Assembly: GCA_017456845.1 (NCBI GenBank)
Contig: JAFTIP010000021.1
Coordinates: 1-44,633 of the forward strand
DNA from: Ruminococcus sp.
GTDB lineage: Bacteria; Bacillota; Clostridia; Oscillospirales; Acutalibacteraceae
DNA length: 44,633 nucleotides
Direction of reading: 5' to 3'
The notes under the pieces were generated by a model. It had not been told where the DNA came from, did not search any database, and worked only from the letters and a program-made list of their open reading frames with translations. How positions within the stretch are numbered: the stretch's first letter is position 1; each line of letters starts with the position of its first letter. Both the position numbers and the translations under genes were made by a program. Positions 1 through 44,633 of the stretch are shown piece by piece.

Positions 1-72
1 ATTATAATTATAAGCATTTTTCGGCACAAGGGGAAAAAAGGAAGTTTCAGGAAACCGTCACAAAAAATTCAG

Positions 73-103
73 AAAACCGCCGAACTCAAAGTCCGGCGGT
101 TTT
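73..103 (-). terminator. Rho-independent terminator of the sulfatase-like gene
   Basis: A 10-bp stem (AAAACCGCCG at 73-82 pairing with CGGCGGTTTT at 94-103) lies just past the stop codon of the minus-strand gene ending at 108. Read on the minus strand it is followed by a T-rich run (TTTTCTGAATTTTTTG). Confidence 0.85.
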
Positions 104-107
104 AATC

Positions 108-1826
108 TTAGCCCTGTAAGAAGGGATATTCAATTGGTGATTTATCAATAAGTGTCCAGTTTTTAAAATCATTGGCATCGACTTTGATTTCATAGGTTAA
201 AAGATTTTCTTCACGGATAGAGCCGTCCTCTGAGGCACCGCTTATATAAGCGTAACGTGTAACGTCGGCATCCTCAGAAACCTCATCAAAAGGTGTGCCG
301 TAAGCCTTATAATCAATGCCCATCTCCTTAAGCACTGTGGGGCGAACGTTTACAAGCTGCTGAGGGCTCATATCCTCTTTAATCTCGCCTTTTGCACCGG
401 CGGGCTTATAGAACATACTTACAACTCTTGAGTCGTCAAGCTCGGTAAACTTGCCTGACCTGCCGTGGTCTGAGGTAATGATAATTGTAGAACTGTCGTA
501 AATTCCAAGCTCTTTAAGCTGTTTAAGATATTCAGAAACATTGGTAAGAGCACCGCGGGTAGCTTCTTCAACTCCGACCTTTTCGTCAGTTTTAACGCAG
601 TTTTCGTCAAACACGTAAGGTGCGTGGCATCCTCTGAAAAGGTAGTAAGAGAACGTGCCCTTCTCGCCTGATTCGTTATCTGTGTTAAGCTTTTCTTTGG
701 TTAAGCGGTTGTAGAAATAAACATCAGTAAGAGAAAGTGCCTGATTGTTTTTCAAGGTGTATGCACTGTTAGCCTCTGCAGTGTCGGTCTCAAAGAAAGG
801 TTTTAAAGCCACAGGAGCTGTGCGGTAAAGCGAAAGCTTCATAAGCTCTTTTTCAAGCTTAGGATAGTTGATTTCAGGCTCAATTTCAAGGTAGTTGTCG
901 CAATAATCAAGCATATATTCCCCATCGGGGTTTACGTACTTCTGATAAGCGTAAATACGTACCGCATAGCCTGCATCCTTCATATCCTCAAGGAAGTTAT
1001 TATTTTCCCATGCCTTTGCCATTGCGTCGTCATACTCGCTTTTATAAAAGGTATCCTCACCTGTAAAAAGATAAGCAACAGAAGGAAAGGTTCGTGAGTA
1101 GTGAGGAGTGGTGTTTTTATACCATGTAAAGCCGTCAAACTCATCAAAATACTGAGGGTCGTTAGCCATAACCTCTTCGGCAAAATCAATGTCGAAAGAG
1201 TCAATTGCAAGAACAATAACATTGTGCTTGTCCGACAAATCGAACTCGCCTTCTCTGGTAGCGGCTATAGTAGTTTTCTCATCAATTTCGCTTATGAAGA
1301 ACACACCCACAGAGCTTGCAAGCTGCATCACACAAAGAAGCACGCAAATAAAGCCCACGGCATAAGTCCAGATTTTCTTACTGAATTGCTCCAAAGCAAA
1401 AAAGATAAACAGGATTACCCCCCATACGGCAAGGCCTATAAGTGCCTCGGTGGCAAGGTCTTTCCACAAAACCTCGGTGCCGTCTAAAACACCAACGCTG
1501 GAGTTCATAAAAATCGACTGAACATAAGCACCAACGGAAAGCCCTACCAACAAAGACAAATACCAATTAAGAAGTCTGCCTCTGAGCAAAAAGGACAATC
1601 CGAAAAGCACGGCAAAAACTATTACTGCCGAAATACCCACGGTAAGCATTACCTGAGCAACCGTATAGTCAAAAAACATTGTATTGGCTACGAAAATCTC
1701 AATAACAGGAGCAAGAAAATATGTCATAACAAAAGTAAGGCAAGCCCCAAGAGAAATCAAAGCCCTTGACTTAAGCTTTCTGCTGTCTGCAAACAAAAAG
1801 GTTTTAAGCTTTTTCAAAAACTTCAT
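108..1826 (-). CDS. Membrane-anchored sulfatase / LTA-synthase-like alkaline-phosphatase-superfamily protein
   Basis: 572 residues. Roughly the first 190 residues hold about five hydrophobic segments; the rest is an extracytoplasmic sulfatase-type domain. Seen motifs: VIVLAIDSFD (about 205-215, a first metal-ligand strand), a TFPS segment about 40 residues later that could carry the nucleophilic threonine, and TSDHG near 455, the late metal-binding Asp-His pair. This arrangement is typical of lipoteichoic-acid synthases and phosphoglycerol or phosphoethanolamine transferases, which move a phospho-alcohol from a lipid to a surface polymer outside the membrane. The exact substrate cannot be read. 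Start chosen because GGGAGGA lies 6 nt upstream. The neighbouring acyltransferase and CDP-glycerol transferase genes support a role in surface-polymer synthesis or decoration. Confidence 0.8.
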   Translation of the reverse strand: MKFLKKLKTFLFADSRKLKSRALISLGACLTFVMTYFLAPVIEIFVANTMFFDYTVAQVMLTVGISAVIVFAVLFGLSFLLRGRLLNWYLSLLVGLSVGAYVQSIFMNSSVGVLDGTEVLWKDLATEALIGLAVWGVILFIFFALEQFSKKIWTYAVGFICVLLCVMQLASSVGVFFISEIDEKTTIAATREGEFDLSDKHNVIVLAIDSFDIDFAEEVMANDPQYFDEFDGFTWYKNTTPHYSRTFPSVAYLFTGEDTFYKSEYDDAMAKAWENNNFLEDMKDAGYAVRIYAYQKYVNPDGEYMLDYCDNYLEIEPEINYPKLEKELMKLSLYRTAPVALKPFFETDTAEANSAYTLKNNQALSLTDVYFYNRLTKEKLNTDNESGEKGTFSYYLFRGCHAPYVFDENCVKTDEKVGVEEATRGALTNVSEYLKQLKELGIYDSSTIIITSDHGRSGKFTELDDSRVVSMFYKPAGAKGEIKEDMSPQQLVNVRPTVLKEMGIDYKAYGTPFDEVSEDADVTRYAYISGASEDGSIREENLLTYEIKVDANDFKNWTLIDKSPIEYPFLQG

Positions 1827-1849
1827 AAGTATCCTCCCACAATTAAATT

Positions 1850-1882
1850 GAAGCGGTAGTCAAAACATAGACTAACCGCTTC
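1850..1882 (-). promoter_or_regulatory. 5' leader hairpin of the sulfatase-like gene
   Basis: GAAGCGGTAGTC (1850-1861) pairs with GACTAACCGCTTC (1870-1882), leaving one bulge. It lies between the likely transcription start and the ribosome site, so it would form at the very 5' end of the mRNA. No U-run follows, so it is not a terminator. It could stabilise the transcript or bind a regulator. Confidence 0.5.
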
Positions 1883-1887
1883 AAATA

Positions 1888-1918
1888 ATTATACCATATT
1901 ATATTAAAATTACACCAA
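1888..1918 (-). promoter_or_regulatory. Probable promoter of the sulfatase-like gene
   Basis: TATAAT (reverse of 1888-1893) with a weak TTGGTG -35 (reverse of 1913-1918) and a 19-bp spacer. The -10 is perfect; the -35 and spacing are poor. The rest of the 1827-2019 gap is AT-rich and I see no gene in it. Confidence 0.4.
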
Positions 1919-2019
1919 TATTTTACACAAAAATCACTTTTGGGCATTCTAAATGTATATATGTCGCATATTGATTTAATTTGTGTAATATTGTATAATA
2001 AAGAGTGGTTCGGGTTTAA

Positions 2020-3384
2020 TTATGCCTTTGCATCTTTCTGCTTTTTAAGTATGGGCTTTACTTTTATTCTTCCCAAAAGCTCAAAGGGCAAATAGAAGGG
2101 ATAAAGCGAAAGCACAATTGTAAGAACCACGGATATACCAATCATAATAAATCCTGCGGCAGTCTCACTTACCTCAAAGGGCAAGAAGTCAAACTTGTAC
2201 CACTTAAACTCAAGGTATGCAAGGTAGAGGTAACGGTGCAGAATATAAACCGAAAGTGTGCGTGCACCTAAACCTGTAAAGATGTTCTTCTTTCTGGGTA
2301 TCCACACCAAAAACGCAAAGCAAAGAAGCACCGCACAAAGGTAAAACCAAACTCTGGGCAAGAACCAGAAAACAGGATTTATGTCAGTATTTTTGAATAT
2401 TGCAAAGTAAGAACGGTCGCAGGTAATAAAGCCGTTGATGCTGAAATTAAGGGCTTTGCCTGAGCCTGTAAGGCAAATTGTTGCAATTAAAGTTCCAAAT
2501 GCTGCAAGCAATGCAGGAACAGACAAAAGCTTTGCTTTTTTGGTAAAAAGCTTCTGCATCTGACCTGATGACAAATAATAGCCTGTAATAAAGAACGGGA
2601 AATGAACAATCATTCTTGAAATTGCCACAAAGTTGCTTACCTTCTCGTCGTAACCGATAAGAAGAGCAAATATAACCGCAATAGGAAGCATAAATTTGGG
2701 GTCAATCTTATCAATTACAGGTAACAGCAGATACCACCAGATAAGGCATACCAAAAACCACAGCGAAGACCTTGGAGCAAGAATACTCTTGGAAATTGAG
2801 TCACCTAAAACAAAAACCTCAAAAGCTCCCACGGTAAACTGTGCGGCTAAATAATAAACAATATAAGTAAAAGGACGCTGAACGTTAATAGAGCCGTCGG
2901 GTCTTATATACTTTTTGGCTAAGAAGCCTGAAATAAATATAAGGCAAGGCATGTGCATTGTGTTGATAGCTCTCCACAAGAACATATACTCCTCTTTTAG
3001 CCAGAAGCCGCTCATATCCTTAAAGGGTGATATCGCGTGGGCAAGAACAACAAGGAAAATGAGAACAAACTTAGCATTATCGTAAAAGTATTCTCTGCCC
3101 TTCTGGTCGCGGTATAAATCAGCTACCTTGGTTAAGTTGCCGGGCAAGTCGGCCTTAGGTGCTGTTTTCTTATAATCAATACCGCCCCAAACAGCCAAAG
3201 CCAAGCCTACTGCACCTACCAAAAACAATCCGACATACCACATAACAGGTGTGCTCACCGCACTAAGAGATTTAAAAATCAGCGATAAAGGATTTTTAGC
3301 TCCCTGATAGTGAAACAATAGAAGTATCTCGATAAACATAAGGATATAGCCTATAGAAAGTCTTTTTACACCTTTTCTTATCAT
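2020..3384 (-). CDS. Membrane acyltransferase, acyltransferase-3 / fucose 4-O-acetylase-like family
   Basis: 454 residues from the chosen start. It has about ten to twelve hydrophobic segments and the family signature near the first core helix: FYDNAKFVLIFLVVLAH with the conserved His, followed by MHMPCLIFISGF. This family transfers acyl groups, mostly acetyl, onto surface sugars using a donor brought across the membrane. The N-terminus carries about 85 residues with two extra membrane segments and a linker before the catalytic core. Translation should start at 3384, where AGGAGGG sits 6 nt upstream; an upstream ATG in frame at 3414 lacks a ribosome site. Neighbours point to teichoic-acid or capsule decoration; the target is unknown. 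Confidence 0.8.
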   Translation of the reverse strand: MIRKGVKRLSIGYILMFIEILLLFHYQGAKNPLSLIFKSLSAVSTPVMWYVGLFLVGAVGLALAVWGGIDYKKTAPKADLPGNLTKVADLYRDQKGREYFYDNAKFVLIFLVVLAHAISPFKDMSGFWLKEEYMFLWRAINTMHMPCLIFISGFLAKKYIRPDGSINVQRPFTYIVYYLAAQFTVGAFEVFVLGDSISKSILAPRSSLWFLVCLIWWYLLLPVIDKIDPKFMLPIAVIFALLIGYDEKVSNFVAISRMIVHFPFFITGYYLSSGQMQKLFTKKAKLLSVPALLAAFGTLIATICLTGSGKALNFSINGFITCDRSYFAIFKNTDINPVFWFLPRVWFYLCAVLLCFAFLVWIPRKKNIFTGLGARTLSVYILHRYLYLAYLEFKWYKFDFLPFEVSETAAGFIMIGISVVLTIVLSLYPFYLPFELLGRIKVKPILKKQKDAKA

Positions 3385-3431
3385 CCTGTTCCCTCCTGAG
3401 TTTAATATCCGCAAATATTGCGGTCAATATA

Positions 3432-3460
3432 ATTTAACACATAATGCAAAAGTTTGTCAA
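3432..3460 (-). promoter_or_regulatory. Promoter of the acyltransferase gene
   Basis: TTGACA (reverse of 3455-3460), 17-bp spacer, TTAAAT (reverse of 3432-3437). It lies in the divergent region between the acyltransferase and the plus-strand glycosyltransferase pseudogene. A small AAGGG/CCCTT hairpin at about 3463-3478 lies in the plus-strand leader. Confidence 0.6.
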
Positions 3461-3496
3461 TAAGGGTTATATCCCTTTAGGTTTTCGGAGGTTAAT

Positions 3497-6202
3497 ATGA
3501 ATAACTTAAACCTTACCGTCGTAATGGCGGTAACAAACGAAGAAAATTTAGAAGAAAGCGTAAGCTCTTACCTTGCCTGCAAGAAGGTTTTCGGCAACGT
3601 TAAATTACTTATTGCCGATTTAATCCGCGATGAAGAGTCTGAGTCTTGCCTTAAGAAGGTTGCAAATACTTTTTCAGATTCGGTTACCCTACTTGAAGGC
3701 AACGAGTTTAACACAAGGGCTGAGATTTACAGCAAGGGACTCAGCCTTTTAAGCGAAGGCTATGTGTGCTTTACGGAATCTGCGGTAATTCTTACAGACG
3801 AGGCTGTGGATTTTGTGGGCAGAGCAATCAGCGAGCATCCTGATTGCCCGGTGGAAATTTCTGTTAAAACCAGAAACAAGAATGAAAAATTCATAGGCTA
3901 TTCTAAGCTCGACGGGCTCTCAGAATTCTGCGACCTTAACGAAGCACCCTACAATGCCGCTTTGGCAATTTTCGGCTATTTCTTCAGAACCGAGGATATT
4001 AAAGATATTAGCTTTGACCTTTCAGTTAAAGAAGAGGCACTTAAAAAGTTTATTCTTGAAGTTTTGCTTAAAAAGCCTTTCATCAGCTATTCAAACAAAG
4101 TATGGTGCAAAAGCACACGTGCTTTAGAAAACGACAGCGTACTTTTTGACGGTCAGTACGACAAAGCTTATTATACCGAAAGCATAAGAAAGTTTATGAT
4201 TCCTTTTATGGAAAAGCTTTTGAGCGAATCAGGGGTTATCCCCTCATACGTTCAGTATGCTCTTTGCAAGCTTATATTCGCCAAGTTCGCCAACAATTAC
4301 TACGAAAATAACAAGGGCGTTTTAAGCGAAGAAGAAGTTTACGAGTTTTACGATGCTGTTTGCGATGCTTTAAAATTAATCGACAACACTATTTATACAA
4401 CCGCGGCAATCAGATGCAAGTACATCAACCGCTCTCTATGGATGAAGATTCTTAAGGATAAAACTGAGCGTGCAAACGAGAATCACCGCCTTGAGCTTGA
4501 CGAAGAAGGAAATATCAAGTTTGCGGTAGAAGGCAAGGAAAGTGCACATATCTCTACACTTCACAGCGTTGCACTGATAATTAACAACATAAACTACGCT
4601 GACGGCAAATTAGAGCTGGACGCCGAATTTACGGGCAAGGACTTTATTGCTGCTGATGACGTAGAGCTTTATGCAAACTACGACGGCAAAAAGGTAAAGC
4701 TTACCGAGTACGCTATTTATCCTTTGCTTAAATGCTTTGGTATGAGCTACTCAAAAAAATATAATGTTCATTTCTTTATTCCTGTAACAGAATCTTTAGA
4801 AAAAATCAGCTTCACCTACGTTATTGACGGCAAGGAAGAAGCCCTCAGCCTTCAGTTTGCCAAGGCTTTCTCAAGAATTCGTCTGCGTTTTGGCAAAGCT
4901 TATTGGAAATTTAACGATAAAAAAGCATTAGAATGTAAAAACGGCGTTTACTTAAGGGTGTTCAACTGCTCGGGAATCAAAAGAGTATTCCGCGAAATTG
5001 CACTTATGGGCTCACAACTTATTCACACCAAGCCATTCTCAAATGCTGTAAGGCGTATAATTTTACGAAGCATTTACTGGCTTACCCGCCCCTACTTCAG
5101 AGGCAAGCGAATTTGGCTTACCTTTGACAAGCTTTACAAAGGCGGCGATAACGGCGAATACTTCTTTAAATACGCAAACACAATTAAGGACGACGTACAG
5201 GTTTACTATATAATCGACAAAGACTCTCCTGACTGCAAGCGGCTTTTAGAGTACGATAAAAAACACGTGCTTATTCATAACTCTTTGAAGTGCAAGCTTT
5301 ATGCACTTAATGCTGAGGCTGTTGCGGCTACACACGCTTCTGTTATGCAGTACTGCGGTATTCCCAAGTACCTTGTGCCCAACGTGCTTGACCTTTTCAA
5401 GGCAAAGATTATCTGCATTCAGCACGGCTTAACCGTTCAGCAGTTAGGTCAGTATCAGAACCGACTTTACGACAACACCACCCTTTACTGCTTAGCCTCG
5501 AAGTACGAAAAGAAAAATCTTATGCACCCCATTTACGGCTACGAGGAAGATATGCTTAAGCTTAACGGCTTGGCACGTTACGACGGACTTAAGAACAACG
5601 ACAAAAAGTTTATTCTTATTACTCCTACTTGGAGGCGTAATATCGTTACCCTTGGTATTGCATACAAGGTTAAGCCCTACAACGAGCACTTTAAGTAAAC
5701 CGAGTATTTCAGGCTTTACAACACACTTATTAATGACAAAAAGCTTATTGAATGTGCAAAGAAAAACGGCTACGGCATTACCTACTTACTGCATCCTGCC
5801 ATGAGCCCTCAGCTTGAGGACTTTACACAGAACGGCTTTGTTGAGATTGTGCCTGCCGCAGGCGATATGAGCTATGAAAAGATTTTAACCGAAGCAAGCC
5901 TTATGGTTACCGACTATTCAGGTGTTCAGTTTGACTTTGCATATATGAGAAAGCCCATTGTTTACTACCACCCTGACACCTTGCCTCCTCACTACGAGTC
6001 AGGCGGCATAGATTATCCTACTCAAGGCTTTGGACCCATTATTACAAATCACGAAGACGTAGTTGATGAGATTTGTAAGTATATGGAAAACTCCTGCAAA
6101 ACCGAGCCTGAGTATATTGACAGGGCAAACGACTTCTTCGAATTTGACGACTTTAATAATGCAAAGAGAATTTACGAAGAAATCTACAATAGCCTTAAAT
6201 AA
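3497..6202 (+). pseudogene. Glycosyltransferase / CDP-glycerol glycerophosphotransferase fusion (TagF-like), interrupted by an in-frame TAA
   Basis: A single reading frame of about 900 codons is interrupted only by TAA at 5696-5698. Both sides stay in the same frame and continue the same domain. Residues about 1-225 resemble a GT-A/family-2 glycosyltransferase with a weak DxD region. Residues from about 530 to the end are a CDP-glycerol:poly(glycerophosphate) glycerophosphotransferase, with IQHGLTVQQLG before the stop and LLHPAM, TDYSGVQFDFAYMRKP after it. Such enzymes extend teichoic-acid-like polymers at the inner membrane face. The stop removes the HP and TDYSG-FD motifs, so the 733-residue product should be inactive. 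The ribosome site GGAGG lies 5 nt before 3497. A later ATG at 5801 could only give a 133-residue fragment. A sequencing error is the main alternative. Confidence 0.8.
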
Positions 6203-6205
6203 ACT

Positions 6206-6311
6206 GTTAGCCGCAAGGTAACCCCTTGAGGGCGATTCCGCAGGTTAGCCACCTGCAGGGCATTTCGCCTTTGGATAGGTTACATTTAAAAAAGCCTTTC
6301 ATTAACGGCGG
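6206..6311 (+). repeat. Structured 3'-UTR repeat element, copy A (plus degenerate partial copy)
   Basis: The core at 6240-6311 (72 nt) has a hairpin GCAGG-TTAGCCA-CCTGC, then AGGGCATTTCGCC, a variable middle and TTCATTAACGGCGG at the end, whose GGCG can pair with CGCC. It matches a second 72-nt copy at 41943-42014. Just upstream at 6206-6240 lies a degenerate unit (GTTAGCC, then CAAGG-TAACC-CCTTG followed by AGGGCGATTCCG). It sits directly after the stop of the glycosyltransferase pseudogene and before its terminator, so it would be part of the mRNA 3' end. Confidence 0.65.
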
Positions 6312-6334
6312 GATTTTAAACACAATAAAACAAA

Positions 6335-6369
6335 AGGAGCTGACCGTAAAAGTCAGCTCCTGTTTTTTA
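6335..6369. terminator. Bidirectional terminator
   Basis: AGGAGCTGAC (6335-6344) pairs with GTCAGCTCCT (6352-6361), loop CGTAAAA, followed by GTTTTTTAT on the plus strand and TTTTGTTTTATT on the minus strand. It serves the plus-strand pseudogene and the converging minus-strand gene, whose stop codon overlaps the T-run. Confidence 0.85.
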
Positions 6370-6951
6370 TTGTTCTATATCATTTTCTATGGTCTGAGGA
6401 TTATTAATAGCGGCTTTCTCTGCCTTTTTCTGCTTAAAGAAGTTAAAAACGTTTCCTGCAATACCCAATAAGCTGAACAAATAGGCAAAGCCCAGGTCAC
6501 TAAGAAAAGGCCTCATAATGTCGGGTTCAGCAAGAAAATCAGGTGTTGCAACAAAAGCATCCATAAAAGTAATGCCTAAATCTTTAAACTCTGAAAAAAT
6601 AATAAACGCAACAGAAATATACTGGGCAACAAATATCATTACTACTGTAATAACTATAGCGGTAATCATACTGGCGACAGTGATTTTCTTAGCGGTTTTG
6701 GTAAACACCCCGTAACCGAAACGAGCCAATATAAACATAATCCAACCGGAAATACCCGATATAAAATTAAGCTGATAAAAGCCGAAATACACAGCTACAC
6801 CGCCTAAAGAAAACAGAAAAGCACCTAAGATACCTAAAAAATAGTTTTCTTTAGGTTTAATTTCAGGGCCGCCTGCACCGCCATTATAAACAGGCTGTGT
6901 CTGCGGAATATTTTCATAAGGTTGATTGCTAAAATTATTTTCGTTTTCCAT
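6367..6951 (-). CDS. Small membrane protein of unknown function
   Basis: 194 residues. A soluble, Asn/Gln/Pro-rich N-terminus of about 35 residues (a NQPYENIPQTQPVYNGG stretch) is followed by about four hydrophobic segments and a charged tail. I do not recognise the family. Low-complexity N-termini of this kind are common in Firmicutes membrane proteins of the DUF4190 or zinc-ribbon membrane sort, but no cysteines are present here. The ribosome site AGAGGAAG is well placed before the ATG at 6951. It has its own promoter and terminator and so appears monocistronic. Confidence 0.75.
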   Translation of the reverse strand: MENENNFSNQPYENIPQTQPVYNGGAGGPEIKPKENYFLGILGAFLFSLGGVAVYFGFYQLNFISGISGWIMFILARFGYGVFTKTAKKITVASMITAIVITVVMIFVAQYISVAFIIFSEFKDLGITFMDAFVATPDFLAEPDIMRPFLSDLGFAYLFSLLGIAGNVFNFFKQKKAEKAAINNPQTIENDIEQ

Positions 6952-6985
6952 GGTAAGCTTCCTCTCTGTTAATCACTTCGAATAA

Positions 6986-7014
6986 ATTTTACCATGTTAG
7001 ACATTTATTGTCAA
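6986..7014 (-). promoter_or_regulatory. Promoter of the small membrane protein gene
   Basis: TTGACA (reverse of 7009-7014), 17-bp spacer, TAAAAT (reverse of 6986-6991). It starts immediately after the ABC-F stop codon at 7019. Confidence 0.75.
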
Positions 7015-7018
7015 TCCC

Positions 7019-8908
7019 TTATTGTAAGCTCTCCCATGCTTCGTAAGCTTCTTCCTGCTGTTTTTGCAGATTATTTAAAATCTCGGTAAGCTCAACTAAT
7101 TTTTCATAGTCACTTATGACTTCTTCGCTCCCGAGCTTTGCTTCAGTCTCAGCGATTTTTACGTCAAGCTCTTCTATAAGCTCCTCGGCTTTGCGTATAG
7201 CTGTTTGTCGCTTACGCTCTTTCGACTGCTCTTCTTTACGGAGTTTATAATCATTAACCTTAGGCTTTTCCTCGGTTTTTTCAGCAACCGCTGTAAACAC
7301 ATCATCCTTTTGCTTTTCGGCATAATAATCATAGTTGCCAAGGTACTCCTTAACTCCGTCCTCTTTAAGCTCCAAAATTCGGGTTGCAAGCTTATTTATA
7401 AAGTAACGGTCGTGGCTGATTATAAGCATTGTGCCGTCATAATTTAAAAGAGTATCCTCCAAAGCTTCGCGGGAGGCTGTGTCCAGATGGTTTGTAGGCT
7501 CGTCAAGAAGAAGAAAATTTGAACCTGCCAACACTAATTTTAAAAGTGCAACCCTTGCACGCTCACCGCCGCTTAAGGTTGAAATCTTTTTAAGAGCATT
7601 ATCGCCTTTTAAAAGAAATCTGCCTAAAGCAGTGCGAATCTGAGTGTTGCTCATCAAAGGAAAAGCATCGCTGATTTCCTCAACGGGAGTGTTATCAACG
7701 TTAAGGTCTGATTGCATCTGGTCAAAATAACCCATATCAACCCTTGCACCAAAGGTCATTTCGTCGAATACGGCTTCATATTTCTTTGTAAGTACGTTAA
7801 AAAGCGTTGTTTTGCCTGTACCGTTGCCGCCTAATATGAAAACCCTTTCACCTTTTCGGATGTGCATATCTACGTTTTTAAAAAGCACCTTATCGCCAAA
7901 GGCTTTGCTCATATTCTTTACAATAAGCACATCGTTGCCGCTTTCACGCTTCGGCTCCAATTTAAGGGTAAGGGTCTCTTCCTCACCATCGGGAGGAGTA
8001 AGCTGAGCTTTTATGCGGTCGGCTTCTTTTTGTTTAGAGGCGGCAGTGATAAAGTTATGCTCTCTGCCCCACCGCTTTTGTTGCTCAACAATGCCTTCAA
8101 TACGCTTGATTTCTCTGCTGTCGTTTATAAACTTACGTCGAATTGCCTCTTGCTCACGTTGTTTTTTCTCAATAAAGGCTGTGTAGTTACCTGTGTAAAC
8201 CGTTGTTTTGAGGTGGGCAAGCTCAATGGTTTTGTTTGTTACCGCATCCAGAAAATATCGGTCGTGGCTGACGATTATGGCTGTGCCCTGAAAGTCCTTA
8301 ATATATTGCTCAAGCCACCTTACAGACTCAATATCAAGGTGGTTTGTAGGCTCGTCCAATAAAAGAATATCTGCTCCGCTTAAAAGAAGCCTCGCCAGAG
8401 AAAGCTTACTTGCCTGACCGCCCGAAAGGGTACCGCTTTTACGGCTCATATCCTCTTCGGTAAAGCCCAAACCTAAAAGTGCAGACTTTGCACGGCTTTT
8501 GTAAGTTAAACCTCCCTCACGCTCAAAACACTCTAAAAGTGCAGTATGCTCTGCAATAAGAGCATCTAAATTTTCGCCTTTTTCCATTTCCTTATTTAAG
8601 AAATCAAGGCGGTTTTCCATTTCTTTAAGGTGGTCAAAAACGCTTAAAAGCTCGTTATAAACACTTCTATCAGGGTGCTCTAAAACGTGCTGATGCATAT
8701 ATCCCACCTTAGCGTCGCTTGCTTTAAAAACGTCGCCTGTGGTAGGGCTGAGCTCACCGCTTAAAACCTTAAGAAGCGTAGTTTTACCTGTACCGTTAGA
8801 GCCTATAAATCCCACTTTATCACGCTTTTCTATATCAAAAGAAACATTCTCAAAAAGGGTACGCTCTATAAAAGTAACAGAAATATCTCTTGCACTAAGA
8901 ACTGCCAA
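7019..8908 (-). CDS. ABC-F family ATPase (ribosome-associated type)
   Basis: About 629 residues with two ATP-binding cassettes and no membrane segments, the ABC-F plan. Counting from the in-frame GTG at 8917, Walker A is GSNGTGKTT near 39-47 and GGNGTGKTT near 365; each half has LSGG followed by LLLDEPTNHLD. The segment between the cassettes is charged (the inter-domain linker), and the last 80 residues are Glu/Lys-rich and probably coiled coil, as in YdiF/Uup-like members. ABC-F proteins act on ribosomes or translation and do not transport; some give antibiotic resistance, which cannot be judged here. Start: TTG at 8908 (product MAVLSARDIS) is preferred because AGAGGTG lies 6 nt upstream; the GTG at 8917 overlaps that ribosome site. 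Confidence 0.9.
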   Translation of the reverse strand: MAVLSARDISVTFIERTLFENVSFDIEKRDKVGFIGSNGTGKTTLLKVLSGELSPTTGDVFKASDAKVGYMHQHVLEHPDRSVYNELLSVFDHLKEMENRLDFLNKEMEKGENLDALIAEHTALLECFEREGGLTYKSRAKSALLGLGFTEEDMSRKSGTLSGGQASKLSLARLLLSGADILLLDEPTNHLDIESVRWLEQYIKDFQGTAIIVSHDRYFLDAVTNKTIELAHLKTTVYTGNYTAFIEKKQREQEAIRRKFINDSREIKRIEGIVEQQKRWGREHNFITAASKQKEADRIKAQLTPPDGEEETLTLKLEPKRESGNDVLIVKNMSKAFGDKVLFKNVDMHIRKGERVFILGGNGTGKTTLFNVLTKKYEAVFDEMTFGARVDMGYFDQMQSDLNVDNTPVEEISDAFPLMSNTQIRTALGRFLLKGDNALKKISTLSGGERARVALLKLVLAGSNFLLLDEPTNHLDTASREALEDTLLNYDGTMLIISHDRYFINKLATRILELKEDGVKEYLGNYDYYAEKQKDDVFTAVAEKTEEKPKVNDYKLRKEEQSKERKRQTAIRKAEELIEELDVKIAETEAKLGSEEVISDYEKLVELTEILNNLQKQQEEAYEAWESLQ

Positions 8909-8939
8909 CGTTTTCACCTCTCATAAAAGTTACCGATAA

Positions 8940-8968
8940 AGTATAGCACAAGTTAAAAGTTTTGTAAA
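8940..8968 (-). promoter_or_regulatory. Promoter of the ABC-F gene
   Basis: TTTACA (reverse of 8963-8968), 17-bp spacer, TATACT (reverse of 8940-8945). It abuts the truncated 3' end of the YitT-like remnant. Confidence 0.7.
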
Positions 8969-9165
8969 CTAAAGCCATACCGACAAAGTCATAAACTCAG
9001 GTGTAATCTGAGAAAGCGAATGGATGTGCCTGAGATACCAGAGTCGTAAAGCTTAACAGGAGCTAAAAACGCAGTAACACCAAAGGCGTTGATGCATCCT
9101 GCAAGAAAAAGCATAATAAAGTTCTGCCACATTAGGGTTTTAAGGTCTGCCATAAATTTTTTCAT
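8969..9165 (-). pseudogene. Remnant of a YitT-family membrane protein gene (frameshifted and 3'-truncated)
   Basis: From ATG at 9165 the minus strand encodes 58 residues, ending at a TGA at 8989-8991: one hydrophobic segment (FIMLFLAGCINAFGVTAFL) followed by APVKLYDSGISGTS. This looks like the start of YitT-type membrane proteins, which have a helix followed by an LYDGGISG-like motif. The expected next residues (LSQITPEFMTLS) appear in another frame and run to a TAG at 8969, so a frameshift near 9021 separates them. The remaining 200 or so residues of a normal YitT protein are missing; the ABC-F promoter begins here instead. The family call is from memory of the motif, without an alignment. 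Confidence 0.6.
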
Positions 9166-9223
9166 ATACTCTCTCTTTTCATATAATAAATAATACCATA
9201 AACAAGGGTAATTAACAAGAAAA

Positions 9224-9245
9224 CTCCCCGAAATAATTCGGGGAG
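9224..9245 (-). terminator. Terminator of the alcohol dehydrogenase gene
   Basis: CTCCCCGAA (9224-9232) pairs with TTCGGGGAG (9237-9245), 4-nt loop; on the minus strand it is followed by TTTTCTTGTTAATT. Confidence 0.85.
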
Positions 9246-9260
9246 CTGACAGTTAAATTA

Positions 9261-10409
9261 TTACATTAATCTGCGATAGAGCTCTTTAATTTCCTCAACG
9301 CTGGTGTCTCTGGGATTACCTGGACGGCAAGCGTCATCAAAAGCGGACTGCGAGAGGAAGTCGATGTCCTCTTCCTTAACAATCTCTTTAAGGTCAGCAG
9401 GAATACCAACATCAGCAGATAGCTTTTTAACAGCTTCAATAGCAGCAACGCGAGCATCTTCAAGAGTCATTGCGTCAACACCCTCTACACCCATAGCTTT
9501 TGCTATATCTCTGTACTTTTCGCCTGTAGCGGGAGCGTTATACTCCATAACTGTTGGCAGGATAATTGCATTGGCCACTCCGTGAGGAGTGTCATAAACA
9601 GCACCCAAAGGATGAGCCATTGAATGAACAATACCAAGACCTACATTGCTGAATCCCATACCTGCAATATATTGACCCAAAGCCATACCCTCTCTGCCTT
9701 TATCACAACCTTCAACAGCACCGCGAAGTGACTTGGCAATAATCTCAATTGCCTTTAGGTGGAACATATCGCTCATTTCCCAAGCACCCTTGGTAATGTA
9801 GCCCTCGATTGCGTGGGTAAGTGCGTCCATACCGGTTGCGGCAGTTAAGCCCTTAGGCATTGAAGCCATCATATCAGGGTCAACAACGGCAACAACGGGA
9901 ATATCGTGAACATCTACGCAAACCATTTTGCGGTTAAGCTCAGCATCTGTAATAACATAGTTGATAGTAACCTCAGCGGCTGTGCCTGCTGTTGTGGGAA
10001 CTGCGATAATCGGTGTGCACTTGTTCTTTGTGGGAGCTACACCCTCAAGGCTTTTAACGTCAGCGAACTCGGGGTTTTCGATAATAATACCGATTGCCTT
10101 GGCTGTGTCCATAGAAGAACCGCCGCCAATTGCAACAATGCAGTCAGCTTTACTTTCTTTAAAAGCTTCTACGCCACTCTGAACGTTTTGAATTGTGGGA
10201 TTAGGCTTTATATCGCTGAAAAGAGTATATTCTATTTCTGCACCCTCTAAAATATCGGTAACTTTTTTGGTTATGTTAAGCTTAACAAGGTCAGGGTCAG
10301 AGCATACAAAAGCTTTTTTAAAAGCACGGGCTTTAATTTCGTTTGCAATTTCAGCAATTGCACCCTTGCCGTGGTAGCTGGTTTCGTTAAGTACAAATCT
10401 GTTTGCCAT
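9261..10409 (-). CDS. Iron-containing (group III) alcohol dehydrogenase, lactaldehyde reductase / FucO-like
   Basis: 382 residues, the usual length for the family. GGGSSMDTAKA at 96-106 is the cofactor-binding signature. Probable iron ligands are Asp195 and His199 in GMDALTHAIEG, His262 in VHSMAHP and His276 in TPHGVANA, spaced as in FucO. The enzyme would interconvert an aldehyde and an alcohol with NAD(H) in the cytoplasm, for example lactaldehyde to 1,2-propanediol, or another short aldehyde. No fucose or rhamnose genes lie nearby, so the physiological substrate is not shown. AAAGGAG precedes the ATG. It has its own promoter and terminator. Confidence 0.92.
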   Translation of the reverse strand: MANRFVLNETSYHGKGAIAEIANEIKARAFKKAFVCSDPDLVKLNITKKVTDILEGAEIEYTLFSDIKPNPTIQNVQSGVEAFKESKADCIVAIGGGSSMDTAKAIGIIIENPEFADVKSLEGVAPTKNKCTPIIAVPTTAGTAAEVTINYVITDAELNRKMVCVDVHDIPVVAVVDPDMMASMPKGLTAATGMDALTHAIEGYITKGAWEMSDMFHLKAIEIIAKSLRGAVEGCDKGREGMALGQYIAGMGFSNVGLGIVHSMAHPLGAVYDTPHGVANAIILPTVMEYNAPATGEKYRDIAKAMGVEGVDAMTLEDARVAAIEAVKKLSADVGIPADLKEIVKEEDIDFLSQSAFDDACRPGNPRDTSVEEIKELYRRLM

Positions 10410-10451
10410 TTTAGTTTTCTCCTTTATCTATAAAATAAAATCCTTACATCA

Positions 10452-10480
10452 ATTTTATACAAAGCTTTAGATAAAGTCAA
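10452..10480 (-). promoter_or_regulatory. Promoter of the alcohol dehydrogenase gene
   Basis: TTGACT (reverse of 10475-10480), 17-bp spacer, TAAAAT (reverse of 10452-10457). Confidence 0.65.
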
Positions 10481-10509
10481 TGAATTTATGTAAATATTCT
10501 ATAAAGAAA

Positions 10510-10533
10510 TCCCCGAAACCTTAGCTTCGGGGA
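10510..10533 (-). terminator. Terminator of the XRE regulator gene
   Basis: TCCCCGAA (10510-10517) pairs with TTCGGGGA (10526-10533); on the minus strand TTTCTTTAT follows. It resembles the terminator after the alcohol dehydrogenase. Confidence 0.75.
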
Positions 10534-10538
10534 TGAGT

Positions 10539-11207
10539 TTATCTCTTTTTTCTTTTGAAAATCTGAACAGTTTCCTCTATACCTAAGAAAACCCAGAGTC
10601 TTATGGTAACAAAAATCTCGGTAAGAATATATTCCTGTGGTGAATACTTAGGGTCGATTATACCGCAAATTGTTGGAATACTGAGCAATACTGCTGAAAG
10701 TACACCTGCAAAAATCAACTTGGTTTTAACGGGTATTTTTGACTTACCCGAAATAAGTAATATAAACAAAAGCACAAAACCTGCATAGGCAACAACACTT
10801 ACGCAAAAGTCGAGTATCTTCCATACTTCAATCAAATTCCAATATGCGTGCCACACAGGCATAAGTTCCTGAGTTATACCGCCCTCAGGCAAAGAAAAAT
10901 AAAGATGAGCACTTAAATATATAAGCGATGCCGATGCGGAAATGACTATAAGCAAAACAAAAAGTATTTTAGCAACAAGCTTTATTCTTCGGTTAGCTTT
11001 AAGCTCTTTATCGTAGCCGTAAATAAGGCTTTCAAGCTCTATACCGAAAATCTCAGAGTATCTTATTAAAGTATCGATGTCAGGTCTTGTTCTGCCCGAT
11101 TCATAGCTCGAAACAGTCTGACGGGTTACATTAAGCTTCTCTGCAACTTGGTCTTGGGTTAAATTCCTGCCCAACCTGAGTTCTCTTAAATTATCGTTGA
11201 TTTTCAT
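10539..11207 (-). CDS. XRE-family HTH regulator with C-terminal membrane domain
   Basis: 222 residues from the chosen start. Residues about 1-60 are a Cro/C1-type helix-turn-helix (NLRELRLGRNLTQDQVAEKL, then VTRQTVSSYESGRTRPDIDT). The remainder has about four hydrophobic segments, so the DNA-binding domain is tethered to the membrane and may respond to envelope or metabolic signals. Start at 11207 is supported by AGAGGTG upstream; the in-frame ATG at 11255 overlaps the promoter. It has its own promoter with an adjacent inverted repeat that could be an autoregulatory operator. The target genes are not shown. Confidence 0.85.
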   Translation of the reverse strand: MKINDNLRELRLGRNLTQDQVAEKLNVTRQTVSSYESGRTRPDIDTLIRYSEIFGIELESLIYGYDKELKANRRIKLVAKILFVLLIVISASASLIYLSAHLYFSLPEGGITQELMPVWHAYWNLIEVWKILDFCVSVVAYAGFVLLFILLISGKSKIPVKTKLIFAGVLSAVLLSIPTICGIIDPKYSPQEYILTEIFVTIRLWVFLGIEETVQIFKRKKR

Positions 11208-11226
11208 AAGTATCACCTCTGGTTTC

Positions 11227-11270
11227 AGCATAGAATTAAACCTGAAAAAAGTCAAGCAACAATCTGTTGC
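11227..11270 (-). promoter_or_regulatory. Promoter and candidate operator of the XRE regulator
   Basis: TTGACT (reverse of 11250-11255), 17-bp spacer, TATGCT (reverse of 11227-11232). Directly upstream of the -35 is a dyad GCAACA-ATC-TGTTGC (11256-11270), placed where a regulator could bind. The same dyad could act as a weak stem after the phosphoesterase gene, but no U-run follows. Confidence 0.5.
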
Positions 11271-11296
11271 ACCGCTTTGGAATCAGATTTTTTGGG

Positions 11297-12160
11297 TTAG
11301 CTGTTTGTGAGAGTTACCATTATAACCTCAGGGCGGTTATTGATTCTGAAAGGAAAAAGGCTGTTGCCAATGCCTCGGCTTACAATCATATTTGTACCGT
11401 CTTCGGTATAAAGCCCTGCGTCGTACTCCGGAAAAATCCACTGATTAGGGGCATAAAGTCCCCCTACAAAAGGAAGCCTGAACTGACCGCCGTGAGCGTG
11501 GCCTGTTAAAACCAAATCGAGGTCAAAGTCCTCGTAAACATCAAAAAGCTCAGGTCGGTGAGAAAGCAAAAGATTAAAGCTTTCCTTATCCTTCACAATA
11601 TCCTCAAGGTGAGTTCTTAAAACATACTCGGTATCGCCAAAAAGATAATCGGTTTCAAACCCCGGGTCAGAAACACCGAGAACATTAATGCTCTGCCCTG
11701 CCCTTTCAATTTCGACCACCTTATTATCAAGAACAGTTATGCCGATTTTCTCAAAAGCCTTAAGCAGCTTTTCGTAAGCCTCGGGGACTCTCTGCTCGTG
11801 ATTTCCTGCAACGTAGTAGCAAGGTGATATCTGTGCGGCTTTTTTCGCGAATTCTATGGAAATGTCAACATCGGTCTGGTGGCTGTCGAAAATATCACCT
11901 GTTATCGCTATAATATCAGGGTTGCATTTTTCTATAAGAGAAATAAGCTTCACATTATCCTTGCCGAATTCGTCGTTATGTAAATCCGAAACGTGGGCAA
12001 TTCTAAACCCGTTAAAGCTTTCGGGAAGCTTTTCGCTTTCTATAGTAATTTCAGTTACCATAAGGGCTTTATTTCCCCAAGCTATAACGCCAACCGCAAC
12101 TGCAACGACAAGAAAAACAGAGGTAAATACAACTATTAATTTCTTTTTTGTTTTTGTCAT
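11297..12160 (-). CDS. Membrane-anchored metallophosphoesterase (calcineurin-like, YkuE type)
   Basis: 287 residues. One N-terminal hydrophobic segment (about 7-29) is followed by the full set of metal-binding motifs: HVSDLHN, TGDIFD, AGNHEQ, LLSHRP and TGHAHGGQ. These coordinate two metal ions and hydrolyse phosphoesters; YkuE-like members are thought to act on the outer membrane face on lipids or cell-wall polymers. The substrate is not known. The gene lies 10 nt after the cysteine-cluster gene and is the last gene of the small-membrane-protein/binding-protein operon. I see no clear terminator after it. Confidence 0.88.
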   Translation of the reverse strand: MTKTKKKLIVVFTSVFLVVAVAVGVIAWGNKALMVTEITIESEKLPESFNGFRIAHVSDLHNDEFGKDNVKLISLIEKCNPDIIAITGDIFDSHQTDVDISIEFAKKAAQISPCYYVAGNHEQRVPEAYEKLLKAFEKIGITVLDNKVVEIERAGQSINVLGVSDPGFETDYLFGDTEYVLRTHLEDIVKDKESFNLLLSHRPELFDVYEDFDLDLVLTGHAHGGQFRLPFVGGLYAPNQWIFPEYDAGLYTEDGTNMIVSRGIGNSLFPFRINNRPEVIMVTLTNS

Positions 12161-12170
12161 AAACCTACCT

Positions 12171-12647
12171 TCACATTAAAAAGTCTTTGTACGTATCAAT
12201 TTCCTCTGTGGCTTCCCTTAAAAACTCAAGGCAAGCCTCATCTTTTGCAAGGATTTTCCCCACCTTTTTGAGGGCATTGAAGAAACGTTTATCGAAAATA
12301 ATTTCATCGCTGTGAGAAATCAACGGGCAAAGCCTTGCTCCGCGGAAATCAGGTTCGACGAAAACCTTGCCTCTCTCATCAACCGTTGGAAAGAAAGGAA
12401 AAATTCTGCAAGCCAAGGGACGCTTTGTGCGGTCGCACTTACCATCGCAAACCACCAAGCGTACTCCGTTATCTAAGATTTTTACGGGAAGCTCGCTTTC
12501 TTCAAAAGGAAAAAGCCTCATCCCCGTGTTTTCATCCCCTTTACAACAGGCTTGTGAGCATAGCTTACCGCAATCCGCCTTTAAAGGGGTTAAGTCACCC
12601 ATTATCTTAAAAATCTTTTGGTACATATTATTATAATCGGTACTCAT
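12171..12647 (-). CDS. Cysteine-cluster protein (YkgJ/UPF0153-like metal-binding)
   Basis: 158 residues with no signal peptide. Conserved cysteines lie at 26, 30, 34 and 35 (CxxxCxxxCC), then 67, 71, 80 and 107, with RPLACRIFPFFP in between. Proteins with this pattern are predicted to bind zinc or an iron-sulfur cluster; their biochemical role is largely unknown. It starts 3 nt after the stop of the upstream binding-protein gene, so the two are probably translated together; no strong ribosome site is visible. Confidence 0.8.
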   Translation of the reverse strand: MSTDYNNMYQKIFKIMGDLTPLKADCGKLCSQACCKGDENTGMRLFPFEESELPVKILDNGVRLVVCDGKCDRTKRPLACRIFPFFPTVDERGKVFVEPDFRGARLCPLISHSDEIIFDKRFFNALKKVGKILAKDEACLEFLREATEEIDTYKDFLM

Positions 12648-12650
12648 ACT

Positions 12651-13637
12651 TCAGTTAAGCCTCACATAACCGCTTTCTTCAATCAGGGTCTGACCCTCGG
12701 CAGAAAGCATCCAGTCTATAAGTATTTTGATGTTTTCGTTTTTATTATCAGCTCGGTAAATGGCATAAAACTCAGCTATAACAGGATAACTTGAGTTTCG
12801 AATATTTTCACTGCTGGGGTATACTCCGTTTAAGGAAAGCATTTTTACATTTTCGTTTTCAACAATTCCGTCCATATAATAACGGAAGGAAAAGCCGATT
12901 GAACCGCCTGTAACAGCAAATGGAGATTTAGGGGCTATTTCCGTGCCTCCCATAAAAGCTTCCATAGCTGACTGACTGCCGCTGCCTGAAAGTCGGGACA
13001 CAGGGTTTATAACACGGTTAGCTCCGCCTACCTCTTCCCAGTTTTTGATTTTTCCGCTGTAAATATCTCTTATCTGCTGTGCACTAAGATTATCTACAGG
13101 GTTGTTTTTATTAACAAAAAACACAAACGCCTCTCGCCCTACAGGCACGTAAACAAGCTCTACACCTTGCTCCTCGGCATACTGCTTTTGCTCTTCGCTG
13201 GGTGCGGCACAAAAAAGAATATCTGTTTCGCCGTCAACGATTGCCTTGTAGCCTCTTACGGTGTTTTTGTACTGCATTTTGCTGCCGGGGGCAAAATTTT
13301 CGCCGTAAAAATTATTGTCAGAAAAACTACCGCCCTCATAAGTAACAGATCCATCAGGATAAACCGCGTTAATAACCGATGCATAAACCGGCACAAGTGC
13401 CGCTGCACCGTCAAGCACAGGTAAATTCTCTGTAAGCTTTAATGATGCCTCAACCCTTGCAAGGTCGGAGTCCTCCTCAAAAGGCAAATACTTCTCTACG
13501 TCAATCATTTTAGACTGAGTAGCGGAGCTGAAATTATTTGAAAGCCTGCCGGTAAGAAGCATATAGATACTTCCGTTAAAAACAGCAAAAATAAGCACCA
13601 CTAAAAGAATGCACAAAACCTGCTTAAAAGCTTTCAT
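12651..13637 (-). CDS. Membrane-anchored PstS-like periplasmic-binding-fold protein
   Basis: 328 residues from the chosen start. An N-terminal hydrophobic segment (about 4-28) has no lipobox cysteine at a cleavage site, so this is likely a transmembrane anchor. The rest matches phosphate-type solute-binding proteins: an AALVPVYASVINAVYP opening, a DILFCAAPSEEQ segment, LSAQQIRDIYSGKIKNW and the GSGSQSAMEAFMGG ligand loop. No ABC permease or ATPase genes lie nearby. It could sense or present phosphate or another anion instead of feeding a transporter. The ATG at 13637 is preferred because AAAGGAG lies before it; that site is inside the preceding 46-residue gene, whose stop is 1 nt upstream. 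Confidence 0.85.
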   Translation of the reverse strand: MKAFKQVLCILLVVLIFAVFNGSIYMLLTGRLSNNFSSATQSKMIDVEKYLPFEEDSDLARVEASLKLTENLPVLDGAAALVPVYASVINAVYPDGSVTYEGGSFSDNNFYGENFAPGSKMQYKNTVRGYKAIVDGETDILFCAAPSEEQKQYAEEQGVELVYVPVGREAFVFFVNKNNPVDNLSAQQIRDIYSGKIKNWEEVGGANRVINPVSRLSGSGSQSAMEAFMGGTEIAPKSPFAVTGGSIGFSFRYYMDGIVENENVKMLSLNGVYPSSENIRNSSYPVIAEFYAIYRADNKNENIKILIDWMLSAEGQTLIEESGYVRLN

Positions 13638-13638
13638 A

Positions 13639-13779
13639 TTACCACAGCTCCTTTGCAATAAACTGAATTATAGAGCTGTGCTGATAAGCGTAAACCGCAT
13701 AAATAACGTGAGCAATGGTTAAAAGAACACAAAGCACAGTTACCGCAAGCAAAACCGTATAAAATATTTTTATCTTCAT
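13639..13779 (-). CDS. 46-residue membrane peptide
   Basis: Starts at ATG 13779, 4 nt after the stop of the 82-residue gene, and ends 1 nt before the start of the PstS-like gene. About residues 4-31 are a single hydrophobic helix (FYTVLLAVTVLCVLLTIAHV), followed by a short tail ending in AKELW. Its last codons carry the AAAGGAG ribosome site of the next gene, so the two are probably coupled. I do not recognise a family. The tight packing in the operon is the main evidence that it is real. Confidence 0.65.
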   Translation of the reverse strand: MKIKIFYTVLLAVTVLCVLLTIAHVIYAVYAYQHSSIIQFIAKELW

Positions 13780-13783
13780 AATT

Positions 13784-14032
13784 TTACATATAAGCCACAG
13801 CCATAGAAAGCAGTATTATAATTGAAACAACAACCGAAACCACAACGAATGCCAAGGCAGACGAAACAATAAGCATTACCTTTCGAGCTGTAAGACTGCT
13901 TACATTAAAAGCATTTGGGTTTTTCTTATTTGCACTTTTTGCTTTTAAAAACAAAACAAGGCTAACCACAAAAAAGATAATTGACGCAACGGGAACCGCG
14001 AAAAACATAAATGAAGTAAAATAGCCTGACAT
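13784..14032 (-). CDS. 82-residue small membrane protein
   Basis: Two hydrophobic helices (about 8-28 and 52-80) separated by a basic, Lys/Asn-rich loop (KAKSANKKNPNAFN). AAAGGAG precedes the ATG. It is the first gene behind a strong promoter and leads an operon with the 46-residue peptide, the PstS-like protein, the cysteine-cluster protein and the phosphoesterase. No family recognised; it may act as a partner of the anchored binding protein. Confidence 0.7.
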   Translation of the reverse strand: MSGYFTSFMFFAVPVASIIFFVVSLVLFLKAKSANKKNPNAFNVSSLTARKVMLIVSSALAFVVVSVVVSIIILLSMAVAYM

Positions 14033-14062
14033 AATAACAACTCCTTTATTTTTTATAATTCC

Positions 14063-14091
14063 ATTATAATATGCAAAACAGCAAAGTTCAA
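14063..14091 (-). promoter_or_regulatory. Promoter of the small-membrane-protein / PstS-like operon
   Basis: TTGAAC (reverse of 14086-14091), 17-bp spacer, TATAAT (reverse of 14063-14068). Confidence 0.8.
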
Positions 14092-14102
14092 GCTATAAAA
14101 CT

Positions 14103-14141
14103 AAAGCACCTGCTTGCGTTTATATCTTAAGCAGGTGCTTT
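14103..14141 (-). terminator. Terminator of the aconitase X operon
   Basis: A 13-bp stem AAAGCACCTGCTT (14103-14115) with AAGCAGGTGCTTT (14129-14141), 13-nt loop; on the minus strand it runs into AGTTTTATAG. The U-run is imperfect but the stem is strong. Confidence 0.8.
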
Positions 14142-14160
14142 GATGTTTTAAATCCTGAGG

Positions 14161-14604
14161 TTACTCAACACAAACTTCGCCGTCAGGCTTTACGGTAACT
14201 TTCATACCGTCTTTAACGTAGTTTAAGAACTCGTCGCCCAATGAGTCAACAACGGGCATTGTAACGCCCTCAACCCAAACGTCTGCAAGAACTGCGCCTG
14301 CAGCGGCTAATGAATCAATATGGCCTGAGAAAAGCATACAGGCAGGGTTTTTCTTCATTGCACAAGCACAGTAAAGAACCAGACCGCCCGTGGTAGAGCC
14401 TATGGTCTGAGGCAGACAAAGAGCCTTGCCAATAAGAGGCTTGCCGTGAAGCTCACTATTATTTTGGTCGCCGCATTTTACCTCTTTGTCGCCAAACTGC
14501 AGAGCCATCTGCAAGGAAGCAAGAGTATTGAAGCCTTCGTGAGTTACAACTGCCTCGGCAGTAACTTCACCGGGAGTAACAACTCGGCCTTTAAAAACTT
14601 TCAT
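14161..14604 (-). CDS. Aconitase X swivel (small) subunit, DUF126
   Basis: 147 residues. It starts MKVFKGRVVTPGEVTAEAVV and carries GKALCLPQTIGSTTGG and SGHIDSLAAAGAVLADVW, as expected for the DUF126 swivel domain that pairs with the aconitase X large subunit. In archaea this pair makes trans-anhydromevalonate 5-phosphate from mevalonate 5-phosphate; in bacteria, characterised aconitase X enzymes dehydrate cis-3-hydroxy-L-proline. Its ATG overlaps the TAA of the large subunit by one base (TAATG), so the subunits are made together. The substrate here is unknown. Confidence 0.9.
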   Translation of the reverse strand: MKVFKGRVVTPGEVTAEAVVTHEGFNTLASLQMALQFGDKEVKCGDQNNSELHGKPLIGKALCLPQTIGSTTGGLVLYCACAMKKNPACMLFSGHIDSLAAAGAVLADVWVEGVTMPVVDSLGDEFLNYVKDGMKVTVKPDGEVCVE

Positions 14605-15878
14605 TACTTTTTACCTCCTGTGATGATTGTAAGGATTTCTGCATCTGTGTAATAACGGGCACTTGTGTATGTGCGCAGCTTATTGGAAGAAGTTATAACA
14701 GGCATCTTTTTGCACAAGGGATTATTCATATACATAAGCGGACATATGTAGGACGTAATAACGCCTGTAGCCTTAAGCCTTTCGGCGTATTCTGTCTTAT
14801 TAAACGTCTCAAGAACTTTGGGTGCCGCTGTGAAAACGGTGGGGACTGTAACCTTTTTAATGCCCTTTGCTTTAAGCTCTTTCTCAATATTTAAAGTCCA
14901 CTCTTTAAGCTGTTCTAAAGAAAGATGAGGACATCCCACAAAGCAAAGCTTAGGTGTGGCGTCAGCATTTTTCCACATTACAGGATAATTATCCTGAACA
15001 CGCTTGAGCTCGGCGTCGTCGATTATATATTCCTTTGCACCCTCACAGATAAGCTTTTCGCCCATTTCCTTTGCTTCGGGAGTAAGATTTTCGATGTGGT
15101 AAAGGCCAACGGCACCGTTTGAGGCAGTAGCTGCACCGAAGTCCTTAAGGTAAGCACAGGCTGAGTCTGTAAGCTCAGAACCAATCCACTTATCAAGGCC
15201 CTGAACATAAGGAACATCTTCCATAACTTTCATACCGATTGCAGAGCCTAAAAGCTGAGCCTCAGGCTTTTTGGTGGTTTTAACCTTCACAACCCAAGTT
15301 GCCTTTCTGCCTTCGTCGGTAAGAAGTCCGAAATAAGGAACATAGCCTACAATAGAACCCATAATATCGATAATACCTGAGTTACGGTTGCATCTTGCAC
15401 CTAAAACTGAGTTTGCATACACAACAGCACTTGACTCCGCCCATGAAAGCACGTCGCCCTTTTTTGGCTTGTTGCCAACCTCATCCATATAGCAGGTGCA
15501 GGTAAAGGCGTCTTTGTTCATAAGGCCGAGTTTATTGAGCTGGTCTTCATAAAAGCCTTGCTTTGTGTACATAAACTTGTTGAACACAAAGTTCTGCAAA
15601 AAGTTTGCAGGAACATTTTTATCGATAGGACGAGGGTCTACAGAGAATTTCTGCTCAGAGATAACCCCAGCATCAAGAAGCTGCTGCATAAGGTCATATA
15701 CAGGTGACATAACTTTTAAACCGAAGCTTGTAACAAGGTGGTTATATTCTGAAGTAATGGGAACAAGCTTTTCGGCTTCAAAGGCATCGCCGTACATTAC
15801 AAGAGTTTTCATAACCTTTGCTAAGGTTTCGCCTTTTTCGCCGTTTAAAATAGCTTGCTGTTCTTTATTAAGTATCAT
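14604..15878 (-). CDS. Aconitase X catalytic (large) subunit, DUF521
   Basis: 424 residues, the usual size for the separate large subunit. Recognisable segments are ESSAVVYANSVLGARCNR (about 148-165), FVGCPHLSLEQL (313-324) and ITSYICPLMY (374-383). Cys163, Cys316 and Cys379 are candidate iron-sulfur ligands. The enzyme should dehydrate a hydroxy acid. AAGGAG, partly formed by the stop region of the upstream flavin oxidoreductase gene 12 nt away, precedes the ATG. The order oxidoreductase, large subunit, swivel subunit indicates one operon and linked reactions. Hydroxyproline or phosphomevalonate substrates are possible but not supported by other neighbours. Confidence 0.9.
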   Translation of the reverse strand: MILNKEQQAILNGEKGETLAKVMKTLVMYGDAFEAEKLVPITSEYNHLVTSFGLKVMSPVYDLMQQLLDAGVISEQKFSVDPRPIDKNVPANFLQNFVFNKFMYTKQGFYEDQLNKLGLMNKDAFTCTCYMDEVGNKPKKGDVLSWAESSAVVYANSVLGARCNRNSGIIDIMGSIVGYVPYFGLLTDEGRKATWVVKVKTTKKPEAQLLGSAIGMKVMEDVPYVQGLDKWIGSELTDSACAYLKDFGAATASNGAVGLYHIENLTPEAKEMGEKLICEGAKEYIIDDAELKRVQDNYPVMWKNADATPKLCFVGCPHLSLEQLKEWTLNIEKELKAKGIKKVTVPTVFTAAPKVLETFNKTEYAERLKATGVITSYICPLMYMNNPLCKKMPVITSSNKLRTYTSARYYTDAEILTIITGGKK

Positions 15879-15890
15879 AATTGTTTCTCC

Positions 15891-17960
15891 TTAAAGTTTC
15901 ATACAAGCATCCCATGCACCCCAGATAACTGTACGCAGATTGCCGACTTCTTTGGCGTCACCGATAACGTGTACTTTTCTGCTTTTCTTTGCAAGGGATG
16001 CAGGATTATAGCCAACGGAAAGAATTACGGAGTCGGCTTTTACATCAAAAGTTTTTCCGTCTTTATCTTTAAGTGTAACCTTGCCCTTGCCGATTTCAGA
16101 AAGGGAGGTTTCGAGATGAACGGGAACCTTGTTTGTTTTGAAGAAGTCACGGAGGTAGCTTGTGTTTGCAAGGCAGATACCCGGTGTGGTAATGAGGTCG
16201 TCCTGCATTTCAACAATTACGGGTTTCTTGCCCTTAAGGTAAAGGTCGTAGGCAATTTCGCAACCTGTAAGACCACCGCCGATAACCACAACATTATCCC
16301 CCACGTTTTTGTTGCCGAGAAGGTAATCAACAGCCTCCACAGCTGTTTCGGCACCCTTTATGGGAAGCTTCTTTGCCACAGCACCTGTGGCAACAATAAT
16401 TTCGTCAGCATTAAGGGACTTAACATCCTTAACCTCAGTGTTAAATTTAACTTCGATGGGGTGCTTCTTAAGCTCACGGATGTACCATTTAATAAGGTCT
16501 TTGTCCTTCTCTTTAAAATCAGGAGCCGCCGCTGCAACAAACACACCGCCTAAGGCACCTGACTTTTCATAAAGAGTTACCTTATGGCCACGCTTTGCTA
16601 AAAGAATTGCGGCTTCCATACCGCCGATACCGCCGCCGATTACTGCAATATTCTTCTGCTTTTTGGCTTTTTCCACGGTGTATTTTTTGGACTGCATTGT
16701 CTCGGGATTAAGTGCACAGCGTGAAAGTCCCATGGTGTCTGTAAGGTCCTGAGTATTTGCGTGACCCTTGGAAGATGAGAAGTTAAAGCAACCGCTGTGG
16801 CAACAAATGCAAGGCTTGATGTCCTCAAGTCTGTCTTCAATAAGCTTTGTTACCCACTGAGGGTCAACTAAAAACTGACGTGCAACACCTACAGCGTCAA
16901 TTCTGCCTTCGGCTACTGCCTTTGCACCAACCTCGGCATCCATTCTGCCTGCACAAACCACAGGAATATCAACGAACTTTTTAATGTGAGCAACGTCGTC
17001 AAGGTTGCAGTTTTCCGGCATATACATAGGCGGATGTGCCCAGTACCATGAGTCGTATGTGCCGTTGTCGGCATTGAGCATATCGTAGCCTGCATCCTGA
17101 AGATACTTGGCGGCTTTTTCAGATTCCTCCATATTTCTGCCAACTTCAACGTAATCTTCACCGGGCATTGCACCCTCGCAGAAGCCCTTCATCTTGGACT
17201 CTACAGAGTATCTGAGCGAAACAGGGAAATCCTTGCCGCAGGCTTTTTTAATCTCTTTAACCACCTCGGTGGCAAAGCGATAGCGGTTTTCAAAACTTCC
17301 GCCGTATTCATCCTGACGCTTGTTGAAAAATTCAATTGAGAACTGGTCAAGAAGGTATCCTTCGTGAACCGCATGAACCTCAACACCGTCTACGCCTGCA
17401 TCTTTACAAAGCTTTGCAGTTTTTGCAAAAGCCTCGATAATCTCATGAATCTGCTCTTTGGTCATTTCGGGACACTCAATGTCGTGAGCCCAGCGTGAAG
17501 GCTGAGGAGAAGGAGAAGCAAGCTCGTGGGAGGTATCTATAATAGGCTTAACCAAAGCACGGGTAAACTTGTTTTTATGTAAAGGAGCCACAAGCTCGGT
17601 AATAGCCCATGAACGACCCATACCTGCTGTAAGCTGAATAAAAAGCTTTGCACCTGTTTTGTGAAGCTCATCCATAAACACCTTGAGCTCTTCAAACATC
17701 TTAGGGTTCTGCCACAGCCACTTGCCCCAGAAAGTATCGCGAAGAGGTGCAATACCGGGGATAATTAATCCTACATTGTTTTTTGCACGCTCTAAGAAGA
17801 GAGCCGCCGCCTCTTTGTCGAAGTGGCAACCTGTAAGCTCAAACCAGCCGAAAAGCGATGTACCTCCCATAGGGCACATTACTATGCGGTTTTTAATCTC
17901 AACGTTGCCGATTTTCCAAGGGGTAAACAGAGCCTTGTACTTATCATTTACATTGTCCAT
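15891..17960 (-). CDS. NADH:flavin oxidoreductase, old-yellow-enzyme plus FAD/NAD module (2,4-dienoyl-CoA reductase / BaiCD-like)
   Basis: 689 residues in two modules. Residues about 10-370 are an FMN-binding TIM barrel of the old yellow enzyme family (KIGNVEIKNRIVMCPM; VEVHAVHEGYLLDQF; DEYGGSFENRYRF). Around 378-415 PCICCHSGC and a later LSRC supply the four-cysteine iron-sulfur site. From about 440 comes an FAD/NAD-binding half with two Rossmann motifs (AVIGGGIGGMEAA, VVVIGGGLTGCEIA). Relatives use NADH to reduce activated C=C bonds in enoates, bile-acid intermediates or dienoyl-CoA, or to demethylate amines. First gene of the aconitase X operon, so it may reduce the alkene the dehydratase makes. 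AAAGGA lies before the ATG. Confidence 0.9.
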   Translation of the reverse strand: MDNVNDKYKALFTPWKIGNVEIKNRIVMCPMGGTSLFGWFELTGCHFDKEAAALFLERAKNNVGLIIPGIAPLRDTFWGKWLWQNPKMFEELKVFMDELHKTGAKLFIQLTAGMGRSWAITELVAPLHKNKFTRALVKPIIDTSHELASPSPQPSRWAHDIECPEMTKEQIHEIIEAFAKTAKLCKDAGVDGVEVHAVHEGYLLDQFSIEFFNKRQDEYGGSFENRYRFATEVVKEIKKACGKDFPVSLRYSVESKMKGFCEGAMPGEDYVEVGRNMEESEKAAKYLQDAGYDMLNADNGTYDSWYWAHPPMYMPENCNLDDVAHIKKFVDIPVVCAGRMDAEVGAKAVAEGRIDAVGVARQFLVDPQWVTKLIEDRLEDIKPCICCHSGCFNFSSSKGHANTQDLTDTMGLSRCALNPETMQSKKYTVEKAKKQKNIAVIGGGIGGMEAAILLAKRGHKVTLYEKSGALGGVFVAAAAPDFKEKDKDLIKWYIRELKKHPIEVKFNTEVKDVKSLNADEIIVATGAVAKKLPIKGAETAVEAVDYLLGNKNVGDNVVVIGGGLTGCEIAYDLYLKGKKPVIVEMQDDLITTPGICLANTSYLRDFFKTNKVPVHLETSLSEIGKGKVTLKDKDGKTFDVKADSVILSVGYNPASLAKKSRKVHVIGDAKEVGNLRTVIWGAWDACMKL

Positions 17961-18012
17961 TTAATAACGTCCTTTCTTATAAAAATTGTTTATCATTACC
18001 AAAAATCATCTG

Positions 18013-18047
18013 ATTATAGTATGCCACAAGGCAGGCTTTGGTGTCAA
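18013..18047 (-). promoter_or_regulatory. Putative regulated promoter of the aconitase X operon
   Basis: TATAAT (reverse of 18013-18018) with TTGACA (reverse of 18042-18047) 23 bp upstream, too long for a normal promoter. Between them lies a dyad TGCC-ACAA-GGCA (18022-18033) adjoining the -10. An activator or repressor site is plausible. Confidence 0.4.
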
Positions 18048-18062
18048 CAATTTTGCAAAAGA

Positions 18063-18093
18063 AAAGCTTTCGGCAAAGAAAGCCGAAAGCTTT
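18063..18093 (-). terminator. Terminator of the surface-protein cluster (after the dockerin gene)
   Basis: AAAGCTTTCGGC (18063-18074) pairs with GCCGAAAGCTTT (18082-18093), 7-nt loop; the minus strand continues TTCTTTTGC. Confidence 0.8.
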
Positions 18094-18107
18094 AATCTTA
18101 ATTAAAT

Positions 18108-18509
18108 TCAAGGTGCAGGCACAAAAGGTAAAACTACAGGCTCGTCGTCTGTTTCGCCTATGGTGCCGGGGATTGTAAACTCGGGGTCAACAGGCTTTGT
18201 TGACTGAATAATATTTGCAATGTACTTCTGAATAAGTGTGGCGTCCTTTACGTTAATTTTGCCGTCAAAATTAAAGTCTGCAATATCTTCCTGAAAAGGA
18301 GCTAACGCCTCTAATTTTGCAATAAACTTCTGAATAAGCGAAGCATCTCTTATGTTAATTTTGCCGTCAAGATTAACGTCGCCGCGTTTGTGATCTACAA
18401 TAATCTCTGTATCGTTTGAAGCAAAAGCAGTTGATGTAAATATTACAGAAGCAAAAATCATAACCGCCAAAGCTGCAGAAATAATACAGAAAAGCTTTTT
18501 GTTTTTCAT
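18108..18509 (-). CDS. Secreted stand-alone type I dockerin protein
   Basis: 133 residues. Signal peptide 1-30 (cleavage after AFA). Residues about 43-101 are a complete type I dockerin: two calcium-binding repeats, GDVNLDGKINIRDASLIQKF and ADFNFDGKINVKDATLIQKY. The rest is a short acidic, Pro-rich tail; there is no catalytic or carbohydrate-binding domain. Dockerins bind cohesin modules, usually on scaffoldins, so this could cap a cohesin or dock something through its tail. No cohesin is recognisable in this window. GGAGAG precedes the ATG. Last gene of the 18-kb surface cluster. Confidence 0.9.
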   Translation of the reverse strand: MKNKKLFCIISAALAVMIFASVIFTSTAFASNDTEIIVDHKRGDVNLDGKINIRDASLIQKFIAKLEALAPFQEDIADFNFDGKINVKDATLIQKYIANIIQSTKPVDPEFTIPGTIGETDDEPVVLPFVPAP

Positions 18510-18587
18510 AGTAAGCTCTCCGTTACTGATAATTCAAGGGGACTTGCCAAATGAAATCCCCTTTTGGTTTTACTAAGCTGATGCACC

Positions 18588-18713
18588 TTAAACTCTGCCT
18601 GAATTATTCGGGTCGTCAATGTCGGGGGGAATAATAGCACTGGCTGTGATAACATCCTTTTTATCGAAATAAAGAATCTCAATTTCTGCGTTTATATAGT
18701 CTTTCTTCTGCAT
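18588..18713 (-). CDS. 41-residue acidic peptide of unknown function
   Basis: Starts at ATG 18713 (or 18722, three residues longer, with AAAGGA too close). The product has a charged first half with EIEILYFDKKDVITAS at 10-25 and an acidic, Pro-rich end (IIPPDIDDPNNSGRV). There is no signal peptide. Short Clostridial peptides with a similar acidic-aromatic-DVITxS pattern occur next to secretion or peptide-maturation genes, but I cannot name a family and no maturation gene is present here. Its position between the 1895-residue protein and the dockerin suggests cotranscription. A weak hairpin without a U-run (AAGGGGA/TCCCCTT, 18536-18563) lies between it and the dockerin gene. Confidence 0.55.
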   Translation of the reverse strand: MQKKDYINAEIEILYFDKKDVITASAIIPPDIDDPNNSGRV

Positions 18714-18740
18714 AGGGGTCATTTCCTTTCTATTTTATTA

Positions 18741-21700
18741 TTATGAATTCATATATTCAAGCAATTCTCTGTTATAAACATACATTGACTTGCTAAGGTC
18801 TAATTTTTCAGGAGCATTATTTGAGCTTTGAACTGATGCTCCGTAGCTGAAAACGTTGTAATACGTGGTTAATCCGCCGATTTTTACAACGTGATTCAGG
18901 TGATACGCCTGAGCCGGGGTACCGTCGATTACTATTTCATAGTAGCTGTTGTTCTTCTGAGGTATTACCTTTTTGCCGTTTACTGTAATATCAAGAGTTT
19001 CAACGTCTTTGGGATTTTCAAAATAGTAATAAAGCGTTATGGCAGTTGTACTTCGGTGTGACATAGACGCACCGTAATAACTTACCCCCTTCTGCTCTCC
19101 TTCTTCTATTCGGGCGTAGCCGCTAAAGTCAACCTCGGGCAAAACCTTATCCTCTTCAGCAATATACTGCGAATCATTGGCAAGGTCGTCTGTTTTATAG
19201 TCAAGTGCAATCTGCGCATAGGCACCGTAATTTAGAATTGACTTTATAAGGGGAATTTCTTTTTCATTGCCTTGGGGATTTGCAAGTATATACTCTGCAT
19301 ATTCCTTAACAGAATAACGGAACACATCGCTTGACATTGTGTTGGTTACAAACTGACAGTAGATGTCAGAGCCCATCTCCTTTGCCGGAATACCGCAACT
19401 GAAGTAGTAGAAGGTGCCGTCAAACTTTGCATCGCTTATGGGAACTATAACCTCATAGGTATCATCGGGATTATCTTTGCTTCCGTTAGGAACTGTAAAC
19501 ACCATTCTGGCTGTATGGTCCTTGGCGAATTCTTCGTCAAGCACCATATAGTAATTAAGCTCTATACTTCCCGAAAGGCCAATATCAAAGCCGTAGATAC
19601 CTGCAATTTTTCCCGGGTAAAGGCTTATACACTTCTTACAAACGTAATAGTTGTTGTAATCGTGAACAACTTCATCCTCTGTATTGGAATACTCAACAAC
19701 TTCGCCTGTGCAGGTTGTGTTTTTGTAAACGGTATTAAGGCCGTTATTATCAAAGCCCGGAAAATCCTCAGGTGTTAAGCCGTTATCAAGATTCTGATAC
19801 CAAACCTGAGTTGCGTCGGTTACCCCTTGATTAAGAAGATACGCAACATAGCCTGACTTGAATTCATCCAAGTACATAGCCGCGTTTTTTAAATAGTTAC
19901 GGGTTGAATCCGTAAACTCATAAACATCCCTCAGATAATAGGAGTTTGATGTTTGCCTGATATTATACGACACTTCGCCCCATGTTGCATTTTTGCCTGA
20001 CATAGCCCCTGCATTATAGCAGTTGTTAATCTGTAAATATGCAGAATTATCTCCGCCGCAAATACCGCCAATCCAGCCGTTATTGCCGCTTAATGCACCA
20101 AAGTTAGCACAGTTGTTAATAGCACTTCGGCTAAACCCTGAAATGCCGCCTAACATATCACATTCATCCGCACTGACAGACGCTTTATTGATACAGCGCT
20201 CTATACCTGTGTTATATTCGCGAATCTGTCCGCAAATACCGCCTATGCTGTATACAATATCGGTTTGCATCTTACCTGTAACTGTGCAGTTGCTGAAAAG
20301 CGCAGATGTACCGCTATTGCCTATATCTACAAATCCGCAGATACCGCCCATACGTAAATCTTCATTTCCTGATACATAAAAGTTTACGTTCAGATTTATG
20401 TTTTTGAAGGTTGCACCATTAGCCGCACCGAACAACCCGTAGTATTTATGGGTAGTGTACGTAGTGTTAAGATTATTGATAGTAAAGTTTTTACCGTCAA
20501 ATGCACCTTTAAATGGGTTGTTTTCGCTGCCTATGGGCTCACTCCAGACATATGGTGACATATCCACGTCATTCATCAGAATAAACTGAGCACAGATATA
20601 ATCTACATCTTCGGGGGTATCCTTATACTGTTCTTTATAACCGTTAGTTACATCAGAAATAAGCTTTATATGCTGGGGCACACTTACTCTGTAGGGGTCT
20701 TCAATTGTACCTGTGCCGGGAATATCGGTAATCGTAGGCACCACATCTGAGTTTCCTATATAAACGGGCTCATCGGGCATTACAAAGGTAAGAAAAGCGC
20801 CAGAGCCGCTTGCTTCTTCAAACGCAAAACCAACCATATTGCCGCTGGCAGTAGTAACGGTTATATTGTTTGAGTCCACCAAACCGGTGCAAGGAATTGA
20901 AACGGTGGTATTAATTTCAGAGGCTTTTACTCTTTCGGCGAACATCTCAAAAGCATTTTCATCATCAAAAACACTATCGTAATGAATGGGAAGTATACCT
21001 ACAACACCGTTTTCGTGGGCAATCTCAACCTTATCGCCAAGGCCCCAGAAATTAAGGTTACTGAAGGTGTGGTTTACGTTGATGTTATACGCGTTTTCAG
21101 AAAGCTCAGCAATAAACACCTTATCCTTAAGGCTGCTTTCTTCTACCTCGGTAATAAGCTTTCGGTTATCGCTTTCTTTAATATATTTTTCCTCTGATAC
21201 ATCTGTGTTGCAAGCATAATAATTTGTAAAATCATCGGCAGATAATTTAGCATTGGAGCTTACAATCATCTTTTTGACGCCATTTGAGTTTGATACCAGA
21301 ATATTATTGATATATATGCTATCCATAATACTCCAGATAACGTAGCCTGAATCAGTGCAATTTGTAAAGGTAACATTATCAGCAAAACAGTTGAATATCC
21401 TCAGGTTTGTACACTGCGAAACAAAACCGCCTGCATAACGTGCATTATCAAACACACAGTCTTTGATGGTTACGTTATAAATATCGGTATTACCCCATAC
21501 AGTGGATGCAACCACCGCCGCACGCGAACCTGAAAGCTGAATGTTTTTGAAAGTAACATCGTGAATTTCAGCACTTCCGCAATAGCCGAACACTGCAGGG
21601 TATGCGTAGTCGTGACTAACCTGCTGGCTTGATGCCTTGGGAACAAGATTGCTAATGGTATATCCGTTGCCGTCAAAATGAGCGTTAAAGGGGTAGTATC

Positions 21701-24428
21701 TGTTTCCCATAGGCAATATGGTCTGGTTTTCGCAATCAATATCATTTGCCACTTCGTAGTAAGCCGTACAGAAAGGCTGGCAACCGGGTCTGGGAGTTTT
21801 ATTGTAGTAACAATTTTTAGAAACCTGATTAAGCTCTGCGTAGTTTCTGATAATATATGGGTCGTCTTCCGTGCCCTTGCCAATAAGGAGTAAATCTGCG
21901 TCAAACACAGGCACAACCCTTATGCTATAAGCAGGCATTGTAAACACATAGGTACCGTCTTTGGTTAATGAGCAGGTAACCTTCTGAATTTCTCTGTTAA
22001 GGTTTGTAATCTGAATTTCTTTGATCTCATACTGGGAATGTACGGTAAGTGTAACTTTTGTGCCTTTCTTTGCGGCTGAAAAATCCGAGCTCACTGTACC
22101 CGCATCCGTAGGAATACACTCAATGGAGTGTTCAATATCGCTTGCATCTGCAATCACAGGATATCCCTGATTAATTTTCTGTGTATCTTTGCTCCAAAGA
22201 GTTCCGAATGACGCCTTGGCACTGTAATCCTTAAGCTCTTTAAGGAAAGCATCGGAAGAAAGTGTATCTGCTGAGGCTGTTGCTACACCGTTAATGTTTA
22301 TGTCAAACAAATTCGCTTTGCCGCTAACGTTGCAATAACAATTATCAAAGCTTGTATGCTCAATATAACCTGTAACACCGCCTACTTTGAGGAAGTTTTC
22401 TTTAACAATATTATTACATTTAATACTTCCTGAGTAGTAACAATTTCTGACAACTGAATTTTCAGCATAACCTACCACACCGCCTGCAGAAGCGTTGGCA
22501 CTTGCAGTAGATACTTCGGCAGTACTTCCGCAGTTGTATATTTTTGTGTTGTGAGCATAGCCTGCAATACCTGCAACCTGAGTACCGCCCGAAACCTTAC
22601 CGGAGGTTACACAGCCGTTGATTATAGCATTATCAGCCTGACCAACAATAATACCGCAAAGGTCGCCTTGGGTTTCGACGTTGGCGTTTACTATATTAAG
22701 GTTTTTAATTTCAGCAGGCGTTTTGCCGCCTCGCACGCAACCAAACAAACCTAAGTTTGAATTGGTGTTGCCGTTTTTGCCGCCGTCAGTAATCCTGAGA
22801 TTTTTAATTATATGGGCACCGCCGTCGAAAACACCGGTAAACGCCATACCGTTACCGTATTCGCCTATGGGATTAATGGTAACGTCAGTAAGGTCGGTAG
22901 TAAGCAGATATCTCGCTGCACTATATTTATTGCCTGATTTATCTGTGTCGCCCTGACGAACGTAATGTGCAAGAACCTTAAGCTCGTATAAGCTGTTGAT
23001 TTTGTAGGGGTTATCCTCTGTACCTTTTCCGCTGAACTCAAAATCTACAATTTCATCCTTCTCTGCTACGTTAGAAAGGCTTAACTCCCAACAATAAGGT
23101 AAAAGCTCCACCGAAGCTTTATTTTCGGTGCCGTTATGCTGAGCGGTTATAAAGGTTTTGCTGTAATTTGTGTTATCGTAGGGGTTAATAAGGTCTTCAA
23201 TAAACTTAAATGCAGGGGTATAAACAAAGCTGTTTACCATCTGGTAAGCATCCTCTGCACAAACGTATGTAATAGAAAGCGTGTTTCTTACGTAATTGCC
23301 GTTATCAAATTTACCGAGAGCTGTTGAATACCGTTTGCCTGAGCTTACGCCAACCTCCTGAGCGCCTAAAGAAAACTCAAGCACGGCACCCTCCATTGAG
23401 TCATCAACCGCAAGATAAACCTGAGCAGTTTTAAGGTCGAAGGAAAGTGTCGGCTCACCGCCCTCGATACACCAAAGAGTAGGATAATCAGGCTGATTTA
23501 AAGAAACTGAACTGTTATAACCCTGAATATAATTCATAACATTCTGCGACATATCAGCCGTAATAATGCCTAAATCATCTTTGGCGTAGGTTTTTTTACC
23601 CATAGCAAAGCTGCCGTCAGCTTTAAGATAAACCGAATTACCTACGCTGCTTGAATCTGCCACTACAGGCTTCTCGCCTACTGAATCCGAGCTTACGTAA
23701 CAAAGGTCTACCTTACCTTTGTTACTTACCGTAATACCTGCTTTTTTGCAGTAAATATTGTTTGACATAAGCTCAAACCGAGCACGGCTTTCGCAGTTAA
23801 TAACCCTGCTGCCGCTAAAGTTGTTAACAGTAATACCGCCTGCGTAGTATTCGAAATCGTTTTCAAGGCTGCTTTTAATTACAGAATCTGAGCAAACCTT
23901 GCAGTTTGTAACAACACCATAATTATCAACCGCCGCAAAAGCCGCGTCAGCGTCCGCATCCGGCAGGTTAATGATGCAGTTTTTAAAAATACAGTTTGTT
24001 ATATTTGAATTCTTATCTGCTATATTCTGAGCAACTACCGCTAAGGTTGAATACTCTTTATTATCGGTACTTTCAACTACTGCAGAGTCAAAAGTAAGAT
24101 TTCTTATTGAACTTTGAGAAAATAAGCCAAAAAGAGAATTATTTATCTTAAGCCCCTTAATGGCATAACCGTTACCGTCTATATGAAGGTTATTTGCGTT
24201 ATATCCGCCGATTGCTTCGCTTTGTTCAGGCACAGTTATATCTGCTGTAAGTTTGCATTCGGCAATGTCTGAATCTTGGGAGTTCTCAAGAAAATCCAGA
24301 AATTGCTGATAGCTTGCTATTGCAGTTGCGTTATCTGCAGTTACAGTTTCATACTGAGCCGAAACTATAGGAATTGCAGAACAGACAATCATGCACGCTA
24401 ACAAAAGCGACAGGACTCGTTTTTTCAT
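18741..24428 (-). CDS. Large secreted GLUG-motif / beta-helix repeat surface protein
   Basis: 1895 residues. A signal peptide (1 to about 25, cleaved near VSAQ) leads to three long repeat modules. Each later module opens with the same signature: GKGTEDNPYKI near 464, GKGTEDDPYII near 853 and GTGTIEDPYRV near 1238. They contain many GLUG-type units (GIAGYAHNTKIYNCGS, GGVVGYAENSVVRNCYYSG, GGICGGDNSAYLQINNCYN), which form right-handed beta-helices or solenoids in adhesins. The last 290 or so residues are a distinct domain (IALNYYM-like strand, then FRYSVKEYAEYIL and ILNYGAYAQIALDYKTDD) that I recall from other Clostridial surface and dockerin proteins but which has no name known to me. No sorting signal or C-terminal helix. 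AGGAGG lies 7 nt before the ATG. Confidence 0.88.
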   Translation of the reverse strand: MKKRVLSLLLACMIVCSAIPIVSAQYETVTADNATAIASYQQFLDFLENSQDSDIAECKLTADITVPEQSEAIGGYNANNLHIDGNGYAIKGLKINNSLFGLFSQSSIRNLTFDSAVVESTDNKEYSTLAVVAQNIADKNSNITNCIFKNCIINLPDADADAAFAAVDNYGVVTNCKVCSDSVIKSSLENDFEYYAGGITVNNFSGSRVINCESRARFELMSNNIYCKKAGITVSNKGKVDLCYVSSDSVGEKPVVADSSSVGNSVYLKADGSFAMGKKTYAKDDLGIITADMSQNVMNYIQGYNSSVSLNQPDYPTLWCIEGGEPTLSFDLKTAQVYLAVDDSMEGAVLEFSLGAQEVGVSSGKRYSTALGKFDNGNYVRNTLSITYVCAEDAYQMVNSFVYTPAFKFIEDLINPYDNTNYSKTFITAQHNGTENKASVELLPYCWELSLSNVAEKDEIVDFEFSGKGTEDNPYKINSLYELKVLAHYVRQGDTDKSGNKYSAARYLLTTDLTDVTINPIGEYGNGMAFTGVFDGGAHIIKNLRITDGGKNGNTNSNLGLFGCVRGGKTPAEIKNLNIVNANVETQGDLCGIIVGQADNAIINGCVTSGKVSGGTQVAGIAGYAHNTKIYNCGSTAEVSTASANASAGGVVGYAENSVVRNCYYSGSIKCNNIVKENFLKVGGVTGYIEHTSFDNCYCNVSGKANLFDININGVATASADTLSSDAFLKELKDYSAKASFGTLWSKDTQKINQGYPVIADASDIEHSIECIPTDAGTVSSDFSAAKKGTKVTLTVHSQYEIKEIQITNLNREIQKVTCSLTKDGTYVFTMPAYSIRVVPVFDADLLLIGKGTEDDPYIIRNYAELNQVSKNCYYNKTPRPGCQPFCTAYYEVANDIDCENQTILPMGNRYYPFNAHFDGNGYTISNLVPKASSQQVSHDYAYPAVFGYCGSAEIHDVTFKNIQLSGSRAAVVASTVWGNTDIYNVTIKDCVFDNARYAGGFVSQCTNLRIFNCFADNVTFTNCTDSGYVIWSIMDSIYINNILVSNSNGVKKMIVSSNAKLSADDFTNYYACNTDVSEEKYIKESDNRKLITEVEESSLKDKVFIAELSENAYNINVNHTFSNLNFWGLGDKVEIAHENGVVGILPIHYDSVFDDENAFEMFAERVKASEINTTVSIPCTGLVDSNNITVTTASGNMVGFAFEEASGSGAFLTFVMPDEPVYIGNSDVVPTITDIPGTGTIEDPYRVSVPQHIKLISDVTNGYKEQYKDTPEDVDYICAQFILMNDVDMSPYVWSEPIGSENNPFKGAFDGKNFTINNLNTTYTTHKYYGLFGAANGATFKNINLNVNFYVSGNEDLRMGGICGFVDIGNSGTSALFSNCTVTGKMQTDIVYSIGGICGQIREYNTGIERCINKASVSADECDMLGGISGFSRSAINNCANFGALSGNNGWIGGICGGDNSAYLQINNCYNAGAMSGKNATWGEVSYNIRQTSNSYYLRDVYEFTDSTRNYLKNAAMYLDEFKSGYVAYLLNQGVTDATQVWYQNLDNGLTPEDFPGFDNNGLNTVYKNTTCTGEVVEYSNTEDEVVHDYNNYYVCKKCISLYPGKIAGIYGFDIGLSGSIELNYYMVLDEEFAKDHTARMVFTVPNGSKDNPDDTYEVIVPISDAKFDGTFYYFSCGIPAKEMGSDIYCQFVTNTMSSDVFRYSVKEYAEYILANPQGNEKEIPLIKSILNYGAYAQIALDYKTDDLANDSQYIAEEDKVLPEVDFSGYARIEEGEQKGVSYYGASMSHRSTTAITLYYYFENPKDVETLDITVNGKKVIPQKNNSYYEIVIDGTPAQAYHLNHVVKIGGLTTYYNVFSYGASVQSSNNAPEKLDLSKSMYVYNRELLEYMNS

Positions 24429-24446
24429 AATATGCCTCCTAATTAT

Positions 24447-24476
24447 GGGAAGAGGTATTTTCGGCTACCTCTTCCC
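24447..24476 (-). other. Intergenic hairpin between the two giant surface-protein genes
   Basis: A perfect 11-bp stem (GGGAAGAGGTA with TACCTCTTCCC, 8-nt loop) lies in the 61-nt gap, just upstream of the AGGAGG of the 1895-residue gene. No U-run follows it on the minus strand, so it looks like an mRNA stability or processing element, not a terminator. Confidence 0.65.
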
Positions 24477-24489
24477 AACTATATCTGAA

Positions 24490-27400
24490 TCAAGCCTTCT
24501 TCTTTCTGAGCATAAGTATTACACCCAGAGACACAGCTATAAGAACCAATGAAATAACAATTATAAACCTGAAGTTTGAGCCTGTTGTAAGGGATTCGCC
24601 GATGTTACCCTCTGTTGTGTTATCGCTGACAGCTTCGGTTTTATCAAAAGCTTGCGTTGATTTAGGCTCTGTAGAATTATTTTGCGTTACTGCCTCTGTT
24701 ACCTCTTCTGTATCAGAAGCTACAGGCGTGGTATCATCAGGCGGAACAACTGCTCCGTCATAAACCGTAAGAACAGCAATCTCTTCGTCCTTAACAGCGG
24801 TAGAAACAGAAAGTCCGCTTCGAGCGCTGTAAACAGCCGAGCCGTCCTCAACTTTAATAACACAGTCCTTAACCGAAAGAGTAACAATGCTTGCGTACTC
24901 ACCGCTTACCTCCCCGTCAGGCTCAAATACGAGAGTATTGCCGTCTAAAACATTCAAAGCCTTGAAATTAACGTCTGTAATTCCCTTAATACCTCTTACT
25001 GCAACCTTAAGGCTTATACCCTCACAAGCTTCTGCAATAATATTTTCGGGATAAATGATATGAAGCTGTACGTCGTTTAAAGACTCAATTTTTTCTTTAT
25101 TATCAAGAACCAAGAAAACCGTTTTATCAGAGCATGCCTTATTAAGCTCAAGGTCGCTGATTAGAGGAACTGACGTATTAAGGATAAGTGTGCGGTTTTG
25201 GTTATAAATACAGCTTCCGCTTACAGGCTTGATTTCTTCGCCGAGAATCACCTCTGAAGCCGCTGCTTCCTTGGGAATCATAAGCTCAGCTTTAAACAGT
25301 GCTGTGTTTTCATTTTCAAGCTCTGCGAACTTAAGAACTGCTTCAACGGCTGTCTGACTGCCGTCGCTGTAATAAATAATCTGACGAGAATCAATAGCAG
25401 CGCCCTCAAAGGAGTTTGCGTTAAGCTTTTCATCAAAGATAACCTTTGCAACTACATCGAGCTTATCCTTTTGTGCCGAAGCTAATAAAATCTCTGCTTT
25501 CTTTGCAACACCCTTATCAGATGTGTCGCACACAAGCTCAGGGGGATTTTCCAAAAGCTGAGAAACAGGGATACCGTCAACATCTGTAACAAAAGTTGCA
25601 GGACTTTCAAACACGTTTCTTAAGGTGAAGGTGGTTATGTCGCCGCTCTTAAGAGAGAACGGTGTGTGACAAACAAAGCTTAAAACATTGTTCTCAACAG
25701 AATCCAATGTAAGATATACAGCCACAGAATTTTCGTCAACCGTCATATCTGCAACAGCATAAACTTGGTCTGTAACAACTGCAATAATATCCTCGCCAAA
25801 GCTTACATCCAAGCCCAGCTTATATCCGTCATCGCCGTTTTCAATAAGCTTAAGCTCTGATTTTTCTGCCTGAAGCTTGGAAACGCTTACAGAGTTTCTG
25901 TGAAGAATTTCGTTGCCGTAAACCTCTTTACCGTCTGCAGACTTAACAGGAGATGACTTATCAGCTGTGAGGCTATGCGATGCAATAAAGGTTTTGCTGT
26001 ACTGACAGCTGTTAAACGAAATCTCGTCTGCCTCTGATACATACTTATAAACAGCGGATGTATACTGATTTTCGCCGCTACCCTTAATTTCAGCACCTGC
26101 AAAACTCAGCTTATACACCGTATTGCGTGTGTAGTCATATTCCTTGGCGATTTCGTTTACGTCAAGACTTGTATTCTTAAGAGTTTCTGCATCAACCGCA
26201 CCGCTTAAAAGAACCTGTGCACAAAGAACGTTATCACGCACTTTAAAGCTTCCGCCCTCGAAGTAAGGTGTTGCACTTATAATGTAAGCACTTGAGTTAA
26301 ACGTAAGGTTTCTGCAATTTTCAAGCTGAGGATTAACCTCAATACCGTCATAAGCCGAACGTATTACCGCATTTTCATCTGTGTAGGAAATTGTATTATC
26401 CTTTACCGAGCACTTTACAGTACAGCCCTTATCAAGAACAATGCTTTCGTCAGCCTTGAAGCACAGCGTTTTGCCGTCTTCGCTTAAGCTGTAGCCATAC
26501 AGAGTATATTCTTTAACTTCTGCAGCCTTTGAGGCGTTATCTTTAAACTCTGCATTAATGGTAACATATGCCCGTGAGCTGTTATTAAGGTCAGAAATAT
26601 CTACCTTATCTTCAAAATCGGCATAAAGAGCAAAGGTACTTAAAATGCCGTTTTCGGTAATTTCTGAAAGCACCGCAGTCTGAGACTCTGTAACCTTAAG
26701 CTTACTATAGTAAATATCAAGCTGAGTTTTATCGGTAATAACCTGAGAAATATTATTATCAAGGTAGTCGCCCTGAGCTGTTACAAGAACATAATTATCT
26801 TTGCCGAGAACGATACCTTCGCTGAAGCTGAAAAGCTTAGATGTTTCGTTTTTCTCAAGCTCAAGAGAAGACGCACGGTAAAGTGCAACCCTGGGATCCT
26901 GAGTTATTTTGCAGAAATTAAACTCAACAATTTCAGTTTCGTTATTAGAGTTAACTGTAGTATAAAGAAGCTTTGTGCCTTCAAGTCTGGTTACGTCGGG
27001 AGCTGTCATAAACTTAACCTTTACGCTCTTCTGTACGCTGCCGTCGGGCATTTCTTTGTCGTCTGCAACAATTACAGAAAGTATACCTGACTCTTTAAGC
27101 ACGTAGGAAACTTTATCATAATCAGGAATAGCTGTGTTTACCGCTGTTCCCTTTTTGGTAACAACCGCATTTTCGGGAATGTGGCTATCCTTTAATACGT
27201 ACTTTAGTATTGTTCCCTGCTTACTGCTGAGCTCTGATGATAACACAAGCACATTGCCGTCTTTTATCTCTTCGGCAGTAAATAAAACCGTATTGCCTGT
27301 AGCCTTATATTCGCCGTCGATACATTCGTATTCATCAAACTCAACCGTAATATCCTTAAACTCAACGCCCTCTTTAAGCTTAACAGCACTGCTGAAGGTA

Positions 27401-30400
27401 AGATTAAACTGAGCTTTACGGCTTCTGCCGTTTACAAGCGGAGCATCCAAAATCTCGTCGGCTCTGCCGATAGATGCATAAGGAGAAACATCTGCATCGG
27501 TTGTATCAATAGTAAACCTTGCATAATCAAGAGAAAGTGTTTCGCCTTCGTCAAGAATAGCTTCGATTTCTACAGTATATTTATCAAGCTTCAGTTTTTC
27601 TGACTGATATAAGAGTATACCGTAATCAGTAAGGGGAGAAACGGTGGAAACCTTTTCTCTTATGACTTCCTTGCCTGAGCTGTTGGTAACTACAAGCATA
27701 AATTCGCCGCCGTTAACCAGACAGTTGCCGAAAATACTTAAATCGTCACCGTAAAAATCAAAGGTTAATTTACTCTTATCATCGTTTGCAGTAAGTATGT
27801 CTGCCCCTTTTGCGTACATATGTATCTTATCGCTTAAGCCAAAGCCTGAGAAATTAACGTTGCTATCAAAGTTAAGGACATCCTTATCTGTGACGTAAAT
27901 ATAAAATACTCTGTAGATAGTAGTACCCTTAATGTTAAGCAAGAGCTTAGCTTTGCCGTCTTTAGGCATATCTACCGCCTTAACTTTAATTTTTCCGTCT
28001 GAGGAGGAATTATCAATACTTAAGCAGTCCGTGCCTACTTCGTATGCTCTGAGGTGGATATCGCCAAAATGCTGGGAAACAACCCTGCTGTCAAGCTCAA
28101 GCACATCGCCCAAAGAAAGTGCAACCGAACCGTAAACACCGGTTTGAGCAGGCATCTGATTAAGAACTGTAGAAATTGTAGTACCGTCGAGGGAAATTTC
28201 GGGTATCTGATAATTTGTTACAATACCTGTGGAATCGTTTGAGGTGTCAAACTGGGGCTCATCATAAGAAATATCGAAGCTGTATTTAAGTTCTCCGTTT
28301 TTTATATACTCATCAACATCATAAGTGTCGAAGTATAAATCAGATGAACCTGCATCCAAAGGATACTGAGTAAAGCTGAAAAGGGTCTTTGAACTTGTGT
28401 TTCCGTCTTCGTCCTCAGTATATGCCTTGAAATAAACCTTTGCAGGCTTTGTCATATCAGACGTACCTGTGTTTGCAATATCAGTTCTGAAGGTCATTTT
28501 GCCATTCGCGTCAATTTCAACGTCAATAGCGTTAAACTCAAGCTCGGCACAGTTATTGATGGTATGGTAAGTAACTTCCTTATCATCAGCTTCATTACTG
28601 TTTGTATTTAAAAGATAGCTGTCATAAGAATCGAACAGAACGTTATCGTTTTCGTCAGTAATCATAATACAAAGCAATGAGTTATTACTCTGTATTTCAT
28701 TAATATCAAACTCAAAGTACTGTTCAATAGTATCGCCTGCCAGCAAACCGTTCTTACCGGAGTCTTCATTGTTAAATCCGGAAAGCACCCTTGTGGCTAC
28801 GGGATTTGAAATATATTTGTCCTCATCACAAATATAAAGCGTAACGTTAAGAACATCGAGTATTGTGTCGCCTGTATTTTCGATATCGAAATTAAGGCTT
28901 ACGGTTTCGCCCGGTGCAAAAATCTTGTTAAGCATATCAAAACCGCTTACATCAATGGCTGTAACGCGTTCCTTAAAGCTTATCATATAGATATCAGAAC
29001 GGGCTTCTTCGCTTTCAAAATCAAGCATGGGTGCAACCATATACTCAATCTCATTGCCCTGACTGTCTACATATACACCGTCAAGATTATTCACAGCATC
29101 AACGGGAGCATTGTCGTTCTTAAGATTTTCAAGATTAACGCCGTATTCGTAAGTAAAGGGGGCGTAATTAGACTTGAAAGCAACGGAAACGTTGCCTCTT
29201 GCGTCAACAAAAGCAGACATATTATCAATTGTCATACCATAGGTTTTTTCACGATTGTTGAGTGCTTCTTCATCAAAAATACTGCTGTAAGTAAGCTGAC
29301 GGGCATGGTTCCACACATGATTTTCACTGTCATAATCTATGATGTTAAGAGTATCTGTATACGCCGAGGTTCCGGTATTTTCTATAAATATAATACTGAT
29401 TTCCCCTGCTTCGGAAACTGCAACTATATAGTCGTTGAAATAACCGTTATAAAGTCGTTTAACGTTTTGCTCTATGGTTTTGCCGTCATTTTTAGCTTTA
29501 AGAGCTTGTGAAAGCTTGCTGTAACTTACACAGTTGATGCCTATGTTGGTCTGGTAGAAAAGACAAGGCTGAGCGTCGGCACTTTCAGAATTTTCCTCAT
29601 AAAGCACAGCGTTTTCCATCTGCAGGTTGCGGATTATGGGATTTTCGTAAATCTCGTCTGTAGCAGGGTTATAGTATTGAGACGTATACTCATCAGGCTC
29701 TAAAACATCCTCAAGATTTTCGTCATAATCAATTAAGCTGTCAACAATAAGCGGGTCGCTGAATTTCAAGGAGCCATCTTCATTGATTACACCTTCGCGA
29801 TAGTGGATTTCTTTAAGAACGCCCTTGTGAGTATCCTTAATAACATCAGGAAGCTCAACTGCATACGAAAGGCACACAGTACCGTCCTTTGCCGCTGAGG
29901 CTGCAATTTCTGTAATTCTAATACCTGTAAGGATATCCGCATCAAATCGGGTATCAAAGCTTTCTTTCACAGAAATTGTCTGAGGCTCTGAGTATTTACC
30001 GTTGCTGCTTACAGCATAACGGATAACACCCTGACCTGTAAACATAGAGTTCATCAGGTTTTCTATATCGGCAACGGTTGATGAGTCTTTATCAAAGCTT
30101 TCCCAATCAAGCTTGAAGTCAGCGTTATACTGTGCTTCGTCTTCTGCAAAGAACACTACACTGTTGTTGCTTGTTACTGCTGTTTCTGGCAGACTTTCCT
30201 GACGGGAGTTGGCATCAGTTGCCTTGATAAGCTCAGTACTGAAGGTTCCGTCGTCATTATAAGAAGCAACCCTCACACAAGTACGCTGTAATATTTCACT
30301 TAAAGCAGAGGACTCTGAAACGTCAATTTCCCTGCCGTCAGAAAGTATCAGCTTTGCAGTATTATTTTCGTTAAGAATTACACTTTTAACTGTGCTGTCA

Positions 30401-33400
30401 GAAGCTGTAAACTCTACGCAAAGCTTCGAATTATTATCAACGTATGCATTAAAATCGGTAATATAAATGTCGTTGCTTACCAAAACATTGCCATAAGAAG
30501 GAACGTTGCAGTATAAAGCATTATGGCACTCCCCTGTTTCAGCGTTTGTAATTAACTCTGTAAAAAACGCCAGAGTTTTATTTTTATAATTTACAACCTG
30601 AGTTTTGGAGTTCTTTAAAATATCGCCTTCAATAAGAGTTTTGGTCTTTTCGGCTGAAAACTCGCCTGTATCAAAATAGTTTACCTCTTCATTGCTTCTT
30701 ACGCCCGATTCGCCAACCACAACAAGAGGAAGATTTTCGCTGTTATTGGCAAGCATTCGGTTTGCACCGCTTACGTCCCATGTTTTGCTGTAATAAACTG
30801 TACCGAGAGTAATGGTTGCCTGGGTCTGAGAGCCGATATTGCTGTACTTAATAAGCATATATGCAGGTTCGAGATTAAGTGAGAAAAATGCAACCGTAAG
30901 CTTAACGTACATACTCAGCCTTGCACTGGCGGCGTCAAAGGAAGCAGGTGTTTTGACTTTTTTGTAGTTATCCTCCCTGTAAAGCTTGGCACTGTCAAGA
31001 ATAACCTTACCCCCTGCATTCTCAATAACCACCTTAATCTGTGTGGGGGTAGCTTTGTCAGGGTCGTCAAAATCATCCATCTTCCACTCAAAAACAGGAA
31101 TATGAGTAGATGTTTGCTCTGATTTAAGACTGAGAGTCTGAGTCTGTTGCACAGGGGTATCGCTGTTACCTGTATAAACCGTAACCCTAATGTCACCTCC
31201 GTCAGGCTTTGTTACACCTACAAGCTGAAAAGCCGTGCCTTCGCCCTCAATAACAACCACATCGCCCTCAGTTTCCGAGATAACGTAAGTGTTATTGTAG
31301 AAGTATTCCTTCATGCTTTCAGCGAGGTAATCATCAGAAGAAGTATTGGCTACATGGCAGGTTTTCCAATTGACTGAGTATTTATCTGTAATCTTAGTAT
31401 TTTTATCATCAACGTACACATCAAGGTCAAACTCCGCCAGCTTTGGCGCAATCTTTTGCCTTCCGAAGGTAACAGCAGCACTAAACTCAGCCGAACCGCC
31501 TACCTCAAAAGCTAAAACGCCGCTTAAGCCAATGCCTGCACCTATAGAAACTGCCAGATTAGGAGCAACGGTAAAGCCGTTAAAGCTTAATGCATATTTT
31601 ACGTTTCCGTCCAAATCAACGTAATCTTTAACTGCCGCAAAGCCTGAGCCTATGGACAAACCGCCCTTTATGGAAAAGGATACATAAACAAGGTTAGCCG
31701 CGGCAGGAATGGGAATACCCTTACTGTAGGAGAAGTTGCCCGAACCCGAAATGCTAAAAGAGCTGAAATCCCATTCATTTCTTATTGGGTTATAGCAAAG
31801 GTCAACCTTGGTATCCACAAATACGCCGAATGTAAAAGATTTGTATTCAGCGTTGGTTTTTCCTGCAGTATCTTTAATGCTTTGCATAACGCCTTTATTA
31901 GAAACAGGGTCTACCACAGGAGTATCCATATTCAGAATATCCGTTGCGTTAAGCTCGCTGCCGCTAAGGTCATCCATCTCAATTTCAGGGAGCTCTTCTT
32001 TAGGCTTTGGAACCAGATTATTGCTGTTGCCGCCGATTCTGATGCCAACGGTCATCTGATTATCCCAGAACTTAACGTATACTCCGTTTCCGGCAAAATT
32101 AAGTGCTCTTTTTGCGGCATTAGGCTTGTTGTTTAAAGTAAAGAGCTTGCAGAGAAATGTACCAAAACCTGTCATATCAAGATTTACGGGAGAAGTGTTG
32201 GCATTGATAACGTGGTCAGTATAGGTGTAAAAATCCTCCTGCTGCTCATAATACATACCGGATTGTGACTCCTCAGGAGAAGTTGCATCAAAGTCAATAA
32301 CCTTTGTACAAACGTACTGGGTATCCTTAGGATTAAGTACAGAAATAATTTCCTGATATGAATCATCGCCGTTATTGTAGTTACCCACCTCAATAGTTAC
32401 ACCCTGACCGCCTGAAATTACTGCAGGATAGGTTTTATCATTAGTATTCTGATAATTATAATAAGTGGGAATATACATTCTGTATTCATAGCCGTTTTGA
32501 GAATAGCTTACAAGCTCAACCTCAGGAAGATAGTTTGCGTCAAAAACTCCGTCCTCTATTTCAAGAGATAATTTGCTTGCCTGAGAAAAATTGGCACCGC
32601 CGTGGTACGTAAATGAAAACAGCTTCTGATGATTACGGCTGTCAATATCTCCCGAATAAACGGTAACGGGATAATCCTTAACCGCCATGTCCTCGGTATA
32701 AGAGCCTACGTAAATGTCGGAAATTACAAAGTTCATACAATAATAAGCCAAATCAGGGGTCTGGCTTCTGTCTGTAAACAATGCCTCAAAAGGTACGTAA
32801 TCATCAATGTAATTAGCTATGTAAACAGTTTCAAGCTTACCGTCGTTCATTTTGCCCACGTAGGTTGAGGCAAGACTGAGCTCAGGCTCTACGTAGTCAG
32901 ACTCAAGATAAGAAAGCCTGAAATTAACCGCAGTTGAAATTTGTGAGCACACAAAACGGTTTATAGTGGTTTCTTTTGTAATGGTTTTGTACTCGGCAGA
33001 ATACAGGTTGCTGGTGGCCTTAACGTCATCACCTGCCTTCTTAGGATCAACCACTACATTGTCAAACTCAACTATTTCGTAAAAAATCACCTTTTTGTCA
33101 AGATAAACTTCAGGCTTATAAGAAACAAGCTCGTTATTCTGATAGAACTTCACAACTTCGCCCAAGCTCTCAAGAATACTTGACTTCTGCGCTTCCTCAG
33201 GTAAATTTTCCAAGCCTTCATATACGTGGGGAATATCTCTGTAAGAAACCTCTACCCCCTGCTGAATGGCATACTGGCAATCAATAGTAAGCTTATCTGC
33301 AAATGCAGAATTAATACATCCCCCGCTTACGAGAAGCTCGTTATGAGCTTTAATCTGCTCGTCAGACATAAGGTAAGTGTTCTTTAAAGTGTCAGTATCA

Positions 33401-35400
33401 TTGTTCATATTTGTTTCAAGAGTAACTGTGAAGCTATTGCCTGAAGCTTGGCTGAAATTATGAACATTACCCTTGGAATCGGTAAGATACAAAACCGTAG
33501 GCACAGGCATACTTGCCCCTGAAGTAAGAGGCTGAAAGCTGATATCCAGCGTACTTCCTGCGTAAAAACCTGTTGCCGTTTCGTCTACAGCGTCCTTAAA
33601 TACACCGCCGTTTTTACTTTGGGTATCTACCTTAACAGTCCATTTGTAATTATTCTTTGTAAAAGTAAAACCGCTCTGGTCGCTGAGCACTGTATAGTCA
33701 GCGTTATCTGCAAATACGCTGAAAGGAATCACAGTTCTTAAAAGGCGTGTTTCAGTAATTTTAAAGTGGTTTGAATCCTGACCTTTTACGTTATAAACAA
33801 AGTAGAAGGGCCTCATAGCACTGCCCTCACTGCCTGTGGTTTTAGGATAACGGTTGCCGTTATTATCACTAAGGCTGAGGGTTATCGGGGTTTTTGTAGA
33901 GTCAAGATTATACTGAAGATAATTTTTAAGAATATAGATATCGTTATCTGTCATCCATTTCTTGCTGTTGGTATTGGAAGTGTTGATGTCGTCACCTTCA
34001 GGGCAAGAACCCAGGTTATCGCCTGAATATGTATGACCCTGGCTGTCAAGGTAACCTAAAGCTGTATTCGGATTTCCCGAAAGTGCACCAAGTCCTTCTT
34101 TATCACGGCTGTAACAGGAATAAATGATTGCATCATAAAGATTAAAGTTAAATGTGCTGTCGGTAGCAACAAGCAAATCTTCGTCATTGTCTGAAAATTC
34201 TTCATCATGCTTCCAACTATCGCCCGAAGAATAAAGCTGCGAAAATTCTTTAGGTGTAATAGAGAGGGTCTCTGACCAGTAATTCGTGTTTTCTGCAGAC
34301 TGAAGCAAAGCTTCTTTGCCCGTATCTGCAAGAATGGTAACAGCCTTACCGTTAGCGGCACCTACAGCCGCCTTAAGCATATCAGCCCTGTTGAGAGTAT
34401 CGTTTTGATTAAGAACGGAATTTTCGTTACTTGCAAGAACGGTACTTTCGTCTATTGCCATATCAGCTTTTGCATTATCAGCGTTAATAACCTTGCCCGT
34501 GCTTTCATCAAGCTTATTTGTAATTCCAAGGCGGATAGAATTGCTGTCTCCTGCTACGCCTCCACGGATATTTTCCATAGTAAGATTAAAGTACTTGGGG
34601 TCGGCAAACTTTTCGTTGGAATGAATAAAAGGAACTGTTACTTTTTGCTCGGTTACACCTACACCAAAAACAATTTCTTCCTCAAAAGCTTCATAATCAA
34701 CGCCTGCCTTAGCTGTAGCGTCGGCTGATTTAATAAGAACAGTACAATAATCGGTATCGTTCTCTGTACGCTTAACGGTAACTGTTATACCGCCGTCACT
34801 TATGTCGGCAATCGCTTTATCAGCAACCATTGTAAAAACACTTTCTACGTAAGGCTCATCGTCAAACACCTTAATCATTGCAGTGCTTGCGTCAGAAATA
34901 AGACCGGACGTTGCATCTGTAAGAGTCATCATCAAAAGTTGGTTGCCGTTACGCTTATTATCGTTTGGAATTTTAACCTTAGCTGTTGCAGTAACCTGCT
35001 GAGGTGCAAAATCCACAGTACCCATTAAGTCGGGATACATCTCATTATCGCCAGAAACGGTAATGAGGTTGTATGTAAGGGTAGCTGACCTGCTGTTTCC
35101 GCCTATGCGGTAAACAACTATTCCAAGATAAATGTCCTCAGGATTTTCGGCGTCAGGTCCACCTTCGGTAATTTCATAAGAATTATATTCAATAACGTAA
35201 AGACCCTCGGGATAGTGTTCTTCCCAGTCATCGTTGGAATAATACCCTGCAGCATTATTTTTAGCAGATTCAATACTCATATCTGCAGAAACAATATCAG
35301 CACTGTCTTCGGTAGCGGCGGCTACGTTAAGTCCGAAGCAACCGGTAACTGTAAGCAGTAATGCCAAAAACATGGATACAAACTTTTTCATTCTGCTCAT
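24490..35400 (-). CDS. Giant cell-surface protein with Calx-beta and repeated Ig-like domains, C-terminally anchored
   Basis: 3636 residues, about a quarter of the window. Signal peptide 1 to about 29. Residues about 60-290 resemble two Calx-beta domains (VAGDSNS; TAKAGVDYEAFEEEIVFGVG). About 1212-1312 is an unusual Gly/Ala/Val-rich, nearly uncharged stretch (LAVSIGAGIGLSGVLAFEVGG). About 2150-2260 has a CARDB-like segment (FAPGETVSLNFDIENTGDT), with a related one near 2300-2400. About 2640-3540 carries several Ig-like or SbsA-like repeats. The end has a Thr/Ser/Glu linker, LTTGSN, one hydrophobic helix and RKKKA, like a sortase signal without LPxTG. No enzyme motifs seen. Likely an adhesin or matrix protein. 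AGGAGG 8 nt upstream lies inside the last codons of the 276-residue gene. Confidence 0.85.
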   Translation of the reverse strand: MSRMKKFVSMFLALLLTVTGCFGLNVAAATEDSADIVSADMSIESAKNNAAGYYSNDDWEEHYPEGLYVIEYNSYEITEGGPDAENPEDIYLGIVVYRIGGNSRSATLTYNLITVSGDNEMYPDLMGTVDFAPQQVTATAKVKIPNDNKRNGNQLLMMTLTDATSGLISDASTAMIKVFDDEPYVESVFTMVADKAIADISDGGITVTVKRTENDTDYCTVLIKSADATAKAGVDYEAFEEEIVFGVGVTEQKVTVPFIHSNEKFADPKYFNLTMENIRGGVAGDSNSIRLGITNKLDESTGKVINADNAKADMAIDESTVLASNENSVLNQNDTLNRADMLKAAVGAANGKAVTILADTGKEALLQSAENTNYWSETLSITPKEFSQLYSSGDSWKHDEEFSDNDEDLLVATDSTFNFNLYDAIIYSCYSRDKEGLGALSGNPNTALGYLDSQGHTYSGDNLGSCPEGDDINTSNTNSKKWMTDNDIYILKNYLQYNLDSTKTPITLSLSDNNGNRYPKTTGSEGSAMRPFYFVYNVKGQDSNHFKITETRLLRTVIPFSVFADNADYTVLSDQSGFTFTKNNYKWTVKVDTQSKNGGVFKDAVDETATGFYAGSTLDISFQPLTSGASMPVPTVLYLTDSKGNVHNFSQASGNSFTVTLETNMNNDTDTLKNTYLMSDEQIKAHNELLVSGGCINSAFADKLTIDCQYAIQQGVEVSYRDIPHVYEGLENLPEEAQKSSILESLGEVVKFYQNNELVSYKPEVYLDKKVIFYEIVEFDNVVVDPKKAGDDVKATSNLYSAEYKTITKETTINRFVCSQISTAVNFRLSYLESDYVEPELSLASTYVGKMNDGKLETVYIANYIDDYVPFEALFTDRSQTPDLAYYCMNFVISDIYVGSYTEDMAVKDYPVTVYSGDIDSRNHQKLFSFTYHGGANFSQASKLSLEIEDGVFDANYLPEVELVSYSQNGYEYRMYIPTYYNYQNTNDKTYPAVISGGQGVTIEVGNYNNGDDSYQEIISVLNPKDTQYVCTKVIDFDATSPEESQSGMYYEQQEDFYTYTDHVINANTSPVNLDMTGFGTFLCKLFTLNNKPNAAKRALNFAGNGVYVKFWDNQMTVGIRIGGNSNNLVPKPKEELPEIEMDDLSGSELNATDILNMDTPVVDPVSNKGVMQSIKDTAGKTNAEYKSFTFGVFVDTKVDLCYNPIRNEWDFSSFSISGSGNFSYSKGIPIPAAANLVYVSFSIKGGLSIGSGFAAVKDYVDLDGNVKYALSFNGFTVAPNLAVSIGAGIGLSGVLAFEVGGSAEFSAAVTFGRQKIAPKLAEFDLDVYVDDKNTKITDKYSVNWKTCHVANTSSDDYLAESMKEYFYNNTYVISETEGDVVVIEGEGTAFQLVGVTKPDGGDIRVTVYTGNSDTPVQQTQTLSLKSEQTSTHIPVFEWKMDDFDDPDKATPTQIKVVIENAGGKVILDSAKLYREDNYKKVKTPASFDAASARLSMYVKLTVAFFSLNLEPAYMLIKYSNIGSQTQATITLGTVYYSKTWDVSGANRMLANNSENLPLVVVGESGVRSNEEVNYFDTGEFSAEKTKTLIEGDILKNSKTQVVNYKNKTLAFFTELITNAETGECHNALYCNVPSYGNVLVSNDIYITDFNAYVDNNSKLCVEFTASDSTVKSVILNENNTAKLILSDGREIDVSESSALSEILQRTCVRVASYNDDGTFSTELIKATDANSRQESLPETAVTSNNSVVFFAEDEAQYNADFKLDWESFDKDSSTVADIENLMNSMFTGQGVIRYAVSSNGKYSEPQTISVKESFDTRFDADILTGIRITEIAASAAKDGTVCLSYAVELPDVIKDTHKGVLKEIHYREGVINEDGSLKFSDPLIVDSLIDYDENLEDVLEPDEYTSQYYNPATDEIYENPIIRNLQMENAVLYEENSESADAQPCLFYQTNIGINCVSYSKLSQALKAKNDGKTIEQNVKRLYNGYFNDYIVAVSEAGEISIIFIENTGTSAYTDTLNIIDYDSENHVWNHARQLTYSSIFDEEALNNREKTYGMTIDNMSAFVDARGNVSVAFKSNYAPFTYEYGVNLENLKNDNAPVDAVNNLDGVYVDSQGNEIEYMVAPMLDFESEEARSDIYMISFKERVTAIDVSGFDMLNKIFAPGETVSLNFDIENTGDTILDVLNVTLYICDEDKYISNPVATRVLSGFNNEDSGKNGLLAGDTIEQYFEFDINEIQSNNSLLCIMITDENDNVLFDSYDSYLLNTNSNEADDKEVTYHTINNCAELEFNAIDVEIDANGKMTFRTDIANTGTSDMTKPAKVYFKAYTEDEDGNTSSKTLFSFTQYPLDAGSSDLYFDTYDVDEYIKNGELKYSFDISYDEPQFDTSNDSTGIVTNYQIPEISLDGTTISTVLNQMPAQTGVYGSVALSLGDVLELDSRVVSQHFGDIHLRAYEVGTDCLSIDNSSSDGKIKVKAVDMPKDGKAKLLLNIKGTTIYRVFYIYVTDKDVLNFDSNVNFSGFGLSDKIHMYAKGADILTANDDKSKLTFDFYGDDLSIFGNCLVNGGEFMLVVTNSSGKEVIREKVSTVSPLTDYGILLYQSEKLKLDKYTVEIEAILDEGETLSLDYARFTIDTTDADVSPYASIGRADEILDAPLVNGRSRKAQFNLTFSSAVKLKEGVEFKDITVEFDEYECIDGEYKATGNTVLFTAEEIKDGNVLVLSSELSSKQGTILKYVLKDSHIPENAVVTKKGTAVNTAIPDYDKVSYVLKESGILSVIVADDKEMPDGSVQKSVKVKFMTAPDVTRLEGTKLLYTTVNSNNETEIVEFNFCKITQDPRVALYRASSLELEKNETSKLFSFSEGIVLGKDNYVLVTAQGDYLDNNISQVITDKTQLDIYYSKLKVTESQTAVLSEITENGILSTFALYADFEDKVDISDLNNSSRAYVTINAEFKDNASKAAEVKEYTLYGYSLSEDGKTLCFKADESIVLDKGCTVKCSVKDNTISYTDENAVIRSAYDGIEVNPQLENCRNLTFNSSAYIISATPYFEGGSFKVRDNVLCAQVLLSGAVDAETLKNTSLDVNEIAKEYDYTRNTVYKLSFAGAEIKGSGENQYTSAVYKYVSEADEISFNSCQYSKTFIASHSLTADKSSPVKSADGKEVYGNEILHRNSVSVSKLQAEKSELKLIENGDDGYKLGLDVSFGEDIIAVVTDQVYAVADMTVDENSVAVYLTLDSVENNVLSFVCHTPFSLKSGDITTFTLRNVFESPATFVTDVDGIPVSQLLENPPELVCDTSDKGVAKKAEILLASAQKDKLDVVAKVIFDEKLNANSFEGAAIDSRQIIYYSDGSQTAVEAVLKFAELENENTALFKAELMIPKEAAASEVILGEEIKPVSGSCIYNQNRTLILNTSVPLISDLELNKACSDKTVFLVLDNKEKIESLNDVQLHIIYPENIIAEACEGISLKVAVRGIKGITDVNFKALNVLDGNTLVFEPDGEVSGEYASIVTLSVKDCVIKVEDGSAVYSARSGLSVSTAVKDEEIAVLTVYDGAVVPPDDTTPVASDTEEVTEAVTQNNSTEPKSTQAFDKTEAVSDNTTEGNIGESLTTGSNFRFIIVISLVLIAVSLGVILMLRKKKA

Positions 35401-35403
35401 AAA

Positions 35404-36234
35404 TTATTCCTCCTTAATTAAGAAAGAGTGATATTTATCATACTCTTCGATTTCGTCAAAATCATCAGAAAAGCTGACAACGGAAGATACGGTATAGTTT
35501 ACATTTTCGCCGTCATCCGCAATATATTCTACGCTGAATGTATATGTCTGGCTGTTAACAACCTCATCATAAATCACATAACTTACAAAAGCCGCCTTAA
35601 CTTTAAGGTCGCTTTTTTTAACGCTCTCTCCCATAAGCTCTGACATTACCTCTGCATATTCCGAAAGAATATCATCACCCGGCGAATCCAAAGTTACAGT
35701 AACTTCTCCGCTGCCTTTAAACTCCTCCATCTGATTTTCGTTAAAAACAGCGTTTGTGGCATGCTTTTCTTCGTACATATAAAGGCTGTATTCATCCAGA
35801 ATTTCTCTGAACTCCTCAGCAGTTATATCAGCCTTTACCTCTTTTCCCGACGTAACATCATATACGTTTTCCCCGTCACAGTAAAAGGTAGCCGTAACGT
35901 TGTAATCAGAAGAAGTATCATCAGGGGCAGTGCTTACGGCATTTATAGCCACAAGTGCATCTTCCATATTATTTAAAGCAAAGATGGCTCCGCCCGTGTC
36001 GGTTTTATAGTGTTTTTCGCCTTTAGAAATACTTGTGGTAGTTTCAAAACCAAGATAAATCTGACTCTTAGACTCTGTATTTTTTATCGCCTTATCAACC
36101 ATTTTGTAAATATCGCTGTGCCGGTTAAAACTAATTACAACTGCTGCAATTACCGCACATACTAAAACAATTGCAATAATAGGTATAACAAACTTATTTT
36201 TCCAAGGCTTGCTAACCTTATTCGAGCAAATCAT
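35404..36234 (-). CDS. Membrane-anchored extracytoplasmic protein of unknown function
   Basis: 276 residues: a short basic N-terminus, one transmembrane helix (about 16-36), then an acidic extracytoplasmic domain (EEYSLYMYEEKHATNAVF; DFDEIEEYDKYHSFLI). No cysteine at a lipoprotein site and no recognised domain; the strand-rich, DxE-rich domain is reminiscent of small lipoprotein-like sensor or chaperone domains, but that is only an impression. It is the first gene behind a promoter and its last three codons form the ribosome site of the 3636-residue gene, 3 nt away, so it should be made with the giant protein and may assist its export or anchoring. Confidence 0.75.
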   Translation of the reverse strand: MICSNKVSKPWKNKFVIPIIAIVLVCAVIAAVVISFNRHSDIYKMVDKAIKNTESKSQIYLGFETTTSISKGEKHYKTDTGGAIFALNNMEDALVAINAVSTAPDDTSSDYNVTATFYCDGENVYDVTSGKEVKADITAEEFREILDEYSLYMYEEKHATNAVFNENQMEEFKGSGEVTVTLDSPGDDILSEYAEVMSELMGESVKKSDLKVKAAFVSYVIYDEVVNSQTYTFSVEYIADDGENVNYTVSSVVSFSDDFDEIEEYDKYHSFLIKEE

Positions 36235-36343
36235 AAAATCACATCCTAAACTTTTAGCTAAAAAATTGATATATAGGTTTCCTCACAAATCCCATTAAAA
36301 AACACTAATAAATAATTTTTAGTCTACTAACCCATTTTGTTTT

Positions 36344-36372
36344 ATAATATCATAATTAAAAACCTCAATCAA
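36344..36372 (-). promoter_or_regulatory. Promoter of the giant surface-protein cluster
   Basis: TTGATT (reverse of 36367-36372), 17-bp spacer, TATTAT (reverse of 36344-36349). The transcript would have a leader of about 100 nt, AT-rich, with a short dyad TTAGT-CT-ACTAA (36319-36330) just after the start point that could be an operator. The 36235-36590 gap otherwise holds a duplicated terminator and heptamer repeats listed separately; I see no gene. Confidence 0.55.
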
Positions 36373-36403
36373 CACTTTGCAATAAATAAACCGTTTTAGG
36401 GAT

Positions 36404-36439
36404 AAAAAGTAAAATCCCCGTAACATACGTTACGAGGAT
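36404..36439 (-). repeat. Second copy of the tRNA-operon terminator
   Basis: 36 nt nearly identical to 36551-36587: one substitution and one extra A. It has the same stem (CCGTAAC/GTTACG plus ATCC/GGAT) and the same TTTTACTTTTT tail on the minus strand. It may work as a back-up terminator upstream of the surface-cluster promoter. Confidence 0.7.
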
Positions 36440-36483
36440 ATCAATCTGTATTAGTGATATTGTGCCACAAACTGAGAGTATTT

Positions 36484-36551
36484 ATTCACTATTCACTATT
36501 ACTTATTACCTTCCAAAAACCCGAGTATTCAAGAGAAAAGTGAAGAGTGAA
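36484..36551. repeat. Heptamer repeats forming an inverted repeat
   Basis: ATTCACT-ATTCACT-ATTACTT (36484-36504) is a 7-nt periodic run. TTCACTATTCACT (36485-36497) is an inverted match (12 of 13) to AGTGAAGAGTGAA (36539-36551), 41 nt away. It lies between the two terminator copies. Confidence 0.6.
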
Positions 36552-36559
36552 AAAAGTAA

Positions 36560-36590
36560 AAATCCCCGTAACACACGTTACGAGGATTTT
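36560..36590 (-). terminator. Terminator of the tRNA-Thr/tRNA-Tyr operon
   Basis: A long stem (ATCCCCGTAAC at 36562-36572 with GTTACGAGGAT at 36577-36587, one mismatch, extended by A-T pairs) directly follows the CCA of tRNA-Tyr; TTTTTACTTTTTT follows on the minus strand. Confidence 0.85.
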
Positions 36591-36675
36591 TGGTGGGAGA
36601 AGGTGGATTCGAACCACCGAAGTCGTTGACAACAGATTTACAGTCTGCCCCCTTTGGCCGCTCTGGAATTCTCCC
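36591..36675 (-). tRNA. tRNA-Tyr(GTA)
   Basis: 85 nt with encoded CCA. Acceptor stem GGGAGAA/TTCTCCC, anticodon stem-loop CAGACTGTAAATCTG with anticodon GTA, a long variable arm as expected for tyrosine tRNA, and T-loop GGTTCGAATCC. It lies 37 nt downstream of tRNA-Thr. Confidence 0.96.
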
Positions 36676-36681
36676 CTATGC

Positions 36682-36708
36682 AAACCTGCTTTAAATTAAA
36701 GCAGGTTT
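36682..36708 (-). other. Inter-tRNA hairpin
   Basis: An 11-bp stem AAACCTGCTTT/AAAGCAGGTTT (36682-36692 with 36698-36708) between the two tRNAs. No U-run follows it before tRNA-Tyr, so it is probably a processing spacer and not a terminator. Confidence 0.5.
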
Positions 36709-36712
36709 TGTT

Positions 36713-36788
36713 TGGAGCTGGTGGACGGACTTGAACCCCCGACCTGCTGATTACAAATCAGCTGCTCTACCAACTGAGCTACACCAGC
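36713..36788 (-). tRNA. tRNA-Thr(TGT)
   Basis: 76 nt with encoded CCA. Acceptor stem GCTGGTG/CACCAGC, D-arm GCTCAGTTGGTAGAGC, anticodon loop TTTGTAA with anticodon TGT, T-loop GGGTTCGAGTCC. Confidence 0.96.
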
Positions 36789-36826
36789 GTAATTCGCTGT
36801 GGCGTTTGTATCGCCAACAGTTAGAG

Positions 36827-36855
36827 ATTATAGCAGAGAGTTATTAAATTGTCAA
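36827..36855 (-). promoter_or_regulatory. Consensus promoter of the tRNA operon
   Basis: TTGACA (reverse of 36850-36855), exactly 17 bp, TATAAT (reverse of 36827-36832), as expected for a stable-RNA promoter. The 36789-37112 gap holds this promoter, the nadA promoter/operator and about 130 bp of AT-rich DNA in which I see no gene. Confidence 0.9.
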
Positions 36856-36997
36856 TAGCTTTTTTAAATTTTTTTTAAAACTTTTTGTGGTAACCTGTAT
36901 ATCCCTGTCTTAAGGCGTTCGCTTACATATTATTTTGTATCCAAATTACACAGTTTATCTGCTTAAAGCCCTTTGTTTCTCGGCTTTCCTACAAAAC

Positions 36998-37039
36998 TTT
37001 ACAGATAACTTGACACTTGTAAACGTTAAAATATATAAT
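36998..37039 (+). promoter_or_regulatory. nadABC promoter with a probable NiaR operator
   Basis: TTGACA (37010-37015), 18-bp spacer, TATAAT (37034-37039). Overlapping the -35 is an imperfect 26-bp palindrome, TTTACA (36998-37003) and TGTAAA (37018-37023) as outer arms. Its shape (TTTACAxxTG arms around a short centre) resembles NiaR sites as I remember them. The niaR gene closes this operon, so niacin-dependent autorepression is likely. Confidence 0.65.
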
Positions 37040-37112
37040 AATCAAGACTTAAATTTAGGATATATAAATATACAGTTAGACAATTATAACAAAAACATCA
37101 AGGACGAATTGT

Positions 37113-38012
37113 ATGAAAAAGAAAATCGAAGCTCTTAAAAAAGAAAAAAACGCTTGCATTATGGCTCATTACTATGCACCTGCCGAGGCTCAGGAAATTG
37201 CCGATTTTGTGGGCGACTCCTTTTACCTTGCAAAGGTTGCAAAAGAAAGCACCGCCGACATTATCGTTTTCTGCGGTGTTAACTTTATGGGCGAAAGCGC
37301 AAAAATCCTCTGCCCCGACAAAAAGGTATTGATGCCCGACCTTACTGCCGACTGTCCTATGGCACATATGGTTAAAGAAGGTAAAATTGATGAAATGCGT
37401 CAGCGTTTTCCTGACCTTGCAGTTGCGTGCTACATAAACTCCACTGCAGAGATTAAATGTCAGAGTGACGTTTGTGTAACATCATCAAACGCCGTTAAAA
37501 TTGTTAAAGCATTGCCAAACAAAAATATCTTCTTTATCCCTGACAGAAATTTAGGCAGATACGTAGCTTCTCAGGTGCCTGAGAAGAATATTATTCTAAA
37601 CGACGGTTGCTGTCCTATTCATGCTGACGTTACTGCGGCATCTGTAAAGGCGGTTATGAATTTACACAAGGACGCCGAGGTGCTTTGCCACCCTGAATGC
37701 GAGCCTGAAATTTTAGAGCTCTCACATTTCAGCGGAAGCACTGCTGAGATTATTGACTACGCAAAGAAAAGTGACAAAAAGGAATTTATTATCTGCACCG
37801 AAGAGGGCGTTGCTTTTAAGCTTATGAGCGATAATCCTGACAAAAAGTTCTACTTTCCCTCTCCCTGCCCTGTTTGCAAAGATATGAAGCTTAACACTTT
37901 AGAAAATATTTTTAAAGTTTTAGAAAATGAAGAAAATCAGGTAGAAGTTACTGAAGACATACGCACAGGAGCACTTCTGCCTCTTAACAGAATGTTGGAG
38001 CTTGGTAAATAA
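37113..38012 (+). CDS. nadA: Quinolinate synthase
   Basis: 299 residues, normal length. It condenses iminoaspartate with dihydroxyacetone phosphate to quinolinate, using a [4Fe-4S] cluster. AHYYAPAEAQEIADFVGDS is the first conserved segment. Likely cluster ligands are Cys81 (TADCPMAHM), Cys166 or 167 (NDGCCPIHA) and Cys252 or 255 (SPCPVCKDM), spaced as in other NadA proteins. AAGGA lies upstream of the ATG. First gene of nadA-nadB-nadC-niaR. Confidence 0.96.
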   Translation: MKKKIEALKKEKNACIMAHYYAPAEAQEIADFVGDSFYLAKVAKESTADIIVFCGVNFMGESAKILCPDKKVLMPDLTADCPMAHMVKEGKIDEMRQRFPDLAVACYINSTAEIKCQSDVCVTSSNAVKIVKALPNKNIFFIPDRNLGRYVASQVPEKNIILNDGCCPIHADVTAASVKAVMNLHKDAEVLCHPECEPEILELSHFSGSTAEIIDYAKKSDKKEFIICTEEGVAFKLMSDNPDKKFYFPSPCPVCKDMKLNTLENIFKVLENEENQVEVTEDIRTGALLPLNRMLELGK

Positions 38013-38013
38013 A

Positions 38014-39288
38014 ATGAAAACTGACATTATTATAGTAGGCTGCGGTGTAGCAGGGCTTTACTGTGCACTAAATCTGCCTGACGACAAACAGATTGTTATA
38101 GTAACAAAAAACAAGGCAAGACGCAGCGACTCATATCTGGCTCAGGGCGGCATCTGCGTTTTAAGAGACGAAAAAGATTTTAAAGATTTCTATGAAGATA
38201 CAATGCGTGCAGGTCATTATGAAAACGACCCTGACTCAGTTGAAATTATGATTCGTTCTTCTCAGGAAGTTATAAGCGACCTTGTTTCTTTTGGTGTTCA
38301 CTTTGAAAAGAACGGAAAGGAATTTGTATACACCCGTGAAGGTGCTCATTCCCGCCCGAGAATTCTTTTCCATGAGGACGAAACAGGCAAAGAGATAACC
38401 TCACACCTGCTTGAAACCGCACGAAATAAAGAGAACATTACTTTAATCGAAAACTTCACTATGGTTGACCTGATTGTTGAGGATGATATCTGCAAGGGCA
38501 TTGTAGGCCATTATAATGAAGGTGGGTATATTTCAATAACCGCTGACTACACTGTGCTTGCCACAGGCGGTATAGGCGGACTTTTCAAGCACTCCACAAA
38601 CTACCCCCATCTTACAGGCGATTCTCTGGCTCTTGCTCTTAAATATGGCATAAAGCTTCAGGATATAGACTATATTCAGATTCACCCCACTACTCTTTAC
38701 TCAAAAAAGCACGGCAGGGAATTTTTGATTTCAGAATCTGTAAGAGGCGAAGGTGCTATACTCTTAAACTCAAAGGGCGAAAGATTTGTTGATGAGCTTT
38801 TACCCAGAGATGTAGTGGCAAATGCAATTTTTGACGAGATGAAAAAGGAAGACAGCAAGCATGTTTGGCTTTCTCTCGAAAAAATCCCTGAAGAAGAAAT
38901 TAAAAGCCACTTTCCTAATATTTACAAGCATTGCCTTGAAGAAGGCTATGACATAACCAAAGAGCCCATTCCCGTTGTACCTTCTCAGCATTACTTTATG
39001 GGCGGTATTGATGTTGACACCCATAGCCTTACCTCTATGCCAAGGCTTTATGCCGTTGGCGAAACTGCCTGCAACGGTGTTCACGGCAAAAACCGACTTG
39101 CCAGCAACTCTCTTTTAGAAAGTCTGGTTTTTGCAAAGCGTGCCGCTGAGCATATTACAAATGATTATGAAGTTTTAACAGATAAAACTGATTTTGACGT
39201 AAACGAAAGCATATATGAAAATTATCAGCAAGAGTATAAAGAAATGGTACTCTCAGCGATAGAAAAGGAGAAGAAAAACCGTGAATAA
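38014..39288 (+). CDS. nadB: L-aspartate oxidase
   Basis: About 424 residues. A flavoprotein that oxidises aspartate to iminoaspartate, the substrate of NadA. Seen: the FAD dinucleotide motif IIIVGCGVAGLYCA at the N-terminus, SYLAQGGICV, the catalytic-region REGAHSRPRI, and a C-terminal YAVGETACNGVHGKNRLASNS signature. The C-terminal helical part is short compared with E. coli NadB, as in many Firmicutes. ATG at 38014, one base after the nadA stop, is preferred over an in-frame TTG at 38002 inside nadA. Confidence 0.95.
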   Translation: MKTDIIIVGCGVAGLYCALNLPDDKQIVIVTKNKARRSDSYLAQGGICVLRDEKDFKDFYEDTMRAGHYENDPDSVEIMIRSSQEVISDLVSFGVHFEKNGKEFVYTREGAHSRPRILFHEDETGKEITSHLLETARNKENITLIENFTMVDLIVEDDICKGIVGHYNEGGYISITADYTVLATGGIGGLFKHSTNYPHLTGDSLALALKYGIKLQDIDYIQIHPTTLYSKKHGREFLISESVRGEGAILLNSKGERFVDELLPRDVVANAIFDEMKKEDSKHVWLSLEKIPEEEIKSHFPNIYKHCLEEGYDITKEPIPVVPSQHYFMGGIDVDTHSLTSMPRLYAVGETACNGVHGKNRLASNSLLESLVFAKRAAEHITNDYEVLTDKTDFDVNESIYENYQQEYKEMVLSAIEKEKKNRE

Positions 39289-40132
39289 TATTACAATGTT
39301 AATGAACGCTGACGAAATGATTTTAAACGCCCTGAGAGAGGACATTACATCCGAGGATATTACAACAAACTCCGTTATGCCTAACTATGCTTTAGGCGAA
39401 GTTGACCTTATCTGCAAGCAGGATGGTGTTATTGCAGGCTTAGGCGTATTTAAGCGTGTATTTGAACTTTTAGATAAGGAAACTGAGGTTATCTTCTTTG
39501 CAAAAGACGGTGACAAGGTTGAAAACGGCCAGCTCTTGGGCAAGGTTAAGGGTGACATCAGAGTTCTTCTTTCAGGCGAGAGAACTGCCCTTAACTACTT
39601 ACAGCGTATGAGCGGTATTGCAACCTACACAAGAGGCATTGCAGACCTTCTTGAAGGTACCGGCACAAAGCTTCTTGACACTCGCAAAACCACCCCCAAT
39701 ATGAGAGTCTTTGAAAAATACGCAGTTAAGGTTGGCGGCGGCTATAATCACCGCTTTAATTTAAGCGACGGTGTTCTTCTTAAAGATAACCACATCGGTG
39801 CCGCAGGTTCTGTTAAAGAGGCTGTCAGAATGGCAAAAGAATACTGCCCATTTGTTCGCAAAATTGAAATCGAGGTTGAAAACCTTGATATGCTCAAGGA
39901 AGCTCTTGAGGCAGGTGCCGACATTATTATGCTTGACAATATGAGTGTTGAGGATATGAAGGCAGCAGTAGCTCTTTGCAAGGGCAAGGCAGAAACAGAG
40001 TGCAGCGGCAACGTAACCAAGGAAAACATAGCTCGTCTTACCGACATTGGTGTTGACTATATTTCCAGCGGTGCTTTAACTCACTCCTCACCTATTCTTG
40101 ACCTTTCTCTTAAAAATCTTCACTCAATTTAA
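39281..40132 (+). CDS. nadC: Nicotinate-nucleotide pyrophosphorylase (quinolinate phosphoribosyltransferase)
   Basis: 283 residues, normal length. It converts quinolinate and PRPP to nicotinate mononucleotide. Seen: LSGERTALNYLQRMSGIAT, DTRKTTPNMRVFEKYAVKVGG, NHRFNLSDGVLLKDNH and IMLDNMSVE, all hallmark segments with the basic substrate-binding residues. GTG start at 39281, overlapping the end of nadB by 8 nt, with AAAAGGAG upstream. Confidence 0.96.
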   Translation: MNNITMLMNADEMILNALREDITSEDITTNSVMPNYALGEVDLICKQDGVIAGLGVFKRVFELLDKETEVIFFAKDGDKVENGQLLGKVKGDIRVLLSGERTALNYLQRMSGIATYTRGIADLLEGTGTKLLDTRKTTPNMRVFEKYAVKVGGGYNHRFNLSDGVLLKDNHIGAAGSVKEAVRMAKEYCPFVRKIEIEVENLDMLKEALEAGADIIMLDNMSVEDMKAAVALCKGKAETECSGNVTKENIARLTDIGVDYISSGALTHSSPILDLSLKNLHSI

Positions 40133-40141
40133 GGTGTAAGT

Positions 40142-40654
40142 ATGAAAGCAACAGACAGACGAAAGGAAATTGCCGCCGTACTTACATCTTCTGAAACACC
40201 TGTTTCGGGAAGTACACTTTCAGAAAGGTTCGGCGTTTCAAGGCAGATTATAGTACAGGACATTTCTTTGCTTAAGGCGGCAGGGTACGAAATTCTTTCT
40301 ACTCACCATGGCTACATTGTGCAAAGCACCCCGCTAAAGGAAAGAGTATTCAAGCTCAAACACACCACCGAGCAAACCGAAGACGAGCTGACCACTATTG
40401 TGGATTTGGGAGGTACGGTTGCCGACGTGTTCGTATGGCACAAGGTTTACGGCAAGGTAGAGGCCAAGATGAACATTTTCTCCCGAATGCACGTTAAACA
40501 GTTTTTAGAGGGTGTAAGAAGCGGAAAATCCTCTGAGCTTATGAACATTACCGGCGGATATCACTACCACACCGTAACTGCCGAGAGCGATGAAATTCTT
40601 GACAGCATCGAGAAAGCTCTTGACCGTAAAGGTTTTATTGTACCTGAAATATGA
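40142..40654 (+). CDS. niaR: NiaR, niacin-responsive repressor (HTH plus 3H domain)
   Basis: 170 residues. The N-terminal 60 residues are a winged HTH (GSTLSERFGVSRQIIVQDI). The rest is the 3H domain, named for its conserved histidines; His74, His100 (VWHKVYG), His117 (MHVKQF), His141 and His143 (GGYHYHTVTA) are visible. NiaR binds nicotinic acid and represses NAD synthesis and niacin uptake genes. It follows nadC by 9 nt and its likely operator overlaps the nadA promoter, so it would close a feedback loop. Confidence 0.93.
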   Translation: MKATDRRKEIAAVLTSSETPVSGSTLSERFGVSRQIIVQDISLLKAAGYEILSTHHGYIVQSTPLKERVFKLKHTTEQTEDELTTIVDLGGTVADVFVWHKVYGKVEAKMNIFSRMHVKQFLEGVRSGKSSELMNITGGYHYHTVTAESDEILDSIEKALDRKGFIVPEI

Positions 40655-40683
40655 TTGACAAAATCAAATTACAATTGTAAAAT
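40655..40683 (+). promoter_or_regulatory. pnuC promoter with internal palindrome
   Basis: TTGACA (40655-40660, directly after the niaR stop), 17-bp spacer, TAAAAT (40678-40683). A perfect 12-bp palindrome TTACAATTGTAA (40669-40680) sits between them and overlaps the -10; its arms share TTACA/TGTAA with the candidate NiaR site but the spacing differs. Confidence 0.7.
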
Positions 40684-40690
40684 ATATTAA

Positions 40691-40786
40691 ACTGCCACCG
40701 GGTAGTGAATGTTTTTATTAAAACTAAAGCATTCGTTTGTACATCGTTAGGTCTTTGAAGATGTGCACACGAATGCTTGTTTTTTT
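40691..40786 (+). promoter_or_regulatory. Candidate transcription-attenuating riboswitch in the pnuC leader
   Basis: The leader begins at the predicted start point with hairpin ACTGCC-ACCG-GGTAGT (40691-40706). Next, GTGAATG (from 40705) can pair with CATTCGT (40730-40736), enclosing GTTTT/AAAAC. That excludes a terminator: AAGCATTCG (40727-40735) with CGAATGCTT (40770-40778), plus the inner TGTACATC/GATGTGCA, followed by GTTTTTTT. The pnuC ribosome site comes right after. Two mutually exclusive folds before a vitamin transporter indicate ligand control. NAD+-II (pnuC motif) riboswitches are known before pnuC, but I could not confirm a match to their consensus. Confidence 0.65.
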
Positions 40787-40795
40787 GGAGGAATT

Positions 40796-41485
40796 ATGAA
40801 AAGAATCAAAAATTATTTTTCTAAATTCGAAATATCGCTCTGGATTACCTCGGTAACTCTTATTACCGCGGCCTATTTTGTTTTCGACAGGTCAAGCCCC
40901 TTAACCCTTATTGCCTCAATTTTGGGCGTTACTGCGATTTTACTCAACGCCAAAGGCAATCCTATAGGACAAGGGCTTATGGTAATCTTCAGCATAATTT
41001 ACGGCATAATTTCCTATGGCTTTTCATATTACGGTGAGATGATTACATACATGGGAATGAGTATGCCCATGGCGATAATTGCACTCATAGCCTGGCTTAA
41101 GAATCCTTTTAAAGGAAACCACGCTGAGGTTAAGGTAAACAGAATCAGCAAAAAAGAAACCGCATTTATGCTTATTCTTTCGGCTTTTGTAACACTTGTA
41201 TTTTATTTTATACTTAAACATTTTAACACGTCTAATATTATTCCTTCAACTCTTTCGGTAACTACAAGCTTTCTTGCGGTTTACCTTACCTTTCGCCGAA
41301 GCCCGTATTTCTCACTGCTTTATGCATTTAACGACGTTGTGCTGATTGTACTGTGGATTTTAGCTTCGCTGACAAACCTTAGCTACATCTCTGTTGTAGT
41401 ATGTTTTCTGATGTTTCTTATAAACGATATGTATGCTTTCATAAGCTGGCGAAAAATGGAAATCAGGCAACGTACCATTGACTAA
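40796..41485 (+). CDS. pnuC: PnuC-family nicotinamide riboside transporter
   Basis: 229 residues from the chosen start, with about seven to eight hydrophobic segments. The family core is seen at FSIIYGIISYGFSYYGEMITY and later at NDVVLIVLWI and NDMYAFISWRK. PnuC proteins move an unphosphorylated vitamin (nicotinamide riboside, or thiamine/riboflavin in PnuT/PnuX relatives) by facilitated diffusion. The adjacent niaR and nad genes favour nicotinamide riboside. ATG at 40796 follows GGAGG; the in-frame GTG at 40763 lies inside the terminator hairpin. Confidence 0.9.
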   Translation: MKRIKNYFSKFEISLWITSVTLITAAYFVFDRSSPLTLIASILGVTAILLNAKGNPIGQGLMVIFSIIYGIISYGFSYYGEMITYMGMSMPMAIIALIAWLKNPFKGNHAEVKVNRISKKETAFMLILSAFVTLVFYFILKHFNTSNIIPSTLSVTTSFLAVYLTFRRSPYFSLLYAFNDVVLIVLWILASLTNLSYISVVVCFLMFLINDMYAFISWRKMEIRQRTID

Positions 41486-41537
41486 AGAAGAAATATTTGG
41501 TATAATAAACAAAACAGTATGAAAGGAATTGTGTAAA

Positions 41538-41942
41538 ATGGCAAGTAACAGTTTAAGAATAAAGTGTAACTGCGGTCATGTTCAGGATGCTTTTGCAGGC
41601 GGTGTTTGCCCTCAGTGCAAACAGCCCATAAACTTCCCTCAGGGCGGTATGATTCACCTTTACCGCAAAGGCTCACCTTTAGGTGTTGCAGGCGGTTTTG
41701 GTATTTATATCAACAACGTTCCCCTTGGCCACATCGGCAACAAGCAAACAGTTAACATTCCCGTAAGCTACGGTACATACACACTCCACGTTGCAGTTGG
41801 TATGAACCGCAAGTGTAAGGATTTAACCTTTAATATTACTCCTGAAAACCCAATCGGCTATGCAAAGGTTTATATGAAGCCCGGCTTCTGGACTAACTCC
41901 TTTGTTATTGAGCCTTCTACAAAGGAAGAAATGCCCCTTTGA
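41538..41942 (+). CDS. Zinc-ribbon protein with DUF2846/PEGA-like beta domain
   Basis: 134 residues. The N-terminus has a zinc ribbon with four cysteines in two pairs (KCNCGH and VCPQCKQ). The rest is a beta domain: a GIYINNVPLGHIGNKQTVNI segment followed by YGTYTLHVAVG, a pattern like small proteins that display a short 'interface' sheet (DUF2846 or PEGA type). Function unknown. AAAGGA lies 10 nt before the ATG at 41538. It starts about 50 nt after pnuC and may be cotranscribed with it. A structured repeat begins at its stop codon. Confidence 0.75.
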   Translation: MASNSLRIKCNCGHVQDAFAGGVCPQCKQPINFPQGGMIHLYRKGSPLGVAGGFGIYINNVPLGHIGNKQTVNIPVSYGTYTLHVAVGMNRKCKDLTFNITPENPIGYAKVYMKPGFWTNSFVIEPSTKEEMPL

Positions 41943-42014
41943 GCCCGTTAGCCACGGGCAGGGCAATTCCGCCTTTTTGTAGAAACCTTTTATCAATAGA
42001 TTCATCAACGGCGG
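41943..42014 (+). repeat. Structured 3'-UTR repeat element, copy B
   Basis: 72 nt, matching the copy at 6240-6311. Hairpin GCCCG-TTAGCCA-CGGGC (41943-41959), then AGGGCAATTCCGCC, a variable middle, and TTCATCAACGGCGG; CCGCC (41969-41973) can pair with GGCGG (42010-42014). The first stem differs in sequence from copy A but still pairs, while the loop is identical. It begins directly after a stop codon and precedes a terminator, as copy A does. Confidence 0.7.
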
Positions 42015-42039
42015 AGTTAAAACTACATATTATAAAATT

Positions 42040-42086
42040 AGAGCAAACATCTCAGAGTTTTTCTTAGATGTTTGCTCTTTTGTTTT
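42040..42086. terminator. Bidirectional terminator between the zinc-ribbon and symporter genes
   Basis: A 13-bp stem AGAGCAAACATCT (42040-42052) with AGATGTTTGCTCT (42066-42078); TTTGTTTT follows on the plus strand, and AATTTTATAAT on the minus strand. Confidence 0.85.
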
Positions 42087-42100
42087 ATGTATTTCGTTTA

Positions 42101-43546
42101 TTACTCTTTCCAATAATCGGTTTCTACTTCAATACCCACATTTTTGGCCATAAACACAGGCTCTTTGCCCTCTTTACGCTGTTTTACGTAATCGTTAAGT
42201 GCACGGTAGGCGTATTTGCCCAAAATAAGAATTACAGGAATATTTATTAAGGTCATACCACCCATAAGTACATCTGAAATGTTCCACAGTAAGTCTGCAC
42301 TTAAACCTGCACCCACAAAAATAAGCAAGGAAGCAATGATATGATAAATAGTCATAAACACCTTACCGGGCTCTCTGCCCATTATAAACTTAATGGCTTT
42401 GTCCACATAGAAAAGATTGCCTATAAGGGTTGTGAATGCAAAAAGTGCCATGGCAACAGTAATGAATATGGGGCCGAAATCGCCCAAAGTTGCTTTAAGC
42501 GAAAGCTGAACGTACTGAGCACCTGAAATCTCAGCAGTTGGCTCAACACCCGAACACATGCACATAAACGCTGTAGCTGTGCAAATAAGCAAGGTATCAA
42601 TAAATACGGAAAGAACCTGAACCAAGCCCTGCTTTACAGGGTGGCTTACGTGAGCAGAAGCAGAAGCATTAGGAGCAGAGCCTACGCCCGCTTCATTAGA
42701 GAACAAACCTCGCTTGATGCCGTACATTACACAGGAACCGCTGAAGCCGCCGAAGATAGCCTCAAAATTGAAAGCCTCGGTAAAAATTCTTGAGAATACA
42801 GAGGGAAGCTGAGGAATGTTGATGATTGTAATAATAAGAGCCACAAGAATATAAGAAACGCCCATAATAGGAACAATAAAGGTTGTGGCATTAACGATTC
42901 TTTTACCGCCGCCAAAAAGGCAGAAGGCAACCAAACCGGCAATAACCAGACCGATAATCCAAGGCATTGCGTTAAATGCAATCTCATTCCCGAAAAGGTT
43001 AAAGCTTACGTTAACGTTATAAAACTCGTAAGCAGAGAATGTAGACTGCAGATTATAGGAAGCAAGCATATTAAAGCCTACACCGTATGTAAGAATAAGG
43101 AAAATTGAGAACACAACTGCAAGCCATCTGCTTTTTAAGGCTGAGCTTATGTAATAAGCAGGGCCGCCGTAGCTTTCGCCGTCCGCACCCTTTTTCTTAA
43201 AAATCTGAGCCAATGTACTTTCTACAAAAGCAGAAGCACTGCCCACAATGGCAATAAGCCACATCCAGAAAACCGAGCCGAAACCGCCAAGGCAAATAGC
43301 GGTGGAAACACCGATAATGTTACCCGTGCCAACTCGTGAGGCTGTGGAAACCATTAAAGCCTGAAATGACGATATGGCACCATTTTTATCGGGCTTTTCG
43401 CTTACACAGCGAATCTGCTCTTTAAAAAGCCTGAACTGAACAAACTTGGTTCTAACGGTAAAGAAAATACCGCCAAGAACAAGAATGATAATCAGAATAT
43501 AACTGTAGAGAGCATCGTTTAAAAATCCGATAATCTGATCTAACAT
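42101..43546 (-). CDS. Sodium:alanine/glycine symporter, AGCS family
   Basis: 481 residues with about eleven membrane segments, normal length. Family hallmarks are seen: a GIFFTVRTKFVQFRLF start, STASRVGTGNIIGVSTAI, a YGGPAYYI motif and RGLFSNEAGVGSAPNASAS. These carriers take up alanine or glycine with sodium. Alanine is also a cell-wall precursor and the neighbour ddh makes diaminopimelate, but the genes appear to be separate transcription units. AGGGG precedes the ATG, and a consensus promoter lies upstream. Confidence 0.93.
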   Translation of the reverse strand: MLDQIIGFLNDALYSYILIIILVLGGIFFTVRTKFVQFRLFKEQIRCVSEKPDKNGAISSFQALMVSTASRVGTGNIIGVSTAICLGGFGSVFWMWLIAIVGSASAFVESTLAQIFKKKGADGESYGGPAYYISSALKSRWLAVVFSIFLILTYGVGFNMLASYNLQSTFSAYEFYNVNVSFNLFGNEIAFNAMPWIIGLVIAGLVAFCLFGGGKRIVNATTFIVPIMGVSYILVALIITIINIPQLPSVFSRIFTEAFNFEAIFGGFSGSCVMYGIKRGLFSNEAGVGSAPNASASAHVSHPVKQGLVQVLSVFIDTLLICTATAFMCMCSGVEPTAEISGAQYVQLSLKATLGDFGPIFITVAMALFAFTTLIGNLFYVDKAIKFIMGREPGKVFMTIYHIIASLLIFVGAGLSADLLWNISDVLMGGMTLINIPVILILGKYAYRALNDYVKQRKEGKEPVFMAKNVGIEVETDYWKE

Positions 43547-43579
43547 CTTATCCCCTCACTATAATAATTTTATAGAATT

Positions 43580-43608
43580 ATTATAGCTTCTTATGAGAAA
43601 AGTGTCAA
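43580..43608 (-). promoter_or_regulatory. Consensus promoter of the symporter gene
   Basis: TTGACA (reverse of 43603-43608), 17 bp, TATAAT (reverse of 43580-43585). Confidence 0.88.
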
Positions 43609-43622
43609 ATTATGCAAAAAAA

Positions 43623-43650
43623 TATACCTCACAAAAAGCTGTGAGGTATA
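43623..43650 (-). terminator. Terminator of ddh
   Basis: TATACCTCAC (43623-43632) with GTGAGGTATA (43641-43650), 8-nt loop, followed on the minus strand by TTTTTTT. Confidence 0.88.
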
Positions 43651-43658
43651 CTTGATAA

Positions 43659-44633
43659 TTATAAAAGCTGAGCTCTGAGCTCCTCAGGAGTTTTCATGCT
43701 TAAAAGTGCAGGAGGAACATCAAAAACAGTTTTGCATCCAACCTCACCCTTATTTGCCATTCTTACTGCAGCACGAGCAAATGCAACAATAACGGATGCT
43801 GTAAACTCGGGGTTTGAGTCAAGCTTTAAGCTGTACTCAATAACATGGTTGTTCTCTTTATTTGCACCTGTTTTGCCTGTACGGATAACGAAACCGCCGT
43901 GGGGAATTCCGCTGTGGTCTCTCTTTAATTCTTCCATAGAAATAAAGTGTACGGTTGTATCATAATCTGCAAAGTAGTTAGGCATTTCTTTAATTGTCTT
44001 CTCAATTAAAGCCTTATCTGCATTTTCATCAGCCACAACAAAACACTCACGGGTGTGCTTTTCGCGGGTTGTAAGCTTGGGTGCAGAGCCGCTTCTTACG
44101 GCGTCTAAGGCTGCCTCAACGGGGATTGTATACTGCTTTGCATCAAGTACGCCCTCAATGCGTCTGATTGCATCAGAGTGGCCCTGACTTACGCCCTTGC
44201 CCCAGAAAGTATAGTCCTCGCCCTCAGGAAGTACAGCAGAAGCGTAAAGGCGGTTGAGAGAAAACATACCGGGGTCCCAGCCTGAGGAAATAATTGCAAC
44301 CTTGTTGCCCTCTTTAGCGGCTTTGTCAACATTATCAAAATGCTCGGGGATTCTTGCGTGGGTGTCGAAGCTGTCAACAACGGTGAACATTTTTGCAAGG
44401 TCGGGAGTCTGCACAGGTAAATCCGTAGCAGAGCCGCCGCAAAGAATCATTACGTCGATTTTATCTGTGTAATTCACGGCATCGCTTACATGCTTAACCT
44501 CAACGCCCTCTGTGCCGATTTTAAGGCGTTCGGGAGCACGTCTTGTGAAAACCGCCACAAGCTCCATATCGGGGTTCTGGCGGATTGCATTTTCAATGCC
44601 TCTGCCTAAGTTTCCGTAGCCGTAAATGCCTAC
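43659..44633 (-). CDS. ddh: meso-Diaminopimelate D-dehydrogenase (5' end cut by the window)
   Basis: 324 codons are visible, and the reading frame runs off the window end, so only about the first two to four residues are missing. The N-terminus VGIYGYGNLGRG is the NADP-binding Rossmann loop. FTRRAP, the DVMILCGGSATD segment, ISSGWDPGMFSLNRLYA, FWGKGVSQGHSDAIRRI and HTRECFV are characteristic of Ddh. It makes meso-diaminopimelate in one step from tetrahydrodipicolinate, ammonia and NADPH, for peptidoglycan and lysine. Confidence 0.95.
   Translation of the reverse strand, partial: VGIYGYGNLGRGIENAIRQNPDMELVAVFTRRAPERLKIGTEGVEVKHVSDAVNYTDKIDVMILCGGSATDLPVQTPDLAKMFTVVDSFDTHARIPEHFDNVDKAAKEGNKVAIISSGWDPGMFSLNRLYASAVLPEGEDYTFWGKGVSQGHSDAIRRIEGVLDAKQYTIPVEAALDAVRSGSAPKLTTREKHTRECFVVADENADKALIEKTIKEMPNYFADYDTTVHFISMEELKRDHSGIPHGGFVIRTGKTGANKENNHVIEYSLKLDSNPEFTASVIVAFARAAVRMANKGEVGCKTVFDVPPALLSMKTPEELRAQLL

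Follow-up and report, generated by a model that had tools for sequence, protein, structure and literature searches.

Probable mobile palindromic repeats of a REP/BOX-like kind at gene ends in a genus of gut and rumen bacteria

Results

Two copies of a two-hairpin element

The window analysed here is a 44,633-nt stretch from Ruminococcus sp. (assembly GCA_017456845.1, contig JAFTIP010000021.1, positions 1–44,633 of the forward strand); its genome, hereafter G000, is a 1.79-Mb draft that is 93% complete. Two 72-nt copies of the element lie on the plus strand, copy A at 6240–6311 and copy B at 41943–42014, as the original prediction had placed them, and its description of their stems, loop, AGGGC and CGCC...GGCGG closing pair is accurate. 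Copy A comprises hairpin H1 (6240–6256; stem GCAGG/CCTGC, loop TTAGCCA), supported by sequence, fold and covariance model, a conserved AGGGC tail (6257–6261) and hairpin H2 (6266–6311; CGCC ... AACGGCGG); copy B comprises H1 (41943–41959; stem GCCCG/CGGGC, loop TTAGCCA), the same AGGGC tail (41960–41964) and H2 (41969–42014; CCGCC ... AACGGCGG). H2 is supported by sequence, fold and covariation in both. The covariance model of the whole element matches copy A with an E-value of 9.3e-20 and copy B with 5.4e-17, and the single-strand folds of the two copies are only moderately more stable than those of shuffled sequences (z = −2.5 and −2.3).

Both copies had been described as beginning right after a plus-strand gene. 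This is true of copy B, which directly abuts a TGA stop (41940–41942, plus strand), but not of copy A, which begins 37 nt past a TAA stop (6200–6202). The sequence between that stop and copy A (6203–6239, plus strand), previously called a degenerate partial copy, is indeed related, but reads as further H1-type hairpin units in a short array rather than as one copy: CTGTTAGCCG and then CAAGG-TAACC-CCTTG-AGGGCGATTCC. The CAAGG..CCTTGAGGGC variant is seen again in G000; two examples lie beside C58:48776 and at C37:33415. Each copy is followed on the plus strand by a host feature, a terminator-like hairpin plus T-run (6337–6368 and 42040–42085), as predicted; both were recognized by eye, and the hairpin after copy B also appears in the fold.

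A large repeat family concentrated in one genus

A covariance model built from 11 copies found 102 matches at E ≤ 1 in the 1.79 Mb of G000 (best 1.9e-20), a density of ~1 copy per 18 kb; 98 matches at E ≤ 0.01 in 455 kb of G000 sequence; and 92 matches in 766 kb of the relative G069. A strict sequence pattern gave 12 matches in G000 vs. none for a reversed-pattern control, which together with the 102 model matches indicates repetition far beyond chance. The original prediction, in which the element was “present twice”, thus understated a family of about 100 copies; it had called for this genome-wide search and had taken a yield of two copies only as grounds to abandon it, and the search found many.

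Each copy consists of H1 (variable stem, loop TTAGCCA), (A)GGGC, a spacer and H2 (CGCC...AACGGCGG), and H1 units often stand in tandem ahead of H2, forming arrays. Each module of an array is a ~26-nt hairpin unit whose loop is conserved and whose stem varies; in the parts analysed, 11 distinct perfect 4-bp H1 stems occur in G000 and 9 in G069. The sequence 5′ of H1 may be any stop codon, a T-run or something else, with no constant tag.

Of 161 genomes examined within the genus, 87 carry the element, and the number of matches per genome runs from none to ~100; searches outside the genus, which were less sensitive than those inside it, found almost nothing. The family is concentrated in one genus of gut and rumen bacteria (Oscillospiraceae). 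One carrier, Ruminococcaceae bacterium P7, is culturable. Two exact-pattern scans of IMG/VR gave no match in viral sequences, nor did blastn with copy A as query in 50,697 phage records. In plasmids, blastn with copy A gave only a 24-base match (E = 0.7), shared by 48 records (46 from Acinetobacter), which we take as chance.

Consistent with the earlier statement that no named family matches, the Rfam comparison proposed with it returned only two tRNAs at gathering score across the window; at E ≤ 10 around copy A, two matches fell far below their cut-offs, neither of them convincing. Word searches of the open literature found no earlier description of the element.

Stems vary and remain complementary

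The original prediction proposed covariation in stem 1 from the two copies, a claim that further copies without compensatory changes would have undermined; genome-wide, the arms covary strongly. When units are aligned by their loop and GGGC tail alone, Watson-Crick pairs occupy stem positions 2–4 in 86, 80 and 69% of 70 units in G000 (shuffle means 47, 43 and 29%) and in 83, 85 and 73% of 104 units in G069 (shuffle means 48, 37 and 30%). Model-fitted alignments concur (covariation scores 0.287 and 0.290 vs. 0.126 and 0.091 when shuffled). Given Watson-Crick pairing at three stem positions, the fourth is Watson-Crick in 262 cases, wobble in 6 and mismatched in 25, so that wobble is not in excess in the H1 stem (6/31 non-Watson-Crick cells).

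Covariation extends to H2 and, in G000, to a loop-to-flank pair between loop base 4 and the last base of GGGC, the final base of the tail (G-C 72, A-T 6, G-T 1, A-C 2; Fisher p = 5.9e-7); in G069 the same pair is G-C in 78 units and A-C in 1, with nothing to show covariation. The G000 pattern may reflect a pseudoknot, whose connecting loop would be short (1–2 nt), an alternative hairpin or a stop-codon-driven change, which are not distinguishable. Conserved loops, sense orientation and covariation are features that also fit a functional RNA, and to that extent they run counter to a mobile element.

Many copies lie at gene ends

Among the 102 G000 matches, 80 have a same-strand upstream neighbour, whereas 20, according to simple ORF calls, lie between two genes of the opposite strand. 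Abutment was counted by taking, without array tracing, the longest frame of at least 100 codons that ends within 66 positions of the loop: the frame ends at −5, −4, −3 or +4 of the loop, the four offsets touching H1, in 31/58 G000 matches and 14/31 G069 matches. An alternative count (37/61 arrays) took the frame nearest to offset −4 and so leans to the peak; abutment was recounted with the longest frame for this reason, and 31/58 is the figure to use.

The placement goes with H2: among G000 genes, 47% of 34 with H2 have a hairpin immediately behind the stop (offset 0) vs. 9% of 301 without, and the corresponding figures are 26% of 27 vs. 7% of 538 in G069 and 35% of 46 vs. 6% of 467 at named loci; genes without H2 show no stop-abutment peak. 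All three stop codons (TAA, TAG and TGA) abut H1, and another class of copies directly follows terminator T-runs. In G069, 39 of 81 arrays were assigned to neither of these two positions, partly owing to tandem arrays. One junction (L211), at 1 of 35 tRNAs scanned, is the end of a tRNA-Lys gene.

Filled and empty orthologous sites

The site of copy B is filled in G000 and G069 and empty in the relatives G057 and G052; two other sites (C13:1841 and C28:11101) are filled in G000 and empty in G069; and an array (C23:25820) has two H1 units in one ortholog and three in the other. We infer gain rather than loss at the empty sites. The nearest genome compared is ~80% identical, and at only this identity no target-site duplication, terminal inverted repeat or clean junction is clear by eye at filled/empty pairs. 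Comparison of these pairs by eye likewise did not reveal a left stem arm copied from the insertion site, so a target-derived stem was rejected, and G020 (~72% identical) was set aside as an empty-site source as too distant.

These sites bear on the possibility that the element is a cis-acting 3′-UTR RNA element kept by selection, in which H1 at the stop and H2 would shield the 3′ ends of mRNAs or serve as a protein-binding site during translation termination. The same-strand upstream gene at 80/102 matches, the contact of H1 with the stop codon and the covariation of both hairpins would all fit, as would loci of other species, which keep the order stop-hairpin-H2 despite a different H1 loop. 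However, the element is missing at some orthologous genes, 20 of the 102 matches are flanked on both sides by genes of the opposite strand, copy number varies across the genus from no match to ~100 per genome, and wobble pairs are not in excess (6/31); we regard this explanation as unlikely.

No consistent enzymatic partner

Y1 transposase models found no match in G000, G018 or G020, and the RAYT model none in G000; Y1 matches are present in the close relatives G069, G075, G052 and G057. Among the 17 genomes with 18 or more element matches, Y1 is present in 9 (69/161 overall) and NF047646 (E ≤ 0.001) in 11 (87/161 overall); only 3/161 genomes pass the curated NF047646 cut-off. The reverse transcriptase family PF00078 (RVT_1) is present in 5 of the 17 (56/161 overall), in none of G069, G075, G052 and G057, and in G000 as one weak match (43 bits). 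Neither Y1/RAYT nor reverse transcriptase is a consistent partner of the element.

It is rather improbable, on these counts, that the element is of REP type and moved by a Y1 (HUH) transposase, RAYT or IS200/IS605 TnpA, that is lost or unassembled in G000. The Y1 matches in close relatives and NF047646 in 87/161 genomes speak for this, as do hairpin substrates and a gene-end location that fit REPs, among which GTAG REPs often supply a TAG stop (PMC3733652); the absence of Y1 matches from G000, G018 and G020 and the weak association of Y1 and NF047646 with high-match genomes speak against it, as do the variable stem and the TAA, TAG, TGA or T-run that precedes H1 in place of a GTAG/CGTC tag.

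RNA-mediated insertion, in which element RNA would become attached, by joining or template switching, to the 3′ ends of cellular RNAs (products of cleavage at stop codons, ends at terminators or tRNA CCA ends) and then be copied into DNA, would account for junctions at all three stop codons, at the ends of T-runs and at the single tRNA-Lys gene end, and for the mostly sense orientation. Given that PF00078 occurs in so few high-match genomes and only weakly in G000, and that for about one-fifth of copies the ORF and flank calls give no position at an RNA 3′ end, we consider it highly improbable.

Discussion

Our results suggest that the element probably represents a new family of palindromic repeats that resemble REP and BOX, are mobile but non-autonomous, and are under constraint to form DNA hairpins. 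Of the three options raised in the original prediction, the small mobile repeat is best supported, because there are ~100 dispersed copies, arrays, and both occupied and empty orthologous sites; a protein-binding 3′-UTR element is weaker, and a small RNA has no support. Hairpins in single-stranded DNA would be the substrate of an enzyme supplied in trans, which would recognise the loop and flank; recognition of this kind could let stems drift yet stay complementary. Gene ends would be preferred for insertion or retention since no essential sequence is interrupted there, and any effects on host mRNA, as an exonuclease barrier or through the loop providing a stop codon, would be secondary. There is a slim chance that the insertion machinery targets gene 3′ ends as such, in the transcript sense (any stop, terminator ends, possibly tRNA ends), through a process that depends on RNA 3′ ends or on the termination of translation and not on a DNA motif.

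Several known systems share part of this description. Small dispersed repeats of cyanobacteria are tiny, presumably mobile hairpin repeats, and the element resembles them in size and hairpin form, by description rather than by sequence. Group IIC introns insert after terminators, as does one class of copies directly after T-runs; this likeness leaves the stop-codon sites unexplained, and the element, at 72 nt, differs in having no Rfam intron match in the window and no consistent reverse transcriptase (RVT_1 in 5/17 high-match genomes), which speaks against a group II intron derivative. In REPs the stem is conserved. The element shares with them many extragenic palindromic copies but has neither the GTAG/CGTC tag nor the conserved stem, its loop being fixed and its stem variable, and it adds a second hairpin in a genome without a RAYT-model match. 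REPs and REPINs, described together with RAYT transposases (PMC3733652, PMC3116915, PMC2817692 and PMC8266576), are likewise high-copy extragenic palindromes that often touch stop codons; a GTAG or CGTC tag is present in most REPs, and GTAG REPs often give flanking ORFs a TAG stop (PMC3733652). BOX of Streptococcus pneumoniae (PMC3049150) is a modular interspersed repeat with a variable number of modules, predicted RNA hairpins and copies at gene 3′ ends, and supplies the stop codon in 36/58 CDS overlaps. The element shows such variable repetition in its H1 arrays, including the two vs. three units at one ortholog; BOX has another host, and was compared by description only, not by sequence.

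The work describes a large repeat family in rumen and gut bacteria in which the usual REP logic is reversed, the loop being fixed and the stem free. It turns the frequent contact of small repeats, REP and BOX among them, with stop codons into a problem that can be tested, and it cautions that covarying 3′-UTR hairpins in such genomes need not be regulatory RNAs. The family also offers a natural experiment on how palindromes drift yet remain complementary, and one orthologous pair carries a compensatory change: the copy at C60:32133 in G000 has the stem GTCG/CGAC and its G069 ortholog GACG/CGTC, both following a Gly-Arg end with the stop within the loop.

Element anatomy and copy number

The two 72-nt copies at 6240-6311 and 41943-42014 (both on the plus strand) are, on our best account, probably instances of a REP/BOX-like non-autonomous palindromic repeat. 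Their coordinates in the original prediction are borne out by the sequence; the degenerate partial copy placed ahead of the first is indeed repeat sequence, not as a single copy but as an array of the element's first hairpin (H1). In the genome from which the window comes (G000; 1,787,063 bases in 62 contigs), a strict pattern returned 12 matches and its reversed control none, and R1, a covariance model built from an 11-copy alignment, returned 102 matches at E ≤ 1 and, in the fetched 455 kb, 98 at E ≤ 0.01. Inspection of all 102 with their flanks revealed an H1 with a stem of ~3-6 bp and the loop TTAGCCA, mostly G-C-closed, followed by (A/T)GGGC, a short spacer and a second hairpin (H2) with a conserved outer stem, CGCC/GGCG(G), and a variable long loop. 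Tandem H1 units of ~26 nt each are frequent ahead of H2, and H1 units are also chained with loops 3-5 nt apart (4 cases in the G000 parts, 19 in the related genome G069).

Stem covariation

In a loop-anchored test, for which the exact loop and GGGC-type tail alone served as anchors, stem positions 2-4 were Watson-Crick in 86, 80 and 69% of 70 G000 units (shuffle means 47, 43 and 29%) and in 83, 85 and 73% of 104 G069 units (48, 37 and 30%). Model-fitted alignments, which are biased toward the model's structure, gave 91.9% paired cells vs. 79.3% shuffled for 98 G000 copies and 94.9% vs. 79.5% for 91 distinct G069 copies; with partners slid by 1-3 columns as a control, 28-67% of cells pair. Helix 2 likewise covaries in the model-fitted alignment, one G069 pair being G-C in 62, A-U in 22 and G-U in 4 copies. 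Compensatory changes are visible at individual sites: GTCG/CGAC in G000 is GACG/CGTC at the homologous site of G069, the same Gly-Arg protein end preceding both, and GCGGG/CCCGC in G000 is ACGGG/CCCGT in the related genome G020, with matching flanks.

When the three other pairs were intact (G000 and G069 together), the fourth was Watson-Crick in 262 cases, wobble in 6 and mismatched in 25, a few of these 31 non-Watson-Crick cases probably being false units. By arithmetic, without a control run, a single change to a G-C pair yields a wobble one time in six, so 6 of 31 is the expectation from mutation alone; because wobble shows no excess, the stem constraint reads, on small numbers, as DNA complementarity rather than an RNA helix.

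Loop base 4 covaries with the last base of GGGC in G000 (G-C 72, A-T 6, G-T 1, A-C 2; p = 5.9e-7), the six A-T cases being partly dependent, as two are adjacent array units on contig C22; in G069 the pair is nearly invariant (78 G-C, 1 A-C). At the A-T cases C4:31857, C40:27537 and C46:14038 (contig:position in G000) and in both A-C cases the loop supplies the gene's stop codon, with TTAA replacing TTAG, so codon preference may lie behind the first change in this pair.

Position relative to genes

By simple ORF calls in G000, weak matches included, the upstream neighbor lies on the same strand for 80 of 102 matches; both neighbors are opposite for 20, and 2 are divergent. Among the 20, the ORF calls misassigned C28:11101, which sits after the T-run of an apparent 5S rRNA gene (identified by eye), and probably C7:5801 as well. 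The others are apparently antisense between tandem genes, with no stop-codon contact, and any account must accommodate such copies.

Under a neutral rule (longest frame of 100 codons or more with its end at -60 to +5 of the loop), 58 of 98 G000 matches with a recognizable loop have such a frame end; 31 of the 58 fall at -5, -4, -3 and +4 (7, 11, 6 and 7), four of 66 positions, where the stop touches the H1 stem or is the TAG/TAA within the loop. In G069, where 83 of 86 matches have a recognizable loop, the same offsets account for 14 of 31. Tracing the 96 G000 arrays to their first unit places 37 of 61 at the stop, by a choice rule that favors the peak. All three stop codons occur beside the element. 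In the same tracing, 11 of 96 G000 and 9 of 81 G069 arrays were assigned to positions after a T-run; 27 and 39, respectively, were assigned to neither stop nor T-run, many being later array members.

A hairpin lies exactly after the stop in 47% of 34 G000 genes with a downstream H2-like sequence vs. 9% of 301 without (one of 49 stretches left out), in 26% of 27 vs. 7% of 538 in G069, and in 35% of 46 vs. 6% of 467 across 97 named loci; for genes without H2, hairpin frequency is 3-11% across offsets 0-30. This exact abutment may reflect targeting or selection. An element acting in cis as a 3'-UTR RNA is an unlikely alternative; the lower abutment count under the neutral rule and the weaker test of restriction to one genus make it slightly more likely, and a REP/BOX-like repeat slightly less so.

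At the named locus L211, which belongs to another assembly, a tRNA-Lys gene is followed without a gap, right from its CCA end, by an element that has H2 but a different H1 (1 of 35 tRNAs). One G000 copy, C60:3836 (locus L114), directly adjoins TTTCACGTGAAAC, which resembles the consensus of a ParB parS site.

Occupied and empty orthologous sites

The stop codon abutted by the copy at 41943-42014 is occupied in G000 and G069; in two other related genomes (G057 and G052) the site is empty, with plain sequence and then a terminator after the stop codon, and in a third (G075) it carries other repeats. For 29 of 80 G000 clusters, both flanks were located within the 766 kb fetched from G069; 23 of these clusters were displayed and six with distant flanks left out. 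The element is present in G000 and absent at the G069 boundary at C13:1841 (at a stop codon), C28:11101 and C37:19251 (after T-runs), and C57:30279, C58:1190 and C60:53323; another hairpin-array family sometimes occupies such G069 boundaries. At other displayed clusters both genomes carry the element, and their arrays may match or differ: the shared array at C23:25820 counts two units in G000 but three in G069. At ~80% identity, insertion junctions and duplications are unreadable at these sites.

The G069 intergenic regions L336-L375 contain a second hairpin-array family with units like CATCATTTGCGTAAGCAAACATCAT and ATATCGCATTTGCGTAAGCAAATATATCGC, apparently variable stems and constant spacers; in places these arrays begin immediately past a stop codon. 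The downstream flanks of C13:1841 and C58:1190 hold a third repeat, GTAGGGGCGATTATTAATCGCCC..., which is MITE-like and inverted and is shared by several intergenic regions that also feature the element.

Distribution and candidate mobilizing enzymes

Of 161 genomes from the genus, 87 have R1 matches at E ≤ 0.001 (up to 30 candidates scored per genome); 15 genomes drawn from the order's other families yielded one weak match. A strict H2 pattern found 102 stretches in the GTDB species collection, by title two proteobacterial and the others Clostridia-type or unnamed, mostly from rumen 'uncultured Ruminococcus/Clostridiales' assemblies; Ruminococcaceae bacterium P7 (Oscillospiraceae) was among the carriers. 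Five were dropped as chance: the two proteobacterial and three Oscillospiraceae stretches with coding-like flanks. In even samples the pattern occurred in 1 of 398 family genomes (G000 itself) and 2 of 394 order genomes (G000 and one other), weak evidence of absence because it recovers 2 of the ~100 G000 copies. The named loci retain the order of stop hairpin and H2 with differing H1 loops: counting chance matches and some that share an array, 62 of 120 H2 matches lie no more than 160 nt downstream of a frame end, and the hairpin begins 0-3 nt past the stop in 31 of these, at 0 in 22.

According to PMC3049150, 36 of the 58 genes that BOX overlaps take their stop codon from it, and PMC3733652 describes GTAG REPs as frequently providing a TAG stop. 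This precedent for stop-codon contact places the element, with its own abutment, within a known kind of repeat. No partner enzyme emerged: neither the Y1 transposase nor the RAYT model matched G000, absences that are soft because the genomes are drafts; reverse transcriptase gave one weak G000 match. Among the 17 genomes with at least 18 R1 matches, Y1 was found in 9 (vs. 69 of 161 overall), NF047646 in 11 (vs. 87) and RVT_1 in 5 (vs. 56).

Elsewhere in the window, hairpin stretches at 36398-36439 and 36546-36587 (86% mutual identity), on the downstream side of two minus-strand tRNA genes, are possibly repeated terminators. A 133-aa minus-strand frame (18108-18509) carries two 83%-identical repeats, dockerin-like by eye, and adjoins two very large minus-strand frames of 1895 and 3636 aa (18741-35400).
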